A stretch of DNA of 64,000 bases from Ancylobacter moscoviensis (GTDB lineage Bacteria; Pseudomonadota; Alphaproteobacteria; Rhizobiales; Xanthobacteraceae), in NCBI RefSeq assembly GCF_007559435.1, contig NZ_VMBP01000005.1, positions 186,001 to 250,000 on the forward strand. Reading direction: 5' to 3'. A model generated the notes under the pieces. The model was not told where the DNA came from. It ran no database searches and saw only the letters and a list, made by a program, of their open reading frames with translations. How positions within the stretch are numbered: the first letter of the stretch is position 1; every line of letters begins with the position of its first letter. Below, piece by piece: positions 1 to 64,000 of the stretch. The position numbers were made by a program, and so were the translations under genes.

Positions 1-1
1 G

Positions 2-874
2 ACGACGCAGGGCGGTTCCGGTTTCGTGGTGCCGGCGGACCGCATTGCGGTCTTCGACCAGGACGGTACGACATGGGCCGAACATCCTCTCTATAGTCAG
101 GCGCTCTTCGCTCTCGACCGGGTGGCCACGCTGGCGCCCCAGCATCCCGAGTGGAAGAATGTCGAGCCGTTCAAGTCGGTCCTTGCCGGCGACTACGCCG
201 CCATCTCGAAGTTCAGCGAGAAGGAATGGCTTGAAATCGTCGCCGTCACCCATGCCGGCATGAGCACGGCTGATTTTGAGCAGATCGTCCGTGACTGGCT
301 GCCCAAATCGAAGAACCCGATCCTGAAGCGCCCGGTGACGGAGCTCGTCTATCAGCCCATGCTCGAAGTGATGGCCTATCTGCGTGCCAATGGCTTCAGC
401 ACCTATATCGTGACCGGCGGCGGACAGGAATTCGTGCGGCCCTATTCCGATGCGGTGTATGGTATTCCCGCCGAACAGGTCATCGGTTCCAGCATCGTGA
501 CCAAGTACGAGTTCAAAGACGGTAAGCCCGTCCTGATGCGCGAGCCGAAGCTGTTCTTCAACGACAATTTCGACGGCAAGGCTATCGGCATCAACCTGTT
601 CATCGGCAAGCGTCCGATCATCGCCTTCGGCAATTCCGATGGCGACCGTCAGATGCTGGAATGGACGACCGCCGGGGACGGCCCCCGGCTGGGTCTTCTG
701 GTGCTCCACGACGATGCCGCGCGCGAATTTGCCTACGGCCCGGCCAATGGCCTGCCCGACACCGAGGTGGGCACATTTAGCCAGTCGCTCATGGAAGAGG
801 CAAAGGCGCGCACATGGGAGGTGATCAGCATGAAGAATGACTGGGCGACCATATTTCCGAAGCCGAAGCCGTAA
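2..874 (+). CDS. HAD-superfamily phosphatase (5' partial)
   Basis: This is a haloacid-dehalogenase-fold phosphohydrolase; its natural substrate cannot be told. HAD motif I is visible as FDQDGT, 18-23 residues from the first in-frame codon, followed by VTGGG (motif II region) and GNSDGDRQML (motif IV acidic residues). The frame is open to the left edge, and the residues before the internal GTG at 26 read like the usual lead-in of this family, so the true start and any signal peptide lie outside the window. The family is often found beside sulfatases, as here. The C-terminus (MKNDW, then a Pro/Lys tail) is echoed by a short degenerate copy about 240 bases downstream. The fold assignment is firm and the role is inferred. 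Confidence 0.85.
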   Translation, partial: TTQGGSGFVVPADRIAVFDQDGTTWAEHPLYSQALFALDRVATLAPQHPEWKNVEPFKSVLAGDYAAISKFSEKEWLEIVAVTHAGMSTADFEQIVRDWLPKSKNPILKRPVTELVYQPMLEVMAYLRANGFSTYIVTGGGQEFVRPYSDAVYGIPAEQVIGSSIVTKYEFKDGKPVLMREPKLFFNDNFDGKAIGINLFIGKRPIIAFGNSDGDRQMLEWTTAGDGPRLGLLVLHDDAAREFAYGPANGLPDTEVGTFSQSLMEEAKARTWEVISMKNDWATIFPKPKP

Positions 875-1155
875 GCACGGTCGTCAGCCATAACTTGAGG
901 AGTGGTCCGGTGCCGGAGGGCATGGGCAGCCCCCATGCGTATGGGAGCCGGGTTTCCATCCACATTGTCTCGGGCGTCGAACGCGATCGCTTCCGATCGC
1001 GATTGGTCCTTCGAATGGCGCGATGGGCCTTGGACATGACGACGGCCTGGAGCCGGATCCTCATCGACATGAAGAACGACTGGAAGCGGCTTTCGAGACG
1101 TGCAGTGAGGTCGGTGCGAACCGGCCAAGGCCTTATTGAAATGAAGGAGGGGCCG
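875..1155. other. Intergenic gap with HAD 3'-end echo and hairpin
   Basis: This 281-base gap holds no convincing gene. At 982-1001 an 8-base perfect inverted repeat, CGCGATCG/CGATCGCG, surrounds a CTTC loop. At about 1069-1083 the bases encode MKNDW again, matching 14 of 15 bases of the end of the preceding HAD gene. This suggests the remnant of a partial duplication. A good ribosome-binding site (AAGGAGG, 1144-1150) precedes the sulfatase start. No clear sigma-70 promoter was recognised. Confidence 0.5.
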
Positions 1156-2814
1156 ATGGGCCTACCTATTCAAAAGTCACTCGGGGCGCTCGTCGCGACC
1201 GCGTTGCTGGCATTCACCGGCGCCGCGCACGCGCAGGGCACGGCACCGGCGAAGAAGCCCAACATCCTGCTGATCGTCTCCGACGACACGGGGTGGGGCG
1301 ATCTTGGCACCTATCTCGGCGGCGAACGTCGCGGCATGCCGACGCCCAATCTCGACGAGCTGGCTGCCGAAGGCATGACCTTCACCAATTTCTACGGCCA
1401 GCCAAGCTGCACGCCCGGCCGCGCCGCGATCCAGACCGGTCGCATCCCCAACCGTTCCGGCATGACGACGGTCGCGTTCCAGGGGCAAGGCGGCGGCCTG
1501 CCGGCCGCCGAATGGACACTGGCCTCGGTGTTGAAGCAGGGCGGCTACAAGACCTACTTCACCGGCAAGTGGCACCTTGGCGAGGCGGACTACGCCCTGC
1601 CGAACGCCCAAGGCTACGACGTGATGAAGTACGCCTTCCTGTACCACCTCAACGCCTATACCTATGGCGATCCGAAGTGGTTCCCGGCCATGAGCCCCGA
1701 ACTTCGCGAGATGTTCGACAAAGTCACGAAGGGCTCGCTGTCGGGCAATGCCGGCGGCCCCGTCACGCAGGACTTCAAGGTCAACGGCGAGTATGTCAAC
1801 ACGCCGGAACAGGGGGTGGTCGGCATTCCGTTCCTCGACGAGTATGTCGAGAAGGCCGCGTTCGAATTTCTCGACGATGCGGCCAAGAACAAGGGAACCC
1901 CGTTCTTCATCAACGTCAACTTCATGAAGAACCATCAGCCGAACCTGCCGGCGCCGGAATTCATCGGCAAGTCGATCTCGAAGTCCAAATATGCGGATTC
2001 AGTGGTCGAGCTCGATACGCGCATCGGTAATGTGCTGAAGAAGCTCAAAGATCTTGGCCTCGCCGACAACACGCTGGTGTTCTATACCGTAGACAACGGC
2101 GCGTGGCAGGACGTGTACCCCGATGCCGGCTACACTCCGTTCCGCGGCACCAAGGGCACGGTGCGCGAGGGCGGCAACCTCGTTCCTTCCATGGTCCGCT
2201 TCCCCGGCAAGGTGCCGGCCGGCACCAAGAGCGACGATATCCTCGGCGGTCTCGACCTGATGGCTTCGTTCGCCTCGCTCGCGGGGCTGCCGCTGCCGAC
2301 CAAGGATCGCGCCGGCGAACCGATCATGTTCGACAGCTACGATGTGACCCCGGTCTGGTTCCGCACGGGCAAGAATCCGCGCCAGGAGTGGTTCTACTTC
2401 ACCGAGAACGAGCTTTCGCCCGGTGCCGCCCGCGTCGGCAACTTCAAGTATGTCTTCAACCTGCGCGGTGACGACGGAGCCCATACGGGCGGCCTTGCCG
2501 TCGATACCAATCTGGGCTGGAAGGGTGCCGAGAAGTATGTCGCCACGGTTCCGCAGGTTTTCGACCTGCCGGCGGATCCGCAGGAGCGTTACGACATCTT
2601 CATGACGACCTTCACCGAGAGCACCTGGGCGCTGGTGCCGGCCAATGAGGCCGTCAACAAGCTCATGAAGACCTATGTCCAATATCCGCCTCGCAAGCCG
2701 CAGAGCGAGGCCTATTCCGGACCCATCACACTCTCGGGTTACGAGCGTTTCAAGAACGTTCAGGACTCGTTGAAGGAGCAGGGCTTCTCGCTGCCGTTGC
2801 CGACCGGCAACTGA
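1156..2814 (+). CDS. Secreted arylsulfatase
   Basis: This is a type I sulfatase that should hydrolyse sulfate esters in the periplasm. The 552-residue protein has an N-terminal signal peptide ending near AHAQG. Calcium-ligand aspartates lie in SDDTGWGD (about residues 42-49), and the sulfatase signature CTPGR has Cys85, the residue expected to be converted to formylglycine. The HLGE-type substrate/metal motif appears as GKWHLGE. The start at 1156 is preferred because AAGGAGG sits five bases upstream; an open frame continues upstream to 895 but has no signal sequence or ribosome site. Maturation needs an FGE or anSME enzyme, and none is seen in the window. The gene lies between a HAD phosphatase and an outer-membrane barrel. 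The substrate cannot be read from sequence. Confidence 0.9.
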   Translation: MGLPIQKSLGALVATALLAFTGAAHAQGTAPAKKPNILLIVSDDTGWGDLGTYLGGERRGMPTPNLDELAAEGMTFTNFYGQPSCTPGRAAIQTGRIPNRSGMTTVAFQGQGGGLPAAEWTLASVLKQGGYKTYFTGKWHLGEADYALPNAQGYDVMKYAFLYHLNAYTYGDPKWFPAMSPELREMFDKVTKGSLSGNAGGPVTQDFKVNGEYVNTPEQGVVGIPFLDEYVEKAAFEFLDDAAKNKGTPFFINVNFMKNHQPNLPAPEFIGKSISKSKYADSVVELDTRIGNVLKKLKDLGLADNTLVFYTVDNGAWQDVYPDAGYTPFRGTKGTVREGGNLVPSMVRFPGKVPAGTKSDDILGGLDLMASFASLAGLPLPTKDRAGEPIMFDSYDVTPVWFRTGKNPRQEWFYFTENELSPGAARVGNFKYVFNLRGDDGAHTGGLAVDTNLGWKGAEKYVATVPQVFDLPADPQERYDIFMTTFTESTWALVPANEAVNKLMKTYVQYPPRKPQSEAYSGPITLSGYERFKNVQDSLKEQGFSLPLPTGN

Positions 2815-2834
2815 GCCGCGACACGACGGATGAC

Positions 2835-2872
2835 GAAGGGGGAGCGGCGGGTGGGCTGTCCGCTGCCCCTTC
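2835..2872 (+). terminator. Terminator-like hairpin after the sulfatase
   Basis: A 13-base stem with one mismatch (left arm 2835-2847, right arm 2860-2872) closes a 12-base loop 20 bases after the sulfatase stop. It is followed by ATTT rather than a long T-run. It may be a weak terminator or an mRNA-stabilising structure separating sulfatase and barrel transcripts. Confidence 0.5.
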
Positions 2873-2901
2873 ATTTACGACCAACGCCGCGGGGGGAATG
2901 A

Positions 2902-3771
2902 ATGGACAAGACACGCGCATCGACGGCGCGGCCGGCCCTCGGGCGCTGCGCCGGGCGGATCGGCACTCTGGCCGCTCTCATCGCCGGTCTTATATCCGGC
3001 GCTACGGCGCAGGCGGCGGATCGTCCCGCCCCGGCGGCGCCGGCGTCGCAGACGGCGGGACTGCCGGCTCCTGCCCCGGGCTGGGAATATCAGCTCTCGC
3101 TCTATGGCTGGGCGACCTCGCTGGTCGGCGATGTCGGCGTGCGCAATCTGCCGACGAGCTCCATCGACGTGCCGTTCTCCGAGGTGCTGAACCATCTCAA
3201 CGGCGCCCTGATGGGCTCGTTCTTCGCCCAGAATGGCGAGTGGATTCTCCTTGCCGATGTCGTCTTCGCCAAACTCTCCGATGCGCGCGACCTCGGCGCG
3301 TTCGGCGGCAGCCGGCTCGACGCGGAGGTCACGCAGACCATCGCCACCGGCGCTATCGGCCGCATGCTGCCGACGGGTCGGTCCGACCTCGATATCGCGA
3401 TCACCGGCGGCGTGCGCTACATGAGCGTCAAGGGAGCGATGAGCTTCGATCCCTTCGCGCTGCCGGTCGACATCGCGGGAAGCCAGCGCGAATGGTGGAT
3501 CGACCCCACCGTCGGCGTCTTCGCCCATTGGGAGCTGAACCAGAAATGGTACGTCAACGCCATCGCCGACATTGGCGGGTTCGGCGTCGGCTCGAGGCTT
3601 TCCAGTACCGGCTATCTCGGCGTGGGCTACATGTGGACCGACAGCTTCTCCACCTCGTTGGGCTATCGCTACCTGTATGAGGATTACGTCGGCGAACGGA
3701 CGGGGAGCGGTTCCTTCCGCTACAATACGACCATGCACGGGCCAACGGTGGCGGCGGCCTGGCGATTCTGA
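2902..3771 (+). CDS. Outer-membrane beta-barrel protein
   Basis: This 289-residue protein of unknown function is predicted to sit in the outer membrane. It has a signal peptide with a hydrophobic stretch at about residues 21-36 and an Ala-rich cleavage region (AQA/AD). The mature part shows alternating aromatic beta-strand patterns such as YQLSLYGWATSL and SLGYRYLYEDY. The chain ends in Phe (AWRF), the usual C-terminal signature for outer-membrane barrel assembly. An ATG four bases earlier at 2898 is in another frame. The stop lies eight bases before the multiheme cytochrome gene, so the two are probably co-transcribed and may work together at the envelope. Confidence 0.75.
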   Translation: MDKTRASTARPALGRCAGRIGTLAALIAGLISGATAQAADRPAPAAPASQTAGLPAPAPGWEYQLSLYGWATSLVGDVGVRNLPTSSIDVPFSEVLNHLNGALMGSFFAQNGEWILLADVVFAKLSDARDLGAFGGSRLDAEVTQTIATGAIGRMLPTGRSDLDIAITGGVRYMSVKGAMSFDPFALPVDIAGSQREWWIDPTVGVFAHWELNQKWYVNAIADIGGFGVGSRLSSTGYLGVGYMWTDSFSTSLGYRYLYEDYVGERTGSGSFRYNTTMHGPTVAAAWRF

Positions 3772-3779
3772 GCGCGACG

Positions 3780-6149
3780 ATGTGGTTCGCACGGCCAAGC
3801 TGGAGCTTCGCTGTCGCGCTGGCGGCGGGTCTTCTCACGACCGGCGTGATCGCTCTGGCGAGCCTGCTCTTTCCCATTCGTTCCCAGGCGGCAGATGAAG
3901 CGGCCGCGCTGGGCCCCGGCGAGATCGGCGCGTTGCAGGCCTTCGCGCCCGAGGGCTTCGTCGGCTCGGCCTCCTGCGCCACCTGTCATGCGACACAAAC
4001 CCGCGACTGGCTCGCATCGCAGCACGCGCGCGCCATGGCCCGCGCTACGCCGGACACGGTGCTCGGCGACTTCGGCGGCGTGCGCATCGAGCACCGCGGA
4101 TCATCCGCCCGCTTCTATCGCGACGGCGCGCGCTACATGGTCGAGACCGAGGGGGCGGACGGAAAGACAGCGGCCTTCGAAGTCACGGATACCTTCGGTC
4201 TCGAGCCTCTCCAGCAATATCTGGTCAGCTTTCCCGATGGCCGCAAACAGGCCTTGCCCTTCGCCTATGACGTCCGCCCTGCGAGCGAGGGCGGCCAGCG
4301 CTGGTTCCACCTCTATCCGGACCAGATGATCGCGCCCGCCGATCCGCTGCACTGGACGGGCGCGCAGCAGAACTGGAATTTCATGTGCGCGGAGTGCCAC
4401 TCCACCGCGCTGCGCAAGAATTATGACGCGGCCACGGATCGTTTCGATACCCGCTTTTCCGAGATCAGCGTCGGCTGCGAGGCCTGCCACGGACCGGCGC
4501 GCGGGCATGTCGACTGGGCGAAGGGCGCGCGCGATGCCGCCACCCCGCACAGGGGTTTCACATCCGTTGCCGCCTCGCGCCCCGTCCCGGACTGGGAGGT
4601 CGATCCCGCGACCGGAAGCCCGAAGGCCGGCGTTTCCCGGCCGGCGGGCGACGAGGTCGAAACCTGCGCCCGCTGCCATGCCCGGCGGGGCATCCTCTCG
4701 GAGAACTGGCATCCCGGCCGGCCGCTCACCGACACCCATCTGCCCACCCTCCTCTCCGAAGGGCTGTTCGAGGCGGATGGCGTGATGCGGGACGAGGTGT
4801 TCAACGATCACTCCTTCAAGCAGAGCCTGATGTATGCGAAGGGCGTGACCTGTTCCGACTGCCACGCGCCCCATTCCGCGAAACTGCGTGCGCCGGGACC
4901 GGCGGTGTGTGGGCAATGCCATCTGCCCGAACGCTTCGACACGGCCGCCCATACCGGCCACGCGCCGGGCCCCAACGCCCCCGACTGCATCTCCTGCCAC
5001 ATGCCCGCGCGGACCTATATGGTGGTGGACAAGCGGCATGATCATTCGTTCCGCATTCCACGGCCGGATGTCTCCGCCCGCCTCGGTACCCCGAACACCT
5101 GCAATGACTGCCATGCCGACAAGCCCGCCGACTGGGCGGCCGAGGCGATCGAGCGCTGGCACGGGCCGGAGCGAAAAGGCTTCCAGAGCTGGGCGGACGC
5201 CTTTCACGACGCCCGACGCAGCGAGCCGGCCGCGCGTGAGAAGCTGATCGCGCTGGCAAACGAAGCCGCCGTTCCGGCCATCGTCCGGGCGACGGCCGTT
5301 TCCGAGCTGCCGGGTTTTCCTTCCATTGCCAGCGAAGAGGCCATAGCCAGGGCCCTCGCGGATCCCGATCCGCTGGTGCGCATCGCGGGCCTGCGCGGAC
5401 AGGCGGGGCAGCCGCTCGACGTCCGGTGGCGCCGCGTTTCACCGCTGCTCGCGGATCCCGTCGCGGGCGCGCGGATCGAGGCGGCGAGCCAGCTCGCCGA
5501 TCAGCCGACATCCACGCTCACGGAAGCGGACAGGACAAAGTTGGAAGCGGCCTGGCGCGAATATGAGGCGGCGCAGCGGCTCAACGCCGATCGCGCGGAG
5601 GCGCGTGCCAATCTCGGCAATTTCCTGCTGCGGCGTGGCGATGTGGCCGGCGCGGAGATGGAATTCCTGGCCGGGCTGAAGCTCCAGCCGGCCAATGCGG
5701 GGCTGATGATCAATCTGGCCGAATTGTATCGTCTCCAGGGACGCGAGGACGAGGCGCGAGAGACCCTTCGCCGCGCTATCGCCGCGCAGCCGGAGGCTGC
5801 CGCGCCATACCATGCTTTGGCGCTCGCGCTTATTCGCCAGAGACATTATCCGGAGGCCGTGGACCACCTGGCGCGCGCCGTGGCCCTCGCCCCGGAAAAT
5901 CCGCGCTACGCTTATGTTTACGCTGTAGCGCTCAGTTCGACCGGTCGTCGGGCCGAGAGCGCGGCCGTTGTGTCGGACGCGCTCCGTCGCACGCCCAATG
6001 ATGCCCCGCTGCTGACGCTGGCACTGAATGAGGCGCTTCAGTCCGGTGACATCGACCGGGCCCGGACGCTTATTCCCCGACTGGTAAGCCTGCGCCCGGA
6101 CGACGCCGAACTCGCCCGGCTCGCCGAGCGGTTGCGTAGCCCTCGATGA
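3780..6149 (+). CDS. Octaheme c-type cytochrome with TPR domain
   Basis: This 789-residue periplasmic or membrane-anchored multiheme protein carries an N-terminal hydrophobic segment (about residues 8-31) serving as signal or anchor. Eight CxxCH heme-binding motifs begin at residues 66, 203, 233, 296, 358, 377, 403 and 441. After a HEAT-like or linker stretch, the C-terminal part from about residue 560 is made of tetratricopeptide repeats (for example RANLGNFLLRRGD and PYHALALALIRQ). TPR-multiheme cytochromes form a widespread uncharacterised family related to cytochrome c552/c554-like folds; reactions such as nitrite or sulfite reduction cannot be assigned here. Hemes need periplasmic Ccm maturation. 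The stop overlaps an IS3-type fragment, so the natural C-terminus could have been altered. Confidence 0.88.
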   Translation: MWFARPSWSFAVALAAGLLTTGVIALASLLFPIRSQAADEAAALGPGEIGALQAFAPEGFVGSASCATCHATQTRDWLASQHARAMARATPDTVLGDFGGVRIEHRGSSARFYRDGARYMVETEGADGKTAAFEVTDTFGLEPLQQYLVSFPDGRKQALPFAYDVRPASEGGQRWFHLYPDQMIAPADPLHWTGAQQNWNFMCAECHSTALRKNYDAATDRFDTRFSEISVGCEACHGPARGHVDWAKGARDAATPHRGFTSVAASRPVPDWEVDPATGSPKAGVSRPAGDEVETCARCHARRGILSENWHPGRPLTDTHLPTLLSEGLFEADGVMRDEVFNDHSFKQSLMYAKGVTCSDCHAPHSAKLRAPGPAVCGQCHLPERFDTAAHTGHAPGPNAPDCISCHMPARTYMVVDKRHDHSFRIPRPDVSARLGTPNTCNDCHADKPADWAAEAIERWHGPERKGFQSWADAFHDARRSEPAAREKLIALANEAAVPAIVRATAVSELPGFPSIASEEAIARALADPDPLVRIAGLRGQAGQPLDVRWRRVSPLLADPVAGARIEAASQLADQPTSTLTEADRTKLEAAWREYEAAQRLNADRAEARANLGNFLLRRGDVAGAEMEFLAGLKLQPANAGLMINLAELYRLQGREDEARETLRRAIAAQPEAAAPYHALALALIRQRHYPEAVDHLARAVALAPENPRYAYVYAVALSSTGRRAESAAVVSDALRRTPNDAPLLTLALNEALQSGDIDRARTLIPRLVSLRPDDAELARLAERLRSPR

Positions 6150-6352
6150 GCCGTCGCGGCCACTGTCATGACAACCTGCTCAAGCGCGAAGGCGGCCGCC
6201 GCAAGGTCTACCGCACGCGCGACGAGGCACGCCGGGACGTGCTCGATTCCATCGAGATGTTCTACAACCCGACCCGGAAGCGCGCACGGAACGGGATGCT
6301 GTCACCCATCGAGTTCGAACGGCAGCACACAGCGAAAGCCGAGGGCGTCTAG
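6146..6352 (+). pseudogene. IS3-family transposase OrfB C-terminal remnant
   Basis: This 68-codon frame matches the end of IS3-family OrfB transposases: SRRGHCHDN, then YRTRDEAR, IEMFYNPTRKR and LSPIEFERQ. In intact proteins the DN is followed by a stretch containing AESFF with the third catalytic acid of the DDE triad. Here DN runs straight into LLKRE, so that stretch is deleted and the rest of the transposase is missing. Its first ATG overlaps the cytochrome stop by four bases. It is a dead scrap marking a past insertion and recombination point. Confidence 0.85.
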
Positions 6353-6402
6353 AAAACTCGGGGCGATTCACGAGCGCGCTGCGCTGTCATCCCCCTCGAC
6401 GC

Positions 6403-7524
6403 CTATGCTCCAACTTCCGCCCTGTCTGGTCCAGATTCAACGGGCTGGGTTGAACCGGTGGATGAAGCGGGCAGACCTCGCAGCTCGAAGGGGATGAGGC
6501 CGAGATAGCTCGATGGCAGTATCCGAGGCACGAAGTCGGGCTTCCTACGCAGCGTTGCTGACGGCACTTCGCCGAAGAGCTGTCGATATGCCGTGGCGAA
6601 CCGGCCGAGTTCTGGGAAGCCATGCTCCATGGCGATCGCCGTTACGGAGCTGCACGCCGGGTCCGCAAGTTGCAGGGCTCGATTGACCAGATGCATGCGG
6701 CGAAGCCAGAGATACCGGGTCGGGCTTATGCCGAACTGTTCCGTGAACACGCGACGAAGGGTACGTTCGGGTGCGCCGAGGCTTTCGCACAGTTCCGTGA
6801 GATACAGCGGCCGGCCGGCGTTCCTGGCGATGAACGCCTCCAGTCTTTCCAGGATATGCTGACGGTACCTGTGTCCACTTGCCGGGGCCTTCTCCTCACT
6901 GCAGTCGATGGCCGCCAGCATGGCGTGCACCATCGCCTGCTCCAGCGCGTTGGCCACCTCCTTGTGCGCGATCACATCCGGCGCCGATTTGGCGAGGGCT
7001 CCAGCGAAGTGATGGAGCGCGACAAGCCTGCGCATGGCATGCTCGTTCGGCCGAAGGACGAGCGTTTTCGCCGGGACGAAGATCTCGTGACCGAGAATGG
7101 CTAAGGCGGCCCTTATCAGCGCGTCCGGCTCAAGGGACATGGCTCCCCATCGGATGGCGGCGTCGGTGCGTTGGTACTGTTCGCTTTCGCGTCCCCAAAA
7201 CACCAATTCGCCGGGCTGGACCTCTATCCCGCTGAGACGGGTCGAGGGTTGAGCAGCATCGGTCAGGAAGAAAATCGGCGCCCGGGCCTTGGGGATGGAA
7301 ATATGCAGGGAGCGCGCCAGGTTTTCCGAGCCACGTTGCAGCCATAGTCGGCTGAAGTCGATGCGCGCCAATTCGCCCCGGAACGTGCCGCGTTCGTGGA
7401 CCGCAGCCTGAACCTGCGCCGCCCGGACTGTATGAAGATACTCCTCGGCGGTATCGAAGACACGGTACGCGCTGCCCTGCACTGGATTTCCTTCATTCCC
7501 CTGCGCTGGTCTCGCTGACCGCAC
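6403..7524 (-). CDS. AraC-family transcriptional regulator
   Basis: This 373-residue DNA-binding protein has an AraC/XylS-type double helix-turn-helix at about residues 240-335, seen in ERTLRRVFTEQFGISPTRYL and in GFPELGRFATAYRQLFGEVPS. The long N-terminal half is the kind of sensor region (AraC-binding-like) found in regulators such as those of the OruR/EutR group; no ligand can be proposed. A C-terminal tail of about 30 residues follows the HTH. It is transcribed divergently from a small SnoaL-like protein 70 bases away, its most likely target. Base composition here looks lower in GC than in the flanking metabolic genes. Confidence 0.85.
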   Translation of the reverse strand: MRSARPAQGNEGNPVQGSAYRVFDTAEEYLHTVRAAQVQAAVHERGTFRGELARIDFSRLWLQRGSENLARSLHISIPKARAPIFFLTDAAQPSTRLSGIEVQPGELVFWGRESEQYQRTDAAIRWGAMSLEPDALIRAALAILGHEIFVPAKTLVLRPNEHAMRRLVALHHFAGALAKSAPDVIAHKEVANALEQAMVHAMLAAIDCSEEKAPASGHRYRQHILERLEAFIARNAGRPLYLTELCESLGAPERTLRRVFTEQFGISPTRYLWLRRMHLVNRALQLADPACSSVTAIAMEHGFPELGRFATAYRQLFGEVPSATLRRKPDFVPRILPSSYLGLIPFELRGLPASSTGSTQPVESGPDRAEVGA

Positions 7525-7594
7525 TGCGCTAGCCCCATCGACGTGACCAAGTTACCATCCAGCACCGCTTCGCCGGCAGAGTCAGAGGATCGTC

Positions 7595-7984
7595 GTGGAC
7601 AACGCTACTATCATAAGCCAGCTATATGAGAGCTTCGCCAGAGGCGATGTTACGGCGGTCCTGGAGCGGCTCGATCCAGCGGTCGAGTGGTTCGAAGCCG
7701 AAGGATACCCGGCTGTCGGCGGTCGTCATGTGGGCCATGCTGGCGTTGTCGAGGCCCTGTCCCGGGTCGCGGCCGATTGGGATCAACTCGCTCTGATTCC
7801 GGATAGGTTCGTCGCGCAGGATAGTTGCGTCATCGTTCTTGGAGTGGTGTCGGGCTCCTACAGGGCGTCGCGCAAGTCGTTCCGCAGCCGCTTCGCGCAT
7901 GAATGGCTTCTTCGGAATGGCCTGGTTACGCTGTGGCGCGCGCATCTCGATACGGCGCTGGTGCGGGAAGCCACGACAGGATAG
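7595..7984 (+). CDS. SnoaL/NTF2-like domain protein
   Basis: This small (129 residues) cone-shaped alpha+beta barrel protein of the NTF2-like superfamily is recognisable from the N-terminal pattern LYESFARGDVTAVLERLDPAVEWFE and the later strands with FRSRFAHEW. Members are isomerases, hydrolases or simple binding proteins, so no reaction can be given. It is divergent from the AraC regulator, which may control it. The 287 bases after it, up to the ArsR-type gene, hold no gene that can be supported. Confidence 0.75.
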   Translation: MDNATIISQLYESFARGDVTAVLERLDPAVEWFEAEGYPAVGGRHVGHAGVVEALSRVAADWDQLALIPDRFVAQDSCVIVLGVVSGSYRASRKSFRSRFAHEWLLRNGLVTLWRAHLDTALVREATTG

Positions 7985-8271
7985 CGGGCTTTGCGGCGCA
8001 ATCTGTGACCGTAGCCCACAGGGACGAGCTCGGAGTCATCAAGGCGGCTGCAATCCCTTCGGCCGTCATCGCTTCAGTAGTCTCGAACCATGCATTGCTC
8101 AGACCGGTTGATTGTGCGTCGCGGTCGCGGGTTGAGCGAGGCTTCGCGGGTCGCGGTCTAAGAGAACGATACGACAAATTCTCGGCAGGGTGGTGAGCGT
8201 ACTCATGAAGGGCAGGCTCCGGGCACGAACGGGACGAGCCCGGCTGATCCGAAGCGCAGCTTAAGCGAGCC
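7985..8271. other. Gene-poor gap
   Basis: No supported gene, repeat or promoter was recognised in this 287-base stretch. Near the right end, CTTAAGCG occurs twice in close succession and overlaps the stop of the following minus-strand repressor gene. Confidence 0.4.
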
Positions 8272-8676
8272 TTAAGCGGACGGTTCCCCCGGCGCCACGA
8301 TGCGGGCGAAGAGCGCGGCGCTGCGATTGCGTACGCGGGGGGGAGGCAACGCGGCCGGGGCAAGATCCGGTGCGGGAAGCGCGGGAGCGCCTTTCCCGAA
8401 CTGCGCCTCGATGCTGCGCACGCACTGCGCCACGCCGGCATCCGCCAGCCGGTAATAGACCTGCTTGGCGGCGCGCCGCGTGGCGACGAGGCCGGCCCGC
8501 CGCAACTCGCCGAGCTGCTGGCTGAGCGCGGGCTGTCCGATGCCGGTGGCGGCGTCGATCTCGCTCACCGTCATTTCGCCGGCCTGGAGATGGGAGAGAA
8601 CCATCAGCCTCTGCGCCTGTGTGTAGCTGCGCAGCTTCTCGACCGCCTTGTCGGCCTCTTCGCGTGTCAGCGCCAT
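8272..8676 (-). CDS. ArsR-family repressor, BigR/SqrR-like
   Basis: This 134-residue winged-helix repressor has recognition-helix residues in GIGQPALSQQLGELRRAG and a wing at VATRRAAKQVYYRL. Its position beside a peroxiredoxin, persulfide dioxygenase and sulfide:quinone oxidoreductase is typical of the sulfide/persulfide-responsive BigR/SqrR group. Those sensors use two cysteines. Here only Cys85 is present, and the position expected for the first (in RLMVLSHL) reads Ser. A Pro/Ala-rich C-terminal extension of about 35 residues is added. The start at 8676 is chosen at MALTREEAD; the open frame upstream overlaps the peroxiredoxin gene. It probably binds the palindrome at 9381-9401. Confidence 0.8.
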   Translation of the reverse strand: MALTREEADKAVEKLRSYTQAQRLMVLSHLQAGEMTVSEIDAATGIGQPALSQQLGELRRAGLVATRRAAKQVYYRLADAGVAQCVRSIEAQFGKGAPALPAPDLAPAALPPPRVRNRSAALFARIVAPGEPSA

Positions 8677-8680
8677 CGGC

Positions 8681-9334
8681 TCAGTCCCGTTCCGCCACCT
8701 GGCAGAACCAGGCGGGATCCGCCTCAGAAGGCGTGCTTTCATCGGTCAGCGCGCGGAGAACGGGATCGCCCGGCTGCCAGCCCTCGGGCGTCACCACATC
8801 CCCCGCTTCGGCGCGCCTGAGCGCAGCGGCGAGCCGCAGCATCTCCCGCGCCGAGCGGCCGACCGACATCGGGTACCACTGAATGGCCCGCACAATGCCC
8901 TCCGGGTCGATGAAATAGCTGGCCCGCACGGTGGAGGAATCCTGAGCGGTCTCGTCCAGCATGCCGTAGGCGCGGCTGATGACCAGTGAGGTGTCCTCCA
9001 CCACCGGGAAGGGCACATCGACGCCAAAGGCACCGTGGATCGCCCGCAACCAGCCGAAATGCGAGAACAGGCTGTCCACCGACAGCCCGATCAGCCCCAC
9101 GCCGAGCGCCTCGAATTCCGGTGCGAGCCGGGCCAGCGCGATGAACTCGCTGGTGCAGACCGGGGTGAAATCCGCGGGATGCGAGAACAGCACCACCCAC
9201 CGTCCCCGATAATCGGAGAGCTTCACCTGCCCTTGCGTGGAGCGGGCGCTGAACACGGGCGCGGCGTCGCCGATCCGGAGCGGACGGGGCGGAACGACCG
9301 AGGAATCATGAGCGGCGGCTGGGGTGGCTGTCAT
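8681..9334 (-). CDS. Peroxiredoxin (Prx6/1-Cys type)
   Basis: This 217-residue thiol peroxidase reduces peroxides and possibly persulfide-derived oxidants. The catalytic site is PADFTPVCTSEF, with Thr57 and peroxidatic Cys60, and a Prx6-type C-terminal extension follows (WYPMSVGRS). A second Cys lies near the C-terminus in WFCQV. The start at 9334 (MTATPAAAHD) is preferred because the preceding 14 in-frame residues are basic and overlap the promoter region. It is divergent from the persulfide dioxygenase gene and is followed, four bases on, by the ArsR-type repressor, so repressor and peroxidase form one operon. Confidence 0.9.
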   Translation of the reverse strand: MTATPAAAHDSSVVPPRPLRIGDAAPVFSARSTQGQVKLSDYRGRWVVLFSHPADFTPVCTSEFIALARLAPEFEALGVGLIGLSVDSLFSHFGWLRAIHGAFGVDVPFPVVEDTSLVISRAYGMLDETAQDSSTVRASYFIDPEGIVRAIQWYPMSVGRSAREMLRLAAALRRAEAGDVVTPEGWQPGDPVLRALTDESTPSEADPAWFCQVAERD

Positions 9335-9380
9335 TCTCTTTGATTGCCTCTTGACGGGTTTCCGTGCAATCCGCATTTAC

Positions 9381-9401
9381 AATTACACAACTTATGTAAT
9401 T
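9381..9401. promoter_or_regulatory. Candidate BigR-type operator
   Basis: A 21-base AT-rich palindrome with arms AATTACA and TGTAATT around seven bases (9 of 10 pairs match) lies between the divergent peroxiredoxin and persulfide dioxygenase genes. Its AT-richness in a GC-rich genome and its placement 30 bases before the dioxygenase start fit a repressor site for the ArsR-type protein encoded at 8272-8676. Confidence 0.7.
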
Positions 9402-9430
9402 ATGAAATTGAATAGCGCAGGAGGAACGCC

Positions 9431-10372
9431 ATGTCCGCCACCCATCTCGACATTGACCGGTCTCTCGAAGCCGCCGCCGCCCAGGTTCTGGCCGCCCGTG
9501 CCACCAGCAACCGCCTCGCGGTCGAAGCCTTCTTCGATGAACCGACCAATACGGCGAGCTATGTGATTCACGACCCCGCCACCCGTCGCGCGGCCATCGT
9601 CGACAGCGTGCTGGATTTCGACGCGGCCTCGGGGCGAACCTCCACGGCGTCGGCGGACGCGATCATTGCTTACGTGAGACGTGAAGGTCTGAACGTCGAC
9701 TGGCTGCTGGAGACCCATGCCCACGCCGACCATCTGTCGGCCGCGCCCTATATCCAGCGCGAACTCGGCGGCAAGCTCGCCATCGGGCGGGAGATCATCA
9801 CCGTCCAGAACGTGTTCGGGAAGATCTTCAACTTCGGCACCGAGTTCGCCCGCGACGGTTCGGAGTTCGACCGCCTGTTCGAGGATGGCGACACGTTCAG
9901 CCTCGGCTCCATTCCCGCCATCGTTCTGCATGTGCCCGGCCATACGCCGGCCGACATGGCCTATGTGATCGGCGACGTGGTATTCACCGGCGACACGCTG
10001 TTCATGCCGGATTTCGGCACGGCCCGTGCCGACTTTCCCGGCGGCGATGCCCGCCAGCTCTACCATTCCATCCGCCGCCTGCTGACGCTGCCGGACGAGA
10101 CGCGGCTGTTCCTGTGCCACGACTACAAGGCGCCGGGCCGCGATAGCTATGCCTGGGAAACCACGGTCGGTGCCGAACGTGCCGGCAATATCCATGCTCG
10201 CGACGGGGTGGACGAGGACGCCTTCGTCGATATGCGCACCAAGCGCGACGCCACGCTGGCCATGCCCAAGCTCATCCTCCCCTCCGTGCAGGTGAACATG
10301 CGGGCGGGGCACCTTCCCGATCCGGAAGAGAACGGGCGACGCTACCTGAAGCTGCCGCTCGACACGCTCTGA
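9431..10372 (+). CDS. blh: Persulfide dioxygenase-like MBL-fold protein (Blh)
   Basis: This 313-residue metallo-beta-lactamase-fold enzyme of the ETHE1/Blh group oxidises glutathione persulfide to sulfite. The metal-binding sequence THAHADHL is present, followed by PGHTPADM, GDTLFMPDFGTAR and LCHDYK, which supply the further His and Asp ligands. A strong ribosome site (AGGAGG) precedes the ATG. It is followed by the DUF442-SQR fusion and a TauE exporter in the same direction, giving a complete route from sulfide to sulfite and export. The name Blh follows the family linked to BigR; the enzyme activity is family knowledge, not shown here. Confidence 0.88.
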   Translation: MSATHLDIDRSLEAAAAQVLAARATSNRLAVEAFFDEPTNTASYVIHDPATRRAAIVDSVLDFDAASGRTSTASADAIIAYVRREGLNVDWLLETHAHADHLSAAPYIQRELGGKLAIGREIITVQNVFGKIFNFGTEFARDGSEFDRLFEDGDTFSLGSIPAIVLHVPGHTPADMAYVIGDVVFTGDTLFMPDFGTARADFPGGDARQLYHSIRRLLTLPDETRLFLCHDYKAPGRDSYAWETTVGAERAGNIHARDGVDEDAFVDMRTKRDATLAMPKLILPSVQVNMRAGHLPDPEENGRRYLKLPLDTL

Positions 10373-10444
10373 AACGGCCGCCGACCGGCGCGCCAACGCC
10401 GGCCGGTCCGCCGCGTCGGCCCAAAACGAGATCGAGGAACCCCC

Positions 10445-12130
10445 ATGACGCCGAAACAGATCGTGCCGGAATTTCACGTGTGCGGCCCATTGGATATGCA
10501 GGACCTTGCCGCCGCCGCCACCGCCGGCTTTCGCGCGATCATCTGCGCCCGTCCCGATGGCGAGGAGCCCGGACAGTTGCCGGCCAGGGAGATGGCCACG
10601 CTGGCGGAGGCGCTCGGCATGGCCTTCGTCCATATCCCGGTGACGCCCGGCAGCTTTGCCGATGCTGACGTGGCGACGATGCGCACCATGCTAGACCGGC
10701 TCCCCGGCCCGGTGCTTGGCTATTGCCGCACCGGCACGCGGGCGGCGACGCTGTGGGCGCTCGCGCAGGCGGGCCTTCGTCCGCCGGAGGCGATCCTGAC
10801 GCTGGCGAACGCCGCCGGCTTTGACCTTTCCGCCCAGCGCCCCCGCCTTGCCGCCGGTGCCGTCGCCCCGCGCCCCGGCACGCCGAAGACCTATGACGTC
10901 GTCATCGTCGGCGGCGGCGCGGCCGGAATCGCCACCGCCTCCAGCCTGCTCAAGCGCCGGCCTTCGCTCGACATCGCCATCGTCGAACCGGCGGAGTGCC
11001 ACTATTATCAGCCGGGCTGGACCATGGTCGGCGCCGGGGTGTTCCAGCCGGAGACCACCCGCGTGCCGATGGGCGCGGTGATGCCGGACCGCGTCACCTG
11101 GATCCGGCAGGCGGCGGCCGGTTTCGCGCCCGACGCACGGGAGGTCGCGCTCGCCGACGGCTCGTTCCTGCGCTACCGCATTCTCGTGGCCGCGCCGGGC
11201 CTCCGGCTCGCCTGGGAGGCCATTCCTGGCCTGGCCGAGGCGCTGGGGCGCAACGGCGTCACCTCGAACTACCGCTTCGACCTCGCCCCTTACACCTTCC
11301 GCCTCGCCAGCACGGTGCAGGGGGGGAGGGCTCTGTTCACCCAGCCGGCCATGCCGATCAAATGCGCCGGCGCGCCGCAGAAGGCGATGTACCTCTCCTG
11401 CGACATCTGGCGGACGGCGGGCGTGCTGCCGCGCATGGAGGTCGAGTTCCACAATGCCGGCGGCGTACTGTTCGGCGTGCCGACCTATGTCCCGGCGCTG
11501 ATGGAGTATGTGGAGCGCTACGGCATCGGCCTCAATTTCGGCTCCACCCTCGTCGGCGTCGACGGCGACGCCGGGGTAGCGACCTTCGAGCGCAAGGGAA
11601 GCGACGGCACCGCCGAGCGCGTGGAGCGCGACTTCGATATGCTGCACGCCGTGCCGCCGCAGAGGCCGCTCGACGTCGTCGCCGCGAGCCCGCTGGCCGG
11701 TGCGGGCGGCTGGATCGAGGTCGACCCGGCGACGCTGCGCCATGTTCGCCATCCCGACATCTTCGCGCTTGGCGATGCCACCGATACGCCGAACGCCAAG
11801 ACCGCCGCCGCCGCCCGCAAGCAGGCGCCTGTCGTGGCGGTCAATGTGCTGGCGGCACTGGAAGGGAAGGCGCCCGCCGCCCAGTATGACGGCTACGGCT
11901 CCTGCCCTCTCACCGTCGAGCGCGGCAAGATCGTGCTGGCCGAATTCGGCTATGGCGGCGCGCTTCTGCCGACCTTCCCGCGCTGGATTCTCGACGGCTC
12001 CCGGCCGACCCGGCTCGCCTGGTTTCTCAAGGACCGCATGCTGCCGCCGATCTACTGGCACGCCATGCTGAAGGGGCGGGAATGGCTGTGCCAGCCCCAG
12101 CCGGTGGTCCCGTCGAAAGAGGCCGCGTGA
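10445..12130 (+). CDS. DUF442 phosphatase-like/sulfide:quinone oxidoreductase fusion
   Basis: This 561-residue two-domain protein begins with a DUF442 (Blh-type, tyrosine-phosphatase-like) domain of about 130 residues with a Cys94-R-T-G-T-R active loop. A FAD/NAD fold starting at VIVGGGAAGI (about residue 143) follows. The second part resembles the eukaryote-like (type II) sulfide:quinone oxidoreductases: KCAGAPQKAMYL holds one redox Cys and YGSCPLTVERG the other. It should oxidise sulfide to persulfide and pass electrons to quinone at the membrane. It sits between the persulfide dioxygenase gene and the TauE exporter, whose ATG overlaps its TGA by one base. Confidence 0.9.
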   Translation: MTPKQIVPEFHVCGPLDMQDLAAAATAGFRAIICARPDGEEPGQLPAREMATLAEALGMAFVHIPVTPGSFADADVATMRTMLDRLPGPVLGYCRTGTRAATLWALAQAGLRPPEAILTLANAAGFDLSAQRPRLAAGAVAPRPGTPKTYDVVIVGGGAAGIATASSLLKRRPSLDIAIVEPAECHYYQPGWTMVGAGVFQPETTRVPMGAVMPDRVTWIRQAAAGFAPDAREVALADGSFLRYRILVAAPGLRLAWEAIPGLAEALGRNGVTSNYRFDLAPYTFRLASTVQGGRALFTQPAMPIKCAGAPQKAMYLSCDIWRTAGVLPRMEVEFHNAGGVLFGVPTYVPALMEYVERYGIGLNFGSTLVGVDGDAGVATFERKGSDGTAERVERDFDMLHAVPPQRPLDVVAASPLAGAGGWIEVDPATLRHVRHPDIFALGDATDTPNAKTAAAARKQAPVVAVNVLAALEGKAPAAQYDGYGSCPLTVERGKIVLAEFGYGGALLPTFPRWILDGSRPTRLAWFLKDRMLPPIYWHAMLKGREWLCQPQPVVPSKEAA

Positions 12131-12915
12131 TGCTCGAGCCGCTGCAATACGGCCTCGGCGCCGGTGCCGGCGTGCTGGTGGGGTTCACCCTCGGTCTGGT
12201 GGGCGGTGGCGGGTCCATCCTCGCCGTGCCGCTGATGGTCTATCTCGTCGGCGTGCGCAATCCGCATGTCGCCATCGGCACCAGTGCCTTCGCCGTCGCG
12301 ATCAACGCCGCCGCCGGCCTGCTACAGCATGCCCGCGCGGGCACGGTGAAATGGCGCTGCGGTGGCATGTACGCCACCGCCGGCATCCTCGGCGCCTTTG
12401 CCGGCTCGAGCCTCGGCAAGCTGGTGGGCGGGGAGAAGCTGCTGTTCCTGTTCGCGCTGCTGATGCTGGTTGTCGGCGTTCTGATGCTGCGCGGGCGCGG
12501 CAATCCCGGCGAGCCGGGCGCGGAGTGCAACCGCGCGAAGGCGCCGAAGGTGCTCTGCTTCGGGCTCGGCACCGGCGCCTTTTCCGGCTTCTTCGGCATT
12601 GGCGGCGGCTTCCTCATCGTGCCCGGCCTCATCGGCTCCACCGGCATGCCCATCCTCAATGCGGTCGGTACTTCGCTGGTGGCGGTGACGGCGTTCGGTC
12701 TCACGACCGCGCTCAACTACGCGCTGTCCGGCCTCGTGAACTGGCCGCTGGCCGCCACCTTCATCGCCGGCGGCGCGCTTGGCAGCATCGCCGGGATGAA
12801 ACTCGCCCGGCAGCTTTCCGGGCGTACCGGGCGCCTCACCACCGTGTTCGCGACGCTGATCTTCGTGGTCGCCAGCTACATGCTGTTCAAGAGCGCCTCG
12901 GCGCTGCTGGCCTGA
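12130..12915 (+). CDS. TauE/SafE-type sulfite/organosulfonate exporter
   Basis: This 261-residue integral membrane protein has about eight hydrophobic segments and the family's glycine-rich motif GLVGGGGSILAVPLM, repeated in the second half as GIGGGFLIVPGL. TauE/SafE proteins export sulfite or sulfonates. Here it terminates the sulfide-oxidation operon and probably disposes of the sulfite made by the persulfide dioxygenase. The ATG at 12130 overlaps the preceding stop (TGATG); upstream in-frame residues belong to the fusion gene in another frame. A second, unrelated TauE-family gene lies near 61.2 kb. Confidence 0.88.
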   Translation: MLEPLQYGLGAGAGVLVGFTLGLVGGGGSILAVPLMVYLVGVRNPHVAIGTSAFAVAINAAAGLLQHARAGTVKWRCGGMYATAGILGAFAGSSLGKLVGGEKLLFLFALLMLVVGVLMLRGRGNPGEPGAECNRAKAPKVLCFGLGTGAFSGFFGIGGGFLIVPGLIGSTGMPILNAVGTSLVAVTAFGLTTALNYALSGLVNWPLAATFIAGGALGSIAGMKLARQLSGRTGRLTTVFATLIFVVASYMLFKSASALLA

Positions 12916-12919
12916 GCCC

Positions 12920-12997
12920 TCAAGTGGCGGGCGGCACCACAACCTTCATGCCGTCCGGGATGTGCTGATACAGGTCGATCACGTCCTGGTTCAGCCC
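12920..12997 (-). pseudogene. C-terminal scrap of an unidentified gene
   Basis: On the minus strand, about 24 codons with natural-looking composition read LNQDVIDLYQHIPDGMKVVV and end PPAT-stop at 12920. The frame is closed by a stop just upstream and has no start. It looks like the tail of a gene lost by deletion when the arsenic block arrived or rearranged. The family is not recognised. Confidence 0.35.
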
Positions 12998-13011
12998 TGC
13001 TCAAAAAGCAT

Positions 13012-13030
13012 CGATTGTTCTCGACAATCG
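13012..13030. repeat. Short inverted repeat upstream of ars operon
   Basis: A perfect 7-base inverted repeat, CGATTGT/ACAATCG, with a TCTCG loop lies in the 239-base gap between the TauE gene and arsR. It has no T-run, so terminator function is doubtful. It may mark the junction between the sulfide and arsenic blocks. Confidence 0.4.
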
Positions 13031-13130
13031 GCGGCGGGGCACGGGGAAATGAGGGTGTGGCGCTCCCTGGGGGCTGCCCGATCCTGCGGCTGTCGGTCGA
13101 AGCAAGATCGCCTTTCTCGTTGATTTATGT

Positions 13131-13158
13131 CCATGTGTCGTATATCGTCGACATATGG
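13131..13158. promoter_or_regulatory. ArsR operator overlapping the arsR start
   Basis: A 28-base imperfect palindrome pairs at 10 of 14 positions. Its outer arms are CCAT/ATGG and its inner arms TGTCG/CGACA. It covers the arsR start codon at 13155. ArsR-family repressors bind such dyads near their own start, so this is the expected autoregulatory site for the arsenic operon. Confidence 0.7.
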
Positions 13159-13526
13159 ACACGGATAAGGCTCTGGCTTCCTTCGCAGCACTGTCGCAGC
13201 CCACTCGGCTTGACGTCTTCCGGCTGCTCGTCTTGCACGAGCCGGAAGGTTTGCCGGCCGGAGAGGTCGCTCGGCAACTCGACGTTCCCCACAACACACT
13301 TTCCAGCCATCTCGGCATTCTCGTTCGGTCCGGCCTGATCAAGGCGGAACGGCAGAGCCGCCAAATCATCTACCGGGTACGGCTGACCTCTGCGCGCGAG
13401 CTCGCCGCCTTCATCCTCAAGGATTGTTGCGGCGGGAGGCCAGAGGTGTGCGTTCCCCTGATCGCCGATCTCGAGCCCTGCTGCACACCAGCGAGCAATG
13501 CCGCCAGGGAGGCGAGCGATGCCTGA
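13155..13526 (+). CDS. arsR: ArsR arsenical-responsive repressor
   Basis: This 123-residue winged-helix repressor opens with LASFAALSQPTRLDVFRLL and has its recognition helix in VPHNTLSSHLGIL. Arsenite-sensing cysteines are clustered near the C-terminus (DCCGG...VC, then PCC), unlike the classic ELCVC placement of plasmid ArsR. This is the pattern of the chromosomal group with C-terminal thiols. It should release the operator overlapping its start when As(III) binds. It is the first gene of a four-gene operon and overlaps the next gene by eight bases. Confidence 0.9.
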   Translation: MDTDKALASFAALSQPTRLDVFRLLVLHEPEGLPAGEVARQLDVPHNTLSSHLGILVRSGLIKAERQSRQIIYRVRLTSARELAAFILKDCCGGRPEVCVPLIADLEPCCTPASNAAREASDA

Positions 13527-14061
13527 TCTCACGTCATCCGGCCATGTCTACAACGTCCTGTTCCTCTGCACCGGAAACTCGGCCCGCTCGCTGATGGCGG
13601 AGTCCATCCTGACGAAGGAAGGTGGTGGAAGGTTCCGAGCGTTCTCCGCCGGTAGCCAGCCGAAGGGTATAGTGCACCCGCTGACGCTCACCACGCTGCG
13701 CAGCTTTGACTACCCGACCGACGGACTACGGTCGAAAAGTTGGGGCGAATTCGGAGTTCCGGATGCGCCGGTGATGGATTTCGTCTTCACGGTTTGCGAC
13801 ACGGCGGCCGGGGAGACCTGTCCGGTCTGGCCTGGGCAGCCCATGACGGCGCATTGGGGGATCGACGATCCCGCCGCCGTGACCGGCACGGACATCGAAA
13901 AAGAGGCCGCCTTCGCGCGCGCCTTCCGTTATCTCAGGAATCGCATCGCCGCCTTCACGGCCCTGCCGATCCGCAGCCTCGATACCATGACGCTCGGCGC
14001 CAAGCTGCACGAGATCGGCCGCGGCGAAGGCGCGACCAGCCCGCGCTCGAACGTGGCCTAG
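13519..14061 (+). CDS. arsC: Arsenate reductase, LMW-phosphatase type
   Basis: This 180-residue protein of the low-molecular-weight tyrosine phosphatase fold has the P-loop LCTGNSARS, with nucleophile Cys17, in a CxGNxxRS pattern. It reduces arsenate to arsenite, normally with thioredoxin or glutathione coupling. The start at 13519 is preferred over an upstream ATG because GGGAGG lies seven bases before it. Additional cysteines at VCDTAAGETC may serve in the thiol relay. It overlaps arsR by eight bases and precedes a second, unrelated arsenate reductase. Confidence 0.88.
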   Translation: MPDLTSSGHVYNVLFLCTGNSARSLMAESILTKEGGGRFRAFSAGSQPKGIVHPLTLTTLRSFDYPTDGLRSKSWGEFGVPDAPVMDFVFTVCDTAAGETCPVWPGQPMTAHWGIDDPAAVTGTDIEKEAAFARAFRYLRNRIAAFTALPIRSLDTMTLGAKLHEIGRGEGATSPRSNVA

Positions 14062-14071
14062 GGGAACCTGG

Positions 14072-14503
14072 ATGTCGTCCGTAACGATCTATCACAACCC
14101 GGCCTGCGGCACGTCACGCAACGTGCTTGGCCTGATCCGCAACGCCGGTATCGAGCCAACCATCATCGAGTACCTGAAGACACCGCCAAGCCGCGATGAA
14201 CTAAAGGGGCTGATCGCCCGCATGGGTGTGCCGGTGCGCGCCATCATGCGCGAGAAGGGCACACCCTTTGCCGAACTCGGTCTGGATGACCCGAGCCACA
14301 CCGATGACGATCTTCTCGACGCCATGATGGCCCACCCGATCCTCATCAACCGGCCCATCGTGATCACGCCGCTCGGCGTGAAGCTGTGCCGCCCATCAGA
14401 GGCCGTGCTCGACATCCTCCCCGCTCCGCAGCGGGGCCCGTTCCGCAAGGAAGACGGCGAGCTGGTCGTGGATGCCGACGGCCGCCGCGTGGCGGCGGCA
14501 TAG
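14072..14503 (+). CDS. arsC: Arsenate reductase, glutaredoxin-dependent ArsC
   Basis: This 143-residue thioredoxin-fold arsenate reductase has catalytic Cys12 in YHNPACGTSRN. Arg residues further on (RAIMREKG and LINRPIV) match those that bind arsenate in the plasmid R773 enzyme. It uses glutathione and glutaredoxin. Having both this and the phosphatase-type reductase in one operon gives redundant electron routes. It lies 10 bases after the first arsC and eight before the exporter. Confidence 0.92.
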   Translation: MSSVTIYHNPACGTSRNVLGLIRNAGIEPTIIEYLKTPPSRDELKGLIARMGVPVRAIMREKGTPFAELGLDDPSHTDDDLLDAMMAHPILINRPIVITPLGVKLCRPSEAVLDILPAPQRGPFRKEDGELVVDADGRRVAAA

Positions 14504-14511
14504 GAGCGGGC

Positions 14512-15567
14512 ATGTCGACCTTCGAACGCTACCTCACCGTCTGGGTCGCCCTCTGCATCGTCGTGGGCATCGCTCTCGGTCATGTTCTGCCGGGCGTGTT
14601 TCATTCGATCGGCGCGATGGAGATCGCCAGGGTCAATCTGCCCGTGGCGGTGTTGATCTGGCTGATGATCGTGCCGATGCTGCTTCGCATCGATTTCGCC
14701 GCGCTGGGAGAGGTCACCCGGCATTGGCGCGGGATCGGTGTCACGCTGTTCATCAACTGGGCGGTGAAGCCGTTCTCCATGGCCGCGCTCGGCTGGCTGT
14801 TCATTGGCTGGCTCTTCCGCCCTTATCTCCCGGCCGACCAGATCGACAGCTACATCGCCGGTTTGATCATCCTGGCGGCCGCGCCCTGCACGGCCATGGT
14901 GTTCGTCTGGTCGAACCTGACCCGTGGCGAGCCGCACTTCACCCTGACCCAGGTGGCGCTCAATGACGCGATCATGGTGGTCGCCTTCGCGCCGATCGTA
15001 GGCCTTCTGCTGGGGCTGTCCGCCATCACCGTCCCATGGGACACGCTGGTGCTGTCAGTGGTGCTCTATATCGTCGTGCCGGTGGTGGTCGCGCAGGCCG
15101 TGCGCCGTGCGCTGCTGGCGCGGGGAGGGCAGGCGAGCCTCGATGCCTTGCTGACGCGCCTGCAACCGCTCTCCCTCGTGGCTCTGCTCGCCACGCTGGT
15201 GCTGCTGTTCGGCTTCCAGGGCGAACAGATCCTGGCCCAGCCGCTGGTGATCGCCTTGCTGGCGGTGCCGATCCTGATCCAGGTCTATCTGAACTCGGGC
15301 CTTGCCTACCTCCTCAATCGCCTCGCCGGCGAGAAGCACTGCGTGGCGGGGCCCTCCGCGCTGATCGGCGCCTCCAATTTCTTCGAGCTGGCCGTGGCTG
15401 CCGCCATCAGCCTGTTCGGGTTCCAGTCCGGCGCCGCGCTGGCGACGGTGGTGGGCGTGCTGATCGAGGTGCCGGTGATGCTGTCCGTCGTCTGGATCGT
15501 GAACCGGTCCAAGGGATGGTACGAGAGCGGGAGTTCGGTCCCGCAGGCCGCACATGAGACGCGCTGA
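14512..15567 (+). CDS. acr3: Arsenite exporter Acr3
   Basis: This 351-residue inner-membrane arsenite efflux protein of the Acr3 (BART superfamily) type is predicted to have ten membrane segments. The family signature AAAPCTAMVFVWSNLTRGEP contains the conserved Cys needed for transport. The start at 14512 (MSTFERYL) follows TAGGAGCGG; the frame upstream overlaps arsC and is not protein-like. It completes the operon: arsenate is reduced by either ArsC and arsenite is expelled here. Confidence 0.93.
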   Translation: MSTFERYLTVWVALCIVVGIALGHVLPGVFHSIGAMEIARVNLPVAVLIWLMIVPMLLRIDFAALGEVTRHWRGIGVTLFINWAVKPFSMAALGWLFIGWLFRPYLPADQIDSYIAGLIILAAAPCTAMVFVWSNLTRGEPHFTLTQVALNDAIMVVAFAPIVGLLLGLSAITVPWDTLVLSVVLYIVVPVVVAQAVRRALLARGGQASLDALLTRLQPLSLVALLATLVLLFGFQGEQILAQPLVIALLAVPILIQVYLNSGLAYLLNRLAGEKHCVAGPSALIGASNFFELAVAAAISLFGFQSGAALATVVGVLIEVPVMLSVVWIVNRSKGWYESGSSVPQAAHETR

Positions 15568-15570
15568 CAA

Positions 15571-15590
15571 ATTTCGATAACCGTCGAAAT
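15571..15590. promoter_or_regulatory. ArsR-like dyad before the decayed second arsR
   Basis: Perfect 7-base arms ATTTCGA/TCGAAAT flank six bases just after acr3 and about 40 bases before the broken arsR-like frame. It looks like the operator of a former second arsenic operon. Confidence 0.5.
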
Positions 15591-15629
15591 AAACTTTGAC
15601 GCTTATCCCCTGCGGCCTAGCGTACTTCC

Positions 15630-15803
15630 ATGAATCTCGAACAAGCTGCTCGCCAACTTGAGGCCATCGGCAGTCCGGCTCGCCTTCTCATCTACCGCAT
15701 GCTGGTGCGGGCTAGGATGGCATCGTTTTTCGAGCGATGGGCCAGCCGGCGTTCTCTTCCGCGGCGTTCTCGGCCTTCACCTTCCACCTTTATTCCGTGC
15801 TGA
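15630..15803 (+). pseudogene. Decayed second ArsR-family regulator
   Basis: From the ATG at 15630 the first 30 residues (MNLEQAARQLEAIGSPARLL, then IYRMLVRA) read as a normal ArsR N-terminus. The frame then turns to Arg/Ser-rich nonsense and stops at 15801. In another frame shortly after, FSAFTFHLYSVLIETGS recalls the recognition helix of this family. At least one deletion and frameshift have occurred. The rest of the 403-base gap up to the quinone reductase gene has no supported gene. Confidence 0.65.
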
Positions 15804-15970
15804 TCGAAACAGGCTCTGAGACCGCGTCCGTCGTTGCCGCCATGACGTTGATCGGCCGGCGCAAGTCGCCGGTCGTATCGGGATATGGGTCTTTGCCCGG
15901 CGCGAGTCCGAGGGGCGGGTCGTCGGATTCTATGGACTCGAGGCCGATCGATCGCGACAGCGATCGTGGT

Positions 15971-16606
15971 TCAGACGGCCTTCGGCCTGTCCGGATGCCG
16001 GTCCCTGGCAAAGAGATGGCGTCCGAGCGCTCGTGCGGTTTCGAGCTGCCTCTCCGCCGGTTCCGTAGCGGAGGGAATGAGTAATTCGGACGCGGCAACC
16101 TGCGCGCCGCAATAGTCGAATATGCCGTGATCGATCTGGGTGCGCATGGCGCCGAGATAGCCGTGCCGGGTGTAGGTGCCCAGGCTCGCGCCGCCGATGG
16201 CGACGAGGTGGACCCTGAGCCGACCGAGTTTTTTCACCAGACCGGTATCGGCGCCTTCGTCATAGGCGCTGTCGTCATAGGCCCAGCCATTGGCGAACAC
16301 CCGGTCGATCCAGCCTTTGAGCAGGCCGGGCATCGACCACCAATAGACGGGATAGACGAGGACCAGCGCATCCGCGCGATCGACGCGCGACTGCTCGCGG
16401 GAGACATCCGCGGGGGGCGGTCCCTGTCTCAGATGGGCCGCGAGGTCGGCCGCGCTGAAGCGCGGATCGAAGCCCTCGGCGTTGAGATCCGCAATCTCGA
16501 ACGAATGCTCCGTGCCCGACGCGGAAATGCCTTCGGCAATCTTGCGGGCCGTCGAATGTGTCAGTGATTCCGGATGGGGATGCGAGATCACGATGAGCGC
16601 GTGCAT
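15971..16606 (-). CDS. NAD(P)H:quinone oxidoreductase, flavodoxin-like
   Basis: This 211-residue FMN- or FAD-binding quinone reductase of the NQO1/MdaB/KefF group begins MHALIVISHPHPES, the family's phosphate-binding loop. It also has the substrate-proximal VLVYPVYWWSMPGLLKGWID and the loop GGASLGTYTRHGYLGAM. It probably reduces quinones or electrophiles by two electrons in the cytoplasm. It is divergent from a TetR-type regulator 76 bases away, which very likely represses it. Confidence 0.88.
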   Translation of the reverse strand: MHALIVISHPHPESLTHSTARKIAEGISASGTEHSFEIADLNAEGFDPRFSAADLAAHLRQGPPPADVSREQSRVDRADALVLVYPVYWWSMPGLLKGWIDRVFANGWAYDDSAYDEGADTGLVKKLGRLRVHLVAIGGASLGTYTRHGYLGAMRTQIDHGIFDYCGAQVAASELLIPSATEPAERQLETARALGRHLFARDRHPDRPKAV

Positions 16607-16657
16607 GGGAGAAACTTCCGTCCGATTGCCGTGGCAGGGTAATTGTTATATACTTTT

Positions 16658-16668
16658 AGTAAGTTACT
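16658..16668. promoter_or_regulatory. Candidate TetR operator
   Basis: An 11-base perfect palindrome, AGTAAGTTACT, sits in the AT-rich 76-base space between the quinone reductase and the TetR-type gene. ACTTTTAG and ACTTTTGG form a direct repeat around it. It is the obvious regulatory site for both divergent genes. Confidence 0.55.
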
Positions 16669-16682
16669 TTTGGTATATAGCT

Positions 16683-17306
16683 ATGTCAACGCCGTCGCCG
16701 GAGCGTGATCCCCCGCCGCGCCGCCGCCTTCCACGCGAGGAACGGCAGCGCCAGCTCATGCACGTCGCCTGGCGGCTTGTGCGGGAGGAGGGGACGGATG
16801 CGCTGACGCTCGGACGGCTCGCCGAGGAGGCGGGTATCACCAAGCCCGTCGTCTACGACCACTTCGGAACGCGCAACGGCCTGTTGATCGCCCTCTATCA
16901 GGACTACGACGCACGCCAGGCCGCGTTGATGGACGCCGCGATTCAGGCCAGTGCGCCGGGCCTCGACGCAACGGCCGGGGTCATCGCCTGCTCCTATGTC
17001 GCATGCGTGCTGACCCAGGGTCGGGAAATGCCGGGGGTGCTGGCGGCGCTCGCCGGATCCGCGGAACTCGAAAAGATCAAGCGCGCCTATCAGATGGCCT
17101 TCATCGCCAAATGCCGGGGCCTTCTCGCGCCTTTCACGGGTCCACGCGGCATCGCGCCGGCGGCGTTCTGGGCGATGCTCGGCGCCGCGGACGCGCTTTC
17201 GGACGCTGCCGTGAAGGGCGATGTCACGGCGGAGGAGGCGGAAGGCGAATTGTTCCGGACGATTCTCGCGCTCGTCGGCCGCAGCCACGGTATCGCGGCT
17301 TCCTGA
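16683..17306 (+). CDS. TetR/AcrR-family regulator
   Basis: This 207-residue repressor has an N-terminal helix-turn-helix at about residues 25-70 (LGRLAEEAGITKPVVYDHFG) and a variable C-terminal ligand domain. The start at 16683 is chosen because the protein aligns from a basic, Pro-rich leader into the HTH; the longer frame upstream overlaps the divergent gene. It probably controls the neighbouring quinone reductase. Inducer unknown. Confidence 0.88.
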   Translation: MSTPSPERDPPPRRRLPREERQRQLMHVAWRLVREEGTDALTLGRLAEEAGITKPVVYDHFGTRNGLLIALYQDYDARQAALMDAAIQASAPGLDATAGVIACSYVACVLTQGREMPGVLAALAGSAELEKIKRAYQMAFIAKCRGLLAPFTGPRGIAPAAFWAMLGAADALSDAAVKGDVTAEEAEGELFRTILALVGRSHGIAAS

Positions 17307-17395
17307 GCGCCCGTGCCGGCCACCGGAACGGGCAAGGTGGACCTTTGCTGTTGCGATCGCTGCCGGTGGGTAGCATCCACGTTTGAAACCGATTA

Positions 17396-17410
17396 GATTA
17401 GTGATCACAA
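17396..17410. promoter_or_regulatory. GTGATCAC operator 1 (FCD-type GntR)
   Basis: GATTAGTGATCACAA lies about 57 bases before the GntR-type gene. The same GATYAGTGATCACA occurs before the aldehyde dehydrogenase/aminotransferase pair and before hyuB, so it is probably the binding site of this regulator and shows autoregulation. Confidence 0.65.
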
Positions 17411-17466
17411 AGGTGGCATGTGTTGCCTATTCCCCCATCAAGGCGCGATGCGCCCCTTCGAATCTC

Positions 17467-18165
17467 ATGACCGAACAGGTAGTTTTCGAAAAGCTCGAGA
17501 GGGATCCGCTCCATGAGCGCGTGCACCGCGAGCTTCGCTCCGCCATCATTGCTGCGCGTTTCGAGCCCGGGCAGAAACTGACCGTCCGCGCGATTTCATC
17601 GGCCTTCGGCGTCAGCACCATGCCGGTACGTGCCGCGTTCGCGCGATTGGCGGCGGAGAAGGCGGTGACGGCGCTCGCCAACGGCACCATCTCCATCCCG
17701 CTGCTGACGCGCGAGCAGTTCGACGAACTGATCGAGCTGCGCATGCTGCTGGAAGGCATTGCCACGGAAAAGGCGGCGCGCGTCATCACCGACGAGGAGA
17801 TCGAGGCGCTCCAGCTGATCGCCGGAGAGCTGCACGAGGCGGCCCAGGCGAACGATGCCGACGCCTATCTGCGCCTGAACCAGCAGTTCAAGTTCGCCAT
17901 CTTCAAGGCGGCGCGCGCGCCGGCGCTGGAAGACCTGATCGAGCGGCTGTGGCTGCAGATCGGTCCTTTCATGCGCCATTACGCGGCCGACATCCGCGGC
18001 CAGCTCGACACCGACCGTTACGACGCGGTGATCGCCGCGCTGCGCCGGGCGGATGGCCGGACGGCCCGCGCGGCGATGGAGGAGGATGTCGCCGGCGGCG
18101 CCGTCTTCCTCAAGCGCGTGGCCGTCTTCGCCGAGGCGCCGACGGAGCCGCCGACCGGCAAATGA
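17467..18165 (+). CDS. GntR-family regulator, FCD domain
   Basis: This 232-residue regulator has an N-terminal winged HTH (LTVRAISSAFGVSTMPVRAAF) and a C-terminal all-helical FCD ligand domain. The metal/ligand residues would lie in LIELRMLLEG, RLNQQFKFAIF and RYDAVIAALR, although the usual first His of the HxxFH motif reads QQFKF. The start is set at MTEQVVFEKL; the 28 residues before it are not family-like and contain the operator. It opens a block of amine/hydantoin-type catabolic genes and is convergent with the aldehyde dehydrogenase. Confidence 0.87.
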   Translation: MTEQVVFEKLERDPLHERVHRELRSAIIAARFEPGQKLTVRAISSAFGVSTMPVRAAFARLAAEKAVTALANGTISIPLLTREQFDELIELRMLLEGIATEKAARVITDEEIEALQLIAGELHEAAQANDADAYLRLNQQFKFAIFKAARAPALEDLIERLWLQIGPFMRHYAADIRGQLDTDRYDAVIAALRRADGRTARAAMEEDVAGGAVFLKRVAVFAEAPTEPPTGK

Positions 18166-18189
18166 GCCGGCCGGCGTCCGGCGCAACGG

Positions 18190-19620
18190 TCAGCCTTCCA
18201 GCAGGTATGACGTCTTGGTCTGGGTGAAGAAGTCGCGCGCGACGCGCCCCTGCTCCTTCGGCCCGTAGCCCGACGCCTTCGTGCCGCCGAAGGGCACGTG
18301 GTAGTCCACACCCGCCGTCGGCAGGTTCAGCATGGTCATGCCGGCCTTCACGTGGCGACGGAAATGGTGGGCGTATTTCATCGTCGTCGTGCAGATGCCG
18401 GCGGAGAGGCCGTAGGTCGTGTCGTTGGCGACCTCGATCGCCTCCTCATAGTCCTTCACCCGGATCACCGAGGCCACGGGGCCGAACACTTCCTCGCGGT
18501 TGATGCGCATGTCGCGATGCGTGTCGGCGAACAGCGCGGGCGAGAGATAGAATCCCTCGGTGTCGCGATTGAGCCGCTCGCCGCCGGCGACCAGCCGCGC
18601 GCCTTCCCCGCGCGCGATGTCGACATAGGACATGTCCTTGGCGAGCTGCCGCTCGTCGATCACCGGGCCGACCTGCGTGCCGGCCTCCAGCGCATGGCCG
18701 ACCTTGAGGCTGCGCACGCGCTCGGCCACCGCCTCGACGAAGCGGTCATGCACGCCTTCGGTGACGATGAGCCGGCTCGATGCCGTGCAGCGCTGGCCGG
18801 TCTGGTAGAAGGCGCCGTTCACCGCGCATTCGACCGCGACGTCGAAGGGCGCATCGTCGAGCACGACGAGCGGGTTCTTGCCGCCGAGTTCGAGCTGCAC
18901 CCGTGCGCCATTCGCCACCGCATGGGCGGCTACCTTCCGTCCAGTGACGGTCGAGCCGGTGAAGCTGATGCCGTTGATCTCCGGCGAGGTGGCCAGCGCC
19001 TCGCCCACTTCCGCCCCGCCGATCACCAGATTGACCAGCCCCGCCGGAAGACCGGCCTGCTCCATGATCTCGAACAGCGCCACGGCGCTCGCCGGCACCA
19101 GTTCGGAAGGCTTCAGTACCACCGCGTTGCCGTAGGCGATGGCCGGGGCGATCTTGTTGGCGGGGACGGATGAGGGATAGTTCCACGGTGTGATCAGCCC
19201 GATCACCCCGACAGGCTCGGGCATCACCTCCACCTCGACGCCGGCCCGGATGGAGGGCAGGCGCTCACCGGCGAGGCGGAGCACCTCGCCCGCATAGAAC
19301 TTGAAGAGCTGGCCGGCGCGCGTGACCTCGCCGATCCCGTCGGGGAGCGGCTTGCCCTCTTCGCGCGACAGCAGGCGGCCGAGCGCCTCGCGGCGCGTCA
19401 GTATCGCCGTGCCGACGGCATCCAGAGCCTCGCTGCGGGCCTGCAGCGTCATGGCGCCCCAGACCGGAAGCGCCGCCCGCGCGGCCGCGATCGCCTCGGC
19501 GACCTGGGCCGGCGTGGCGAGGGAGAACTCGTCGACCACATCGGAAATGTCGGACGGATTCACGTTCCGCAGGGCACCGGATCCTTCGACCCACGCCCCG
19601 CCGATGAAATTGCGCTGCAC
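18190..19620 (-). CDS. NAD(P)-dependent aldehyde dehydrogenase
   Basis: This 476-residue ALDH-superfamily enzyme has the general-base Glu244 in LELGGKNP and nucleophile Cys278 in TGQRCTASSR. Cofactor-binding TPWNYPSS and GFTGST-type (SFTGSTVTG) loops are present. It resembles the 2-oxoglutarate-semialdehyde/succinate-semialdehyde subgroup, but the substrate is not certain. It is divergent from an omega-aminotransferase, a classic pairing: the transaminase makes an aldehyde and this enzyme oxidises it. A GTGATCAC site lies 28 bases before its start. Confidence 0.9.
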   Translation of the reverse strand: MQRNFIGGAWVEGSGALRNVNPSDISDVVDEFSLATPAQVAEAIAAARAALPVWGAMTLQARSEALDAVGTAILTRREALGRLLSREEGKPLPDGIGEVTRAGQLFKFYAGEVLRLAGERLPSIRAGVEVEVMPEPVGVIGLITPWNYPSSVPANKIAPAIAYGNAVVLKPSELVPASAVALFEIMEQAGLPAGLVNLVIGGAEVGEALATSPEINGISFTGSTVTGRKVAAHAVANGARVQLELGGKNPLVVLDDAPFDVAVECAVNGAFYQTGQRCTASSRLIVTEGVHDRFVEAVAERVRSLKVGHALEAGTQVGPVIDERQLAKDMSYVDIARGEGARLVAGGERLNRDTEGFYLSPALFADTHRDMRINREEVFGPVASVIRVKDYEEAIEVANDTTYGLSAGICTTTMKYAHHFRRHVKAGMTMLNLPTAGVDYHVPFGGTKASGYGPKEQGRVARDFFTQTKTSYLLEG

Positions 19621-19642
19621 GTTCAGACCCTCTTCATTGCGA

Positions 19643-19656
19643 GATCAGTGATCACA
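19643..19656. promoter_or_regulatory. GTGATCAC operator 2
   Basis: GATCAGTGATCACA lies between the divergent aldehyde dehydrogenase and aminotransferase genes. It matches the sites at about 17.40 kb and 25.17 kb and probably lets the FCD-type GntR protein control both directions. Confidence 0.7.
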
Positions 19657-19711
19657 CTTTATAGTGCCCTCCGACCTGCTTCAACATGCCGTCCAGCCGG
19701 AGAGCCTGCGC

Positions 19712-21118
19712 ATGAGCCTCGAACCGCACCACAACATGTCACTTGAGGAGATGGACAAGCGCAGCCTGTTCCATCCCTTCACCAGCATCGGCGACCATCT
19801 CGCCAACGGGCCGCGCATCATGAGCTCGGCCAGCGGCGTGCATGTCACCGACAGCAAGGGCCGGCGCTATCTCGACGGCGCCGCAGGGCTCTGGTGCGTC
19901 AATGTCGGCTATGGCCGCCAGGAGATCGTCGAGGCGATGACGCGGCAGGCCGAGGCGCTGCCCTTCTTCCATTCGTTCACCTCGATGGCGAACGAACCGT
20001 CGATCCGTCTCGCCGACCGCGTGCTGCGCTGGGCGCCGGACCATATGAGCAAGGTGTTCTTCGGCAATTCCGGTTCGGACGCCAACGACACCAACATCAA
20101 GCTCGTCTGGTACTACAACAACATGCGCGGCAAGCCCGCGAAGAAGAAGATCATCGCGCGCAACCGCGCCTATCACGGCGTCACCATCGGCGCCGGCAGC
20201 CTCACCGGGCTGAGCTACTGCCACCAGTTCTTCGACCTGCCGCTGCCGCAGATCCTGCGCACCCATTCGGTCGACCAGTATCGCGAGAAGCCGGAAGGCA
20301 TGAGCGAGGCGGAATTCAGCGCCTATCTCGCCAGCGAGCTGGAGGCCCTCATCCTCAAGGAAGGGCCGGACACGGTCGCCGCCTTCATCGCCGAGCCGGT
20401 GATGGGCACGGGCGGCGTGCTGGTGCCGCCGGCGGGTTACTTCCAGGCGATGCAGGAAGTGCTCGACCGCCACGACGTGCTGATGATCGCCGATGAGGTG
20501 ATCTGCGGCTTCGGGCGCCTCGGCGCGCCCTTCGGCACCACCCATTTCGGCATCCGGCCGGATATCATGACCATGGCCAAGGGCCTGTCCTCCGGCTACC
20601 AGCCCATTTCGGCGAGCGTGATCTCGAACCGCATCTGGGACGTGCTGAAGGATACCTCCGGCGAAGTGGCCTCCTTCGCGCACGGCTTCACCTATTCGGC
20701 CCATCCGATTGCCGCGGCGGCAGCGCTCGCCAATCTCGACATCGTCGAGCGCGAGGACCTCGTCGGCAACGCCGCCAAGGCGGGTGCCGAGCTGAAGGGC
20801 GCGCTCCAGAAGCGGCTGGGCGATCACGCGATGGTCGGCGACATTCGCGGCGTCGGCCTGATGCTCGCGGTGGAGACGGTGGCGGACCGTGCGACCAAGC
20901 GCCCCTTCGACCTGTCGCTGAAGGTCGGCGCGCGCATCGTCGCCAAGGCCTACGAGCAGGGTGTCATCGTCCGCCCGCTCGGCAACATGATCGCCATGTC
21001 GCCGCCGCTCACCCTTTCGAGCGCCAACATCGAGGAACTGGTCACGGGCCTCGGCCGCGCCGTCGACGCGGTGGCGGACGAGCTGGCGCGCGAGGGGGCG
21101 CTCTCCCGCAAGCACTGA
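19712..21118 (+). CDS. Class III omega-aminotransferase
   Basis: This 468-residue PLP enzyme has the Schiff-base Lys290 in TMAKGLSSGYQP, the cofactor Asp261 in IADEVICGFGR, and phosphate contacts in FGNSGSDAND. Such enzymes move the amino group of omega-amino acids or polyamine-like amines to pyruvate or 2-oxoglutarate. The start at 19712 has GGAGAG upstream; a GTG 16 codons earlier lies close to the operator and is less likely. The aldehyde product would go to the divergent aldehyde dehydrogenase. A strong terminator follows. Confidence 0.9.
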   Translation: MSLEPHHNMSLEEMDKRSLFHPFTSIGDHLANGPRIMSSASGVHVTDSKGRRYLDGAAGLWCVNVGYGRQEIVEAMTRQAEALPFFHSFTSMANEPSIRLADRVLRWAPDHMSKVFFGNSGSDANDTNIKLVWYYNNMRGKPAKKKIIARNRAYHGVTIGAGSLTGLSYCHQFFDLPLPQILRTHSVDQYREKPEGMSEAEFSAYLASELEALILKEGPDTVAAFIAEPVMGTGGVLVPPAGYFQAMQEVLDRHDVLMIADEVICGFGRLGAPFGTTHFGIRPDIMTMAKGLSSGYQPISASVISNRIWDVLKDTSGEVASFAHGFTYSAHPIAAAAALANLDIVEREDLVGNAAKAGAELKGALQKRLGDHAMVGDIRGVGLMLAVETVADRATKRPFDLSLKVGARIVAKAYEQGVIVRPLGNMIAMSPPLTLSSANIEELVTGLGRAVDAVADELAREGALSRKH

Positions 21119-21145
21119 TTCACTGCGCCTGCCCCCCTCCAGGCA

Positions 21146-21180
21146 AAGGCCCCGGACGCAATGTCCGGGGCCTTCTTTTT
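21146..21180 (+). terminator. Rho-independent terminator
   Basis: A perfect 12-base stem, AAGGCCCCGGAC/GTCCGGGGCCTT, with a 5-base loop (GCAAT) is followed by CTTTTT. It ends the aminotransferase transcript and, read from the other strand, may also serve the convergent hyuA gene. Confidence 0.92.
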
Positions 21181-21224
21181 GCGTCGATCCTCGAAGAGGG
21201 GGAGCGGCCGGCGGCCGCTCCGTT

Positions 21225-23279
21225 TCAGTGCAGCTCGAGGCGGTAATTGCCGTCGCGGTCGGCCGTCGCGCTCCAGCGCGGCAGCAGCATGATCGTCGTG
21301 GTCGGCTCCTCGATCACGGCGGGGCCCGTTACACGGGCGCCGGCGCCGAGATCGGCGCCGCCATAGACCGGGCAGTCGATGATCCCGCCCGCCTCGCGCA
21401 CATAGACGCGCCGGTGCGCCTTCGGTGCCGGCGCGCCCTGCTGCGCGGGACGGATGACGCGCTCCGGCCGTTCCGGCGCGAGCCCGATCGCCCGCACCTT
21501 CCAGGTGGTGAATTCCACCACGTCGGTCTCGGCCTTCACCGAATAGATGCGCTCATGCATGGCGTGGAAGGCCGCCACCAGGCGTTCGAGGTCGTCCGCG
21601 CCCAGTCCCGCCGCCGGCAGGTCGAAGGGTACCTCGATCTCCCAGGACTGGTATTGGTAGCGGCCGAGATAGACGGTCGCGAAGCGCTGGCGCTCCGCCG
21701 GCACGCCCGCCTCGGTCAGGAAGGCGCGTCCACGTGCGGTGAGGCGCGCCACCGCCTCGTTGATGCGCGCCGGATCGAAGGCGGCCGAGGAGGTCAGCGC
21801 CGTCGCCTGCTCTTCCCAGCGTATGTCGGAGATGAGGCCGCCATAGGCGGAAAGGCCGGCGGCGAAGCGCGGGACCATCATCCGGCCGATGCCGAGCTCC
21901 TGGGCGATCTCGCAGATATGAGCCGCGGTCGCGCCGCCCCCGACCACCATGAAGCTGTCGCGCGGATCGATGCCCTCCTTCACCGTCATGTCCTCGATGG
22001 CGCCGACCATGACATTGTTGCTGGTGGTGTAGATGGCATAGGCCGCCTCCTCCAGCGACACGCCGAGACCGTCCGCGATCTCGCCGATCACCCGCTCCGC
22101 GGCCGGCCGGTCGAGCTTCATCCGTCCGCCGAGGAAATAGTCCGGGTCGAGGATGCCGAGCACGACATTGGCGTCGGTGACGGTCGGGCGCTGCCCGCCG
22201 CGCCCGTAGCAGGCGGGGCCGGGACGCGCTCCCGAGCTGTGCGGCCCGACATGGAGCATGCCGCCCGCATCGATGGAGGCGATGGAGCCGCCGCCGGCAC
22301 CGACCGAGCGCACGTCGATCTTGGGAATGCCCAGCATGTCGTCGCCGATCATCGCCTCCTGCGAGACGATGAAATGCCCGTCGCGGATCGCCGAGACGTC
22401 GAAGGTGGTGCCGCCCATGTCGACGACGATGACGTTCGGCTCCGGCGTGAGCTGCTGGGCGGCGACCGGCGCCAGCGTCGGGCCCGACATGACGGAGAAG
22501 ATCGGCCGCGCGATGAGGTCGCCCGGCGGCATCATGCCGCCGACGCAGTTGGCGAGCAGCAGCTCGTCGCGGAAGCCGGCGGCCTCCAAGGCGCCCGTGA
22601 GCTTCGTCACATAGTCGCTGACGATGGGCAGCAGCGAGGCATCGATGACGGTGGAGATGGCGCGGCGATATTCGCGCCCTATGGGATTCAGCTCGTGGCT
22701 CAAGGTGACCGGCACGCCGGGCCAGACCTCGTGGACGATCTCCCGGGCGCGCCGCTCATGGCTGCCGTCGATGATCGACCAGAGGAAGCAGATGCCGATC
22801 GCCTCGGCCCCTTGCGCCTTCAGCCGGAGGGCCGCGGCGCGCACGTCATCCTCGTTCAGCGGCTCGATCACGTCGCCGCGCGCGCTGATGCGGCCGCGGA
22901 TCTCCGCCGTGTCGGCGGGCAGGACGTAAGGATCGGGAAAGTCGAGCCGCCAGTTGAAGACCGGTTTGCGCACCGCCTCACGGAGGGTGAGGATGTCCGG
23001 GTGCCCGGCATTGCACAGGAAGCCGGTGCGGGCCGACTTGCGCTCCACCAGCGCGTTGGTCGAAACGGTGGAGCCGTGCACGATGCGGCCGGTCTGGCGG
23101 AGGAAGTCGGCGAGGCCCAGCCCGAATTGCTCGGCCGCGAGCTTCAGGGCGTTCATGAAGCCGGTCTCGAAATCCGGTGGCGTCGACGATGCCTTGAAGA
23201 TGTGAAGCTCACCCTGCCCGTCCTCGACGATGCAGTCGGTGAAGGTGCCGCCAATGTCGATGGCGATGGAAAAACTCAT
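21225..23279 (-). CDS. hyuA: Hydantoinase/oxoprolinase family subunit A
   Basis: This 684-residue ATP-binding subunit of the HyuA/acetophenone carboxylase/5-oxoprolinase family carries ATPase phosphate loops at DIGGTFTD (residues 8-15) and DMGGTTFDVS, and the later family block SVGAGGGSIASID. With HyuB it would open a cyclic amide or carboxylate in an ATP-dependent reaction, but the family is broad (N-methylhydantoin, 5-oxoproline, acetone). The matching HyuB gene lies 20 bases upstream in the same operon. No separate hydantoin racemase or carbamoylase is next to it. Confidence 0.88.
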   Translation of the reverse strand: MSFSIAIDIGGTFTDCIVEDGQGELHIFKASSTPPDFETGFMNALKLAAEQFGLGLADFLRQTGRIVHGSTVSTNALVERKSARTGFLCNAGHPDILTLREAVRKPVFNWRLDFPDPYVLPADTAEIRGRISARGDVIEPLNEDDVRAAALRLKAQGAEAIGICFLWSIIDGSHERRAREIVHEVWPGVPVTLSHELNPIGREYRRAISTVIDASLLPIVSDYVTKLTGALEAAGFRDELLLANCVGGMMPPGDLIARPIFSVMSGPTLAPVAAQQLTPEPNVIVVDMGGTTFDVSAIRDGHFIVSQEAMIGDDMLGIPKIDVRSVGAGGGSIASIDAGGMLHVGPHSSGARPGPACYGRGGQRPTVTDANVVLGILDPDYFLGGRMKLDRPAAERVIGEIADGLGVSLEEAAYAIYTTSNNVMVGAIEDMTVKEGIDPRDSFMVVGGGATAAHICEIAQELGIGRMMVPRFAAGLSAYGGLISDIRWEEQATALTSSAAFDPARINEAVARLTARGRAFLTEAGVPAERQRFATVYLGRYQYQSWEIEVPFDLPAAGLGADDLERLVAAFHAMHERIYSVKAETDVVEFTTWKVRAIGLAPERPERVIRPAQQGAPAPKAHRRVYVREAGGIIDCPVYGGADLGAGARVTGPAVIEEPTTTIMLLPRWSATADRDGNYRLELH

Positions 23280-23299
23280 CGGAAATTCCGCCGGAATGG

Positions 23300-25135
23300 T
23301 CAGGAGGAGGGGGAGTGGTTGGCGCGTCGTTCGGCGGTCGCGGCCTCGTCGAGGTCCCAGCCGCCGATGGCGGGGCTCGGACGGACGACGACGCCATGGA
23401 CCTCGCGGGCGCGCTCGGGCGAGATCCAGCCCCGGCGGACCGAGCGCAGCACCCTTTCCGGCGCGCGCGCATAGGGATCGCCATAGCCGCCCCCGCCGCA
23501 GGCCCGGAACAGCACCGCCTCGTCAGGGCCGATGGTGACGTCGCCGAAGGTCACGAGCTGCGTCACCGCGCCGTCGCGGTTCCGATGCCAGTTGCCGGAG
23601 GTTGCCGCGTCGCCGCCGCCGCGCACGCCGCGCGCGGGGGTGATGTCGCCGTCGCTGCCCCAGTAGACCGTCATCGCGCCGACCAGCGGGCGATAGGTGC
23701 CGGCGATGCCGGGCGCACCGTCGAACTCGCCCGGCCCGCCGGAATCGACCGCCACGCGCCGCTCCTCGACGAGCATCGGGTACATGGCCTCGTTGATCTC
23801 GACGGAATCGACGGACATCTGCCCGCCGTCGCAGCCGGCACCCGAGAGCAGCCAGCCGTCGTAGCCGGAAAGGCCCGCACTGCCGCCATAGCCGAGGAAG
23901 ATCTGGTTCACATAAGGCTGCCCGCCCTTGGACAGGTCGCCCTGCGTCGGGTCGGTGCCGGAAATGACGGCTTCGCCGAGCGCCTGCGAATAGGCGAACT
24001 CGCCCATGCCGTGTGGCTCGCCGATCTGCGAGAAGCAGCTCGCCACCGCGGTGATCAGGCGGCTCGTCAGATTGGTCGTGGCGACCGAGGTGCCGACCGG
24101 ATAGGCGGGCCGCCCCAGCGCGCTGCCGTCCTTCAGCAGGATGCGGATGCGCGAGGCGCTGCCCTCATTGTGCGGCAGGTCGGGATCGAGATTGTAGAAC
24201 ACGCCGATGCGGCAGGCGGCCAGGGCCGTCGCCTCGGTGAGATTGAGCCCGCCCGGCACGCAGTCCACATTGTCGGTGGCGTCGACGGTGATCATCGCCT
24301 CGTCCGGGTCGATGCTCAGCGTGACGCGCACCGGGATGCCGTCCTCAGCGACGTTCGGCACCGGGTCGTGACGGGTCTCGAAGCGCCATGTACCCTTGGG
24401 AAGCGAACGGACCTCGGCGATCATCCGGCGCTCGCCATAGGCCATCCACTCCTCGATGAACGCCTTCACCGTGGCGCGGCCGTAGCGGTCGCACAATTCC
24501 TTGAGTCGCCTTTCGCCGACCCGGCAGGCGCCGACCTGGGCCTGATAGTCGCCGTACCAGAGATCGGAGACGCGGATCTTCATCCGGCACATGCGGATGA
24601 TGTCCGCCTTGTCCTTGAAGCCTTCCTGGATGCGCACGCAGGGAAGGTGGATGCCTTCCTCGTAGATGGTCCTGGCTTCCGGCAGGTAGGTCGTGGGGAT
24701 CGGCGCGCCGATGTCGGCATGGTGGGCGCGGGCCAGTGTCCAGAAGAGCGGCTCGCCATCGCAGAACACCGGCACGCAGAGGGTCATGTCCGCATGGTGG
24801 GTGTTGCCGGTGTAGGGGCAGTTGTTGATGAAGGCATCGCCTTCCCGGATGTCGTCGAAGAATTCGGTGATCGGCTTGGTCGTCAGGTCGAGGGCGGTGA
24901 TGTGGATGGGGATGCAGTCCTCCACCGACAGCAGCCGGTGATCGTAGGTCAGCAGGCCGCAGGAGAAGTCGCGCGCGTTCTTGATGACCGCGGAGCGGCT
25001 CGACTTCATCAGGGTCGCGTTCATTTCCCGCACGATGGCGGAGAGCCGCGACGAGAGCACCGAGAGCAGGAAAGGCTCGATGGTCGTGACGGTTTCGCCC
25101 GCCATGCCGCCAGCGGGGGCATTTCTCGTCGCCAT
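23300..25135 (-). CDS. hyuB: Hydantoinase/oxoprolinase family subunit B
   Basis: This 611-residue HyuB-family subunit is recognisable from SRSAVIKNARDFSCGLLTYD, the acidic/His cluster NNCPYTGNTHHADMTL, and the C-terminal GGPGEFDGAPG and GGGGYGDPYAR blocks. It forms the second half of an ATP-dependent cyclic-amidase or carboxylase with HyuA. The promoter carries a GTGATCAC site 26-39 bases before the start, so the FCD-type GntR protein should control it. The true substrate is unknown; transport genes downstream suggest a cationic or amide compound. Confidence 0.88.
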   Translation of the reverse strand: MATRNAPAGGMAGETVTTIEPFLLSVLSSRLSAIVREMNATLMKSSRSAVIKNARDFSCGLLTYDHRLLSVEDCIPIHITALDLTTKPITEFFDDIREGDAFINNCPYTGNTHHADMTLCVPVFCDGEPLFWTLARAHHADIGAPIPTTYLPEARTIYEEGIHLPCVRIQEGFKDKADIIRMCRMKIRVSDLWYGDYQAQVGACRVGERRLKELCDRYGRATVKAFIEEWMAYGERRMIAEVRSLPKGTWRFETRHDPVPNVAEDGIPVRVTLSIDPDEAMITVDATDNVDCVPGGLNLTEATALAACRIGVFYNLDPDLPHNEGSASRIRILLKDGSALGRPAYPVGTSVATTNLTSRLITAVASCFSQIGEPHGMGEFAYSQALGEAVISGTDPTQGDLSKGGQPYVNQIFLGYGGSAGLSGYDGWLLSGAGCDGGQMSVDSVEINEAMYPMLVEERRVAVDSGGPGEFDGAPGIAGTYRPLVGAMTVYWGSDGDITPARGVRGGGDAATSGNWHRNRDGAVTQLVTFGDVTIGPDEAVLFRACGGGGYGDPYARAPERVLRSVRRGWISPERAREVHGVVVRPSPAIGGWDLDEAATAERRANHSPSS

Positions 25136-25160
25136 GCAAATCCCTCTTGTTGCTTTTTGC

Positions 25161-25174
25161 GATCAGTGATCACA
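25161..25174. promoter_or_regulatory. GTGATCAC operator 3
   Basis: GATCAGTGATCACA lies upstream of hyuB and also upstream of the divergent ABC transporter operon. It is identical in all 14 bases to operator 2. Confidence 0.7.
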
Positions 25175-25299
25175 GAATAGCGTCATGCTAAGCGAAGTGA
25201 TGCGGCGGCTCAAGCACGGAACGACCGTTCGTCATGCCTGTCGCGCCGCCGTCGGAACGCCGCCAAATCGAGAGGTCCTGCCCTTGTTCGGAAGCGCCC

Positions 25300-26394
25300 A
25301 TGCCCAGCCCTGCCGATAAAGCAAACGACGCGCCGGCGCTGGAGGTCATCCGCGCCTCGCGCCATTTCGGCGCCGTCAGGGGGCTGGACGACGTAACCGT
25401 CACCGCCGCGCGCGGCGAGTTCCTTACCATTCTCGGGCAGAGCGGCTCGGGCAAGACCACGCTCCTGCGCATCATCGCCGGGCTCGACCATCCGACCTCG
25501 GTCGCCGCGCTCCGCATCGGCGGCAAGGACGTGCTCGGCCTGCCGCCGAACAAGCGCAACGTCACCACCGTCTTCCAGCATTACGGCCTGTTTCCGCATA
25601 TGAGCGTCGGGCAGAACGTGGAATACGGCCTGAAGCTGCGGGGCGTCGGCGCGAGCGAGCGCCGGACCCGTGCCGAGGCGGCGCTGGCCACGGTGCGGCT
25701 GACCGACAAATATGACCGGCGCATCCACCAGCTCTCCGGTGGCGAGCGCCAGCGCGTCGCCCTTGCCCGCTCCATCCTGACCGAGCCGGACGTATTGCTG
25801 CTGGACGAGCCGCTCGGCGCGCTCGACGAGCGGCTGCGGCTCGACATGCAGATCGAGCTCGTGGAACTGCAACGCCGGCTCGGCATGACCTTCGTGTTCA
25901 TCACCCACAGCCAGGAAGAGGCGCTCACCATGAGCGACCGGGTCATCCTGATGAGGGGAGGGCGCATCGCGCAGGAAGGCACGCCGCGCGATCTGTTCGA
26001 ACGGCCCTGTTCGCGCTTCGCCGGCTCCTTCATGGGTGTCGAGAACATCATCGACGGCACGGTTGCCGATTTTGCCAACGGCATAGCGGGGATCGCCACG
26101 CCCGCCGGCATCTTCCACGGCCTCTGGACCGGCGTTGAGCCCCCGCGCGTCGGGCAGGCGGCGGCGCTGCTGCTGCGCGCCGAGAAGCTGCGCATCGGCA
26201 CGACCGCGTTCGCCGACAGCTTCGAAGGGCGGATTACCGCCCGGATCTACAAGGGCAAATACATCGACGTCGCAATGGAAACCCGCGTCGGCGTGATCCA
26301 CGCCCGCGCCTGGACCGACGAAGACCTCACTTCCGATACCGTGCGGATCGGCTGGTCCGCCGGCGATGCCAGATGCGTCCCCGCAGAGGGATGA
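25300..26394 (+). CDS. ABC transporter ATPase, PotA-like
   Basis: This 364-residue importer ATPase of the spermidine/putrescine/Fe type has Walker A GQSGSGKTT, signature LSGGERQRVALARS and Walker B VLLLDEPLGALDE, then the H-loop Thr-His in ITHSQEEA. A C-terminal TOBE domain follows. The start at 25300 (MPSPADKAND) is the first ATG giving a normal family N-terminus. It opens an ATPase, binding-protein, permease, permease operon divergent from hyuBA. The ligand is probably an amine or related cation. Confidence 0.88.
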   Translation: MPSPADKANDAPALEVIRASRHFGAVRGLDDVTVTAARGEFLTILGQSGSGKTTLLRIIAGLDHPTSVAALRIGGKDVLGLPPNKRNVTTVFQHYGLFPHMSVGQNVEYGLKLRGVGASERRTRAEAALATVRLTDKYDRRIHQLSGGERQRVALARSILTEPDVLLLDEPLGALDERLRLDMQIELVELQRRLGMTFVFITHSQEEALTMSDRVILMRGGRIAQEGTPRDLFERPCSRFAGSFMGVENIIDGTVADFANGIAGIATPAGIFHGLWTGVEPPRVGQAAALLLRAEKLRIGTTAFADSFEGRITARIYKGKYIDVAMETRVGVIHARAWTDEDLTSDTVRIGWSAGDARCVPAEG

Positions 26395-26431
26395 AGACCA
26401 CAAAACCTTCCAGAACCAGGAGAACAGGCAG

Positions 26432-27613
26432 ATGAACGGGCATGACCTCACCACGCCGCAGGGCCGGCCGGGCCTCAGCCGCCGTGCCGTCCTCAAAGCC
26501 GCGGCCGCCGGCGCCGCCGTGCTGACCACCCCGGCGCTGATCCGGCAGGCTCATGCCGCCGCGTCCACCGTGCGGATCATGGGCGTCGAAACCGCGGCAC
26601 TCAATGACTGGTCCTCCTTCGAGAAGGAAACCGGCCTGAAGGTCGAGTTCACCGGCATTAATTCCGATCCCGGCATCTTCCGCCAGGAAGTGGTCGCCAA
26701 TGCCGCCGGCGAGCGCATCGACATCTTCCTGATGGACGGCGGCATCGAGGATGAACTCGGCGCCAAGGGCTTCTTCGCGCCCATCGATCCGGCCAAGGTG
26801 AAGGGTTGGAGCGAGGCACCGGCGGCGGTGATGAACTCCCCGCTGGCACAGGGTCCCGACGGCAAGCAATACGGCATGCCGGTGGTGATGAACGCCGACT
26901 CCTTCGCCTATTATCCCGAGGTGATCGGCGAGGAGGAGCCGCTCTCCTACGCGCTGCTGTTCGAGAGCGACAAGACGCTCGGAAAGGTGGCGCTGGAGAA
27001 TACCTGGCTCACGTCCCTGCCGATGGCGGCCACCTATCTCAAGGTTGCCGGCAAGCAGGCGATCGGCGATCCCTCCAACATGACGCCGGAAGAGGCGAAG
27101 GCCGTCGTCGACTTCCTCATCGCGCGCAAGAAGGCCGGTCAGTTCCGCGCGCTCTGGTCGACCTTCGAGGAATCCATCGACCTGATGGCCCGCAAGGAAG
27201 TGGTGGCGATCAACTGCTGGGAACCGGCGGTGAAGGAACTGCGCAAGCAGGGCAAGGACGTGCGCTACGCCTTCACCAAGGAAGGCTACAACAAGTGGAT
27301 GATCTGCGCCTATGTGCCGAAGGAGGCTGCCACCGGCGGGCGCGCCGAGGTCGTCGCCAAGGCGCTCTCCGGCTTCCTCGGCGGTGCCTATGCGGCGCAG
27401 ATCGCCGTTCTGCGCGGCTATGCGACGGCCAACGCCAAGGCGGGCCTCGCCTACGCGGAGGCGCAGAAGATGTCAGCGGAGGATATCGAGTCGATCAAGG
27501 CCAACATCGCCAAGATCGAGAAGAAGTTCGCCGCCCCGCTGTTCTGGCAGAACGCCGCGCCGACGAACCTCCAGGCCATCGAGGCCGAATGGGAACGTTT
27601 CCGCCAGGCCTGA
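26432..27613 (+). CDS. Polyamine-type ABC solute-binding protein (Tat exported)
   Basis: This 393-residue periplasmic binding protein has a twin-arginine signal (LSRRAVLKAAAAGAAVL), so it folds in the cytoplasm before export. The body has the type II binding-protein pattern, with TAT-linked maturation near AHAAAS. The start at 26432 follows AGGAG. It is the second gene of the transporter operon next to hyuBA and probably captures the compound that the hydantoinase-like and aminotransferase enzymes degrade. Confidence 0.85.
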   Translation: MNGHDLTTPQGRPGLSRRAVLKAAAAGAAVLTTPALIRQAHAAASTVRIMGVETAALNDWSSFEKETGLKVEFTGINSDPGIFRQEVVANAAGERIDIFLMDGGIEDELGAKGFFAPIDPAKVKGWSEAPAAVMNSPLAQGPDGKQYGMPVVMNADSFAYYPEVIGEEEPLSYALLFESDKTLGKVALENTWLTSLPMAATYLKVAGKQAIGDPSNMTPEEAKAVVDFLIARKKAGQFRALWSTFEESIDLMARKEVVAINCWEPAVKELRKQGKDVRYAFTKEGYNKWMICAYVPKEAATGGRAEVVAKALSGFLGGAYAAQIAVLRGYATANAKAGLAYAEAQKMSAEDIESIKANIAKIEKKFAAPLFWQNAAPTNLQAIEAEWERFRQA

Positions 27614-27704
27614 TGCCGGGCCGGCTAACGCCGTATGATTGCGCGGGCGGCGGCAACACCGCCCGCGCGTTCCAGTCGCTTCACCCCCTGCGATCCACGG
27701 GCCG

Positions 27705-28556
27705 ATGCTACGCACCACCCTGATCCTCTTCATCGCCGTATGGGCGGTCTTTGTCGTGGTGCCGGTGGCGCTGCTGGTGCTGTGGTCCTTTCTCGAAATG
27801 AAGGACTACAGCTTCTCTTCCGGCCTGAGCACGGCCGCCTATGCCGCCGTCTTCGATTCCGGCCGCTACGAGGTCACCCTGCGCACCTTGCGCATCGCCG
27901 GCCTCGTGACTGCCATCGAGCTGGGCCTCGCGCTGCCTTTCGCGCTGTGGCTGGCCAAGGGCGTGCGCTCATCCATGCTCAAGGCGATGGTACTGGCGCT
28001 GCTGACCGTTCCCTTCTTCATCAGCCTTGCCTCGCGCACCATCGTCTGGCGTTCGGTGCTGTCGCGCAGCGGCCTCGTGAACACGGCGCTCATGCATTTC
28101 GGCATCGTCGAGCAGCCGGTCGACTGGCTGCTGTTCTCCGAATTCTCGGTTCATCTCGGCCTGCTGGCTCCCTCCTTTCCCACCATGGTGCTGCCGATCT
28201 TCCTCTCCATCTCGCTGATCGACGACGAGCTGATCGAGGCGGCGCGCGATCTCGGGGCACCGCCGGCCAAGGTGCTGGGCGACGTGATCCTACCGCTGGC
28301 GCTGCCCGGCATCATCGCCGGCATCATTTTCACCTTCGTGCCGCTGCTGGGCGAGACGGTGGTGCCACAGCTCCTTGGCGGCGGACGGGTATCGATGCTC
28401 GGCGCCTCGATCTCCAGCCTGCTTCAGGTGCTGAACTATCCCGTTGCCGCCGCGCTCTCCACGCTGGTGCTCGGCATCCTCGCGGCGTTGTTCATTGCGC
28501 TGCGTCTCATCGGCGGCGGCTCCATCGCCGCCGTCTTCGAGGGCATGAAGCGATGA
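27705..28556 (+). CDS. ABC permease (PotB-like)
   Basis: This 283-residue inner-membrane permease has about six hydrophobic segments and the EAA loop motif IEAARDLGAPPAKVLGDVILP that contacts the ATPase. The start at 27705 is set by the first hydrophobic segment. It overlaps the second permease by four bases (ATGA). It is part of the ABC importer beside the hydantoinase genes. Confidence 0.9.
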   Translation: MLRTTLILFIAVWAVFVVVPVALLVLWSFLEMKDYSFSSGLSTAAYAAVFDSGRYEVTLRTLRIAGLVTAIELGLALPFALWLAKGVRSSMLKAMVLALLTVPFFISLASRTIVWRSVLSRSGLVNTALMHFGIVEQPVDWLLFSEFSVHLGLLAPSFPTMVLPIFLSISLIDDELIEAARDLGAPPAKVLGDVILPLALPGIIAGIIFTFVPLLGETVVPQLLGGGRVSMLGASISSLLQVLNYPVAAALSTLVLGILAALFIALRLIGGGSIAAVFEGMKR

Positions 28557-29419
28557 GCGCACCCGGCACGATCACGCGCATGGCGGCGGACGCGCCGCCC
28601 GAGGTTCGTCCCGTCCACGTTCGCGCCGGCCGGCTGGAGCACCGTCTCGGCCTGCTCGCTGCGCTCGGCGGCTTCGGCATGATCGCGCTCACCTATGCGC
28701 CGATGCTTTGGCTCGGCATCATGTCCGTCAGCGCCGATCCGCTCGGCGGGCTGCCGGGGCCCTTCACGCTGGAATGGTACGATCGGCTGTTCACCGATCG
28801 GCGCTGGGTCGGCCCGCTGCTCGCCAGCATGGGCTGCGGCGCCGTGGTCGGCCTCGCCTGCGCGGCCTCGGGACTGCTGGTGGCACGGGCACTGCCGCAA
28901 CTGCGCGCGCGTGGCGCCCTGCTCATCGCCTTCCTGGCGCCGCTCTTCATCCCCGGCGTGCTGCTGGGGGCGGGGCTTTTCCTCTATCTGCGTGTCTTTC
29001 TCGGGCTGCGGCTGGGGTGGTGGTCGGTCTTCCTCGCCCATTTCGCCTGGGCTTATCCCTTCGCGCTGCTGGCGCTGCTGGTGACGACCACACGTTTCGA
29101 CACGCGGCTGAACGATGCCGCCGCCGATCTCGGGGCCGGTCCCTGGCGGCGCTTCGTCGATGTCGAGTTCCCGCTGATCATGCCGGGGGTGGTCTCGGCG
29201 GCGCTGTTCGGCTTCCTGCTGTCGTTCAACGAGCTCGCGCGAACCATCCTGCTGCGCGGAACGGCAACGACGCTGCCGCTTTTCGAATGGGCGCAGGCGA
29301 CCTCGCACTCCTCCAACGTGCCGCTGATCTTCGCTCTCGCGACGCTGGTGCTGCTCGCCAGTCTCCTGCTGATCGGTGTCTCGTTCTGGATGCTCTTCGG
29401 GAGAGCGGCCGACCGGTAA
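28553..29419 (+). CDS. ABC permease (PotC-like)
   Basis: This 288-residue second permease of the importer has about six membrane segments and the EAA loop NDAAADLGAGPWRRFVDVEFP. The start at 28553 overlaps the preceding stop in an ATGA junction. An open frame runs a long way upstream, but that part is the wrong frame of the first permease. It ends the four-gene transporter operon. Confidence 0.9.
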   Translation: MSAPGTITRMAADAPPEVRPVHVRAGRLEHRLGLLAALGGFGMIALTYAPMLWLGIMSVSADPLGGLPGPFTLEWYDRLFTDRRWVGPLLASMGCGAVVGLACAASGLLVARALPQLRARGALLIAFLAPLFIPGVLLGAGLFLYLRVFLGLRLGWWSVFLAHFAWAYPFALLALLVTTTRFDTRLNDAAADLGAGPWRRFVDVEFPLIMPGVVSAALFGFLLSFNELARTILLRGTATTLPLFEWAQATSHSSNVPLIFALATLVLLASLLLIGVSFWMLFGRAADR

Positions 29420-29540
29420 GCGGGAAGACGCGTGGGCCGAAGGTCTCGCGCCCGGTTTCCATGAATGCCGGAGCTTTGCCGCGGCCGCCCCGATAGCGGC
29501 GGCGGCACGCGCGGCTGCGCGGCCGCCGGATTGCCCCGCC

Positions 29541-30596
29541 TTACTTCAGGCCGCGCGTCAGCACGGACAGCCAGTCGGCCTCGGTGATGACCCCGACCGG
29601 GCGGCTGTCCTGGTCGACGATGAAGACAGCGTGCACGCGGTCCTCCGCATAGCGCGCGAGGAGATCGATGGCGGGATGCGTGGGCGCCGCGGTCGAGGCC
29701 GGCGACATGATTTCCCGGACCGTCGCGGCGGGCCGGACGAGCTCGCGCAGGCCGACCGCCCCGACGACGCGGCCGTCGTCGTCGAGCACCGGGAGCCGCC
29801 GCACGTCCTTCTCGACGAGCCGCGCGCGCGCCTCTTCCGGGGACGCCGACGCGGCCACCGAGATGACGTGGGGCGTCATCAGGTCGCGGCAGGCGAGCTG
29901 CCGGTAGGAGCGCGCGAGCGCCCGCTGCTTGATGGTCTGCAGGATGGTCTCGAGGTCCGCCGGGCTGATATCGAAGGTCTCGCCGAGTTCGTCGAGGGCC
30001 TCCGTCACGTCGCTGCGGCTGAAGGTCCATGGCGGCGTGTCGGGCGAGGGCGGCGCGGCCGGCACATGGGGGTAGGCGTGGCCGGAAAACCGGTGATAGA
30101 TCCACGCGCTTCCCACCAGGATCACGGCGTTGGTACCGACCGGGAGGAGCGGGAAGAGGTAACTCGACGAGGCGCCGGCGAACAGGCCGACGAGCGCCGC
30201 CGCCCCTCCGGGCGGGTGCAGGCAGCGCAGCAGCGACATGGCGGCGATAGCGCCGCCCACCGCGAGGGCCGCCGACAGCGCCGAGAGCGGCATGAAATGG
30301 GCGATGACGACGCCGATGAAGGCGGAGATGACGTTGCCGCCGATGGCCGGCCAGGGCTGGGCCATCGGGCTCGCCGGCACCGCGAAGAGCAGCACGGCGG
30401 AAGCGCCCATCGGCGGGACGATCCACAGAAGCTGCCGCGTGTCCTCGGCCGCGAAGGCGGTGAGGAAGGCGGTGAGCCCGATGCCGATCAGGGCGCCGAG
30501 GCTGGCAAGCAGCCGGTCGCGCAGCGTGGCACCCGCGAGAATGGGGCGGAAGAGCTTTATGCGTGCAAAGTCCGACAAGACCGACTCCAAAGGCAC
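29541..30596 (-). CDS. HPP family membrane protein with CBS pair
   Basis: This 351-residue protein has an N-terminal HPP domain of four or more membrane segments containing the name-giving CLHPPGGAAAL motif (about residue 125). Two CBS domains follow at about residues 230-345 (LMTPHVISV, then IMSPASTAAPTHPAIDLL). HPP proteins are linked to nitrite transport in plastids and cyanobacteria; CBS pairs sense adenine nucleotides. It lies downstream of an NsrR-like repressor on the same strand, which supports a nitrogen-oxide link. The transport substrate is inferred only. Confidence 0.85.
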   Translation of the reverse strand: MPLESVLSDFARIKLFRPILAGATLRDRLLASLGALIGIGLTAFLTAFAAEDTRQLLWIVPPMGASAVLLFAVPASPMAQPWPAIGGNVISAFIGVVIAHFMPLSALSAALAVGGAIAAMSLLRCLHPPGGAAALVGLFAGASSSYLFPLLPVGTNAVILVGSAWIYHRFSGHAYPHVPAAPPSPDTPPWTFSRSDVTEALDELGETFDISPADLETILQTIKQRALARSYRQLACRDLMTPHVISVAASASPEEARARLVEKDVRRLPVLDDDGRVVGAVGLRELVRPAATVREIMSPASTAAPTHPAIDLLARYAEDRVHAVFIVDQDSRPVGVITEADWLSVLTRGLK

Positions 30597-30729
30597 TGTA
30601 AGGAAAAGGCACTGGAGGCATCCGCTGGCAGTGGAAGCCTGCGGGGCCCGGCGAAGGACCGGCCGCCGAGACGCCCTGCCGGGCCCCTCGGCCCGACCGG
30701 CGCGGAAGGCGAACGGTGCGAAAGCGATA

Positions 30730-31188
30730 TCACTGCCGGGCCAGATGAGGGGAGGCCCGGTCGCGGCCGAGGGACTGGATGAGACTGCCGAAGCCGTGCC
30801 GGCGGGTGAGCAGGTCCGCGAGGCTGTAGCCGTCCAGCACCGAGAGGAACGCCATCAGCGCCTCGTCCAGCACCGAGGACAGGCCGCACCCGGCGGGAGA
30901 GAGGACGCAGCTCGGGCAATCGACCAGCTGCAGATCGTCTTCCGTATGCCGCAGCAATTGGCCGACATTGATCTGAGCGGCGGGGCGCGCAAGGCGGAAG
31001 CCGCCGTTGCGGCCGCGCGTGCTGACGACGAACCCCGCCCTGCCGAGATCGTTGAGCACCTTCATGAGGTGATTCTGCGAGATGCCGTACGCCGCCGCCA
31101 TTTCGGAGATCGAGCAGGGCTGGTCGTCTCGCGCCGCGAGGTAGAGGAGGACGCGCATCGCATAGTCTGAGTAGCGGGTCAGTCGCAT
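30730..31188 (-). CDS. nsrR: Rrf2-family NO-responsive repressor, NsrR-like
   Basis: This 152-residue Rrf2 repressor has winged-HTH residues ISEMAAAYGISQNHLMKVL and three cysteines, C91, C94 and C101 (DCPSCVLSPAGC), for an iron-sulfur cluster. NsrR loses DNA binding when NO reacts with its cluster. The cysteine spacing (CX2CX6C) differs a little from the Escherichia coli protein, so NsrR is a close but not absolute call. It is divergent from a flavohemoglobin-type reductase gene, the classic NsrR target, with a palindrome between them. Confidence 0.82.
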   Translation of the reverse strand: MRLTRYSDYAMRVLLYLAARDDQPCSISEMAAAYGISQNHLMKVLNDLGRAGFVVSTRGRNGGFRLARPAAQINVGQLLRHTEDDLQLVDCPSCVLSPAGCGLSSVLDEALMAFLSVLDGYSLADLLTRRHGFGSLIQSLGRDRASPHLARQ

Positions 31189-31223
31189 GATGCGTGCCTG
31201 GAGCTTTTCTAACGAGCCAATAC

Positions 31224-31240
31224 ATGTATACCATATACAT
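31224..31240. promoter_or_regulatory. Candidate NsrR box
   Basis: A 17-base dyad with perfect arms ATGTATA/TATACAT around CCA lies between nsrR and the reductase-PAS gene. Its position allows repression in both directions. Its AT-rich ATG/CAT ends resemble known NsrR half-sites. Confidence 0.65.
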
Positions 31241-31262
31241 CATTTGATCGGGAGGCCAGCTC

Positions 31263-32576
31263 ATGACGGACACGACGGCATCAACCGACACGCTCCCGGT
31301 GCCGGGCGATCTCGGGCGGGCGCCGCGTCCGTTCGTCATCGAAAGTCGCCATCCGGAAAGCGAGACGATCACCTCGTTCCGGCTGAGGCCCACGGATGGG
31401 AACCCGCCCTGGCCGCATGTCGCCGGCCAGCATATGACACTGTTCGCGGAGGTGCCGGGACAGGGGCTGCAGAAGCGCAACTACACGATCTCCTCCGCGC
31501 CCGACGGCCGAACCTACCGGATCTCGGTGAAGCGCGAGGCGCAGGGCACGGTCTCCCGCTGGCTCCATGACGAGGCCCGGCCCGGCGCGCCGGTGAGCGT
31601 CGCGCCGCCCGACGGCAGCTTCGTCCTGCCGGCGGACGATGCGCGCCCGGTCGTCATGCTCAGCGCCGGCGTCGGGCTTACGCCGATGGTGGCGATGCTG
31701 GAGGCGGCAGCGGCCGACCGGCGGGCGGGGGATCTGCTGTTCGTGCACGGCACGCGGGACGGGGCGACGCATGCCTTCGGTCCGCATGTGCGCGAGCTGG
31801 CGGCGGGGGGCGCCGGCATCCGCACGACCTTCTTCTATTCGCAGCCGCGCGCGGCTGATGTGGCGGGGCGCGACTTCGACGTCGCCGGCCATGTGAGCCT
31901 CGACTGGCTGGCCGGGCACACGCCGCTCGACACGGCGGAATATTTCGTCTGCGGCCCGCTGCGTTTCCTGCGCAGCTTCGTGCCCGGCCTCGTGCAGCGC
32001 GGCGTGCCGCCGGAGCGGGTGCATTACGAGTTCTTCGGCGATGTCGAGGACCTGTTCGGCGAGGCGACGTCGCAGCAGAGCCCGCCTGCTTCCGGCGCGG
32101 TAGTGGCGGCGCGCCGCTCGCAGGCCATCGGCGGGTTCGAGCGCGCGGCGATCGGCGCGGCGCTGCTCGACAGCGCCGCCGACGCGGTCGTCGCCAGCGA
32201 TGCCGAAGGCGCCATCGTGCTGTGGAACGCTGGCTCTGAGCGCATCTTCGGCTTCACCGAGGACGAAGCCCTCGGCCAGTCGCTCGACATCATCATTCCC
32301 GAGCCGTTTCGCGCGCGGCATTGGGAGGGCTATCGCGAGACGGTGGCTTCCGGCCAGAGCCGCTACGGCGCCGGCGACCTGCTCGCCGTGCCGGGCCTGC
32401 ACCGCGACGGCCGGCGCATCTCGATCGAGTTCACCATCGTGCTGCTGAAGGACGCGGCCGGGAAGGTGACAGGCATGGTCGCCTTGGTCCGCGATGTCAC
32501 CGCCCGGTTCGAGGAGACGAAGGCGCTGCGCAAGCGGGTCGCGGCGCTGGAGGAGCAAGCGGCGTCACCGGGCTGA
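31263..32576 (+). CDS. Globin-less flavohemoglobin-type reductase fused to PAS domain
   Basis: This 437-residue protein starts with the FAD/NAD(P)H reductase module of Hmp: RNYTISSAP (flavin), LSAGVGLTPMVAML (nucleotide) and YFVCGPLRFL, ending VHYEFFGDVEDLFGE. The globin domain that normally precedes this module is absent. Instead, a PAS domain follows at about residues 293-410 (ADAVVASDAEGAIVLWNAG...FGFTEDEALGQ), then a short coiled-coil-like tail. It is divergent from nsrR. A role as an NO- or redox-dependent electron donor or sensor is plausible but unproven. Confidence 0.85.
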   Translation: MTDTTASTDTLPVPGDLGRAPRPFVIESRHPESETITSFRLRPTDGNPPWPHVAGQHMTLFAEVPGQGLQKRNYTISSAPDGRTYRISVKREAQGTVSRWLHDEARPGAPVSVAPPDGSFVLPADDARPVVMLSAGVGLTPMVAMLEAAAADRRAGDLLFVHGTRDGATHAFGPHVRELAAGGAGIRTTFFYSQPRAADVAGRDFDVAGHVSLDWLAGHTPLDTAEYFVCGPLRFLRSFVPGLVQRGVPPERVHYEFFGDVEDLFGEATSQQSPPASGAVVAARRSQAIGGFERAAIGAALLDSAADAVVASDAEGAIVLWNAGSERIFGFTEDEALGQSLDIIIPEPFRARHWEGYRETVASGQSRYGAGDLLAVPGLHRDGRRISIEFTIVLLKDAAGKVTGMVALVRDVTARFEETKALRKRVAALEEQAASPG

Positions 32577-33062
32577 GGGGAGAGCGCGTGCCGCGAGGAT
32601 CGTGGCGAGCGCCCGCTCGACCGCTTCCTCTGTCTCGGGCGAGGCGGCGCGTGGACCCAGTACATGGCCGATCACCTCGTGCAGGGGCCGACCGGCCGGT
32701 AGCGCGCGGCGCTGCAGCCAGGCTTCGGCCAGCGCGAGCTGCAACTTCTCCGCGCTGAGTTCCACGGCCTTGACGGCCGAGCGGAGCTTTTCCTTTTCCG
32801 CGTCTCGACCGGGAAGAGGCGCGCGGAGATGGCGGCGCGCCGCGCGCAGCGGCAGCACGACGCCCTCCCGCCAGTCCTTCATTTCCTCCCGCAGCGCTTC
32901 CACGGCATTGCCGTCCAATGGTCGGCCGTGGATGTCGGCATAGATGGCCGTAAGGAGGAGGATGACATCGGCACCCGCCTCGTCCTGCAGGGTGAGACAC
33001 GCGGCCGAGACGCCGGGCCGGGCGTAGAAATCCAGCGCGAAATCCCAAAACGTGGTCATCAC
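32565..33062 (-). CDS. TIGR02444 family protein (unknown function)
   Basis: This 165-residue cytoplasmic protein is recognised from its start, FWDFALDFYARPGVSAACLTLQD, followed by GADVILLLTAIYADIHGR. The family has no known function. It is the last gene of an eight-gene minus-strand operon, overlapping the preceding oxidoreductase gene by four bases. Its own 3' end overlaps the convergent reductase-PAS gene by 12 bases. Being locked into this operon suggests a role with the dehydrogenase or decarboxylase encoded before it. Confidence 0.75.
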   Translation of the reverse strand: MMTTFWDFALDFYARPGVSAACLTLQDEAGADVILLLTAIYADIHGRPLDGNAVEALREEMKDWREGVVLPLRAARRHLRAPLPGRDAEKEKLRSAVKAVELSAEKLQLALAEAWLQRRALPAGRPLHEVIGHVLGPRAASPETEEAVERALATILAARALPSAR

Positions 33063-34537
33063 GAGGGCCTTTCCCTGTTGCGTTCGGCGTTCGGCGCGCC
33101 ATGATCGGCGAGCCCGGCCAGCTCGCCGACGGTGACGGGCTTAAGCGGGGTGCGCACGCGATAATAGCCGGTCTCTTCCGGCGACCGGTGCGTCGCTGCC
33201 GCGATGATGGCGGTGGCGGTCGGCCCGCAGAGCCGTCCCTGGCAGGGGCCCATGCCGCAGCGCAGGAACGCCTTGGCCTGATTGGGGCCGGTGACGCCGC
33301 GGCCGACGGCCTCGCGCAGGGCGCCGGCGGTCACGTTCTCGCACCGGCAGATGACGGTGTCGTCCGCCGGGGCGAGAATTTCCGCGCGGGGCGGATAGAG
33401 GCGGTCGAGGAAAGGGCGCACCGTGAGATGCGCGTGCCTGGCACGGGTCTCCGCGGCGATGCGCCGTTCCGCGGCCTCCGGCGCAAGTCGGCCGATATCC
33501 CGGAGGATCGCCAGCGCCGCGATGTTCCCGTCATGCGCGCTCGCCTGTGCGCCGATGATGCCGCCGGCATCTCCCGCGACATGGATGCCCGGAAGGTCCG
33601 TCGTTCCCGAAGCGCCGAGTACGGGCCGGAAGCTCCCCTGCGCCGGATTGAATTCATGGGCGCAGCCGAGGGAGCGGGTGATCTGCTGCTGGGGGATCAC
33701 CCCCTCATGCAGCCCCACCGTGTCGCATGCCAGCCGGGCCGCGCCGCCGCGATGGACGAAACGTATCGCGGTTACATGACGCTCGCCCTCCAGGGCAATG
33801 TCGCGTACGCCGCGATAGAAGGGGACGCCGGCACGGCGCAGGGCCGCCAGCAGGCCGGCGCCCTTGAGCAGATAGCGCCAGCCCTCGCCCGTCAGCGCCC
33901 GCGGCAGAAGCGGCAACCCGCCCAACAGATGCGTGCTGTCGGAGGTGTCGAGCAGCACCATGTCCCGGACACCCGCTGCGAGGCATTGCCGGGCGAAAAG
34001 CAGGAACAGCGGTCCGCTGCCGGCGAGGACGAGCCGGCCGGCCGGGACGAGGCCGCCGGATTTCAGCGCGATCTGCAGTGCGCCGATTCCCATCACCCCC
34101 GGCAATGTCCAGCCGGGCGTCGGCACCGGACGCTCCATGGCGCCGGTCGCGAGGACGACGGCTCGCGCGCTCACCCGTTCGATCGCGCCGTGCCGGCGGA
34201 TCCAGACGCCGCGCTCCTCGTCGATGCGCCAGACCAGCGTGCCGAGCGAGATCTCGGCGCCGCTAGCGCGCAGGCGCTCGGCGAGCGGGGCGCCGCGCAG
34301 GTAATCCGCACCCAGAATGCGCGCGAGCCGCGAATGGTTCCGGTTGCGCTCGATGGCGCGGTAGATCTGGCCACCGATCTCCGGCTGCTCGTCGACGACC
34401 AGCGTGCGGGCCCCGCCCTCGGCGAGCGCCGCGGCCGCGGCCATGCCGGCCGGGCCGGTGCCGATGACGACAGCGTCCCAGTCGTGGGACGTCCGGTCGG
34501 CGGCTATGTGATCGGTATCCATGCGGTCAGCGGTCAT
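33059..34537 (-). CDS. FAD oxidoreductase with BFD-like [2Fe-2S] domain (HcnB/OoxA type)
   Basis: This 492-residue subunit has an N-terminal FAD fold (VVIGTGPAGMAAAAAL) and a second nucleotide fold (LVLAGSGPLFLLFA). A C-terminal BFD-like cluster domain has cysteines in CRCENVT and GMGPCQGRLC. This layout matches the alpha subunit of HcnABC, opine oxidase and multimeric proline/sarcosine dehydrogenases. It overlaps the small ferredoxin-like gene by 11 bases and the TIGR02444 gene by four. The three adjoining genes make a complete heterotrimeric amino-acid-type dehydrogenase that should pass electrons to the respiratory chain. Confidence 0.85.
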   Translation of the reverse strand: MTADRMDTDHIAADRTSHDWDAVVIGTGPAGMAAAAALAEGGARTLVVDEQPEIGGQIYRAIERNRNHSRLARILGADYLRGAPLAERLRASGAEISLGTLVWRIDEERGVWIRRHGAIERVSARAVVLATGAMERPVPTPGWTLPGVMGIGALQIALKSGGLVPAGRLVLAGSGPLFLLFARQCLAAGVRDMVLLDTSDSTHLLGGLPLLPRALTGEGWRYLLKGAGLLAALRRAGVPFYRGVRDIALEGERHVTAIRFVHRGGAARLACDTVGLHEGVIPQQQITRSLGCAHEFNPAQGSFRPVLGASGTTDLPGIHVAGDAGGIIGAQASAHDGNIAALAILRDIGRLAPEAAERRIAAETRARHAHLTVRPFLDRLYPPRAEILAPADDTVICRCENVTAGALREAVGRGVTGPNQAKAFLRCGMGPCQGRLCGPTATAIIAAATHRSPEETGYYRVRTPLKPVTVGELAGLADHGAPNAERNRERPS

Positions 34538-34835
34538 GGCCGCGCTCCGGAATCTGCCGCGCGCCCGTCTGGACGTGCACCACCATGCCGTCGCGCGCCG
34601 GAATGAGGCAGGCCTGCTGGTTCTGGCGTCCGTCGATCTCGACCAGGCATTCGAAGCAGACGCCCATCATGCAGTAGGGCGCGCGCGGCGCGGCATCGCG
34701 CGGGTGATCGCGGAAGCGCTCCACCCCTGCCGCGATGAGCGCCGTGGCGACGCTGTCCCCTGCCTGGAAGGCGATCGATCGGCCGTCGAACACCAGCGTG
34801 CCGGCTGCCGGTGCCGGTTCAATGCGCCTGAACAT
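34527..34835 (-). CDS. Small [2Fe-2S] subunit (HcnA/OoxA-N type)
   Basis: This 102-residue ferredoxin-like protein has the cluster motif APYCMMGVCFECLVEIDG followed by QQACL, giving four candidate cysteines (C-x4-C-x2-C...C). Such small subunits bring the [2Fe-2S] cluster to HcnABC- and SoxA-like dehydrogenases. It lies between the FAD subunit genes, overlapping both, which fixes it as part of the same enzyme. Confidence 0.87.
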   Translation of the reverse strand: MFRRIEPAPAAGTLVFDGRSIAFQAGDSVATALIAAGVERFRDHPRDAAPRAPYCMMGVCFECLVEIDGRQNQQACLIPARDGMVVHVQTGARQIPERGHDR

Positions 34836-35934
34836 CGAATCTGTCGCTCCGGAAACAGGCCACGGCGTCAGGCAGCGTGCCGGTGGCGATGGCCGGGCCG
34901 AGCACGAAGGCGTGCGCGCTGCACAGGGTAACCCCGCTGTGGCAGGTGGCGGCGAAAGCGCCGGGATGGCGCTGCGATTCCTCGTAGATCGGCTTGCCGT
35001 CCGGCGTCATCACGCGCAGCGAACCCCACTGCCGGACGACGTTCACGTCGGCGATCTGCGGAAAGGCCCGCACCGCCGCGGCGCACAGCGTCGCGGCGGT
35101 GGTCACGTCGGTTTCCTCGCTGAAGCCGGCTTCCTCATGGCTGGAACCGATGAGGAAGGAGCCTTCCGCCGTTTGCCGCACGCCGCTGCCGACATAGGAA
35201 AAGAAGGGCTTCACCCGCTCGGTGACGATGATCTGGCCGCGCTCCGGCCGCACCGGCATGGAGAGCCCGAGCTGGGGGGCGAGGGCCGCCGCGCCGAGGC
35301 CGGCGGCGATGACGATCCGTCGGCCCCGGACGACGCCGCGTGCCGTGTCGGCCGCGAAGCCGCCGGGCTCGGCGCGCAGGGCGGAGACCCGGGCGGTGGG
35401 GAAATAGGTGCCTCCGCGTGTCTGAAGTCCCTGCTGGAGTGCACGCAGCAGGTAGAGCGGACTCACATGCGAATCCAGCAGGGAATAGGAGGCGCCGACC
35501 ACCTGCGGACCGATCGCGGGGACGCGCTCGAGAAGTGCCGCCCGGTCGAGAATCTCGATCTCGATGTCGCCGCCATCGGCGCGTGTCGCGGCGGCGACGC
35601 GGCGCCGGGCGTCGAGTTCGGTTTCCGAGAAGCAGAATTGCAGGCCGCCCGGCTGGCTCCAGCCGATGTCGATGCCGGTTTCGTCGACCAGCGCTTGCGC
35701 GAAATCCCGCCACAGATGCCCGGCCCGCAGGGACCAGTGCATGTAGGCGGGCGCGCCGACGCCCTTTCCCTGCAGCCAGACGAGGCCGAAATTGCCGCGC
35801 GCGGCGCGATGGGCGACGTCGCCCTCGTCGAGCAACGCGACATCGGCACCCGTGCGCGCCGCCCCCCAGGCGATGGCGGAACCGATCAGCCCGCCGCCGA
35901 CCACGATCAGGTCGTGCTGCCGGCCGGTGGTCAT
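34819..35934 (-). CDS. DAO-family FAD amine/amino-acid dehydrogenase (HcnC/OoxB type)
   Basis: This 371-residue flavoprotein of the D-amino-acid oxidase/glycine oxidase fold has the GxGxxG motif VVGGGLIGSAIAW near the N-terminus and the C-terminal DAO block RVMTPDGKPIYEE...HSGVTLCSA. It is expected to be the catalytic subunit that oxidises the C-N bond. The start at 35934 (MTTGRQHDL) is preferred; the longer frame overlaps the racemase gene. It overlaps the next gene by 17 bases and the racemase gene by four. Confidence 0.87.
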   Translation of the reverse strand: MTTGRQHDLIVVGGGLIGSAIAWGAARTGADVALLDEGDVAHRAARGNFGLVWLQGKGVGAPAYMHWSLRAGHLWRDFAQALVDETGIDIGWSQPGGLQFCFSETELDARRRVAAATRADGGDIEIEILDRAALLERVPAIGPQVVGASYSLLDSHVSPLYLLRALQQGLQTRGGTYFPTARVSALRAEPGGFAADTARGVVRGRRIVIAAGLGAAALAPQLGLSMPVRPERGQIIVTERVKPFFSYVGSGVRQTAEGSFLIGSSHEEAGFSEETDVTTAATLCAAAVRAFPQIADVNVVRQWGSLRVMTPDGKPIYEESQRHPGAFAATCHSGVTLCSAHAFVLGPAIATGTLPDAVACFRSDRFDVQAH

Positions 35935-36674
35935 CTCTCTGCGCCGGGCCCGAACCGCCGGGGCCGCAACCCGGCGTGCAGCCAGTCCACCAGCGAGACG
36001 ATGTCGTAGACCGGCAGGCCGAACGTCTCGCGTATGGCGGCCGAGAAGGGAGGAAGATTGGCGCATTCGGAGACGATGGCGCCGATGGACGGCGTCTCCT
36101 CCAGCATGCGCGCGACGATATCCAGCACCTCGCGCTCCTGCGCGGCGGCGTCGGCGCGCGGCGCATTGGTGCGCATATGGGTGCGGATCGGCCCGTCGAA
36201 CGCCAGCTCGCCGAGCGGCAGCCCGGTCGGAGCGCCCACATTGAGGAAATGGGTGTCCTTGAGGGCTGCCTTGTCGGAGACGATGACGCCGACCGTGCGG
36301 TCCTCCGGCAGGAGGCTCAGGGCGAGCGGGATCTGCATCAGGCTGGAGGTCGCGATCGGCACCGGACTGTGCCGCCTCAGCTCCGGATGCACGGCGGCGA
36401 GGAAGCCGCAGCTTGTGGTGATGCCGTCGACGCCGGTCGCCACCAGATCGTCGATCGCCTCGAAGAAGCGGGCCAGCGCCTCCGCCGGGTTGCCTTCGAT
36501 GACATCCTGCGGGCGCACGCCGCGCACCACGCGGAACTGAACGGGAAACGGCCAGGTTGCTGCGTTGGCGATGTCGCCGGGCAGCCGCTCGAAGCGGGTG
36601 TCGAGCACCATGATGCCGATCATGGTGCCGTGGACTGGCCGGGGCCGGCGCGGCGTGAGAAGACTGCGGGGCAT
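35931..36674 (-). CDS. Aspartate/glutamate racemase family protein
   Basis: This 247-residue protein of the Asp/Glu racemase, hydantoin racemase and maleate isomerase superfamily has the two catalytic cysteines expected of a two-base racemase, in TTSCGFLA and VSECANLPP. The leader before MIGIMVLDTRFERLPGD fits this subfamily, and TAGGAGC precedes the first ATG, so the longer start is kept. Set before an amino-acid-type dehydrogenase operon, it may supply the enantiomer that enzyme accepts. Confidence 0.82.
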   Translation of the reverse strand: MPRSLLTPRRPRPVHGTMIGIMVLDTRFERLPGDIANAATWPFPVQFRVVRGVRPQDVIEGNPAEALARFFEAIDDLVATGVDGITTSCGFLAAVHPELRRHSPVPIATSSLMQIPLALSLLPEDRTVGVIVSDKAALKDTHFLNVGAPTGLPLGELAFDGPIRTHMRTNAPRADAAAQEREVLDIVARMLEETPSIGAIVSECANLPPFSAAIRETFGLPVYDIVSLVDWLHAGLRPRRFGPGAER

Positions 36675-36686
36675 CGCGCCGTGCTC

Positions 36687-37289
36687 CTACGCGTCGGCCC
36701 GGCGCGCCGCGGGCATGCCGGCCCAGCGCCGGCAGGCGTCGTTGTCGATGTCGAACAGATCGAGCGCCCGGCCCACCGAATGGTCGACCATTTCCGCCAC
36801 CGAGCCCGGAAGGGCATAGAAGGCGGGCACGGGCGGCATGATGATCGCGCCCATCTCGGTGAGTGCGGTCATGGTGCGCAAATGGCCGAGGTGAAGCGGC
36901 GTCTCGCGCACCATGAGCACCAGCCGGCGGCGCTCCTTCAGCACCACGTCGGCGGCCCGGCTCATCAGGCTGGACGTTACGCCGGTGGCGATCTCCGACA
37001 TGGTGCGGATCGAGCAGGGTGCGACCAGCATGCCGAGGGTGCGGAACGAGCCGCTGGAGATCGTCGCCCCGACATCGGCGACGTTGTGGACGACGCTCGC
37101 CTTCCGCGCCAGCGCGGCCGGCGAGAGGCCCAGCTCCTGCGAGAGGGTGAGATGGGCGGAGCGGGTGACGATGAGATGCGTCTCGATGCCCGCCGCTTCC
37201 AGCAGTTCCAGCGCCCGCACGCCGTAGACGGCGCCGGAGGCGCCGCTGATGCCGACGACGATGCGGGGTCTTTCCTGCGTGCCGCTCAT
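36687..37289 (-). CDS. UbiX-type flavin prenyltransferase
   Basis: This 200-residue flavoprotein of the UbiX/Pad1 family makes prenylated FMN for UbiD decarboxylases. The FMN-binding start VVGISGASGAVYG, the CSIRTMSEIATG block and the catalytic-region VLMVRETPLHLGHLRTM are all present. The start is set at 37289 (MSGTQERPRI); the frame upstream is antisense-like noise inside the UbiD gene. It is 14 bases after the UbiD gene, a dedicated cofactor supplier for it. Confidence 0.92.
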   Translation of the reverse strand: MSGTQERPRIVVGISGASGAVYGVRALELLEAAGIETHLIVTRSAHLTLSQELGLSPAALARKASVVHNVADVGATISSGSFRTLGMLVAPCSIRTMSEIATGVTSSLMSRAADVVLKERRRLVLMVRETPLHLGHLRTMTALTEMGAIIMPPVPAFYALPGSVAEMVDHSVGRALDLFDIDNDACRRWAGMPAARRADA

Positions 37290-37303
37290 GTCCCTGTCCA
37301 CGC

Positions 37304-38623
37304 TCAGGCGTTCGCGAACCAGTCGGCGAGGTTCACCGTGTCGGCGAGCCGGATCTTCTTGCGCTCGAACTCGGCGCGCCGGTGGAACGGCTTGGTGGCG
37401 TCGATCAGCAGCCGGCCCCAGTGGTCCTTCTGCTCGTCGCGATAGAAGGACGGGGTATCGGGAATGATGATCATGTCCTTGTCCGGCCGGCAGCGCGTCA
37501 GCACGGCCCACATCACGTCGTCCATGCTGTAGATATCGACGTCCTCGTCGACGACGGTGATCACCTTGGCCCAGATCGGCTCGGCGCCGATGGTCGCCAG
37601 CATGACCTGCCGCGCATGCCCCTCGAACTGCGGGTCGATCTTGACGATGGCGTGGGTGACGAAGGGCTGGCACGTCACATCGAGAATGCCGGGCAGCGCG
37701 GCGCTCAGGCGCTGGTAGATGTTGGCCGAGACCGACAGCTCCAGCGTCAGCACCTCTTCCGCCGAACCGCACAGGATGGAGTGGAACACCGCGTCCTTGC
37801 GTACGGTGACGCCCAGCACCTCGAAGACTGCGTTTGGTCCCTCGGGCACGTAGTAGCCCATGAACTCGCCGAACGGGCCTTCCGGGCGGCGTTCGTTGGG
37901 CAGGAAGCGGCCCTCGATGACGATCTCGGTATCGGCCGGGACCTCGAGGTCGATATGTCTGCACTTACGCATGGCGATCGGGCTGCCCTTCAGCCGCGCG
38001 GCGACCTCCAGCTCGTCGACGTCGTAGGGCAGGGGGGCGGCGGCCGTGAGGAAGGAGGTCGCCGGCGCGCCGATCAGCATCGCCGCTTCCAGCGGCTTGC
38101 CCATCTTCTCCGCCTTCTCGTGGTAGATGGTGAGGTGATGGCGCGGGGCGAGGCGGCAGCGCAGCTCCTGATCGTTGACATACATCGAGCGGTGATAGGA
38201 CAGGTTGCCGACCCCGGTTTCGGGATCCTTGGCGATGAACATCGCCGAGGTGAAATAGGGCGCGGCGTCGCGGTCGGAATAGGTGATCAGCGGGAGGTCG
38301 GAGAGCTTCACCTCGATGAGACCATCATCCTCGGCGTGGACGAAGGGCTCGCCCGAGCCCTGGCCGAGATTGGCGAGGTTGCTCCACTGGCGGCAGAAAT
38401 CCTTCGCGTCGATGCCGATCACTTCCGCGAGGCGTTCGCGCGAACCGTAGACATTGGTGACGACCGGAAAGCGGGTGCCCTTCACATTGGTGAACAGGAT
38501 GGGCTTGCCCCAGCGCTTCTGCGCGGCGTGGGTGACGGCGGCGAGCTCGTGAAAGGGGTCGATCTCCTTGTCGACCACGAGCAGGTCGCCGCGCTCGCGC
38601 AGGCGCGCAATATAGTCCCTCAT
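37304..38623 (-). CDS. UbiD-family prFMN-dependent decarboxylase
   Basis: This 439-residue member of the UbiD family reversibly (de)carboxylates aromatic or unsaturated acids using prenyl-FMN. The catalytic Glu-Arg-Glu set can be placed: Arg in SYHRSMY and the two Glu in RPEGPFGEFMGYY. It is a little shorter than typical UbiD (about 490). Its partner UbiX follows, and the GntR/UTRA regulator gene overlaps its start by four bases. A catabolic rather than ubiquinone role is inferred from the operon. The substrate is unknown. Confidence 0.9.
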   Translation of the reverse strand: MRDYIARLRERGDLLVVDKEIDPFHELAAVTHAAQKRWGKPILFTNVKGTRFPVVTNVYGSRERLAEVIGIDAKDFCRQWSNLANLGQGSGEPFVHAEDDGLIEVKLSDLPLITYSDRDAAPYFTSAMFIAKDPETGVGNLSYHRSMYVNDQELRCRLAPRHHLTIYHEKAEKMGKPLEAAMLIGAPATSFLTAAAPLPYDVDELEVAARLKGSPIAMRKCRHIDLEVPADTEIVIEGRFLPNERRPEGPFGEFMGYYVPEGPNAVFEVLGVTVRKDAVFHSILCGSAEEVLTLELSVSANIYQRLSAALPGILDVTCQPFVTHAIVKIDPQFEGHARQVMLATIGAEPIWAKVITVVDEDVDIYSMDDVMWAVLTRCRPDKDMIIIPDTPSFYRDEQKDHWGRLLIDATKPFHRRAEFERKKIRLADTVNLADWFANA

Positions 38624-39408
38624 CGAATTCTCCGGGGAGGCAGGTTCATTGTGGCCGGGCCGGCGGACAGGGGCCGCGCGGTGGCCGTGGTGGCTTCATG
38701 GGAACTGCGCAGGCGATAGCGGTCCCCCGGATAGAGGAACCGGCTGCGCGTCACCGGGACGTCGCCGCGCCAGGTGCGGCGGTCGAGCAGCAGGCAGGGC
38801 TGGTTGGCGTCGATCTGCAGGAGCGCCCGGCTTTCCTCGTCGGGCCGGATGGCGCGGATCGTGTTGTCGACGAAGGTGACCTCGGTCTCGCGCAGCAGAT
38901 AGGTGTGCGGCGTGATGCGGGTGAAGTCCTGATCCAGATAGGCCGGCGCTTCCTCCGAATTGATGAAGCGGTCCTCGAGCTGGATCGGCGTCCCGTCTTC
39001 CTTGTGCAGGATGCGCGAGTGGAAGACCACGCCGTCATTGGGCAGCGGCAGCAGGTTGGAGAGCGGGTCGCCGGGCCGCAGCGTGAGAAGTGATATCACT
39101 TCGCTCGTATGGACGCCGCCGCCGTCCTCGATCTCCTCGGATACGTCCGGAAGCTCGAAGACCGCGCACTGCATCTTGGGGCCGATGACGAAGGTGCCAC
39201 GTCCCTGGATGCGCACCAGCATCCCCTCGGTCTGCAGCTCGCGCAAGGCGCGGCGTACCGTGAGGCGCGAGGCGCCGAATTCCTCGGCGAGCTCTTCCTC
39301 CCGCGGGACCTGGAAGTCCGCCGGCCATTCGGCGGCGCGGATGCGCTTTTCGATCGCGGATTTGATCCGGCCGTAGAGGGGCTGATCGACGGGGGCGACC
39401 TCGTTCAT
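38620..39408 (-). CDS. GntR-family regulator with UTRA domain
   Basis: This 262-residue HutC-subfamily regulator has its winged HTH at about residues 15-75 (REEELAEEFGASRLTVRRALREL) and then a UTRA ligand domain (chorismate-lyase fold) ending RTWRGDVPVTRSRFLYPGDRYRLRS. The start is placed at MNEVAPVDQPLYG; upstream ATGs lie in the operator region. It is the first gene of the left arm and overlaps the UbiD gene, so it represses its own operon. GATATC-centred palindromes at 39.43-39.56 kb and one inside this gene are its likely sites. Confidence 0.88.
   Translation of the reverse strand: MNEVAPVDQPLYGRIKSAIEKRIRAAEWPADFQVPREEELAEEFGASRLTVRRALRELQTEGMLVRIQGRGTFVIGPKMQCAVFELPDVSEEIEDGGGVHTSEVISLLTLRPGDPLSNLLPLPNDGVVFHSRILHKEDGTPIQLEDRFINSEEAPAYLDQDFTRITPHTYLLRETEVTFVDNTIRAIRPDEESRALLQIDANQPCLLLDRRTWRGDVPVTRSRFLYPGDRYRLRSSHEATTATARPLSAGPATMNLPPRRIR
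39087..39102. promoter_or_regulatory. Intragenic GATATC palindrome
   Basis: GAAGTGATATCACTTC, a perfect 16-base palindrome, lies inside the GntR/UTRA gene about 310 bases from its start. It shares the GATATC core with three intergenic sites, so it may be a roadblock or auxiliary operator. Confidence 0.5.
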
Positions 39409-39430
39409 GGGCTCTCTTTGCGGCATGAAA

Positions 39431-39441
39431 TAGATATCATT
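39431..39441. promoter_or_regulatory. GATATC operator upstream of the GntR/UTRA gene
   Basis: TAGATATCATT lies 23-33 bases before the regulator start. It matches the two sites near the aldehyde dehydrogenase promoter and is a likely autoregulatory site. Confidence 0.6.
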
Positions 39442-39526
39442 TTCACAACGATATGCCGGCTCAAAGCCCGCTGTCCAGCCAGGAATGGCTTTGGACACAT
39501 CCAAAACCGCCTTGACAGCCTCATAT

Positions 39527-39560
39527 AATGATATCAGTTTCGATCAAAGAGATATCATTA
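39527..39560. promoter_or_regulatory. Paired GATATC operators for the right arm
   Basis: AATGATATCAGT (39527-39538) and GAGATATCATTA (39549-39560) have their GATATC cores exactly 21 bases apart, two helical turns. They lie about 100 bases before the aldehyde dehydrogenase gene. This suits cooperative binding of a GntR dimer pair. Confidence 0.65.
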
Positions 39561-39658
39561 TGGGTCTCAATCAATAGTGTTTTGTTGCCCGCGCATCCGT
39601 TGCGGCGGGAGTGCCTGCGCCGTCGTGTGGCGGCGGTAGTGTCATGGGAGAGGTGTGA

Positions 39659-41155
39659 ATGACATCGCGCACGGACGCGCTGCCGAAGCTCGACATGTAT
39701 ATCGGCGGCGAGTGGGTCGCGCCGGCTTCGGGCGAGTATTTCGAGACGATCGATCCGTTCACGGCCAAGCCGTGGGCGCTCGTCGCCCGCGGTGACGCCT
39801 CCGATGCCGACCGTGCCGTCCGCGCCGCCCACAAGGCCTTCACCGAAGGCCCGTGGCGACGGATGCACCCTTCCAAGCGCGGTCGGATCATCCATCGCTT
39901 CGGCGAACTCATCGAACAGCACGCCGACGAACTCGCCGAGATCGAGGTGCGCGACAATGGCCGCCTCCTCGCCGAGATGCGCCACCAGATCCGCTACATC
40001 CCGAACTGGTACTATTATTACGCCGGTCTCGCCGACAAGATCGAAGGCGCCGTGCACCCCTGCGACAAGCCGGCCCTCAGCTTCTCTCGGCACGAGCCGC
40101 TCGGCGTGTGCGTGGGCATCGTGCCGTGGAACGCGCCGCTGTTCCTGCTCTCGCTGAAGCTTCCGGCCGCGCTGGCGGCCGGCAACACCGTGGTGCTGAA
40201 GCCCGCCGAGCACACCTCCGCCACCGCGCTGAAGCTGATGGAGCTGGTCGAGAAGGCGGGCTTCCCTCCCGGCGTGATCAACGTCGTGACCGGCTATGGC
40301 AAGGAGGTGGGCGAGCCGCTCGTCACCCACCCGCTCACCCGCCATGTCGGCTTCACCGGCTCGACGGCCACCGGCGCGCATCTCTATTCGCTGGCAGCGA
40401 AGGACGTGAAGCGCGTCAGCCTGGAGCTGGGCGGCAAGTCGCCGAACATCGTCTTCGACGACGCGGACCTCGACAATGCCGTGCGCGGCGTGGTCGGCGG
40501 CATCTTCGGCGCGGTGGGCCAGACCTGCATCGCCGGCTCCCGCCTGCTGGTCCAGCGCAAGGTGCACGACGCCTTCGTCGAGAAGCTCGCCGCCTTCAGC
40601 AAGTCGGCCCGCATCGGCGACCCGCGCAACGCCGCCACGCAGATCGGCCCGATCGCCAATCGCATGCAGTACGACAAGGTGCTCGGCTATATCGACATCG
40701 CGCGGCAGGAGGGTGCCGAGCTGGTGCTCGGCGGCAAGCGGCCGGACGAGGCGGAATGCGCCGAGGGCTTCTTCGTCGAGCCGACCATCTTCACCGGCGT
40801 GAACAACGACATGCGGATCGCCCGCGAGGAGGTGTTCGGCCCGGTGCTCTCCACCATCGTCTTCGACGAGATGGAGGAGGCGGTCGCCATCGCCAACGAC
40901 ACCGAGTTCGGCCTCGCCGCTGGCCTCTGGACCGCCAATATGCGGCGGGCGCTACGCATGTCCGAGCTGCTGGAGGCTGGCAGCGTGTGGGTGAACACCT
41001 ATCGCGACGTGTCCTACACAACCCCGTTCGGCGGCTACAAGAAGAGTGGCATTGGCCGCGAGAACGGCGTCGAGGGCATCCGCGAATATCTGCAGACCAA
41101 GGCGGTCTGGCTCTCCACCGCCGAAGAGATCGCCAATCCCTTCGTCATCGGCTGA
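39659..41155 (+). CDS. NAD-dependent aldehyde dehydrogenase
   Basis: This 498-residue ALDH-superfamily enzyme has Glu256 in LELGGKSPN and nucleophile Cys290 in GQTCIAGSRL. VPWNAPLFL and GFTGSTATG line the cofactor pocket. It resembles the benzaldehyde/phenylacetaldehyde and hydroxymuconic-semialdehyde group, but the substrate is not settled. It is the first gene of the right arm and is followed 67 bases on by a thiamine-diphosphate enzyme that may supply its aldehyde. Confidence 0.9.
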   Translation: MTSRTDALPKLDMYIGGEWVAPASGEYFETIDPFTAKPWALVARGDASDADRAVRAAHKAFTEGPWRRMHPSKRGRIIHRFGELIEQHADELAEIEVRDNGRLLAEMRHQIRYIPNWYYYYAGLADKIEGAVHPCDKPALSFSRHEPLGVCVGIVPWNAPLFLLSLKLPAALAAGNTVVLKPAEHTSATALKLMELVEKAGFPPGVINVVTGYGKEVGEPLVTHPLTRHVGFTGSTATGAHLYSLAAKDVKRVSLELGGKSPNIVFDDADLDNAVRGVVGGIFGAVGQTCIAGSRLLVQRKVHDAFVEKLAAFSKSARIGDPRNAATQIGPIANRMQYDKVLGYIDIARQEGAELVLGGKRPDEAECAEGFFVEPTIFTGVNNDMRIAREEVFGPVLSTIVFDEMEEAVAIANDTEFGLAAGLWTANMRRALRMSELLEAGSVWVNTYRDVSYTTPFGGYKKSGIGRENGVEGIREYLQTKAVWLSTAEEIANPFVIG

Positions 41156-41163
41156 ACGACCGG

Positions 41164-41188
41164 CCGGGTGGCCGCTGCGGCCGCCCGG
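41164..41188 (+). other. Intercistronic hairpin
   Basis: A 10-base stem with one G-T wobble, CCGGGTGGCC/GGCCGCCCGG, and a 5-base loop lies between the aldehyde dehydrogenase and ThDP enzyme genes. No T-run follows, so it is more likely an mRNA-processing or stabilising structure than a terminator. Confidence 0.45.
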
Positions 41189-41222
41189 TCCCGCCAGGCG
41201 TACCTATCGAGAAGGACAGGCT

Positions 41223-42911
41223 GTGAAGCGCAAGGGCAGTGAGATTCTCGCCGACGAACTGGCCCTCAACGGCACGGATATCGTCTATCACGTGCCGGGG
41301 GAGAGCTTCCTGTGTGCGCTCGACGCGCTGGCGGTGCGCCATCCCGGCATCCGCGCCGTCGGCTGCCGCCACGAGAACGGTGCCGCGCAGATGGCGGAGG
41401 CCTACGGCAAGCTCACCGGCCGGCCGGGCGTCGCCTTCGTCACCCGCAGCCCGGGTGCCACCAATGCTGTGAACGGCGTCCACACCGCCTATCAGGATTC
41501 CTCGCCGATGATCCTCATCGTCGGCCAGGTGAAGCGCGCTCTGATGGAGCGCGAGGCGTTCATGTCCTACGACTTCCGCACCATGTTCGCCCCGACGGCG
41601 AAATGGGTGGCGCAGATCGACGATGCCGCCCGCATCCCGGAATTCGTCCAGCGCGCCTATCAGACGGCGATGACCGGCCGCATGGGCCCGGTCGTGCTCG
41701 TCGTGCCCGAGGACGTGCTGGAGGAGGAGGCGAGCGTGCCCTCCGGCAAGCGCTCCGTGCCCGCCCACGCCGGCACGCCCGCGGCGGAGGATGTCGAGAC
41801 CATCTTCTCCCTGCTGGCGCAGGCCGAGCGTCCGTTGCTCATCGTCGGCGGCTCCGGCTGGACGGAAGCGGCGCGCGGCGACATCCAGGCCTTCGCGGCG
41901 GCGAGCAACGTGCCCGTCGTTACCACCTTCCGCCGGCGCGACATCATCGACCACCGGCTGCCCTGCTATGTCGGCGAGATCGGCATCGGCTCCAACCCGG
42001 CGCTGCTCGCCCACATCAGGGACGCCGACTTCGTCATCATGTGCAACGACGCGCTCAGCGACGTTAACACGATCGGCGCCGGCTACATGGAGGGCTTCAC
42101 GCTTTTCAGCATCCCGGTGCCGAAACAGAAATTCGTGCATGTCACCAATAATTTCGCCGAGCTGAACCGCGTCTTCCAGGTCGATCTCGCCTTGCTCGCC
42201 GACAACGGCGCCTTCTGCCGGGCGCTCGCCGCCCATGCGCCGGTCGCGCATGCCGCCCGCGACGGCTGGACGGCGAAGCTGCGCGAGACCTTCGAGGCCG
42301 AGACCCGTCCCGGCCCGTGCCCCGGCTCGATCGACCTGCCGCAGGTGATGAAATGGCTGCGCGAGCGTCTGCCGGAGGACGCCATCGTCACCAATGGCGT
42401 CGGCGCCTATGCAACGTGGAGCCAGCGCTACTTTGCCCATTACCGGCTGCACACCCAGCTCGGGCCGATCAGCGGCTCGATGGGCTACAGCCTGCCGGCG
42501 GCGATCTCGGCCAAGCTTGTCCATCCCGAGCGCGTGGTGGTCGATTTCGTCGGCGACGGATGCTTCCAGATGAGCTCAGAGGAGCTGATCACCGCCGTGC
42601 AGTACGGCGCGAACGTGATCGTCGTCCTGTTCAACAACAACATGTACGGCACCATCCGCATCCATGAGGAAAACCGCCTCGAGGGGCGGGTCAACGGCAC
42701 CCAGCTGGTCAATCCCGATTTCTACGCGCTGGCCAAGGCCTATGGCGCCCATGCCGAGCGCGTGACCACCACCGAGGAGTTCGCTCCGGCCTTCGAGCGC
42801 GCGCTCGCTGCCGGACGGCCGGCGCTGATCGAGCTCACCGTCGATCAGGAGGCCATCCACTCCCGCTATTCGCTGACCGACCTGCGCAATCGCCGCAAGG
42901 CGAAGGGCTGA
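41223..42911 (+). CDS. Thiamine-diphosphate-dependent enzyme (ALS/benzoylformate decarboxylase-like)
   Basis: This 562-residue ThDP enzyme has the three usual domains. The cofactor-activating Glu is in RHENGAAQMAEAYG, the central domain follows, and the ThDP/Mg motif is GDG at about residue 443 (DFVGDGCFQMSSEEL) with NN further on. It starts with GTG, preceded by GAAGGACAGG. The family covers acetolactate synthase, 2-oxoacid decarboxylases and sulfoacetaldehyde acetyltransferase. Beside an aldehyde dehydrogenase, a 2-oxoacid decarboxylase making an aldehyde is the most economical reading. Confidence 0.85.
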   Translation: MKRKGSEILADELALNGTDIVYHVPGESFLCALDALAVRHPGIRAVGCRHENGAAQMAEAYGKLTGRPGVAFVTRSPGATNAVNGVHTAYQDSSPMILIVGQVKRALMEREAFMSYDFRTMFAPTAKWVAQIDDAARIPEFVQRAYQTAMTGRMGPVVLVVPEDVLEEEASVPSGKRSVPAHAGTPAAEDVETIFSLLAQAERPLLIVGGSGWTEAARGDIQAFAAASNVPVVTTFRRRDIIDHRLPCYVGEIGIGSNPALLAHIRDADFVIMCNDALSDVNTIGAGYMEGFTLFSIPVPKQKFVHVTNNFAELNRVFQVDLALLADNGAFCRALAAHAPVAHAARDGWTAKLRETFEAETRPGPCPGSIDLPQVMKWLRERLPEDAIVTNGVGAYATWSQRYFAHYRLHTQLGPISGSMGYSLPAAISAKLVHPERVVVDFVGDGCFQMSSEELITAVQYGANVIVVLFNNNMYGTIRIHEENRLEGRVNGTQLVNPDFYALAKAYGAHAERVTTTEEFAPAFERALAAGRPALIELTVDQEAIHSRYSLTDLRNRRKAKG

Positions 42912-43037
42912 ACCGTCCCGACGGAAGGGCGGCACGACAGGCTGGCGGCCGGAATTGGCAGGCAGTCTCCCCACGAGAAGGGAGACGCGATCGTCGAGGG
43001 AAGAAACGTCCAGAGAGACATCCAAAGGGGAACGGAT

Positions 43038-44063
43038 ATGAAAACGTCAGTGCCAGCGTTGCTCCTTGCCGGAGCGCTCCTCGCCTTCGCCGCACCGGTG
43101 CGGGCGGAAGACTGCACGCTCCGCGTCACCACATGGGGCGGTAACTACCAGAAAACCTACGAGGCGGTCGCCAAGGGCTTCGAGGAAGCCCACAAGTGCA
43201 AGATCGAATGGGTGGTCGGCTCCAGCCCCGATCACCTGATCAAGTCCCGTCTGGGGCAGGTCGACGTGACGACCAACACCCTGCTCAATTCGATCGCCGG
43301 GGAGAAGGAAGGCCTGTGGCTCGAGCTCGACAAGAGCAAGATCCCGAACATGGCCAATCTCTATCCCAATGCCGTTTATTCGCCCTACACGATCTTCGCC
43401 AATGTCGGCGACTACGTGCTCGCCTACAATTCCGACAAGGTGAAGACCCCACCGACGAGCTGGGACGAGCTCTGGAAGCCGGAATACAAGAACCATGTCG
43501 TCATCTACGGCATGCAGCACATCCCCACGCTCAGCCTGACGGTGCTGGAAGCCAACAAGAACGGCGGCAGCATCGAGAATATCGAGCCCGGGCTGAAGAA
43601 GATGGCGGAGCTGTTCAACAGCGGCAATCTGATCGGCGCGCTCGATGTCGAGAGCCAGATGGTTTCGCTCTTCCAGACCGAGGATGCCTGGATCGGCATT
43701 CTCGCGACCGGCCGCATGAAGGACCTGCTCGACAAGGGCGCCACGAACATCGCCTTCGTCCGGCCGGAGGAGGGTACCTTTCCGCTGATCAGCAGCGTGA
43801 ACGTGCCGAAGACCGCCAAGGACCCGGCGATGGCCTTCGCCTTCGTGAACTACATTCTCAGCCCCGAGGTGCAGCAGGCCTTCGCCACCCGCAACCTCTA
43901 CGCACCCACCGTGCAGAACGCGAAGATCCCCGAGGACTTCGCCTACAAGAACCTGCTGGTGCAGAACGAGCAGTTCAAGCGCCTCTTCCTCCCCGATCAG
44001 GACAAGATCACCGCCAACAAGGCGAAGTGGCAGGAAGAGCTGAGCAAGCTGACCACCAAGTGA
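43038..44063 (+). CDS. ABC solute-binding protein, polyamine type
   Basis: This 341-residue periplasmic protein has a classic Sec signal peptide (ALLLAGALLAFAAPVRA/ED) and the PotD/PotF-like fold (RVTTWGGNYQKTYEAVAKGF). AAAGGGGAACG precedes the ATG. It heads the ABC part of the right arm and probably binds the substrate whose breakdown the neighbouring enzymes perform. A hairpin after the gene may favour high binding-protein expression. Confidence 0.88.
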   Translation: MKTSVPALLLAGALLAFAAPVRAEDCTLRVTTWGGNYQKTYEAVAKGFEEAHKCKIEWVVGSSPDHLIKSRLGQVDVTTNTLLNSIAGEKEGLWLELDKSKIPNMANLYPNAVYSPYTIFANVGDYVLAYNSDKVKTPPTSWDELWKPEYKNHVVIYGMQHIPTLSLTVLEANKNGGSIENIEPGLKKMAELFNSGNLIGALDVESQMVSLFQTEDAWIGILATGRMKDLLDKGATNIAFVRPEEGTFPLISSVNVPKTAKDPAMAFAFVNYILSPEVQQAFATRNLYAPTVQNAKIPEDFAYKNLLVQNEQFKRLFLPDQDKITANKAKWQEELSKLTTK

Positions 44064-44074
44064 CGCGAGGAATG

Positions 44075-44110
44075 GCGGCGGGAGACCGGCATCGGCCGGC
44101 TTCCCGCCGC
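44075..44110 (+). other. Hairpin after the binding-protein gene
   Basis: A 16-base stem with two mismatches (left arm 44075-44090, right arm 44095-44110) and a 4-base loop lies 12 bases after the binding-protein stop. No T-run follows. Such structures protect binding-protein mRNA and lower expression of downstream transporter genes. Confidence 0.6.
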
Positions 44111-44217
44111 GGTCCGTCCATGATGCTTTTGTGGGAAGGGCCGGCACCGCCCCGCCGCGACGAGCGTCGCGCCGCGTGCCGCGCCCCAGGCCCGACTTCC
44201 CCGGAGACCCTCTGACG

Positions 44218-45318
44218 ATGAACGATTCCACCGGCAAAGCCATTCAGGTCGAGGGGGTCTGCAAGCGATATGGCCACGTATCGGCCGTGAACGACGTGTC
44301 GTTCGATGTCCGTCATGGCGAGTTCGTCTCGCTGCTCGGCCCCAGCGGCTGCGGCAAGACCACCACGCTGCGCATGATCGCCGGCTTCGTGATGGCCTCG
44401 GACGGGCACATCCGCATCAACGGCCGCGACGTCACCTATCTGCCGCCGGAGAAGCGCGAGGTCGGCTTCGTCTTCCAGAACTACGCGCTGTGGCCGCATA
44501 TGACGGTGGCGGAGAACGTCGCCTTCGGGCTGAAGCTGCGCAAGCGCGACAAGGCTTTCATCCGCAACAAGGTGGAGGAATCGCTCGCCGTCACCGGGCT
44601 TTCCGGCTTCGAGGGGCGCCTGCCGCGCCAGCTTTCCGGCGGCCAGCAGCAGCGCGTGGCGCTTGCCCGGGCGCTGGCGCTGGAGCCGCAACTGCTGTTG
44701 ATGGACGAGCCGCTGAGCAATCTCGATCGCGCCCTGCGCGTGGCGATGCGCCGGGAGCTGAAGAAGCTGCAGCAGCGGCTGAACATGACCACCCTCTACG
44801 TCACCCACGATCAGGAGGAAGCCCTGTCCATGTCGGACCGGGTGGTGATCATGAGTGGCGGCGAGATCGTTCGCGTGGCCCGGCCGCTGGAGGTCTATGA
44901 GGACCCGCAGTCGGAATTCGTCGCCGATTTCGTCGGCACCACGAATTTCTTCGACGGCATCGTCAGCGACATCGGCGAAGGCGTGGCCACGGTGAAGGTG
45001 GGCGAGACGCTGACGCTGCGCGTCGGCAACCGCATATCCGCCGCTCCCGGCAGCGCGGTGCGCGTGCTGCTGCGGCCCGAGCGGGTACGCATCCTCGCCG
45101 AGCGCCGGGAGGGGGCGAACATGCTCGCGGCGCGGGTCGATTTCATCGAATATTACGGCCCGACCCTGCGCTACACCGTGGCGCTTCCCGGCGGCGAGGC
45201 GCTCTTCGTCGAGGCCCACGACATCCATGGCTCGGCGCAGATCGGCGAGACCGTGTGGCTGAGCATCGAGCCGGATCATTTCCGGCTGATCGACCGCAAG
45301 GGGGCGCCGGCGTCATGA
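44218..45318 (+). CDS. ABC transporter ATPase, PotA-like
   Basis: This 366-residue importer ATPase has Walker A GPSGCGKTTTL, signature [14 protein letters not shown] and Walker B LLLMDEPLSNLDR, then VTHDQEEA and a TOBE domain with LLRPERVRI. The start at 44218 is the ATG giving the standard N-terminus; the open frame upstream spans the hairpin region. It overlaps the first permease by four bases. Confidence 0.9.
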   Translation: MNDSTGKAIQVEGVCKRYGHVSAVNDVSFDVRHGEFVSLLGPSGCGKTTTLRMIAGFVMASDGHIRINGRDVTYLPPEKREVGFVFQNYALWPHMTVAENVAFGLKLRKRDKAFIRNKVEESLAVTGLSGFEGRLPRQLSGGQQQRVALARALALEPQLLLMDEPLSNLDRALRVAMRRELKKLQQRLNMTTLYVTHDQEEALSMSDRVVIMSGGEIVRVARPLEVYEDPQSEFVADFVGTTNFFDGIVSDIGEGVATVKVGETLTLRVGNRISAAPGSAVRVLLRPERVRILAERREGANMLAARVDFIEYYGPTLRYTVALPGGEALFVEAHDIHGSAQIGETVWLSIEPDHFRLIDRKGAPAS

Positions 45319-46178
45319 AGGCACGCAACGCCGCCCTGCTGCTGGCGCCGGCCGCTCTCGCGCTGACGATCTTTGTCATCCTTCCCCTGATGTGGGTGGT
45401 GCGCACCAGCTTCAACCACACGGTGGACGGCGCCTACATGGTGTCGGCCTTCACCTTCGAGAACTACACGCGATTCCTCGGTTCCGGCTGGTACCTCGTC
45501 AACACGCTCTGGTTCTCGATCCGTGTGGCGATCCTCACGACGGCGATCTCTGTGCTCCTCGGCTACCCGGTGGCGCTCTACATCGCCGGTACGCGCGGCG
45601 TGCAGCGCAACGTGCTGATGACCATGGTGCTCTCGCCGCTGCTGATCGGTCTCGTGACGCTGGTCTATGGCTGGATCGTCATCTTCCGCGGTGGCGGCCT
45701 GCTGAATTCCCTCATGATCGCGCTGCGCGTCTATGACGAGCCGGTGCGCTACATGTGGGACCTGAAGGGCGTCGTCATCCTGCTCGTCTACATCGGCATG
45801 CCCTATATCGTGCTGTCGCTGCTCGACAGCATCGAGCGCATCAACCCCTCCTTCGTGGAGGCGGCGCGCAATGTCGGGGCGAGCCGCTGGCGGGCCTTCT
45901 GGAGCATCACCTTCCCGCTCACCATGCCCGGGCTCTATGCCGGGCTGGTGATCGTCTTCACGCTGAACTTCTCCGCCTTCGCCGTGCCGCTGATGGTCGG
46001 AGCGACCGACACGCAGATGATCGGCCTCGTGATCTACCGCGAGGCCCTGCTCAACAACGACCTGCCCTTCGCCTCCAGCCTCTCGGTGATCATGATCGCC
46101 GCCAACGCGACCATTCTCCTCGGCATGTCCTTCCTCTTCGGGAAGCTCATCCTCAACCGTCTCGAAGCGAAGAGATGA
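45315..46178 (+). CDS. ABC permease (PotB-like)
   Basis: This 287-residue inner-membrane permease has about six membrane segments and the EAA loop [21 protein letters not shown]. It overlaps the ATPase gene (ATGA) and the next permease by four bases. It is part of the right-arm importer. Confidence 0.9.
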   Translation: MKARNAALLLAPAALALTIFVILPLMWVVRTSFNHTVDGAYMVSAFTFENYTRFLGSGWYLVNTLWFSIRVAILTTAISVLLGYPVALYIAGTRGVQRNVLMTMVLSPLLIGLVTLVYGWIVIFRGGGLLNSLMIALRVYDEPVRYMWDLKGVVILLVYIGMPYIVLSLLDSIERINPSFVEAARNVGASRWRAFWSITFPLTMPGLYAGLVIVFTLNFSAFAVPLMVGATDTQMIGLVIYREALLNNDLPFASSLSVIMIAANATILLGMSFLFGKLILNRLEAKR

Positions 46179-46984
46179 GGACGCCCGTCATGCGCTCCCC
46201 CGATATCGGCACCGCCGCCCTGCGCCTGTTCACCTATGCGGCGATGGCGTTCCTCTTCTTCCCCATCATCATCACGTTGATCGTCTCGGTGAACCCGCGC
46301 GAGTTCATCCTGCCGCCATCGGGCTTCACGCTCGACTGGTTCAAGGCCGCCTGGACGTCGGAGACCTTCGTGCGGGCGATGGGGGTGAGCCTCATCCTTG
46401 GCATCGTCGCCTCGCTCGTCGCCAACACGCTGGCGCTGCTCGCGGTGCTGGCGATGGTGCGCTACGACTTCAAGGGCAAGGCGCTGATCAACCTGCTGAT
46501 CATGTCGCCGCTGCTGATTCCGACCACCATCTTCAGCCTGGCGCTCTACGTCTATTTCGTGCAGCTCGGCTTCGGCGGCGGCATTCCGGCGCTGGTCATC
46601 GGCCATGCCATCCACGTGCTGCCCTTCGCGGCCCGCATCCTCACCGCCAGCATGCAGAACTTCGACACGTCGCTGGAGGAGGCCGCCCGCAATGTCGGCG
46701 CCGGCCCGGTGCGCACGATGCTCTCGATCACCCTACCGGTGATGAAGACCGGCCTCATCTCCAGTTTCGTGCTGTGCTTTGTGCTCTCGTGGAACGACTT
46801 CCCGATCTCGGTCTTCCTTGCCCCGCCGGGCTGGACGCCGCTGCCGGTCGAGCTCTTCACCTACATCAAGTTCCAGTACGACGCCGTGGGCGCGGCGCTG
46901 GCGAGCTCGCTGATCCTGATCTCCGGCATCGCGATGGTGGTGATCGACCGCATGGCCGGGCTGCGGCGGGTGCTGAGGGGCTGA
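46175..46984 (+). CDS. ABC permease (PotC-like)
   Basis: This 269-residue second permease has about six membrane segments and the EAA loop [21 protein letters not shown]. The ATG at 46175 overlaps the preceding stop; a second ATG five codons on is possible. It ends the right arm and is convergent with hutF. Confidence 0.9.
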
Positions 46985-47060
46985 CCGGATGAGAGCGGCG
47001 GCCGGGAGGGAAAGCACCCGGCCGGGCCGGCTCGCGATCGGGGCCGGGCTCCCCGCCTCC

Positions 47061-48413
47061 TCAGCTCGCGATGCGGGCGAGCGCGGCGCGGAAGCGCTGC
47101 CGGATGGCCTCGCGGTCGCGGTGGCGGCCGGCTTCGACCAGCTTGACGCCGCGCCGCCAGACGCAATCGATGCCGTTCTGCGCCGTCGCGAAGATCCAGC
47201 CGTCCAGCGCCGCCGCCCGCTGCCGGCCTTCCAGCGAGGGATGGCGGGCATCAAGGCTGACGATGTCGGCCGGGGCGCCCACGGCGAGGCCGGGACCGCC
47301 ATCGAGTGCCTGCGCTCCGCCCTTGAAGGCGGCGGCGAACAGGGCGGCGCCGGTCGAGCGGCCTTCGCTCATCGCCAGCACGTTGCGGGCGCGGTGGGCG
47401 AGGCGCTGGGAATATTCCAGCAGGCGCAGCTCCTCGGCGGCGTCGATCCGCACGTTGGAGTCCGAGCCGACGCCATAGGCGCCGCCCGCCTCGACGAAGG
47501 CGGGGGCAGGGAAGATGCCGTCGCCGAGATTGGCCTCGGTGATCGGGCAGAGCCCGGCGACGGCCCCGCTCTTCGCCATGCGGCGGGTCTCGTCCGGCGT
47601 CATATGCGTCGCGTGGATGAGGCACCAGCGCCCGTCGACGGGCGCCTCGTCCAGCAGATACTCCACCGGCCGGCGGCCGCTCCAGGCGAGGCAGTCCTCG
47701 ACCTCCTTCACCTGTTCGGCGACATGGATGTGGATCGGTCCAGCCGTGAGCGGCAGGATGGCGGCAATCTCCCCGGTGGTCGCGGCGCGCAGGCTGTGCG
47801 GGGCGAGGCCGAGCACGGCGTCGGGCAGGGAGGCCAGAGCGCGCCGCGCCGACTCCATCAGCCGGCCGAAGCTCTCGACGTCGTTGATGAAGCGCCGCTG
47901 GCCGTGGTTGGGCACCTGCGCGCCGAAGCCGCCATGGGCATAGAAGACCGGCAGCAGCGTCAGCGCGATGCCGGTCGCTCCGGCGGCCGCGGCGATGCGG
48001 GCCGAGAGTTCGCCGATGTCGGCGTAGGGCGTGCCGTCGCGGCCGTGGTGCAGGTAGTGGAACTCGCCGACGCGGGTGAAGCCGGCCTCCAGCATCTCGA
48101 CATAGGCCAGGGCGGCGATGGCCTCCACGTCCTCCGGGTCCATGCGGTCGACCGCCCGGTACATAGCCTCGCGCCAGGTCCAGAAACTGTCGCCTGTGGG
48201 ACCGCGCACCTCCGTGTTGCCGGCGAAGGCGCGCTGGAAGGCGTGGCTGTGCAGGTTCGGCAGGCCCGGCAGGCCGACCGCGTGGCGCTCGGCATCCGCT
48301 GTCGGCGCCGTGTCATGAGTGAGCGAGACGATGGCGCCATCTTCGATGCCGACGCTGACATCGGAGGCCCAACCAGTTGCCAGATAAGCGGATTCGAACC
48401 AGAGGCGGGTCAT
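47061..48413 (-). CDS. hutF: Formimidoylglutamate deiminase HutF
   Basis: This 450-residue amidohydrolase converts N-formimidoyl-glutamate to N-formyl-glutamate, the step that marks the five-step histidine route. Metal and substrate residues appear in [30 protein letters not shown] and ATHMTP, with the late Asp in [11 protein letters not shown]. It is divergent from hutI, with a HutC-type site in the 96-base gap. hutG in the same cluster completes the route. Confidence 0.93.
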
Positions 48414-48460
48414 GGCGGCGTCGCTCCGAAGACTATGGACAGGCGGCGAGATGTGCTATT

Positions 48461-48472
48461 ATGTATAGACAT
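48461..48472. promoter_or_regulatory. HutC site A
   Basis: ATGTATAGACAT (reverse: ATGTCTATACAT) lies between the divergent hutF and hutI genes. It matches the HutC-type sites before the monooxygenase, the binding-protein gene and hutC. Confidence 0.75.
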
Positions 48473-48509
48473 TAATTCACCCCCTGTCATCCGTTCCGAG
48501 GAGAGGTTG

Positions 48510-49712
48510 ATGCGCTGCGACCGATTATGGCGAGGGGCGCGGCTGGCGACACTGGCCGTGGGGCGCGAGGGTCTCGGAATCGTCGAGCAGGGTGTCGTCG
48601 CGGCAAAGGACGGACGCATCGTCTATGCCGGCGCGGCGGACGAGGCGCCGGCCTTCGCGGCGGACGAGACGATCGATTGCGAGGGGCGCTGGATCACGCC
48701 GGGCCTCGTCGACTGCCACACGCATCTCGTCTTCGGCGGCGACCGCGCGCACGAGTTCGAGCTGCGCCTTGCCGGCGCCTCCTATGAGGAGATCGCCCGG
48801 GCGGGCGGCGGCATCGTCTCCACCATGAAGGCGACGCGCGAAGCGGGCGAAGGCGACCTCGTCGCCTCCGCCGTGCGCCGCCTCGACGCGCTCATCGCCG
48901 AGGGCGTGACCACGGTCGAGATCAAGTCGGGCTACGGCCTCTCGGAGGAGGCGGAGCTGAAGAGCCTGCGCGCCGCGCGCGCGGTCGGGGCCGCGCGTCC
49001 GGTATCGGTGGCCACCACCTTCCTCGGCGCCCATGCGCTGCCGCCGGAGGCCAAGGGCGACAAGGCGGCCTATATCGACCGGATGATCGCGCTGCTGCCG
49101 CGCATCGCGGCGGAGAAGCTCGCCGACGCGGTGGACGCCTTCTGCGAGGGCATCGCCTTCTCGCCCGAGGAGGTGGCACGGCTGTTCACGGCGGCGCGGG
49201 AACTCGGCCTGCCGGTGAAGCTGCACGCCGACCAGCTCTCCAACCTGCATGGGGCGAAGCTGGCGGCCGGTTTCGGCGCGCTGTCGGCCGATCATCTCGA
49301 ACACACCGACGAGGAAGGCGCGCGCGCCATGGCGCAGGCCGGCACCGTCGCGGTGCTGCTGCCGGGCGCGTTCTATTTCATCCGCGAGACCAAGGTCCCG
49401 CCCGTCGAGCTATTCCGCCGGCACGGCACGCATATGGCGCTTGCCACCGACTGCAATCCCGGCACCTCGCCGCTCACTTCCCTGCTGCTGACCATGAACA
49501 TGGGCGCGACGCTGTTCCGCATGACGGTGGAGGAATGCCTCGCCGGCGTAACGCGCGAGGCGGCGCGGGCACTGGGACGGCTCGGCGAGATCGGCACGCT
49601 GGAGGCCGGCAAGAACTGCGACCTCGCGATCTGGGACATCGAGCGGCCGGCGGAGCTGGTCTATCGCATGGGGTTCAACCCGCTTCACGCCCGTATCTGG
49701 AGAGGCGCATGA
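48510..49712 (+). CDS. hutI: Imidazolonepropionase HutI
   Basis: This 400-residue amidohydrolase opens imidazolonepropionate to N-formimidoylglutamate. Metal-binding His residues are in [13 protein letters not shown], and LHADQLSN and [10 protein letters not shown] carry later active-site residues. The start at 48510 follows GAGGAGAGG; the long frame to its left is antisense to hutF. It overlaps hutH by four bases. Confidence 0.95.
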
Positions 49713-51244
49713 CCGAGATCATCCTCAAGCCGGGCGAGGTCTCGCTCGGCCAGTGGCGGACCGTCTATCGCGGCGCGCGGGCGCGGCTCGATCCGTCCTG
49801 CCTGCCGGCGGTGGAGCGCTCGGCGAAGGCGGTGGCCGACATCCTCGCGAAGGGCGAGCCGGTCTATGGCATCAATACCGGCTTCGGCAAGCTCGCGACG
49901 GTGCGCATCGGCGATGCCGATCTCGCCCGACTCCAGCGCAACATCGTGCTCTCGCACGCCGCGGGCGTCGGCGAGCCGATGCCGGTGCCGGTCGCCCGGC
50001 TGATGATGGCGCTCAAGCTCGCCAGCCTCGCCCAGGGCGCTTCCGGCATCCAGCCGGACACGCTCGCCCTGCTGGAGGCGATGCTGGTGAAGGGGCTGAC
50101 GCCGGTCGTGCCCTGCCAGGGCTCGGTCGGCGCCTCCGGCGACCTCGCGCCGCTCTCGCACATGACGGCGACCATGATCGGCGTCGGCGAGATCTTCGTC
50201 GACGGCGTGCGCAAGCCCGCGGCGGCGGCCCTTGCCGAGGCGGGCCTCGCCCCGGTCGAGCTGGGTCCGAAGGAAGGGCTGGCGCTGCTCAACGGCACGC
50301 AGTTTTCGACCGCCAACGCGCTCGCCGGCCTGTTCGAGGCGGAGAACCTGTTCCGCTCCGCCCTCGTGACCGGCGCGCTCTCGACCGACGCGGCGCGTGG
50401 TTCCGATGCGCCCTTCGATCCGCGCATCCATGTCCTGCGCAAGCATCGCGGCCAGATCGAGACCGCCGAGGCGCTGCGCCGGCTGATGGAGGGCTCGGCC
50501 ATCCGCGCCTCGCATCTCGTCGGCGACGAGCGCGTGCAGGATCCCTATTGCCTGCGCTGCCAGCCGCAGGTGATGGGCGCGGCGCTGGACGTGCTGCGGC
50601 AGGCCGCGAGCACGCTGGAGACCGAGGCCAACGGCGTCTCCGACAACCCGCTGATCTTCGCCGAGGGCGGTGAAGCGCTCTCCGGCGGCAACTTCCACGC
50701 CGAGCCGGTGGCCTTCGCCGCCGACATGATCGCGCTGGCGGTGTGCGAGATCGGCTCGCTGAGCGAGCGGCGCATCGCCATGCTGGTCGATCCGGCGCTG
50801 TCGGGCATGCCGGCCTTCCTCACCCCGAGGCCGGGCCTCAACTCCGGCTTCATGATCCCGCAGGTGACGGCGGCGGCGCTGGTCTCGGAGAACAAGCAGA
50901 AGGCCTATCCCGCGAGCGTCGATTCCATTCCGACCTCCGCCAATCAGGAAGACCACGTCTCCATGGCCGCGCATGGCGCGCGCCGGCTGAAGGGGATGGT
51001 GGAGAACGCGGAGGCCGTCGTCGGAATCGAATTGCTCGCCGCGGCGCAGGGCTGCGATTTCCACGCTCCGCTGGCTTCCAGCCCGGTGCTGGAGAAGGTG
51101 CGCGCCGCGCTGCGCATCGAGGTGCCCTCGCTCGACGAGGACCGCTACTTCGCCACCGACATGGAAGCGGCGAACGGCCTCGTCCGCTCCGGCGCCGTCG
51201 CCGCGCTGGCGGCGGAGCTGCTGCCGTCGATCAGCGGGGAGTGA
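49709..51244 (+). CDS. hutH: Histidine ammonia-lyase HutH
   Basis: This 511-residue enzyme removes ammonia from L-histidine to give urocanate. The Ala-Ser-Gly that cyclises to the MIO group is at residues 142-144 in [15 protein letters not shown], the same numbering as in the Pseudomonas putida enzyme. The family ends [13 protein letters not shown] and [20 protein letters not shown]-like (here [18 protein letters not shown]) are seen. It overlaps hutI by four bases and lies against hutG. Confidence 0.95.
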
Positions 51245-51249
51245 GCGGC

Positions 51250-52068
51250 GTGACCCACCCCTCCTTCATCTCCGTCCATCGCGGCACCGCGCCGCTCGTG
51301 GTCTCGCTGCCGCACACCGGTACCGAGATTCCCGACGACATCGCCGCCGATCTCCTCTCGCCCTGGCTGGCCCGCAAGGACTGCGACTGGTGGATCGAGA
51401 CGCTGTACGACTTCGCGGCGCGCATGGGCGCGAGCGTCGTGCGCACCGCGATCTCGCGCACCGCCATCGACGTGAACCGCGACCCCTCCGGCGTCTCGCT
51501 CTATCCGGGACAGGCGACGACCGAACTCTGCCCGACCACCACCTTCGACGGCGAGCCGCTGTACAAGGAGGGCCGCGGACCGGACGTCGCCGCCCGCCGC
51601 GCCGCCTATTTCGACCCCTACCACGCGGCCCTCGAGGCCGAGATCGAGCATGCCCGCGCCGTTCACGGCACGATCGTGGTCTATGACTGCCACTCGATCC
51701 GCTCCGTGGTCCCGCGCCTGTTCGAGGGCACGCTGCCGAATTTCAATGTGGGCACCAATTCCGGGACCACCTGCGCCCCCGAGTTGCAGGCGGCGATCGA
51801 GTCGATCTGCGACGCGACCGACTTCAGCCGTGTGAGCAACGCGCGCTTCAAGGGCGGCTGGATCACCCGCCATTACGGCCGGCCCGAGGCGGGCGTGCAT
51901 GCGGTGCAGATGGAGCTCGCCTGCCGCACCTACATGCTCGAGCCGCTCGGGCCCGTCGGCCCGGAGAACTGGCCCGCCGCCTACGACCCCGATCATGCCG
52001 CGCCCTGCCGCGCGGCGCTCGTCCGCATCTTCGAGGCGTGCATCGCCTTTGCACGCTCGCGCGCCTGA
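51250..52068 (+). CDS. hutG: N-formylglutamate deformylase HutG
   Basis: This 272-residue zinc amidohydrolase yields glutamate and formate from N-formylglutamate, the last step of the five-step pathway. Family residues appear at [24 protein letters not shown] and [12 protein letters not shown] at 51250 is preferred since GGGGA lies about nine bases upstream; the GTG at 51241, overlapping the hutH stop, is the alternative. hutU follows 11 bases on. Confidence 0.92.
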
Positions 52069-52079
52069 GGGAGACACCC

Positions 52080-53759
<1,680 letters not shown>

Positions 53760-53771
53760 GAGGGGCCGCCC

Positions 53772-54347
53772 ATGAAGATCCTGTGCGCCGCCGACCACAA
53801 GGTGATGCCGTGGAAGAACGGCGCCGGCTCCACCACGGAGATCGCCGTCTCGCCGGCGGGCGCCGGGCTCGACACGTTCGACTGGCGCGTCAGCATGGCG
53901 AGCGTCGTCGAGGACGGGGCCTTCTCGGCCTTTCCCGGCATCGAGCGCACGCTCGCGGTGCTGGAGGGGGAGGGGCTCGTTCTGGAGGTGGAGGGCAGGG
54001 CGCCGCAGACGGTCCTCAAGGACGGCGTGCCGGCTTCCTTTCCCGGTGATGCGCCGACCCGGGCGCGCCTACTCAGCGGCCCGGTCGTCGACCTCAACGT
54101 GATGACGCGGCGCGGGCGCTACGCGCATCGCCTGCGCTGGCAACGCATCGACGCACCGACGACGCTGACGCCGGCGGAAGGGGCGCTCCTGCTGCTGGCG
54201 CGCACCTCCGGGCTCGCCGTCGAGGGTGCCCGTCTCAAGGCCGGCGACGCCGTGCTGCTGCGTGAGCCGGCGCGTCTCGAAACCCAAGGAACAGGGGAAT
54301 TCTACCTTGTCGAGCTGTGGGAGGCCGCAGGCGACCTCGACAAGTAG
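53772..54347 (+). CDS. hutD: HutD family cupin protein
   Basis: This 191-residue member of the HutD/Ves family has a double-stranded beta-helix fold of the cupin type. VMPWKNGAGSTTEIAV is the family hallmark near the N-terminus. In Pseudomonas, HutD limits hut operon expression, perhaps by binding a pathway intermediate. It closes the hutIHGUD operon; a HutC-type site lies just after its stop. Confidence 0.9.
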   Translation: MKILCAADHKVMPWKNGAGSTTEIAVSPAGAGLDTFDWRVSMASVVEDGAFSAFPGIERTLAVLEGEGLVLEVEGRAPQTVLKDGVPASFPGDAPTRARLLSGPVVDLNVMTRRGRYAHRLRWQRIDAPTTLTPAEGALLLLARTSGLAVEGARLKAGDAVLLREPARLETQGTGEFYLVELWEAAGDLDK

Positions 54348-54359
54348 GTCTATACAAAT
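54348..54359. promoter_or_regulatory. HutC site B
   Basis: GTCTATACAAAT lies directly after the hutD stop and about 30 bases before the monooxygenase start. It shares GTCTATAC with sites A and C and contains a TATACA that may be the -10 element. Confidence 0.65.
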
Positions 54360-54388
54360 AAGATGGCGCCATGCAGGAGATGACCGGC

Positions 54389-55768
54389 ATGAAGCGCTCG
54401 GACAAGTTGAAGCTCGGAACCTTCGTCTACACCTTCGGGTACAACCCGGCCGGCTGGCTGCACCCGGGCAGTGACGTCCACGGAGCCAATGATTTCCGCC
54501 ACCTGCTCAAGGTGGCGCAGCTCTCGGAGGCCGCGAAGTTCGACTTCATGTTCATGGCGGATTCGCCCGCCGCCGCCATCGGCGATCCCGAGGCGCTGTG
54601 CCGCCTGCCGACCAAGATGAACCGTTTCGAGCCGCTGTCGCTGATCTCCGCGCTCGCCGTCTCGACCTCGCGTCTTGGTCTCGTGGCGACGGCCTCGACC
54701 TCCTATTACGAGCCGTTCAACCTCGCCCGCATCTTCGCCTCCGTCGATCATCTGAGCGGCGGGCGGGCGTGCTGGAACGTCGTCACCTCCGACCATGACG
54801 AGACCGGCTACAACTTCAACCGCGAGGGCCTCGACCCGCACGCGCTGCGCTACGAGCGCGGCAAGGAGTTCGTCGACGTCGTGTTCGGGCTGTGGGACAG
54901 CTTCGAGCAGGATGCCCTGCTGCTCGATCGGGCCAGCGGCGTCTATTACGACAAGGACAAGCTCCACACGCTCAACCACAAGGGCAAGCACTTCCAGGTG
55001 CGCGGTCCGCTCAACATCGCCGCGACGCCGCAGGGCCGGCCGGTGATCGCGCAGGCCGGCGGCTCGGAGGCCGGCATCGAGCTGGCGGCGGAAACGGCGG
55101 AGCTGGTGTTCTCGCTCGCCTCCAATTTCGAGCGCAGCCAGGCCTTCTACGCCACGCTGAAGGACCGGATGGCGAAGTTCGGCCGCGCGCCGGACGATCT
55201 GAAGGTGATGCCGGGCGTGGTCCTGAATGTCGGGCGCACCGAGGCAGAGGCGCGGGAGAAGGTCGAGTTCCTCGCCGGCAAGCTGCATCCGGATGTCGGC
55301 CGGGCGATGCTGGCCGAATTCCTGGAAGCGGACCTCTCCGGCGTGCCGCTCGACGCGCCCTTCCCGAAGGACCGCCTGCCGGCGGCGCCGAAGGGCTCCA
55401 AGGCGCTGTTCGACGAACTCACCGACTTCGTGATGAAGGGCCATACGGTCGGCGAGCTGATCCATCTGTTCAGCGAGAAGCACACCGGCAACGGCATCAC
55501 CGGCACGCCGCAGGTGGTGGCCGATTTCATGGAGGAATGGTTCCAGGGCCGCGCGGCGGACGGGTTCATCCTCATGTTCCCGACGCTGCCTTCCGCGCTG
55601 GAGGATTTCGTCGAGCTGGTGGTGCCCGAGCTGCGCCGCCGCGGGCTGTTCCGTGATGAATATGAAGGCACGACGCTGCGTGCCAATCTCGGCGTGCCCG
55701 TGCCGGAGAACCGCTACGCGCTGGCCCGCCGCCAGCGCGGCATGGCGGCGAGCGCCACGGGAGCCTGA
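54389..55768 (+). CDS. LLM-class flavin-dependent monooxygenase (NtaA/SnaA/DszA family)
   Basis: This 459-residue FMNH2-dependent monooxygenase of the nitrilotriacetate/dibenzothiophene-sulfone group is recognised by FDFMFMADSPA, TSTYYEPFNLARIFASVDHLS-like (here STSYYEPFNLAR), GGRACWNVVTS and YERGKEFVDVV. It needs reduced flavin from a separate reductase, not seen nearby. AGGAG at 54375-54379 sets the ATG at 54389 (MKRSDKLKLG). A HutC-type site precedes it and amino-acid transporter genes follow, so a link to histidine or imidazole metabolism is likely. The substrate is unknown. Confidence 0.87.
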   Translation: MKRSDKLKLGTFVYTFGYNPAGWLHPGSDVHGANDFRHLLKVAQLSEAAKFDFMFMADSPAAAIGDPEALCRLPTKMNRFEPLSLISALAVSTSRLGLVATASTSYYEPFNLARIFASVDHLSGGRACWNVVTSDHDETGYNFNREGLDPHALRYERGKEFVDVVFGLWDSFEQDALLLDRASGVYYDKDKLHTLNHKGKHFQVRGPLNIAATPQGRPVIAQAGGSEAGIELAAETAELVFSLASNFERSQAFYATLKDRMAKFGRAPDDLKVMPGVVLNVGRTEAEAREKVEFLAGKLHPDVGRAMLAEFLEADLSGVPLDAPFPKDRLPAAPKGSKALFDELTDFVMKGHTVGELIHLFSEKHTGNGITGTPQVVADFMEEWFQGRAADGFILMFPTLPSALEDFVELVVPELRRRGLFRDEYEGTTLRANLGVPVPENRYALARRQRGMAASATGA

Positions 55769-55888
55769 GGCGCCTCAACTGGCGGGCATCTTGCTTCCGG
55801 GTACGGGGTCGTCTTATCGGGAGGCGACAGGCCGCGCTCGGGATGGTCGGCCTTCGCGGAACAAGGCGCGTATGCGGCTGGAGCCTTG

Positions 55889-56548
55889 ATGTTCAATACG
55901 GAAATCATCGTCAAATCGTTGCCGATGCTGCTCCAAGCCTCGGTCTGGACGGTGATCTACTCGCTCACCTCGGTGGCCATCGGCTTCTGCATCGGCACGC
56001 TGATGTGCGCGGCGGGGCTTTCCGCCTCGCGCCTCGGCCGCGCCGTCTCTGCCTTCTATGTGAGCTTCTTCCGCGGCGTGCCGCTGCTGGTGCAACTGCT
56101 CATCTCCTATTACTGCCTGCCGCTGATCGGGGTGAACGTGCCGTCCTCCGTCGCGGCGGTGGGCACGCTGGCGCTGTGCACCGGCGCCTACATCGCCGAA
56201 ATCCTGCGCGGCGGTTTCCTCGGCATCCCGCCGGGGCTGATCGAAGCGGCGCGCATGGTCGGCCTCAGCCGGGCGCAGATCCTCACCCGCATCGAGGTGC
56301 CGCTGGCCGTGCGCTTCACGCTGCCCTCGTTGGTCAACGAGACGACGATGATGGTGAAGGCCTCCTCGCTGATCTCGGTGGTCGGCGTGCTGGAACTCAC
56401 CCGCCTCGCCCAGAACATCGCCACCTCGACCTTCCAGCCGCTGGAAATCTATCTGACCGCCGGAGCGATCTATTTCGTGATCAACGGCGCCATCACGCTG
56501 GCCGGCGAGTTCGCCGAGAGCCGCTTCCGGATGGAGAAGGCGCGATGA
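55889..56548 (+). CDS. Amino-acid ABC permease (HisM/HisQ-like)
   Basis: This 219-residue permease has about five membrane segments, the polar amino-acid family block FYVSFFRGVPLLVQLLI and the EAA loop IEAARMVGLSRAQILTRIEVP. ATG at 55889 is preferred over the adjoining TTG. It is in the same direction as the monooxygenase, 120 bases after it. A palindromic element separates it from the second permease. Confidence 0.9.
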   Translation: MFNTEIIVKSLPMLLQASVWTVIYSLTSVAIGFCIGTLMCAAGLSASRLGRAVSAFYVSFFRGVPLLVQLLISYYCLPLIGVNVPSSVAAVGTLALCTGAYIAEILRGGFLGIPPGLIEAARMVGLSRAQILTRIEVPLAVRFTLPSLVNETTMMVKASSLISVVGVLELTRLAQNIATSTFQPLEIYLTAGAIYFVINGAITLAGEFAESRFRMEKAR

Positions 56549-56593
56549 GCTTTATAGGCATGGTGGGCAACGCAGTGGTGTGGCTGGAAACGT

Positions 56594-56686
56594 CGTCATG
56601 GCCGGGCTTGGACCGGCCATCCACGCCTTCGGTTCCGCCGGTGCAGAGGAAAGTCGTGGATCCCCGGGCCAAGCTCGGGGATGACG
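56594..56686. repeat. Rhizobial-type palindromic repeat inside an operon
   Basis: Two 32-base units (56594-56625 and 56655-56686) are inverted copies of each other, matching at roughly 26 positions. Both start or end CGTCAT/ATGACG and contain the CCGGGCTTGG/CCAAGC core and CCACG ends. They enclose a 29-base spacer. This is the form of the palindromic repeats scattered between genes in Hyphomicrobiales. It fills the gap between the two permease genes. Confidence 0.75.
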
Positions 56687-56714
56687 GGCGGAGTGGCGGC
56701 GAGGGAAATGTCCC

Positions 56715-57386
56715 ATGACCTTCAATCCCGCCATTCTCACCGACAACTGGCGCGAGATCTTCGACGGGATGGTGCTGACCATCCTCATCTGGATCGCCGG
56801 CACCGCCATCGGTCTCGTCATCGGCCTCGCGGTGGCGGTCATCCAGCTCTTCACCAACCGCTGGGTGGCGGCGCCGCTGACCCTCTATGTCGCGGTGATG
56901 CGGGGCACGCCGTTCCTGATCCAGCTCTTCGTGATCTATTACGGCGGCCCGTTCTTCGGCCTCGACCTGACGCCGCTCGTCGCCGGCGTCGCGGGGCTGG
57001 CACTCTATGGCGGCGCCTATTTCTCGGAGATTTTCCGGGCCGGCTTCCTGTCCGTGCCGCCGGGCCAGATCGAGGCGGCGCGGATGATGGGCATCGGCCG
57101 GCTCGATATCGTGCGGCACGTGCAACTGCCGCAGATGCTGGTGATCATCCTGCCCGCGCTCGCCAACATGACGGTGCTGCTGTCGAAGGAGACGGCGGTG
57201 CTGTCGGTCATCACGGTGAACGAGCTGACCTCGGTCGTGCAGTCCATCGGCTCGACCACCTTCGCCTTCGCCGAGACGCTGCTGTTCCTGGCGCTCGTCT
57301 ACTGGGCATTCCTCGAAATCGTCACGGCGGCGGCGCGGCGGCTGGAGAAGCGGGTTGGCCGCTTCATGCTGCGCACGCAGGGCTGA
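56715..57386 (+). CDS. Amino-acid ABC permease (HisQ/HisM-like)
   Basis: This 223-residue permease has about five membrane segments, [21 protein letters not shown] and the EAA loop [21 protein letters not shown]. It pairs with the permease upstream; the palindromic repeat separates them. The ATPase gene follows 16 bases on. Confidence 0.9.
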
Positions 57387-57402
57387 ACCGGAAAGGACGG
57401 AC

Positions 57403-58215
57403 ATGGCCGAGCGACCGATCATCGACGTGCGCGGCGTGTGGAAGCGCTTCGGCGACGTCGAGGTGCTGAAGGGCATCGACCTCGCCATCGCGAAGTCCGA
57501 GGTGACCTGCATCATCGGGCCGTCCGGCTCGGGCAAGTCGACGCTGCTGCGCTGCATCGCCTTTCTGGAGGAATACAGCGAGGGCGAGATCTACATCGAG
57601 GGCGAACTGCTCGGCTTCTCGCTGGAGAACGGCAAGCGCCGCCGGGTCTCCGATGCCGAGGTCGCGCGGGTGCGGCGCAATGTCGGCTTCGTGTTCCAGC
57701 AGTTCAACCTGTGGCCGCACATGACGGCGCTGGAGAACGTCGCCGCGCCCCTGAAGCTGGCGCGCGGCATTGCCCGCGAGGATGCGGAGAAGCGCGCCCG
57801 CCGCATGCTGGAGAAGGTCGGGCTGAGCCATCGCGCCGAGGCCTATCCGAGCCAGCTTTCCGGCGGCCAGCAGCAGCGCGTCGGCATCGCCCGCGCGCTC
57901 GCCATGGAGCCGCACATCATGCTGTTCGACGAGCCGACCTCGGCGCTCGACCCCGAACTGGTCGGCGAGGTGCTGCAGGTGATGCGCGATCTCGCTGGCG
58001 AGGGCATGACCATGGCGGTGGTGACCCACGAGATGGGCTTCGCCGCGCAGGTGGCCGACACGGTGGTGTTCATCGATCACGGGGTGATCGCCGCCTCCGG
58101 CTCGCCGCAGCAGGTGTTCCGCCACGAGGAGAACCCCCGGCTGCGCCAGTTCCTGCAGAACTACTTCGAGCGTAACGTGTTCTGGCAGGGCTCCGACGCG
58201 GCGCCGGCGTCCTGA
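57403..58215 (+). CDS. Amino-acid ABC ATPase (HisP-like)
   Basis: This 270-residue ATPase has Walker [12 protein letters not shown], signature [14 protein letters not shown] and Walker [15 protein letters not shown], then VTHEMGFA, typical of polar amino-acid importers. The start at 57403 follows GAAAGGACGG. It completes the permease-permease-ATPase set. The binding protein gene follows under its own promoter with a HutC-type site. Confidence 0.92.
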
Positions 58216-58253
58216 CGAAAGACGGCCGGTCGCGTGTTGCGGCGCGAAAAGGC

Positions 58254-58267
58254 TTATGTCTATACTT
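58254..58267. promoter_or_regulatory. HutC site C with promoter
   Basis: ATGTCTATACTT overlaps TATACT (58261-58266), a good -10 box with TTGCGG 18 bases upstream. CTTATG/CATAAG arms surround the region. It should control the binding-protein gene that begins at 58333. Confidence 0.7.
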
Positions 58268-58332
58268 TTATTCATAAGGAAAGCCGGTGGCGCGGGAGCC
58301 ACCCATAGCTTCCACGGGAACAGGAGAGACAG

Positions 58333-59190
58333 ATGATCCAGCTTAGCCGGCGGAGCTCCGCCGTGATCCGCGCCGCGCGCTTCGCGGCGCTCGGCGTGGT
58401 GGCGTCCATGGCCTTCGCGGGCCTGGCGCGCGCCGAAGACGTGCTGGCCAAGGCGAAGGCCAAGGGCGAGCTCACCGTCGGCACCGAGCTTCAGTTCGCG
58501 CCGTTCGACTTCGTCGAGGACGGCAAGCAGGCCGGCATGAACAAGGAGATCTTCGCCGAGATCGGCAAGGAACTCGGCGTGAAGGTCACCTTCCTCGACC
58601 TGCCCTGGCCGAGCGTGCTGCCGGGCCTTGAGGCTGGCAAGTTCGACATGGTGGCCGGTCCGGCCACCATCACCAAGGCGCGCATGGAGCGCTACCGCTT
58701 CTCCTCGCCGATCGCCAATGCGACGGTCGCGATCCTGAAGAAGAAGGGCGACACGTCCATCACCAAGCCGGAAGACATCGCCGGCAAGAAGGTCGGCAGC
58801 GCCAAGGCGACCGCCCAGCTCGCGCAGCTGCAGGATTTCGCCAAGACGCTGAACCCGCCGCCCTCGGCGATCCAGGAATACGTCGACTTCAGCCAGTCCT
58901 ATGCGGATCTGGGCGCCGGGCGCATCGTCGCGGTGGCGAACTCGCTGCCGAACATCGCCTACCTCGCCAAGACCAAGCCCGACGTGTTCGAGGTGGTGCA
59001 GCCGCCCTTCGGCAAGCCGGTCTATTTCGGCTTCATCGGCACCAAGGCCGAGGATTCCAAGTCGCTCATGGACGCGGTCGACGCCATCATCATCAAGATG
59101 AAGCATGACGGTCGCCTCGCGGCCCTGCAGAAGAAGTGGTTCGGCACCGAGATGGAAACGCCGGATCAGGTGACGGAAGCGAGCTTCTGA
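58333..59190 (+). CDS. Amino-acid ABC solute-binding protein
   Basis: This 285-residue periplasmic binding protein of family 3 has a signal peptide (FAALGVVASMAFAGLARA/ED) and the pattern LTVGTELQFAPFDFVEDG with GLEAGKFDMVAGPATIT. Histidine or urocanate is the likely ligand because a HutC-type site precedes it and the hut genes surround it. A strong terminator shared with the convergent hutC follows. Confidence 0.9.
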   Translation: MIQLSRRSSAVIRAARFAALGVVASMAFAGLARAEDVLAKAKAKGELTVGTELQFAPFDFVEDGKQAGMNKEIFAEIGKELGVKVTFLDLPWPSVLPGLEAGKFDMVAGPATITKARMERYRFSSPIANATVAILKKKGDTSITKPEDIAGKKVGSAKATAQLAQLQDFAKTLNPPPSAIQEYVDFSQSYADLGAGRIVAVANSLPNIAYLAKTKPDVFEVVQPPFGKPVYFGFIGTKAEDSKSLMDAVDAIIIKMKHDGRLAALQKKWFGTEMETPDQVTEASF

Positions 59191-59222
59191 CGCCCGGCGC
59201 GATCTTCGCGCCGACCTTTGAG

Positions 59223-59257
59223 AAACCCCGGATCGGCTGCCGCCGGTCCGGGGTTTT
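59223..59257. terminator. Bidirectional terminator
   Basis: A 14-base stem with one mismatch (left arm 59223-59236, right arm 59243-59256) and a 6-base loop lies between the convergent binding-protein and hutC genes. GGGGTTTTC follows on the plus strand and GGGGTTTC on the minus strand, so it can act both ways. Confidence 0.85.
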
Positions 59258-59280
59258 CATTTCCGGGAGCCGCTTCGGGA

Positions 59281-60027
59281 CTATCCCTGCGGCGAGAAGC
59301 GGGCGACGAGATCGTAGGCGTCGCCGCGGAAGAGCTGGCGCACCACGGTGACGGTCTCGCCGCCGCGCCAGGTCCGCCGCTCCAGGCTGAGGCACGCCGT
59401 GCCCTTCGGCACCCGCAGCGCCTCCGCCGCCCGCGCACTGGCGCCCACCGCGCAGATCCGGTGCTCGGCTTCCGTCCATGGCACATGCCGGAGCAGCCAT
59501 GAGCCGGGCGGGGTCGCGGCGAAATCGGTCTCGGCCGCCTCGGGAACGCTGCTCAGGCTGATGAGGCGGTCCTCCAGCGCCAGCGGCCGTCCATTGGCCA
59601 GATGCAGGCAGGAGAGGTCCAGAACCTCGCGCGGCTGCCCCTGCGCCTGAAGGTCCGCCGGGTCCTTGGCGGTCGCGGGCCGGCAGCGGCGGCGCAGCAG
59701 CGTGTAGCTGTAGCTCTCGCCCCGGGCCGCGATCTCGCTGGGAATGTCGGGAATGTGCAGCATGGCCGAGTGCAGGCGCGGCTGCGCGACGAAGGAACCG
59801 GCCCGGCGCCGCCGTTCCACCAGCCCGGCCGCGACGAGCCCGGCGATGACCTTGTTCACGGTCATCCGCGCGCAGCCATACTGCACCATCAGCTCGTGCT
59901 CGAAGGGAATGCGATGCCCCGGCGGCCATTCCCCGGAGAGGATCTTGGCTTCGAGATCGGCGCGGATGCGCTGGTGCAGCGTCGGGACGGGGTCGGTAGC
60001 AGCCGGGATGTGCACGGTAGCGGTCAC
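59281..60027 (-). CDS. hutC: HutC repressor
   Basis: This 248-residue GntR-family repressor with a UTRA domain is recognised by IPFEHELMVQYGCARMTVNKVI (the HutC HTH) and by the UTRA end SLERRTWRGGETVTVVRQLFRGDAYDL. HutC proteins release DNA when urocanate binds. It is convergent with the binding-protein gene and has a candidate operator 65 bases before its start, so it is autoregulated. Three other matching sites lie in the hut region. Confidence 0.92.
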   Translation of the reverse strand: MTATVHIPAATDPVPTLHQRIRADLEAKILSGEWPPGHRIPFEHELMVQYGCARMTVNKVIAGLVAAGLVERRRRAGSFVAQPRLHSAMLHIPDIPSEIAARGESYSYTLLRRRCRPATAKDPADLQAQGQPREVLDLSCLHLANGRPLALEDRLISLSSVPEAAETDFAATPPGSWLLRHVPWTEAEHRICAVGASARAAEALRVPKGTACLSLERRTWRGGETVTVVRQLFRGDAYDLVARFSPQG

Positions 60028-60091
60028 GCCGAATGCCCTTGTCTCGCCCGCCGGCGGCAGGATCGCGTCACCCGCGATGTCGTCACAGGAT

Positions 60092-60103
60092 AGATATAGA
60101 CAT
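60092..60103. promoter_or_regulatory. HutC site D
   Basis: AGATATAGACAT (reverse: ATGTCTATATCT) lies upstream of hutC. It shares ATGTCTATA with sites A and C and suits autoregulation. Confidence 0.65.
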
Positions 60104-60163
60104 TATCATAGCCCGGCAGAATGGTGCGATGCCATCAGGGAGCGAGCTTGCCGAGGATAGCGG

Positions 60164-61063
60164 CTATCGGCGCTTCCTCCCGGCGGGTTGCGCCAGATGC
60201 TCGAAGAGGCTGCGCGCGGAAGGCGTCAGTTCCGGCTCGTTGCGGATGCAGGCCGAAAGCCGCCGCGTGGCCCAACGGTCGGCGAGGGGAATGGCGGTGA
60301 TCGGCGACGACCGCCGGCAGCGCCGCGCCGCCGTCGCCGGGATGACGCCGATGCCGGCGCCGTCTCCCGCCATCCGGCAGATGCCCTCGAAGGTGCGCAT
60401 CTTCACGCGCATCTTCAGCCGGCCGCCGATATTCGCCGCCCGTGCGTCGAGATTGTCCTGCAGGGCGCCCTCCGCGAGGCCGATGAACGGTTCGCCCAGC
60501 AGCTCCGCGAACTGGAGCCGGTCCTTCGCCGCGAGGCTGTGGCCGCGCGGAACGACCGCGACCAGCCGGTCAATGGCGAAGGGGCAAAGATGCAGGCTGC
60601 CGGCATCCACGGCGTCCGACAGGATGCCGATCTCGGCGAAGCCCGCCGTGACGCTCCGGGCGATATCGAGGCTCTGCCGCTCCTTCAGCTCGATGTCGAC
60701 CTGCGGATGCGCAGCCATCCAGGGTCCCAGCCGCTCCGGCAGGAATTCGGTGATGGCCGCGGTGTTCGCCAGCAGGCGAACGGTGGCGCGAAGCCCCCGG
60801 GCATAGGCGCCGAGTTCGCCGCGCATCTGCGCGATCTGCCGCAGGATGGTGCGCGCATGGTGGGCAAGCGCCTCGCCGGCCTCGGTGGGTCTCACGCCGC
60901 GCCGGCTGCGCTCCAGCAGCACGACGTCGCCGGCCGCCTCCATGTCGCGCAGCCGCTCGCTCGCGGCCGGCAGGGAGAGGCCGGCTTCAGCCGCCCCGCG
61001 GGTGATGCTGCCCGCATCCACCACGGCGAGGAACAAGCGGAGATCGCCGAGATCGAAGCGCAT
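60164..61063 (-). CDS. LysR-family regulator
   Basis: This 299-residue LysR protein has its N-terminal winged HTH (VVDAGSITRGAAEAGLSLPAASERLRDM) and a C-terminal two-lobed effector domain. It is divergent from a TauE/SafE-type exporter 98 bases away, an arrangement that nearly always means direct regulation. A T-N11-A dyad lies between them. Effector unknown. Confidence 0.9.
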   Translation of the reverse strand: MRFDLGDLRLFLAVVDAGSITRGAAEAGLSLPAASERLRDMEAAGDVVLLERSRRGVRPTEAGEALAHHARTILRQIAQMRGELGAYARGLRATVRLLANTAAITEFLPERLGPWMAAHPQVDIELKERQSLDIARSVTAGFAEIGILSDAVDAGSLHLCPFAIDRLVAVVPRGHSLAAKDRLQFAELLGEPFIGLAEGALQDNLDARAANIGGRLKMRVKMRTFEGICRMAGDGAGIGVIPATAARRCRRSSPITAIPLADRWATRRLSACIRNEPELTPSARSLFEHLAQPAGRKRR

Positions 61064-61089
61064 GCCGCCAACGATACCCCGTCACCAGC

Positions 61090-61106
61090 CTTCGGGAAAG
61101 CCGAAG
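61090..61106. promoter_or_regulatory. LysR-type T-N11-A dyad
   Basis: Arms CTTCGG/CCGAAG around GAAAG contain a T-N11-A pattern (61092-61104). The site is midway between the LysR gene and the TauE-type gene. Confidence 0.55.
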
Positions 61107-61161
61107 TCTGGCTGCGGAACATCCGCATTGCCGGGGCGGGTGGATGGCCTAAGCGGAAGGC

Positions 61162-61911
61162 ATGTTCGAGCTTCCGCCCCCGCTTCTCGCCGCCGTCGCG
61201 GCGACCTTCTTCGCCGCCGGCTTCGTCAAGGGCGTCACCGGCATGGGCCTGCCGACCGTCGCCATGGGCGTGCTCGGCGCGCTGATATCGCCGCTCACCG
61301 CCGCGAGCCTGCTCATCGTGCCGTCCCTCGTCGCCAATATCTGGCAGCTCCTGGCCGGCCCGAGTTTCGGCCCGCTGCTGCGCCGGCTCTGGCCGATGAT
61401 GCTGGCGATCGCGGCCGGGACGGTCCTCGGCACTTCCTGGCTCGCCAGCGGCGACACCCGCCTGACCACGGCGGCGCTCGGCGGCGCGCTCGTGCTTTAT
61501 TCCGGCTACACGCTGCTGGCCCGCCAGCTCAGCGTGGCCCAGCGCCTGGAGCCATGGCTGTCGCCGGTCATCGGCGTGGTGACCGGCATGGTGTCCGGCG
61601 GCACCGGCGTGTTCGTCATTCCCGCCGTGCCCTATCTGCAGGCGCTGGGACTCGGCAAGGACGATCTGGTGCAGGCGCTGGGCCTGTCGTTCACCGTGTC
61701 GACCGTCGCGCTGGCGGCGGGGCTGGGAGTGCGCGGCGTCTTCCAGTTCGACAATCTGGCGCTGTCGGCGCTGGCCATCGTCCCGGCGCTTGCCGGCATG
61801 GGGGCGGGGCAGGTCGTTCGCGGGTGGATCAGCCCGACGGCGTTCCGTCGCGGCTTCCTGTTCTGCCTGCTGTTGCTGGGCGTGGAGATGGTGGCGAGGG
61901 GGCTGGCCTGA
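61162..61911 (+). CDS. TauE/SafE-family membrane exporter
   Basis: This 249-residue membrane protein with about eight segments has FVKGVTGMGLPTVAMG in the first half and VTGMVSGGTGVFVIPAVPYL in the second, the family's internal repeat. Members export sulfite, sulfonates or small organic acids. It is controlled by the divergent LysR protein by inference. It is not closely similar to the TauE protein of the sulfide operon near 12 kb. The substrate is unknown. Confidence 0.88.
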   Translation: MFELPPPLLAAVAATFFAAGFVKGVTGMGLPTVAMGVLGALISPLTAASLLIVPSLVANIWQLLAGPSFGPLLRRLWPMMLAIAAGTVLGTSWLASGDTRLTTAALGGALVLYSGYTLLARQLSVAQRLEPWLSPVIGVVTGMVSGGTGVFVIPAVPYLQALGLGKDDLVQALGLSFTVSTVALAAGLGVRGVFQFDNLALSALAIVPALAGMGAGQVVRGWISPTAFRRGFLFCLLLLGVEMVARGLA

Positions 61912-61942
61912 GACGACACCGAAAAGGGCGTGCTCTCAGGGC

Positions 61943-62947
61943 TTAGACTGGCGTTTCCGCCACGATCCCGGTGCTGCCGCGCCGCACCAGTTCCACCGGA
62001 AGCACTGTGTCGTCGGCCCGGTCGTCGCCGGCGATGCGGTCGAGCAGGCGCTGGGCGGCGTGCCGGCCGATGGCCTCGCGCGGCTGGCGGATGGTCGAGA
62101 GCGGCGGCGTCATGTGCGCGACCAGTTCGATGTCGTCGAAACCCATGACCGAGACGTCGCGCGGCACCGTTATGCCATGGTGCTGGACTTCGCCGATGAA
62201 ACCGCAGGCCATGGCATCGCTGGCGAGGAAGACGGCGGTCGGGCGCTCTGCCCGCGGCACGGCGAGCCATTCGGCGCCGGCGCGGCGGCCCGATTCCAGC
62301 GTGAAATCGCCGGGGAAGACGCGCGGTGCCGGCAGGCCGTGCGCGGCGAGCGCCTGCTCGGTGCCGGCCAGCCGGGCCTCGCTCAGCACATTGCCGGGCG
62401 GGCCGGCGACATGGGCGATCCGCGTATGGCCGAGTTCGATGAGGTGTTCGACCGCCATGACCGCTCCCTGCCGGTTGTCGATCTTCACCCGTGGCGCGGC
62501 GAGGCCGGGAATCCACTCGCAGGCGAGCACCACCGGCACGCGGCGGGACAGCCCTTCCGCCGGCAGCGAGCCGTCGAGCACGATCAGCCCGTCGGCCCGG
62601 CTCGGCTCGGCATAGGCGAGAAGCGATTCGCCCCCCTCGGCGCGGGTATCGGCCACCAGCAGATTGTAGCCAGCCGGCGCCAGCACCGAGGCGATGCCGG
62701 CGAGGATCTGCGAGAAAAACGGGTTGGACAGGTTGGGCACCAGCGCGACGACCCCGCCGGTCCGCCGGTGGCGCAGATTGCGCGCCGCCAGATTGAGCCG
62801 ATAGCCGGTCTGCCGGATCGCCTCCTCCACCAGCCGCCGCGTTTCCGCGCTGACCACCTGCGGATTGGAGAGGACGCGGCTGACCGTGGCGGTGGAAACG
62901 CCGGCAAGGCGCGCTACATCCACGATTTTCGGTCTCTGGTGCTCCAT
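61943..62947 (-). CDS. LacI-family repressor (GntR/IdnR-like)
   Basis: This 334-residue repressor has the LacI HTH at its N-terminus (IVDVARLAGVSTATVSRVLSNP), the hinge helix (LNLAARNLRHRRTGGV) and a periplasmic-binding-protein-like sugar domain. The start at 62947 (MEHQRPKIVD) gives the normal N-terminus. It is divergent from a sugar isomerase-like gene, with two matching operators in the 160-base gap. It likely responds to a sugar acid or polyol. Confidence 0.9.
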   Translation of the reverse strand: MEHQRPKIVDVARLAGVSTATVSRVLSNPQVVSAETRRLVEEAIRQTGYRLNLAARNLRHRRTGGVVALVPNLSNPFFSQILAGIASVLAPAGYNLLVADTRAEGGESLLAYAEPSRADGLIVLDGSLPAEGLSRRVPVVLACEWIPGLAAPRVKIDNRQGAVMAVEHLIELGHTRIAHVAGPPGNVLSEARLAGTEQALAAHGLPAPRVFPGDFTLESGRRAGAEWLAVPRAERPTAVFLASDAMACGFIGEVQHHGITVPRDVSVMGFDDIELVAHMTPPLSTIRQPREAIGRHAAQRLLDRIAGDDRADDTVLPVELVRRGSTGIVAETPV

Positions 62948-63012
62948 TGCCCCTCCATAGACGGGCGGTGGGGCGGCTGGCAATCCGCCGGGATTGTCGG
63001 CGTCACCCCTCT

Positions 63013-63026
63013 TGCAACCGATTTCA
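63013..63026. promoter_or_regulatory. LacI-family operator O1
   Basis: TGCAACCGATTTCA fits the TGnAACCGnTTnCA dyad with central CG bound by many LacI-family repressors. A second copy lies 32 bases on. Confidence 0.75.
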
Positions 63027-63044
63027 TAACTCCGCTACGCTGAA

Positions 63045-63058
63045 TGCAACCGATTACA
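63045..63058. promoter_or_regulatory. LacI-family operator O2
   Basis: TGCAACCGATTACA repeats O1 with a spacing of 32 bases, about three helical turns, and lies 50 bases before the isomerase-like gene. Confidence 0.75.
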
Positions 63059-63107
63059 AAAAGAACGACGCCCGGCCGGTTACCGGCAGGGCGCATCGGG
63101 AGGAAAG

Positions 63108-64000
63108 ATGCGGACGATCAAGGGGCCGGGCCTGTTTCTGGCCCAGTTCATCGGCGCCGCCGCGCCGTTCGACAGCTGGAAAGCCATCACGCGCTGGGCG
63201 TCCGGCTGCGGCTATGTCGGCGTCCAGGTGCCCACCAACGACGCGCGCATCCTCGACCTCGACGCGGCCGCCGGCTCGCGCGACTGGTGCGCGCAATGGG
63301 CGGGGGAGGGCTCCGACAACGGCGTCGTGGTGACGGAGCTGTCGACCCATCTGCAGGGCCAACTCGTGGCGGTGCATCCCGCCTATGACGCGATGTTCGA
63401 CGCCTTCGCGCCGGCCGCCGTCCACGGCAAGCCGGCGGCGCGGCAGGAGTGGGCGGTCGAGCAGGTGAAGAAGGCGCTCATCGCCTCCCATAATCTCGGC
63501 CTCACCGCCATGGCGAGTTTCTCGGGCGCGCTGGCCTGGCCCTATGTCTACCCGTGGCCGCAGCGTCCGCCGGGGCTGGTCGAGGAAGCCTTCGACGAGT
63601 TGGCGCGCCGCTGGCGGCCGATCCTCGACCATGCGGAGGAATGCGGCGTCGACATCTGCTTCGAGATCCATCCGGGCGAGGACCTGCACGACGGCGACAG
63701 CTTCGAGATGTTCCTCGATCGCGTGGGGCACCATCCGCGCGCGAAGATGCTCTACGATCCCTCGCACTACGTGCTGCAGCAGCTCGATTATCTCGATCAC
63801 CTCGACATCTATGCCGAGCGCATCGGCATGTTCCACGTCAAGGATGCCGAGTTCAATCCGACCGGGCGCAAGGGCGTCTATGGCGGCTACCAGCCGTGGC
63901 TCGGCCGTGCCGGACGTTTCCGCAGCCCCGGCGACGGACAGGTCGATTTCGGCGCCATCTTCTCGAAATTCGCCGCGATGGATTTCGAGGGCTGGGCGGT
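63108..64000 (+). CDS. Sugar phosphate isomerase/epimerase-like TIM barrel (3' partial)
   Basis: This xylose-isomerase-like TIM-barrel protein is cut by the right edge after about 297 residues. AGGAAAG precedes the ATG. Metal-ligand residues are visible at CFEIHPGED (Glu), LYDPSHY (Asp) and GMFHVKDAE (His and Asp); the last Glu would lie beyond the window. Such proteins isomerise or epimerise sugars or sugar acids. The divergent LacI repressor with two operators suggests that the gene opens a sugar-catabolic operon continuing to the right. Confidence 0.85.
   Translation, partial: MRTIKGPGLFLAQFIGAAAPFDSWKAITRWASGCGYVGVQVPTNDARILDLDAAAGSRDWCAQWAGEGSDNGVVVTELSTHLQGQLVAVHPAYDAMFDAFAPAAVHGKPAARQEWAVEQVKKALIASHNLGLTAMASFSGALAWPYVYPWPQRPPGLVEEAFDELARRWRPILDHAEECGVDICFEIHPGEDLHDGDSFEMFLDRVGHHPRAKMLYDPSHYVLQQLDYLDHLDIYAERIGMFHVKDAEFNPTGRKGVYGGYQPWLGRAGRFRSPGDGQVDFGAIFSKFAAMDFEGWA

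Follow-up and report, generated by a model that had tools for sequence, protein, structure and literature searches.

The window, i.e. the whole stretch of 64,000 nucleotides of Ancylobacter moscoviensis DNA that was analysed, carries a divergent unit of 14 genes which we tentatively interpret (probability roughly 0.45) as a feeder pathway: it would trim a substituted N-H heteroaromatic, most likely a histidine-family imidazole, and pass the ring to histidine utilisation (hut). The unit would form a single regulon controlled by a HutC-like GntR repressor and import the amino form of such a compound. A racemase and an HcnABC-like dehydrogenase would convert its ring-attached -CH(N)-COOH group to a 2-oxoacid, the ThDP enzyme would decarboxylate this to a ring-CHO aldehyde, and the aldehyde dehydrogenase would yield the ring carboxylate. 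Finally UbiD, using prFMN from UbiX, would remove the carboxylate, so that the ring is left bare. Histidine, urocanate or another imidazole would result and be burned by hut enzymes, encoded either in the adjoining operon or at another place in the genome. We infer each of these reactions, their order and the identity of the ring; sequence comparison provides the gene set, the shared operator, the coupling of the ThDP and HcnABC-like enzymes, the core of aldehyde dehydrogenase and UbiD, and the hut linkage.

All 14 genes, eight on the minus and six on the plus strand, lie where a previous reading of the letters alone (the sequence-only reading) had placed them (Table 1). They diverge from a region of 250 bases, exactly the gap between the GntR and aldehyde dehydrogenase genes. 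That the minus-strand genes show overlaps or gaps under 15 bases is correct for a racemase start at 36674 (spacings -4, -11, -17, -4, 12, 14 and -4 bases); starting instead from an inner ATG (36623) would open a gap of 63 bases. The residues RPVHG, between these two candidate starts, recur in L048, L053 and L054. Plus-strand gaps are larger (67, 126, 154, -4 and -4 bases).

Table 1. Features of the divergent unit and of the neighbouring hut genes (positions in the window; bits are model scores).
Feature	Position	Strand	Evidence
TIGR02444 / DUF2390 protein	32565..33062	-	TIGR02444 100 bits (cut-off 48); PF09523
HcnB/SoxA-like FAD subunit with BFD-like [2Fe-2S] domain	33059..34537	-	Pyr_redox_2, Fer2_BFD, SO_alpha_A3
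Small [2Fe-2S] subunit (Fer2_4)	34527..34835	-	PF13510 94.5 bits
DAO-family flavoprotein subunit, glycine/sarcosine-oxidase-like	34819..35934	-	PF01266 195 bits; best PDB match glycine oxidase
Asp/Glu-racemase-superfamily protein, two conserved cysteines	35931..36674	-	NF005679 284 bits (cut-off 231)
UbiX flavin prenyltransferase	36687..37289	-	TIGR00421 224 bits (cut-off 109); NF004685 257 bits (cut-off 188)
UbiD-family prFMN decarboxylase, HmfF-like	37304..38623	-	TIGR00148 317 bits (cut-off 245)
GntR/UTRA repressor, HutC-like	38620..39408	-	TIGR02018 HutC 262 bits (cut-off 220)
Divergent control region with putative operator copies	39409..39658	not applicable	
Putative operator copies AATGATATC / GATATCATT	39433-39441, 39527-39535, 39551-39559		
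Aldehyde dehydrogenase	39659..41155	+	PF00171 600 bits
ThDP enzyme (PRK08199 group), inferred 2-oxoacid decarboxylase	41223..42911	+	NF006052 795 bits (cut-off 539)
PotD/SfuA-like solute-binding protein	43038..44063	+	below named cut-offs
ABC ATPase (PotA/PhnT2-like)	44218..45318	+	
ABC permease (PotB-like)	45315..46178	+	
ABC permease (PotC-like)	46175..46984	+	
Adjoining hut operon	47061..54347		
hutF	47061-48413	-	TIGR02022
hutI	~48525-49712	+	above cut-off
hutH	49709-51244	+	above cut-off
hutG	51241-52068	+	above cut-off
hutU	~52080-53759	+	TIGR01228 962 bits
hutD	53772-54347	+	HutD PF05962
hutC of hut locus	59281..60027	-	TIGR02018 297 bits (cut-off 220)

UbiX makes prFMN, and the partner UbiD exceeds the cut-offs of all three domains of its family (PF20695, PF01977 and PF20696; UbiD_N, rift and UbiD_C); no second UbiD match is found elsewhere in the genome. 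Its best PDB match is 6h6v (E 4e-71), which we take to be HmfF and nearly the whole length of which is aligned. In the 49 rows of the close group R145 and E253 are invariant and E248 is present in 48 (one Asp); by alignment these are presumably the catalytic Arg-Glu-Glu triad of the family. The presumed specificity residue, Glu290, is found in 49/49 rows, and the more distant group has Asp at the equivalent position in 29/29. Glu290 aligns with the specificity His of HmfF (numbered H297 in PMC7976604 and equated with position 296 of chain 6h6v for the alignment). The alignment thus speaks against an HmfF-type furandicarboxylate decarboxylase; since the His is replaced by an invariant Glu, furan acids are disfavoured as substrates, including the furoate that the sequence-only reading had listed as a candidate. 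Passages of PMC7976604 state that HudA carries Asn318, that its N318D variant still decarboxylates pyrrole-2-carboxylate fully, and that the wild type yields a little imidazole from imidazole-4-carboxylate. The substrates of UbiD enzymes are given in an extract of PMC8379154 as acrylic, aromatic and heteroaromatic acids. Glu290 would suit an N-H heteroaromatic acid. The UbiD of ubiquinone biosynthesis was rejected as an identity (NF008175 174 bits against a cut-off of 788), and the gene is patchy in the genus, where just 3 of 30 genomes have an ortholog.

In the racemase, Cys72 and Cys187 (positions counted from the inner ATG) are conserved in 46/46 aligned rows. Its structural model matches arylmalonate decarboxylase and hydantoin, aspartate and glutamate racemases (Foldseek E 5e-8 to 1e-5), the 50 matches listed being mostly racemases together with arylmalonate decarboxylase; a sequence search for a solved relative found none. 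Based on this fold and the two catalytic-type cysteines, the protein is assigned to the Asp/Glu racemase superfamily. The DAO, FAD/BFD and [2Fe-2S] subunits share one operon, as expected of the putative HcnABC-like dehydrogenase. The aldehyde dehydrogenase stays below the cut-off of every NCBIfam model among the best 25 of 43. For the TIGR02444 protein a confident all-helical model was obtained; it has no PDB match at E<=0.001 and so gives no hint to function, and we found no paper on this family in the open-licence PMC literature. As a side result, UbiX is present in 10 of 29 loci around TIGR02444 in other genomes (the best-scoring loci of 77 matching genomes), a recurrent pairing that points to a possible helper protein for prFMN enzymes.

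The order of the steps can be approached through three cluster types in relatives. Type A, as in the window, contains the racemase and the HcnABC-like enzyme, the trio of which is complete in 13 of 15 loci (exceptions L054 and L058). Type B has a different DAO oxidase and no ThDP enzyme, and mostly retains the same aldehyde dehydrogenase, UbiD and UbiX. In type C only the importer and UbiD/UbiX are left, with neither aldehyde dehydrogenase nor oxidase in the fetched stretch. UbiD is therefore common to all types and the aldehyde dehydrogenase to A and B. Among the 35 genomes compared, a ThDP ortholog (at least 70% identity) occurs in 14/14 of type A and 0/21 others. The aldehyde dehydrogenase lies in the fetched stretch of 17 of 20 type-B loci, with an ortholog elsewhere in the genome for the other three; it is 81-96% identical across the seven type-A or type-B genomes measured, and a genome-wide search found no ortholog in either of the two importer-only genomes tested. 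This gene content fits a route from aldehyde to acid to UbiD. The comparison supports the order suggested by the sequence-only reading (racemisation, oxidation, ThDP enzyme, aldehyde oxidation, UbiD), and for its last part the aldehyde dehydrogenase and UbiD/UbiX mostly stay when the other DAO enzyme replaces racemase, HcnABC-like and ThDP enzymes. The unit is also more than a chance assembly, because racemase and DAO accompany UbiD in 15 of 79 loci, plus two further genomes. UbiX is detected in 14 of these 15, so the HcnABC-like and UbiD/UbiX parts do occur together in relatives; finding them only apart had been named beforehand as grounds for abandoning the proposal. Types A and B overlap (both oxidases in L048 and L052, mixed parts in L054 and G050) and two different starting compounds are therefore not forced.

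By its score the GntR/UTRA regulator is a member of the HutC family, one of two genes over this cut-off in the genome and 32% identical to the other. A conserved putative operator is present around AATGATATCATT in the divergent region. AATGATAT occurs in 18 of 22 equivalent regions between aldehyde dehydrogenase and GntR genes, types A and B included, whereas the commonest 8-mer in shuffled controls (20 runs) reaches 3-5 of such regions. Allowing at most two mismatches, the operator pattern is found at two places in the own genome, namely the cluster and one TAAAGATATCTTTA site which recurs in other genomes; a reversed control pattern has no match in the own genome and 0-2 matches on each strand of the 11 other genomes. 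The hut stretch of the window has no exact half-site and a single one-mismatch match (54488, inside a gene), so that cluster and hut are probably not co-regulated by this site. According to part of PMC12772324, HutC binding in Pseudomonas aeruginosa was weakened by phenazine-1-carboxylate, not by 10 mM histidine; by analogy, a HutC relative need not sense imidazoles.

The link to hut was missing from the sequence-only reading. hutF starts 76 bases past the last permease and is followed by hutI, hutH, hutG, hutU and hutD. Among 39 genomes (36 of the 50 close-group loci, two further genomes and the own genome), 12, from about ten genera with differing gene order, have hutU no farther than 20 kb from UbiD, and 27 do not; the 12 are not independent, since the 39 are a chosen part and mostly Alphaproteobacteria. 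Of the 37 distinct cluster genomes searched, 36 have a hutU match; in a sample of 240 genomes from the class the count is 60, a baseline that overstates the contrast because it includes small genomes. Within the genus the difference is not significant (3/3 UbiD genomes against 16/27 others, p = 0.24; both genus p-values given here assume independent genomes and are descriptive only). In distant relatives UbiD is found near a single hut gene (hutF in L070 and L072, hutI in L091, hutG in L106) or, in L082 and L092, near an M20 deacylase and a divergent urocanase, which scores above the ordinary hutU cut-off and may thus be a plain urocanase. In L137 a UbiD that is only distantly related (34%) lies, with UbiX, directly after the thiourocanate hydratase of an ergothioneine cluster. 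Regulator, adjoining operon and several of these neighbours point to an imidazole (histidine-type) compound. The earlier proposal of an "aryl- or heteroaryl-glycine" was too wide. We know of no abundant natural compound with the required ring-glycine shape. A second urocanase of the own genome, C6, was considered as the next enzyme (3/3 UbiD genomes against 1/27 others in the genus, p = 0.001) and is treated as a weak candidate: it belongs to a different operon, which is carried as well by G261, where UbiD has no match at E<=1e-15, and the pattern could stem from common descent of the four species.

It is rather unlikely, though worth weighing, that any aryl- or heteroaryl-glycine (pyrrole, indole, hydroxyphenyl) passes through the same steps and that hut is a mere frequent neighbour on catabolic islands. 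The step order would be equally supported, 27 of the 39 genomes have no hutU within 20 kb, and the nearest solved relatives of UbiD are HmfF (furan dicarboxylate) and AnInD, which acts on an indole acid. Such a wide substrate range is, however, at odds with the HutC-family regulator, the hut adjacency across genera in varying order, the hut genes or urocanases that occur near UbiD in distant relatives and the invariant Glu in place of the HmfF His. Overflow of histidine and histamine is improbable: histidine would give imidazolepyruvate (HcnABC-like enzyme), imidazoleacetaldehyde (ThDP enzyme) and imidazoleacetate (aldehyde dehydrogenase), histamine would enter through the type-B oxidase, and UbiD would have an unrelated role or an unprecedented one on imidazoleacetate. 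This reading would assign to types A and B an amino acid and an amine that form a natural pair, and it agrees with the hut linkage, with a HisC-family aminotransferase close to UbiD in L106 (295 bits, cut-off 277) and with the type-B solute-binding protein (SBP_bac_3; best NCBIfam match a Lys/Arg/Orn model, below its cut-off). Yet hutU is already matched in nearly all cluster genomes searched, and imidazoleacetate is not an acrylic, aromatic or heteroaromatic acid in the sense that UbiD needs, going by the extract of PMC8379154. Nor was an imidazoleacetate hydroxylase noticed when the genes of the cluster were surveyed.

We also doubt strongly that one repressor governs two separate units, an opine/D-amino-acid oxidation operon and a UbiD/UbiX ring-acid decarboxylase, with no common substrate. 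A racemase-HcnABC module without UbiD within 20 kb (L191) and UbiD with an NMT1 importer but no oxidase in five loci (L047, L050, L051, L082 and L087) would fit this, whereas the operator shared on both sides, the strict coupling of ThDP to type A and an aldehyde dehydrogenase that goes with either oxidase type, and is absent from both importer-only genomes tested, argue against it. Equally hard to credit is that types A and B regenerate histidine whose imidazole ring has formed carbon adducts. Spinacine, a cyclic histidine-formaldehyde adduct, arises in cultured human cells exposed to methylamine (as stated in part of PMC9814826). In type B the DAO enzyme would open its ring via an imine, with RidA helping, to 5-formylhistidine, from which aldehyde dehydrogenase would make 5-carboxyhistidine and UbiD histidine. 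Type A would do the same for a glyoxylate-type adduct, whose extra carboxyl would explain why racemase, HcnABC-like enzyme and ThDP decarboxylase are present in addition, and the recovered histidine would enter hut. No salvage pathway for aldehyde-damaged histidine is known to us; the proposal, if true, would supply one and give prFMN a new role.

Should the feeder pathway be confirmed, histidine-type metabolism would join the uses of UbiD/prFMN chemistry, which is known to act on phenolic, acrylic and a few heteroaromatic acids. Candidate substrates would also follow for the UbiD enzymes whose specificity residue is acidic, a group that many Alphaproteobacteria possess, and for racemase, ThDP and aldehyde dehydrogenase groups without assigned functions. 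With three cluster types to compare, the order of the steps lends itself to direct testing. In the open-licence PMC literature no description of the full gene set was found among the matches listed; a search for UbiD with urocanate gave nothing related by title, and the matches listed for UbiD with HutC (which also matches surnames) were unrelated by title.

HmfF (2,5-furandicarboxylate) and HudA/PA0254 (pyrrole-2-carboxylate) are likewise UbiD-family prFMN decarboxylases of five-ring heteroaromatic acids. The cluster UbiD retains their catalytic Arg-Glu-Glu and has a UbiX gene alongside, but Glu (Asp in the distant group) replaces the His of HmfF and the Asn of HudA, and the enzyme is tied to an upstream oxidation chain and hut. 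HcnABC, opine oxidase and hydroxyproline dehydrogenase represent one heterotrimer type with the same DAO, FAD+BFD and small [2Fe-2S] subunits in one operon, here coupled to racemase, ThDP enzyme and UbiD. The logic from amino acid to 2-oxoacid, aldehyde and acid is shared with the arginine 2-oxoacid route (5-guanidino-2-oxopentanoate decarboxylase, then aldehyde dehydrogenase); the ThDP enzyme, however, stays below the cut-off of that decarboxylase model (254 against 500 bits) and belongs to another subgroup (NF006052), and UbiD/UbiX are added. The ergothioneine utilisation cluster (thiourocanate hydratase, thiohydantoin desulfurase, ErtD, ErtE) was rejected as an identity, with no Ert model among the NCBIfam matches listed for the cluster proteins (best 25 where longer); it is similarly a histidine-derivative feeder with a urocanase relative, and its L137 example carries UbiD/UbiX. 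In the family-model searches no cluster enzyme matches a hut enzyme model, but the hut operon has a HutC-family repressor too, adjoins the cluster and is the proposed acceptor of its product.

Gene calls and family profile searches show that the 14 genes of the sequence-only reading all lie where it had placed them and belong to the families it had named. The UbiD of the window is the single match to its family in the own genome (4.18 Mb in 13 contigs). Among named relatives it is closest to that of Ancylobacter mangrovi and 'Bosea sp. 117' (95-96% identity), and an ortholog (at least 95% identity) occurs in 3 of the 30 genomes of the genus. A role in ubiquinone biosynthesis could be ruled out: the protein scores 174 bits against a model cut-off of 788, and its distribution in the genus is patchy.

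Scanning named genomes with UbiD as query yielded 79 loci, 50 with a UbiD of at least 60% identity (the close group) and 29 with one of 49-54% (the distant group). The close group shows three arrangements that have UbiD in common, and UbiX was detected in 41 of its loci. Type A (15 loci) has the racemase and DAO-type dehydrogenase of the window; 13 of these loci also show the ThDP enzyme and aldehyde dehydrogenase (ALDH) inside the stretch fetched. Paracoccus denitrificans DSM 413 (L078) belongs to this type. Type B (20 loci) carries a different DAO oxidase; 17 of its loci show ALDH, 16 an SBP_bac_3 importer and 8 RidA. The importer of type C (8 loci) is NMT1-type. Some loci combine A with B (L048, L052), A with C (L049, L098) or B with C (L077). 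None of the three types was seen in the 29 distant-group loci at the thresholds used, and two genomes beyond the 79 loci, G050 and G097, are of type A. The synteny that the earlier reading proposed to look for across genomes is borne out: racemase and DAO genes accompany UbiD in the 15 type-A loci, 14 of which also show UbiX, and in these two genomes. In G050 the UbiD gene is split (see table), and the copy in L081 contains in-frame stops. An HpaB-type flavin monooxygenase lies near UbiD in L088, L099, L103, L108 and L111 (a Pfam match in L088, by similarity in the others), and by eye some of these also carry an apparent hydantoinase A/B pair; such neighbours read like other fates of a UbiD product.

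The ThDP enzyme coincides with type A: taking at least 70% identity as an ortholog, it was found in 14 of 14 type-A genomes (L094 not included) and in none of 21 others, where the best match reaches at most 52%. For L048 and L052, the genes for ALDH and ThDP were located beyond the fetched stretch, on the same contig as UbiD and about 10-11.5 kb away from it. An ALDH ortholog was present in 8 of 10 genomes searched, and both genomes without one are of type C only. The simplest reading of these comparisons is a scheme in which type A would form a 2-oxoacid and, by the ThDP step, an aldehyde; type B would reach the same aldehyde directly; ALDH would convert it to an acid; type C would import the acid; and UbiD would take the carboxylate off in each type. 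The same order had been proposed from the window (racemisation, 2-oxoacid, aldehyde, acid, decarboxylation by UbiD); the coupling of ThDP to type A and the distribution of ALDH support it, whereas the substrate class suggested with it appears too wide. Since L048, L052, L054 and G050 are mixed, types A and B need not differ in substrate.

Three copies of AATGATATC / GATATCATT lie in the 250 bases between the divergent operons. Among 22 equivalent ALDH/GntR intergenic regions passing the filter (the window and 21 of the 79 loci), 18 contain the 8-mer AATGATAT in either orientation; the commonest 8-mer in 20 shuffle runs reaches 3-5. Both type A and type B retain the operator sites, in support of a single regulon. 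When as many as two mismatches are allowed, the 14-base operator pattern occurs in the own genome at the cluster and one other place only.

The racemase-family protein has no PDB match by sequence; its predicted model (pLDDT 94) matches arylmalonate decarboxylase and hydantoin, aspartate and glutamate racemases, and both cysteines are present in 46 of 46 rows. A racemase-DAO-[2Fe-2S]-HcnB-like module of 43-50% identity occurs in L191, and UbiD and ThDP are absent from the 20 kb fetched around it, which suggests that the module is common to different pathways. The TIGR02444/DUF2390 protein is predicted to be all-helical, and its model has no PDB fold match. In the main set, 15 of 30 loci have it no more than 500 bases from UbiX. 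UbiX is also found in 10 of the 29 non-own loci among L143-L172, stretches of about 3.3 kb fetched around it as the best-scoring loci of 77 matching genomes among 240. Possibly it is a prFMN-related helper.

Locations of the features discussed (positions are those of the window unless a fetched locus, L, or a contig, C, is named)
Location	Feature	Remarks
12001-16000	AT skew -0.154	Differs from rest of window
30730-32576	Rrf2-type regulator, divergent from flavohemoprotein-type gene	Regulator NsrR/RirA-like but under those cut-offs; reductase domain fused to C-terminal PAS domain
32565-33062	TIGR02444 protein	
54371-55768	NtaA/DmoA-type FMN monooxygenase	Between hutD and hutC; 512 bits, cut-off 280
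~55886-59190	Apparent amino-acid-type ABC importer	Between hutD and hutC; by eye
C6:11167-25380 (L140, L141)	Region with second urocanase-family gene of own genome	Urocanase-family gene 846 bits
L082, 1871-9400	UbiD, M20 deacylase, urocanase	
L092, 67-4168	UbiD, M20 deacylase, urocanase	Urocanase cut by contig end
L137 (G303:C9:725000-744900), 5713-13107	Distant UbiD, UbiX, thiourocanate hydratase	
L191 (G106), 7918-11420	Racemase-DAO-[2Fe-2S]-HcnB-like module	
L192 (G050), 6029-8639	UbiD in two pieces	~1.3 kb apart

Histidine utilisation (hut) genes adjoin the cluster: hutF begins 76 bases past the last permease, with hutI, hutH, hutG, hutU and hutD coming after it. The GntR protein of the cluster scores above the HutC cut-off, and a separate HutC in the hut locus shares 32% identity with it. 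Relationship to HutC is not enough to identify the inducer, since the reported effector of P. aeruginosa HutC is phenazine-1-carboxylate and 10 mM histidine was without effect (available text of PMC12772324). Linkage was examined in 39 genomes, made up of 36 of the 50 close-group loci, two others and the own genome. In 12 of them hutU is no more than 20 kb away from UbiD, namely the own genome, G097, L058, L059, L062, L064, L065, L066, L069, L084, L089 and L094 (fragmentary at contig edges in L065 and L089); the other 27 show no such link. The side on which hut lies and the gene order vary: for the window and G097 it is past the permease end, for L058, L062 and L069 past the other operon. Of the 37 distinct cluster genomes searched (G266 and G311 being the same genome and counted once), 36 have a match to hutU, 35 of them scoring over its cut-off; in a draw of 240 genomes from the class the figure is 60. 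Within the genus, the contrast between UbiD genomes and others is not significant. Single hut genes near UbiD are hutF in L070 and L072, hutI in L091 and hutG in L106.

UbiD is paired with urocanase-type enzymes at least twice. In L082 and L092 it stands beside an M20 deacylase (ArgE/DapE-type, scoring below that model's cut-off) and a divergent urocanase with 52-56% identity to the window hutU. By score these urocanases, of which the L092 copy is truncated at the contig end, pass the ordinary hutU cut-off and fall short of the cut-offs set for thiourocanate and S-methylthiourocanate hydratase; in the tree they form a separate branch, with a long-branch warning. L137 comes from the type-A genome that also contains L075 (Nitratireductor arenosus). 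There, a thiourocanate hydratase (1006 bits, cut-off 930) is directly followed by UbiX and a distant UbiD of 34% identity. Together with the ergothioneine enzyme ErtD (773 bits, above cut-off), profile matches mark this as an ergothioneine-utilisation cluster; a HutH-like gene was not found in the fetched stretch. The second urocanase-family gene of the own genome occurs in 4 of 30 genomes of the genus; by eye, its region seems to hold MmgE/PrpD, CaiB, acyl-CoA dehydrogenase, an agmatinase-type hydrolase and a peptide-type ABC importer.

We tentatively propose (probability about 0.45) that the cluster acts on an N-H heteroaromatic, with an imidazole as the likeliest candidate, and that its product would feed hut; confidence is limited because the hut link, though recurrent, is confined to a minority of genomes. 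Of the aryl- or heteroaryl-glycine suggested earlier, the heteroaromatic part is kept and narrowed to N-H rings on account of an acidic active-site residue, Glu290, and the hut link. The nearest solved sequences to the window UbiD are HmfF and, second, AnInD. According to the available text of PMC7976604, Asn318 of HudA bonds the ring nitrogen, activity on pyrrole-2-carboxylate is undiminished in the N318D variant, turnover of imidazole-4-carboxylate is weak (1.3% under the conditions used), and HmfF has at the corresponding position a His that matters for furan substrates. Sequence alignment with HmfF places Glu290 of the window UbiD at this His; the position is Glu in 49 of 49 close-group rows and Asp in 29 of 29 distant-group rows (2 of 80 rows left out for length). 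An acidic residue here would suit imidazole, pyrrole or another ring with an N-H group.
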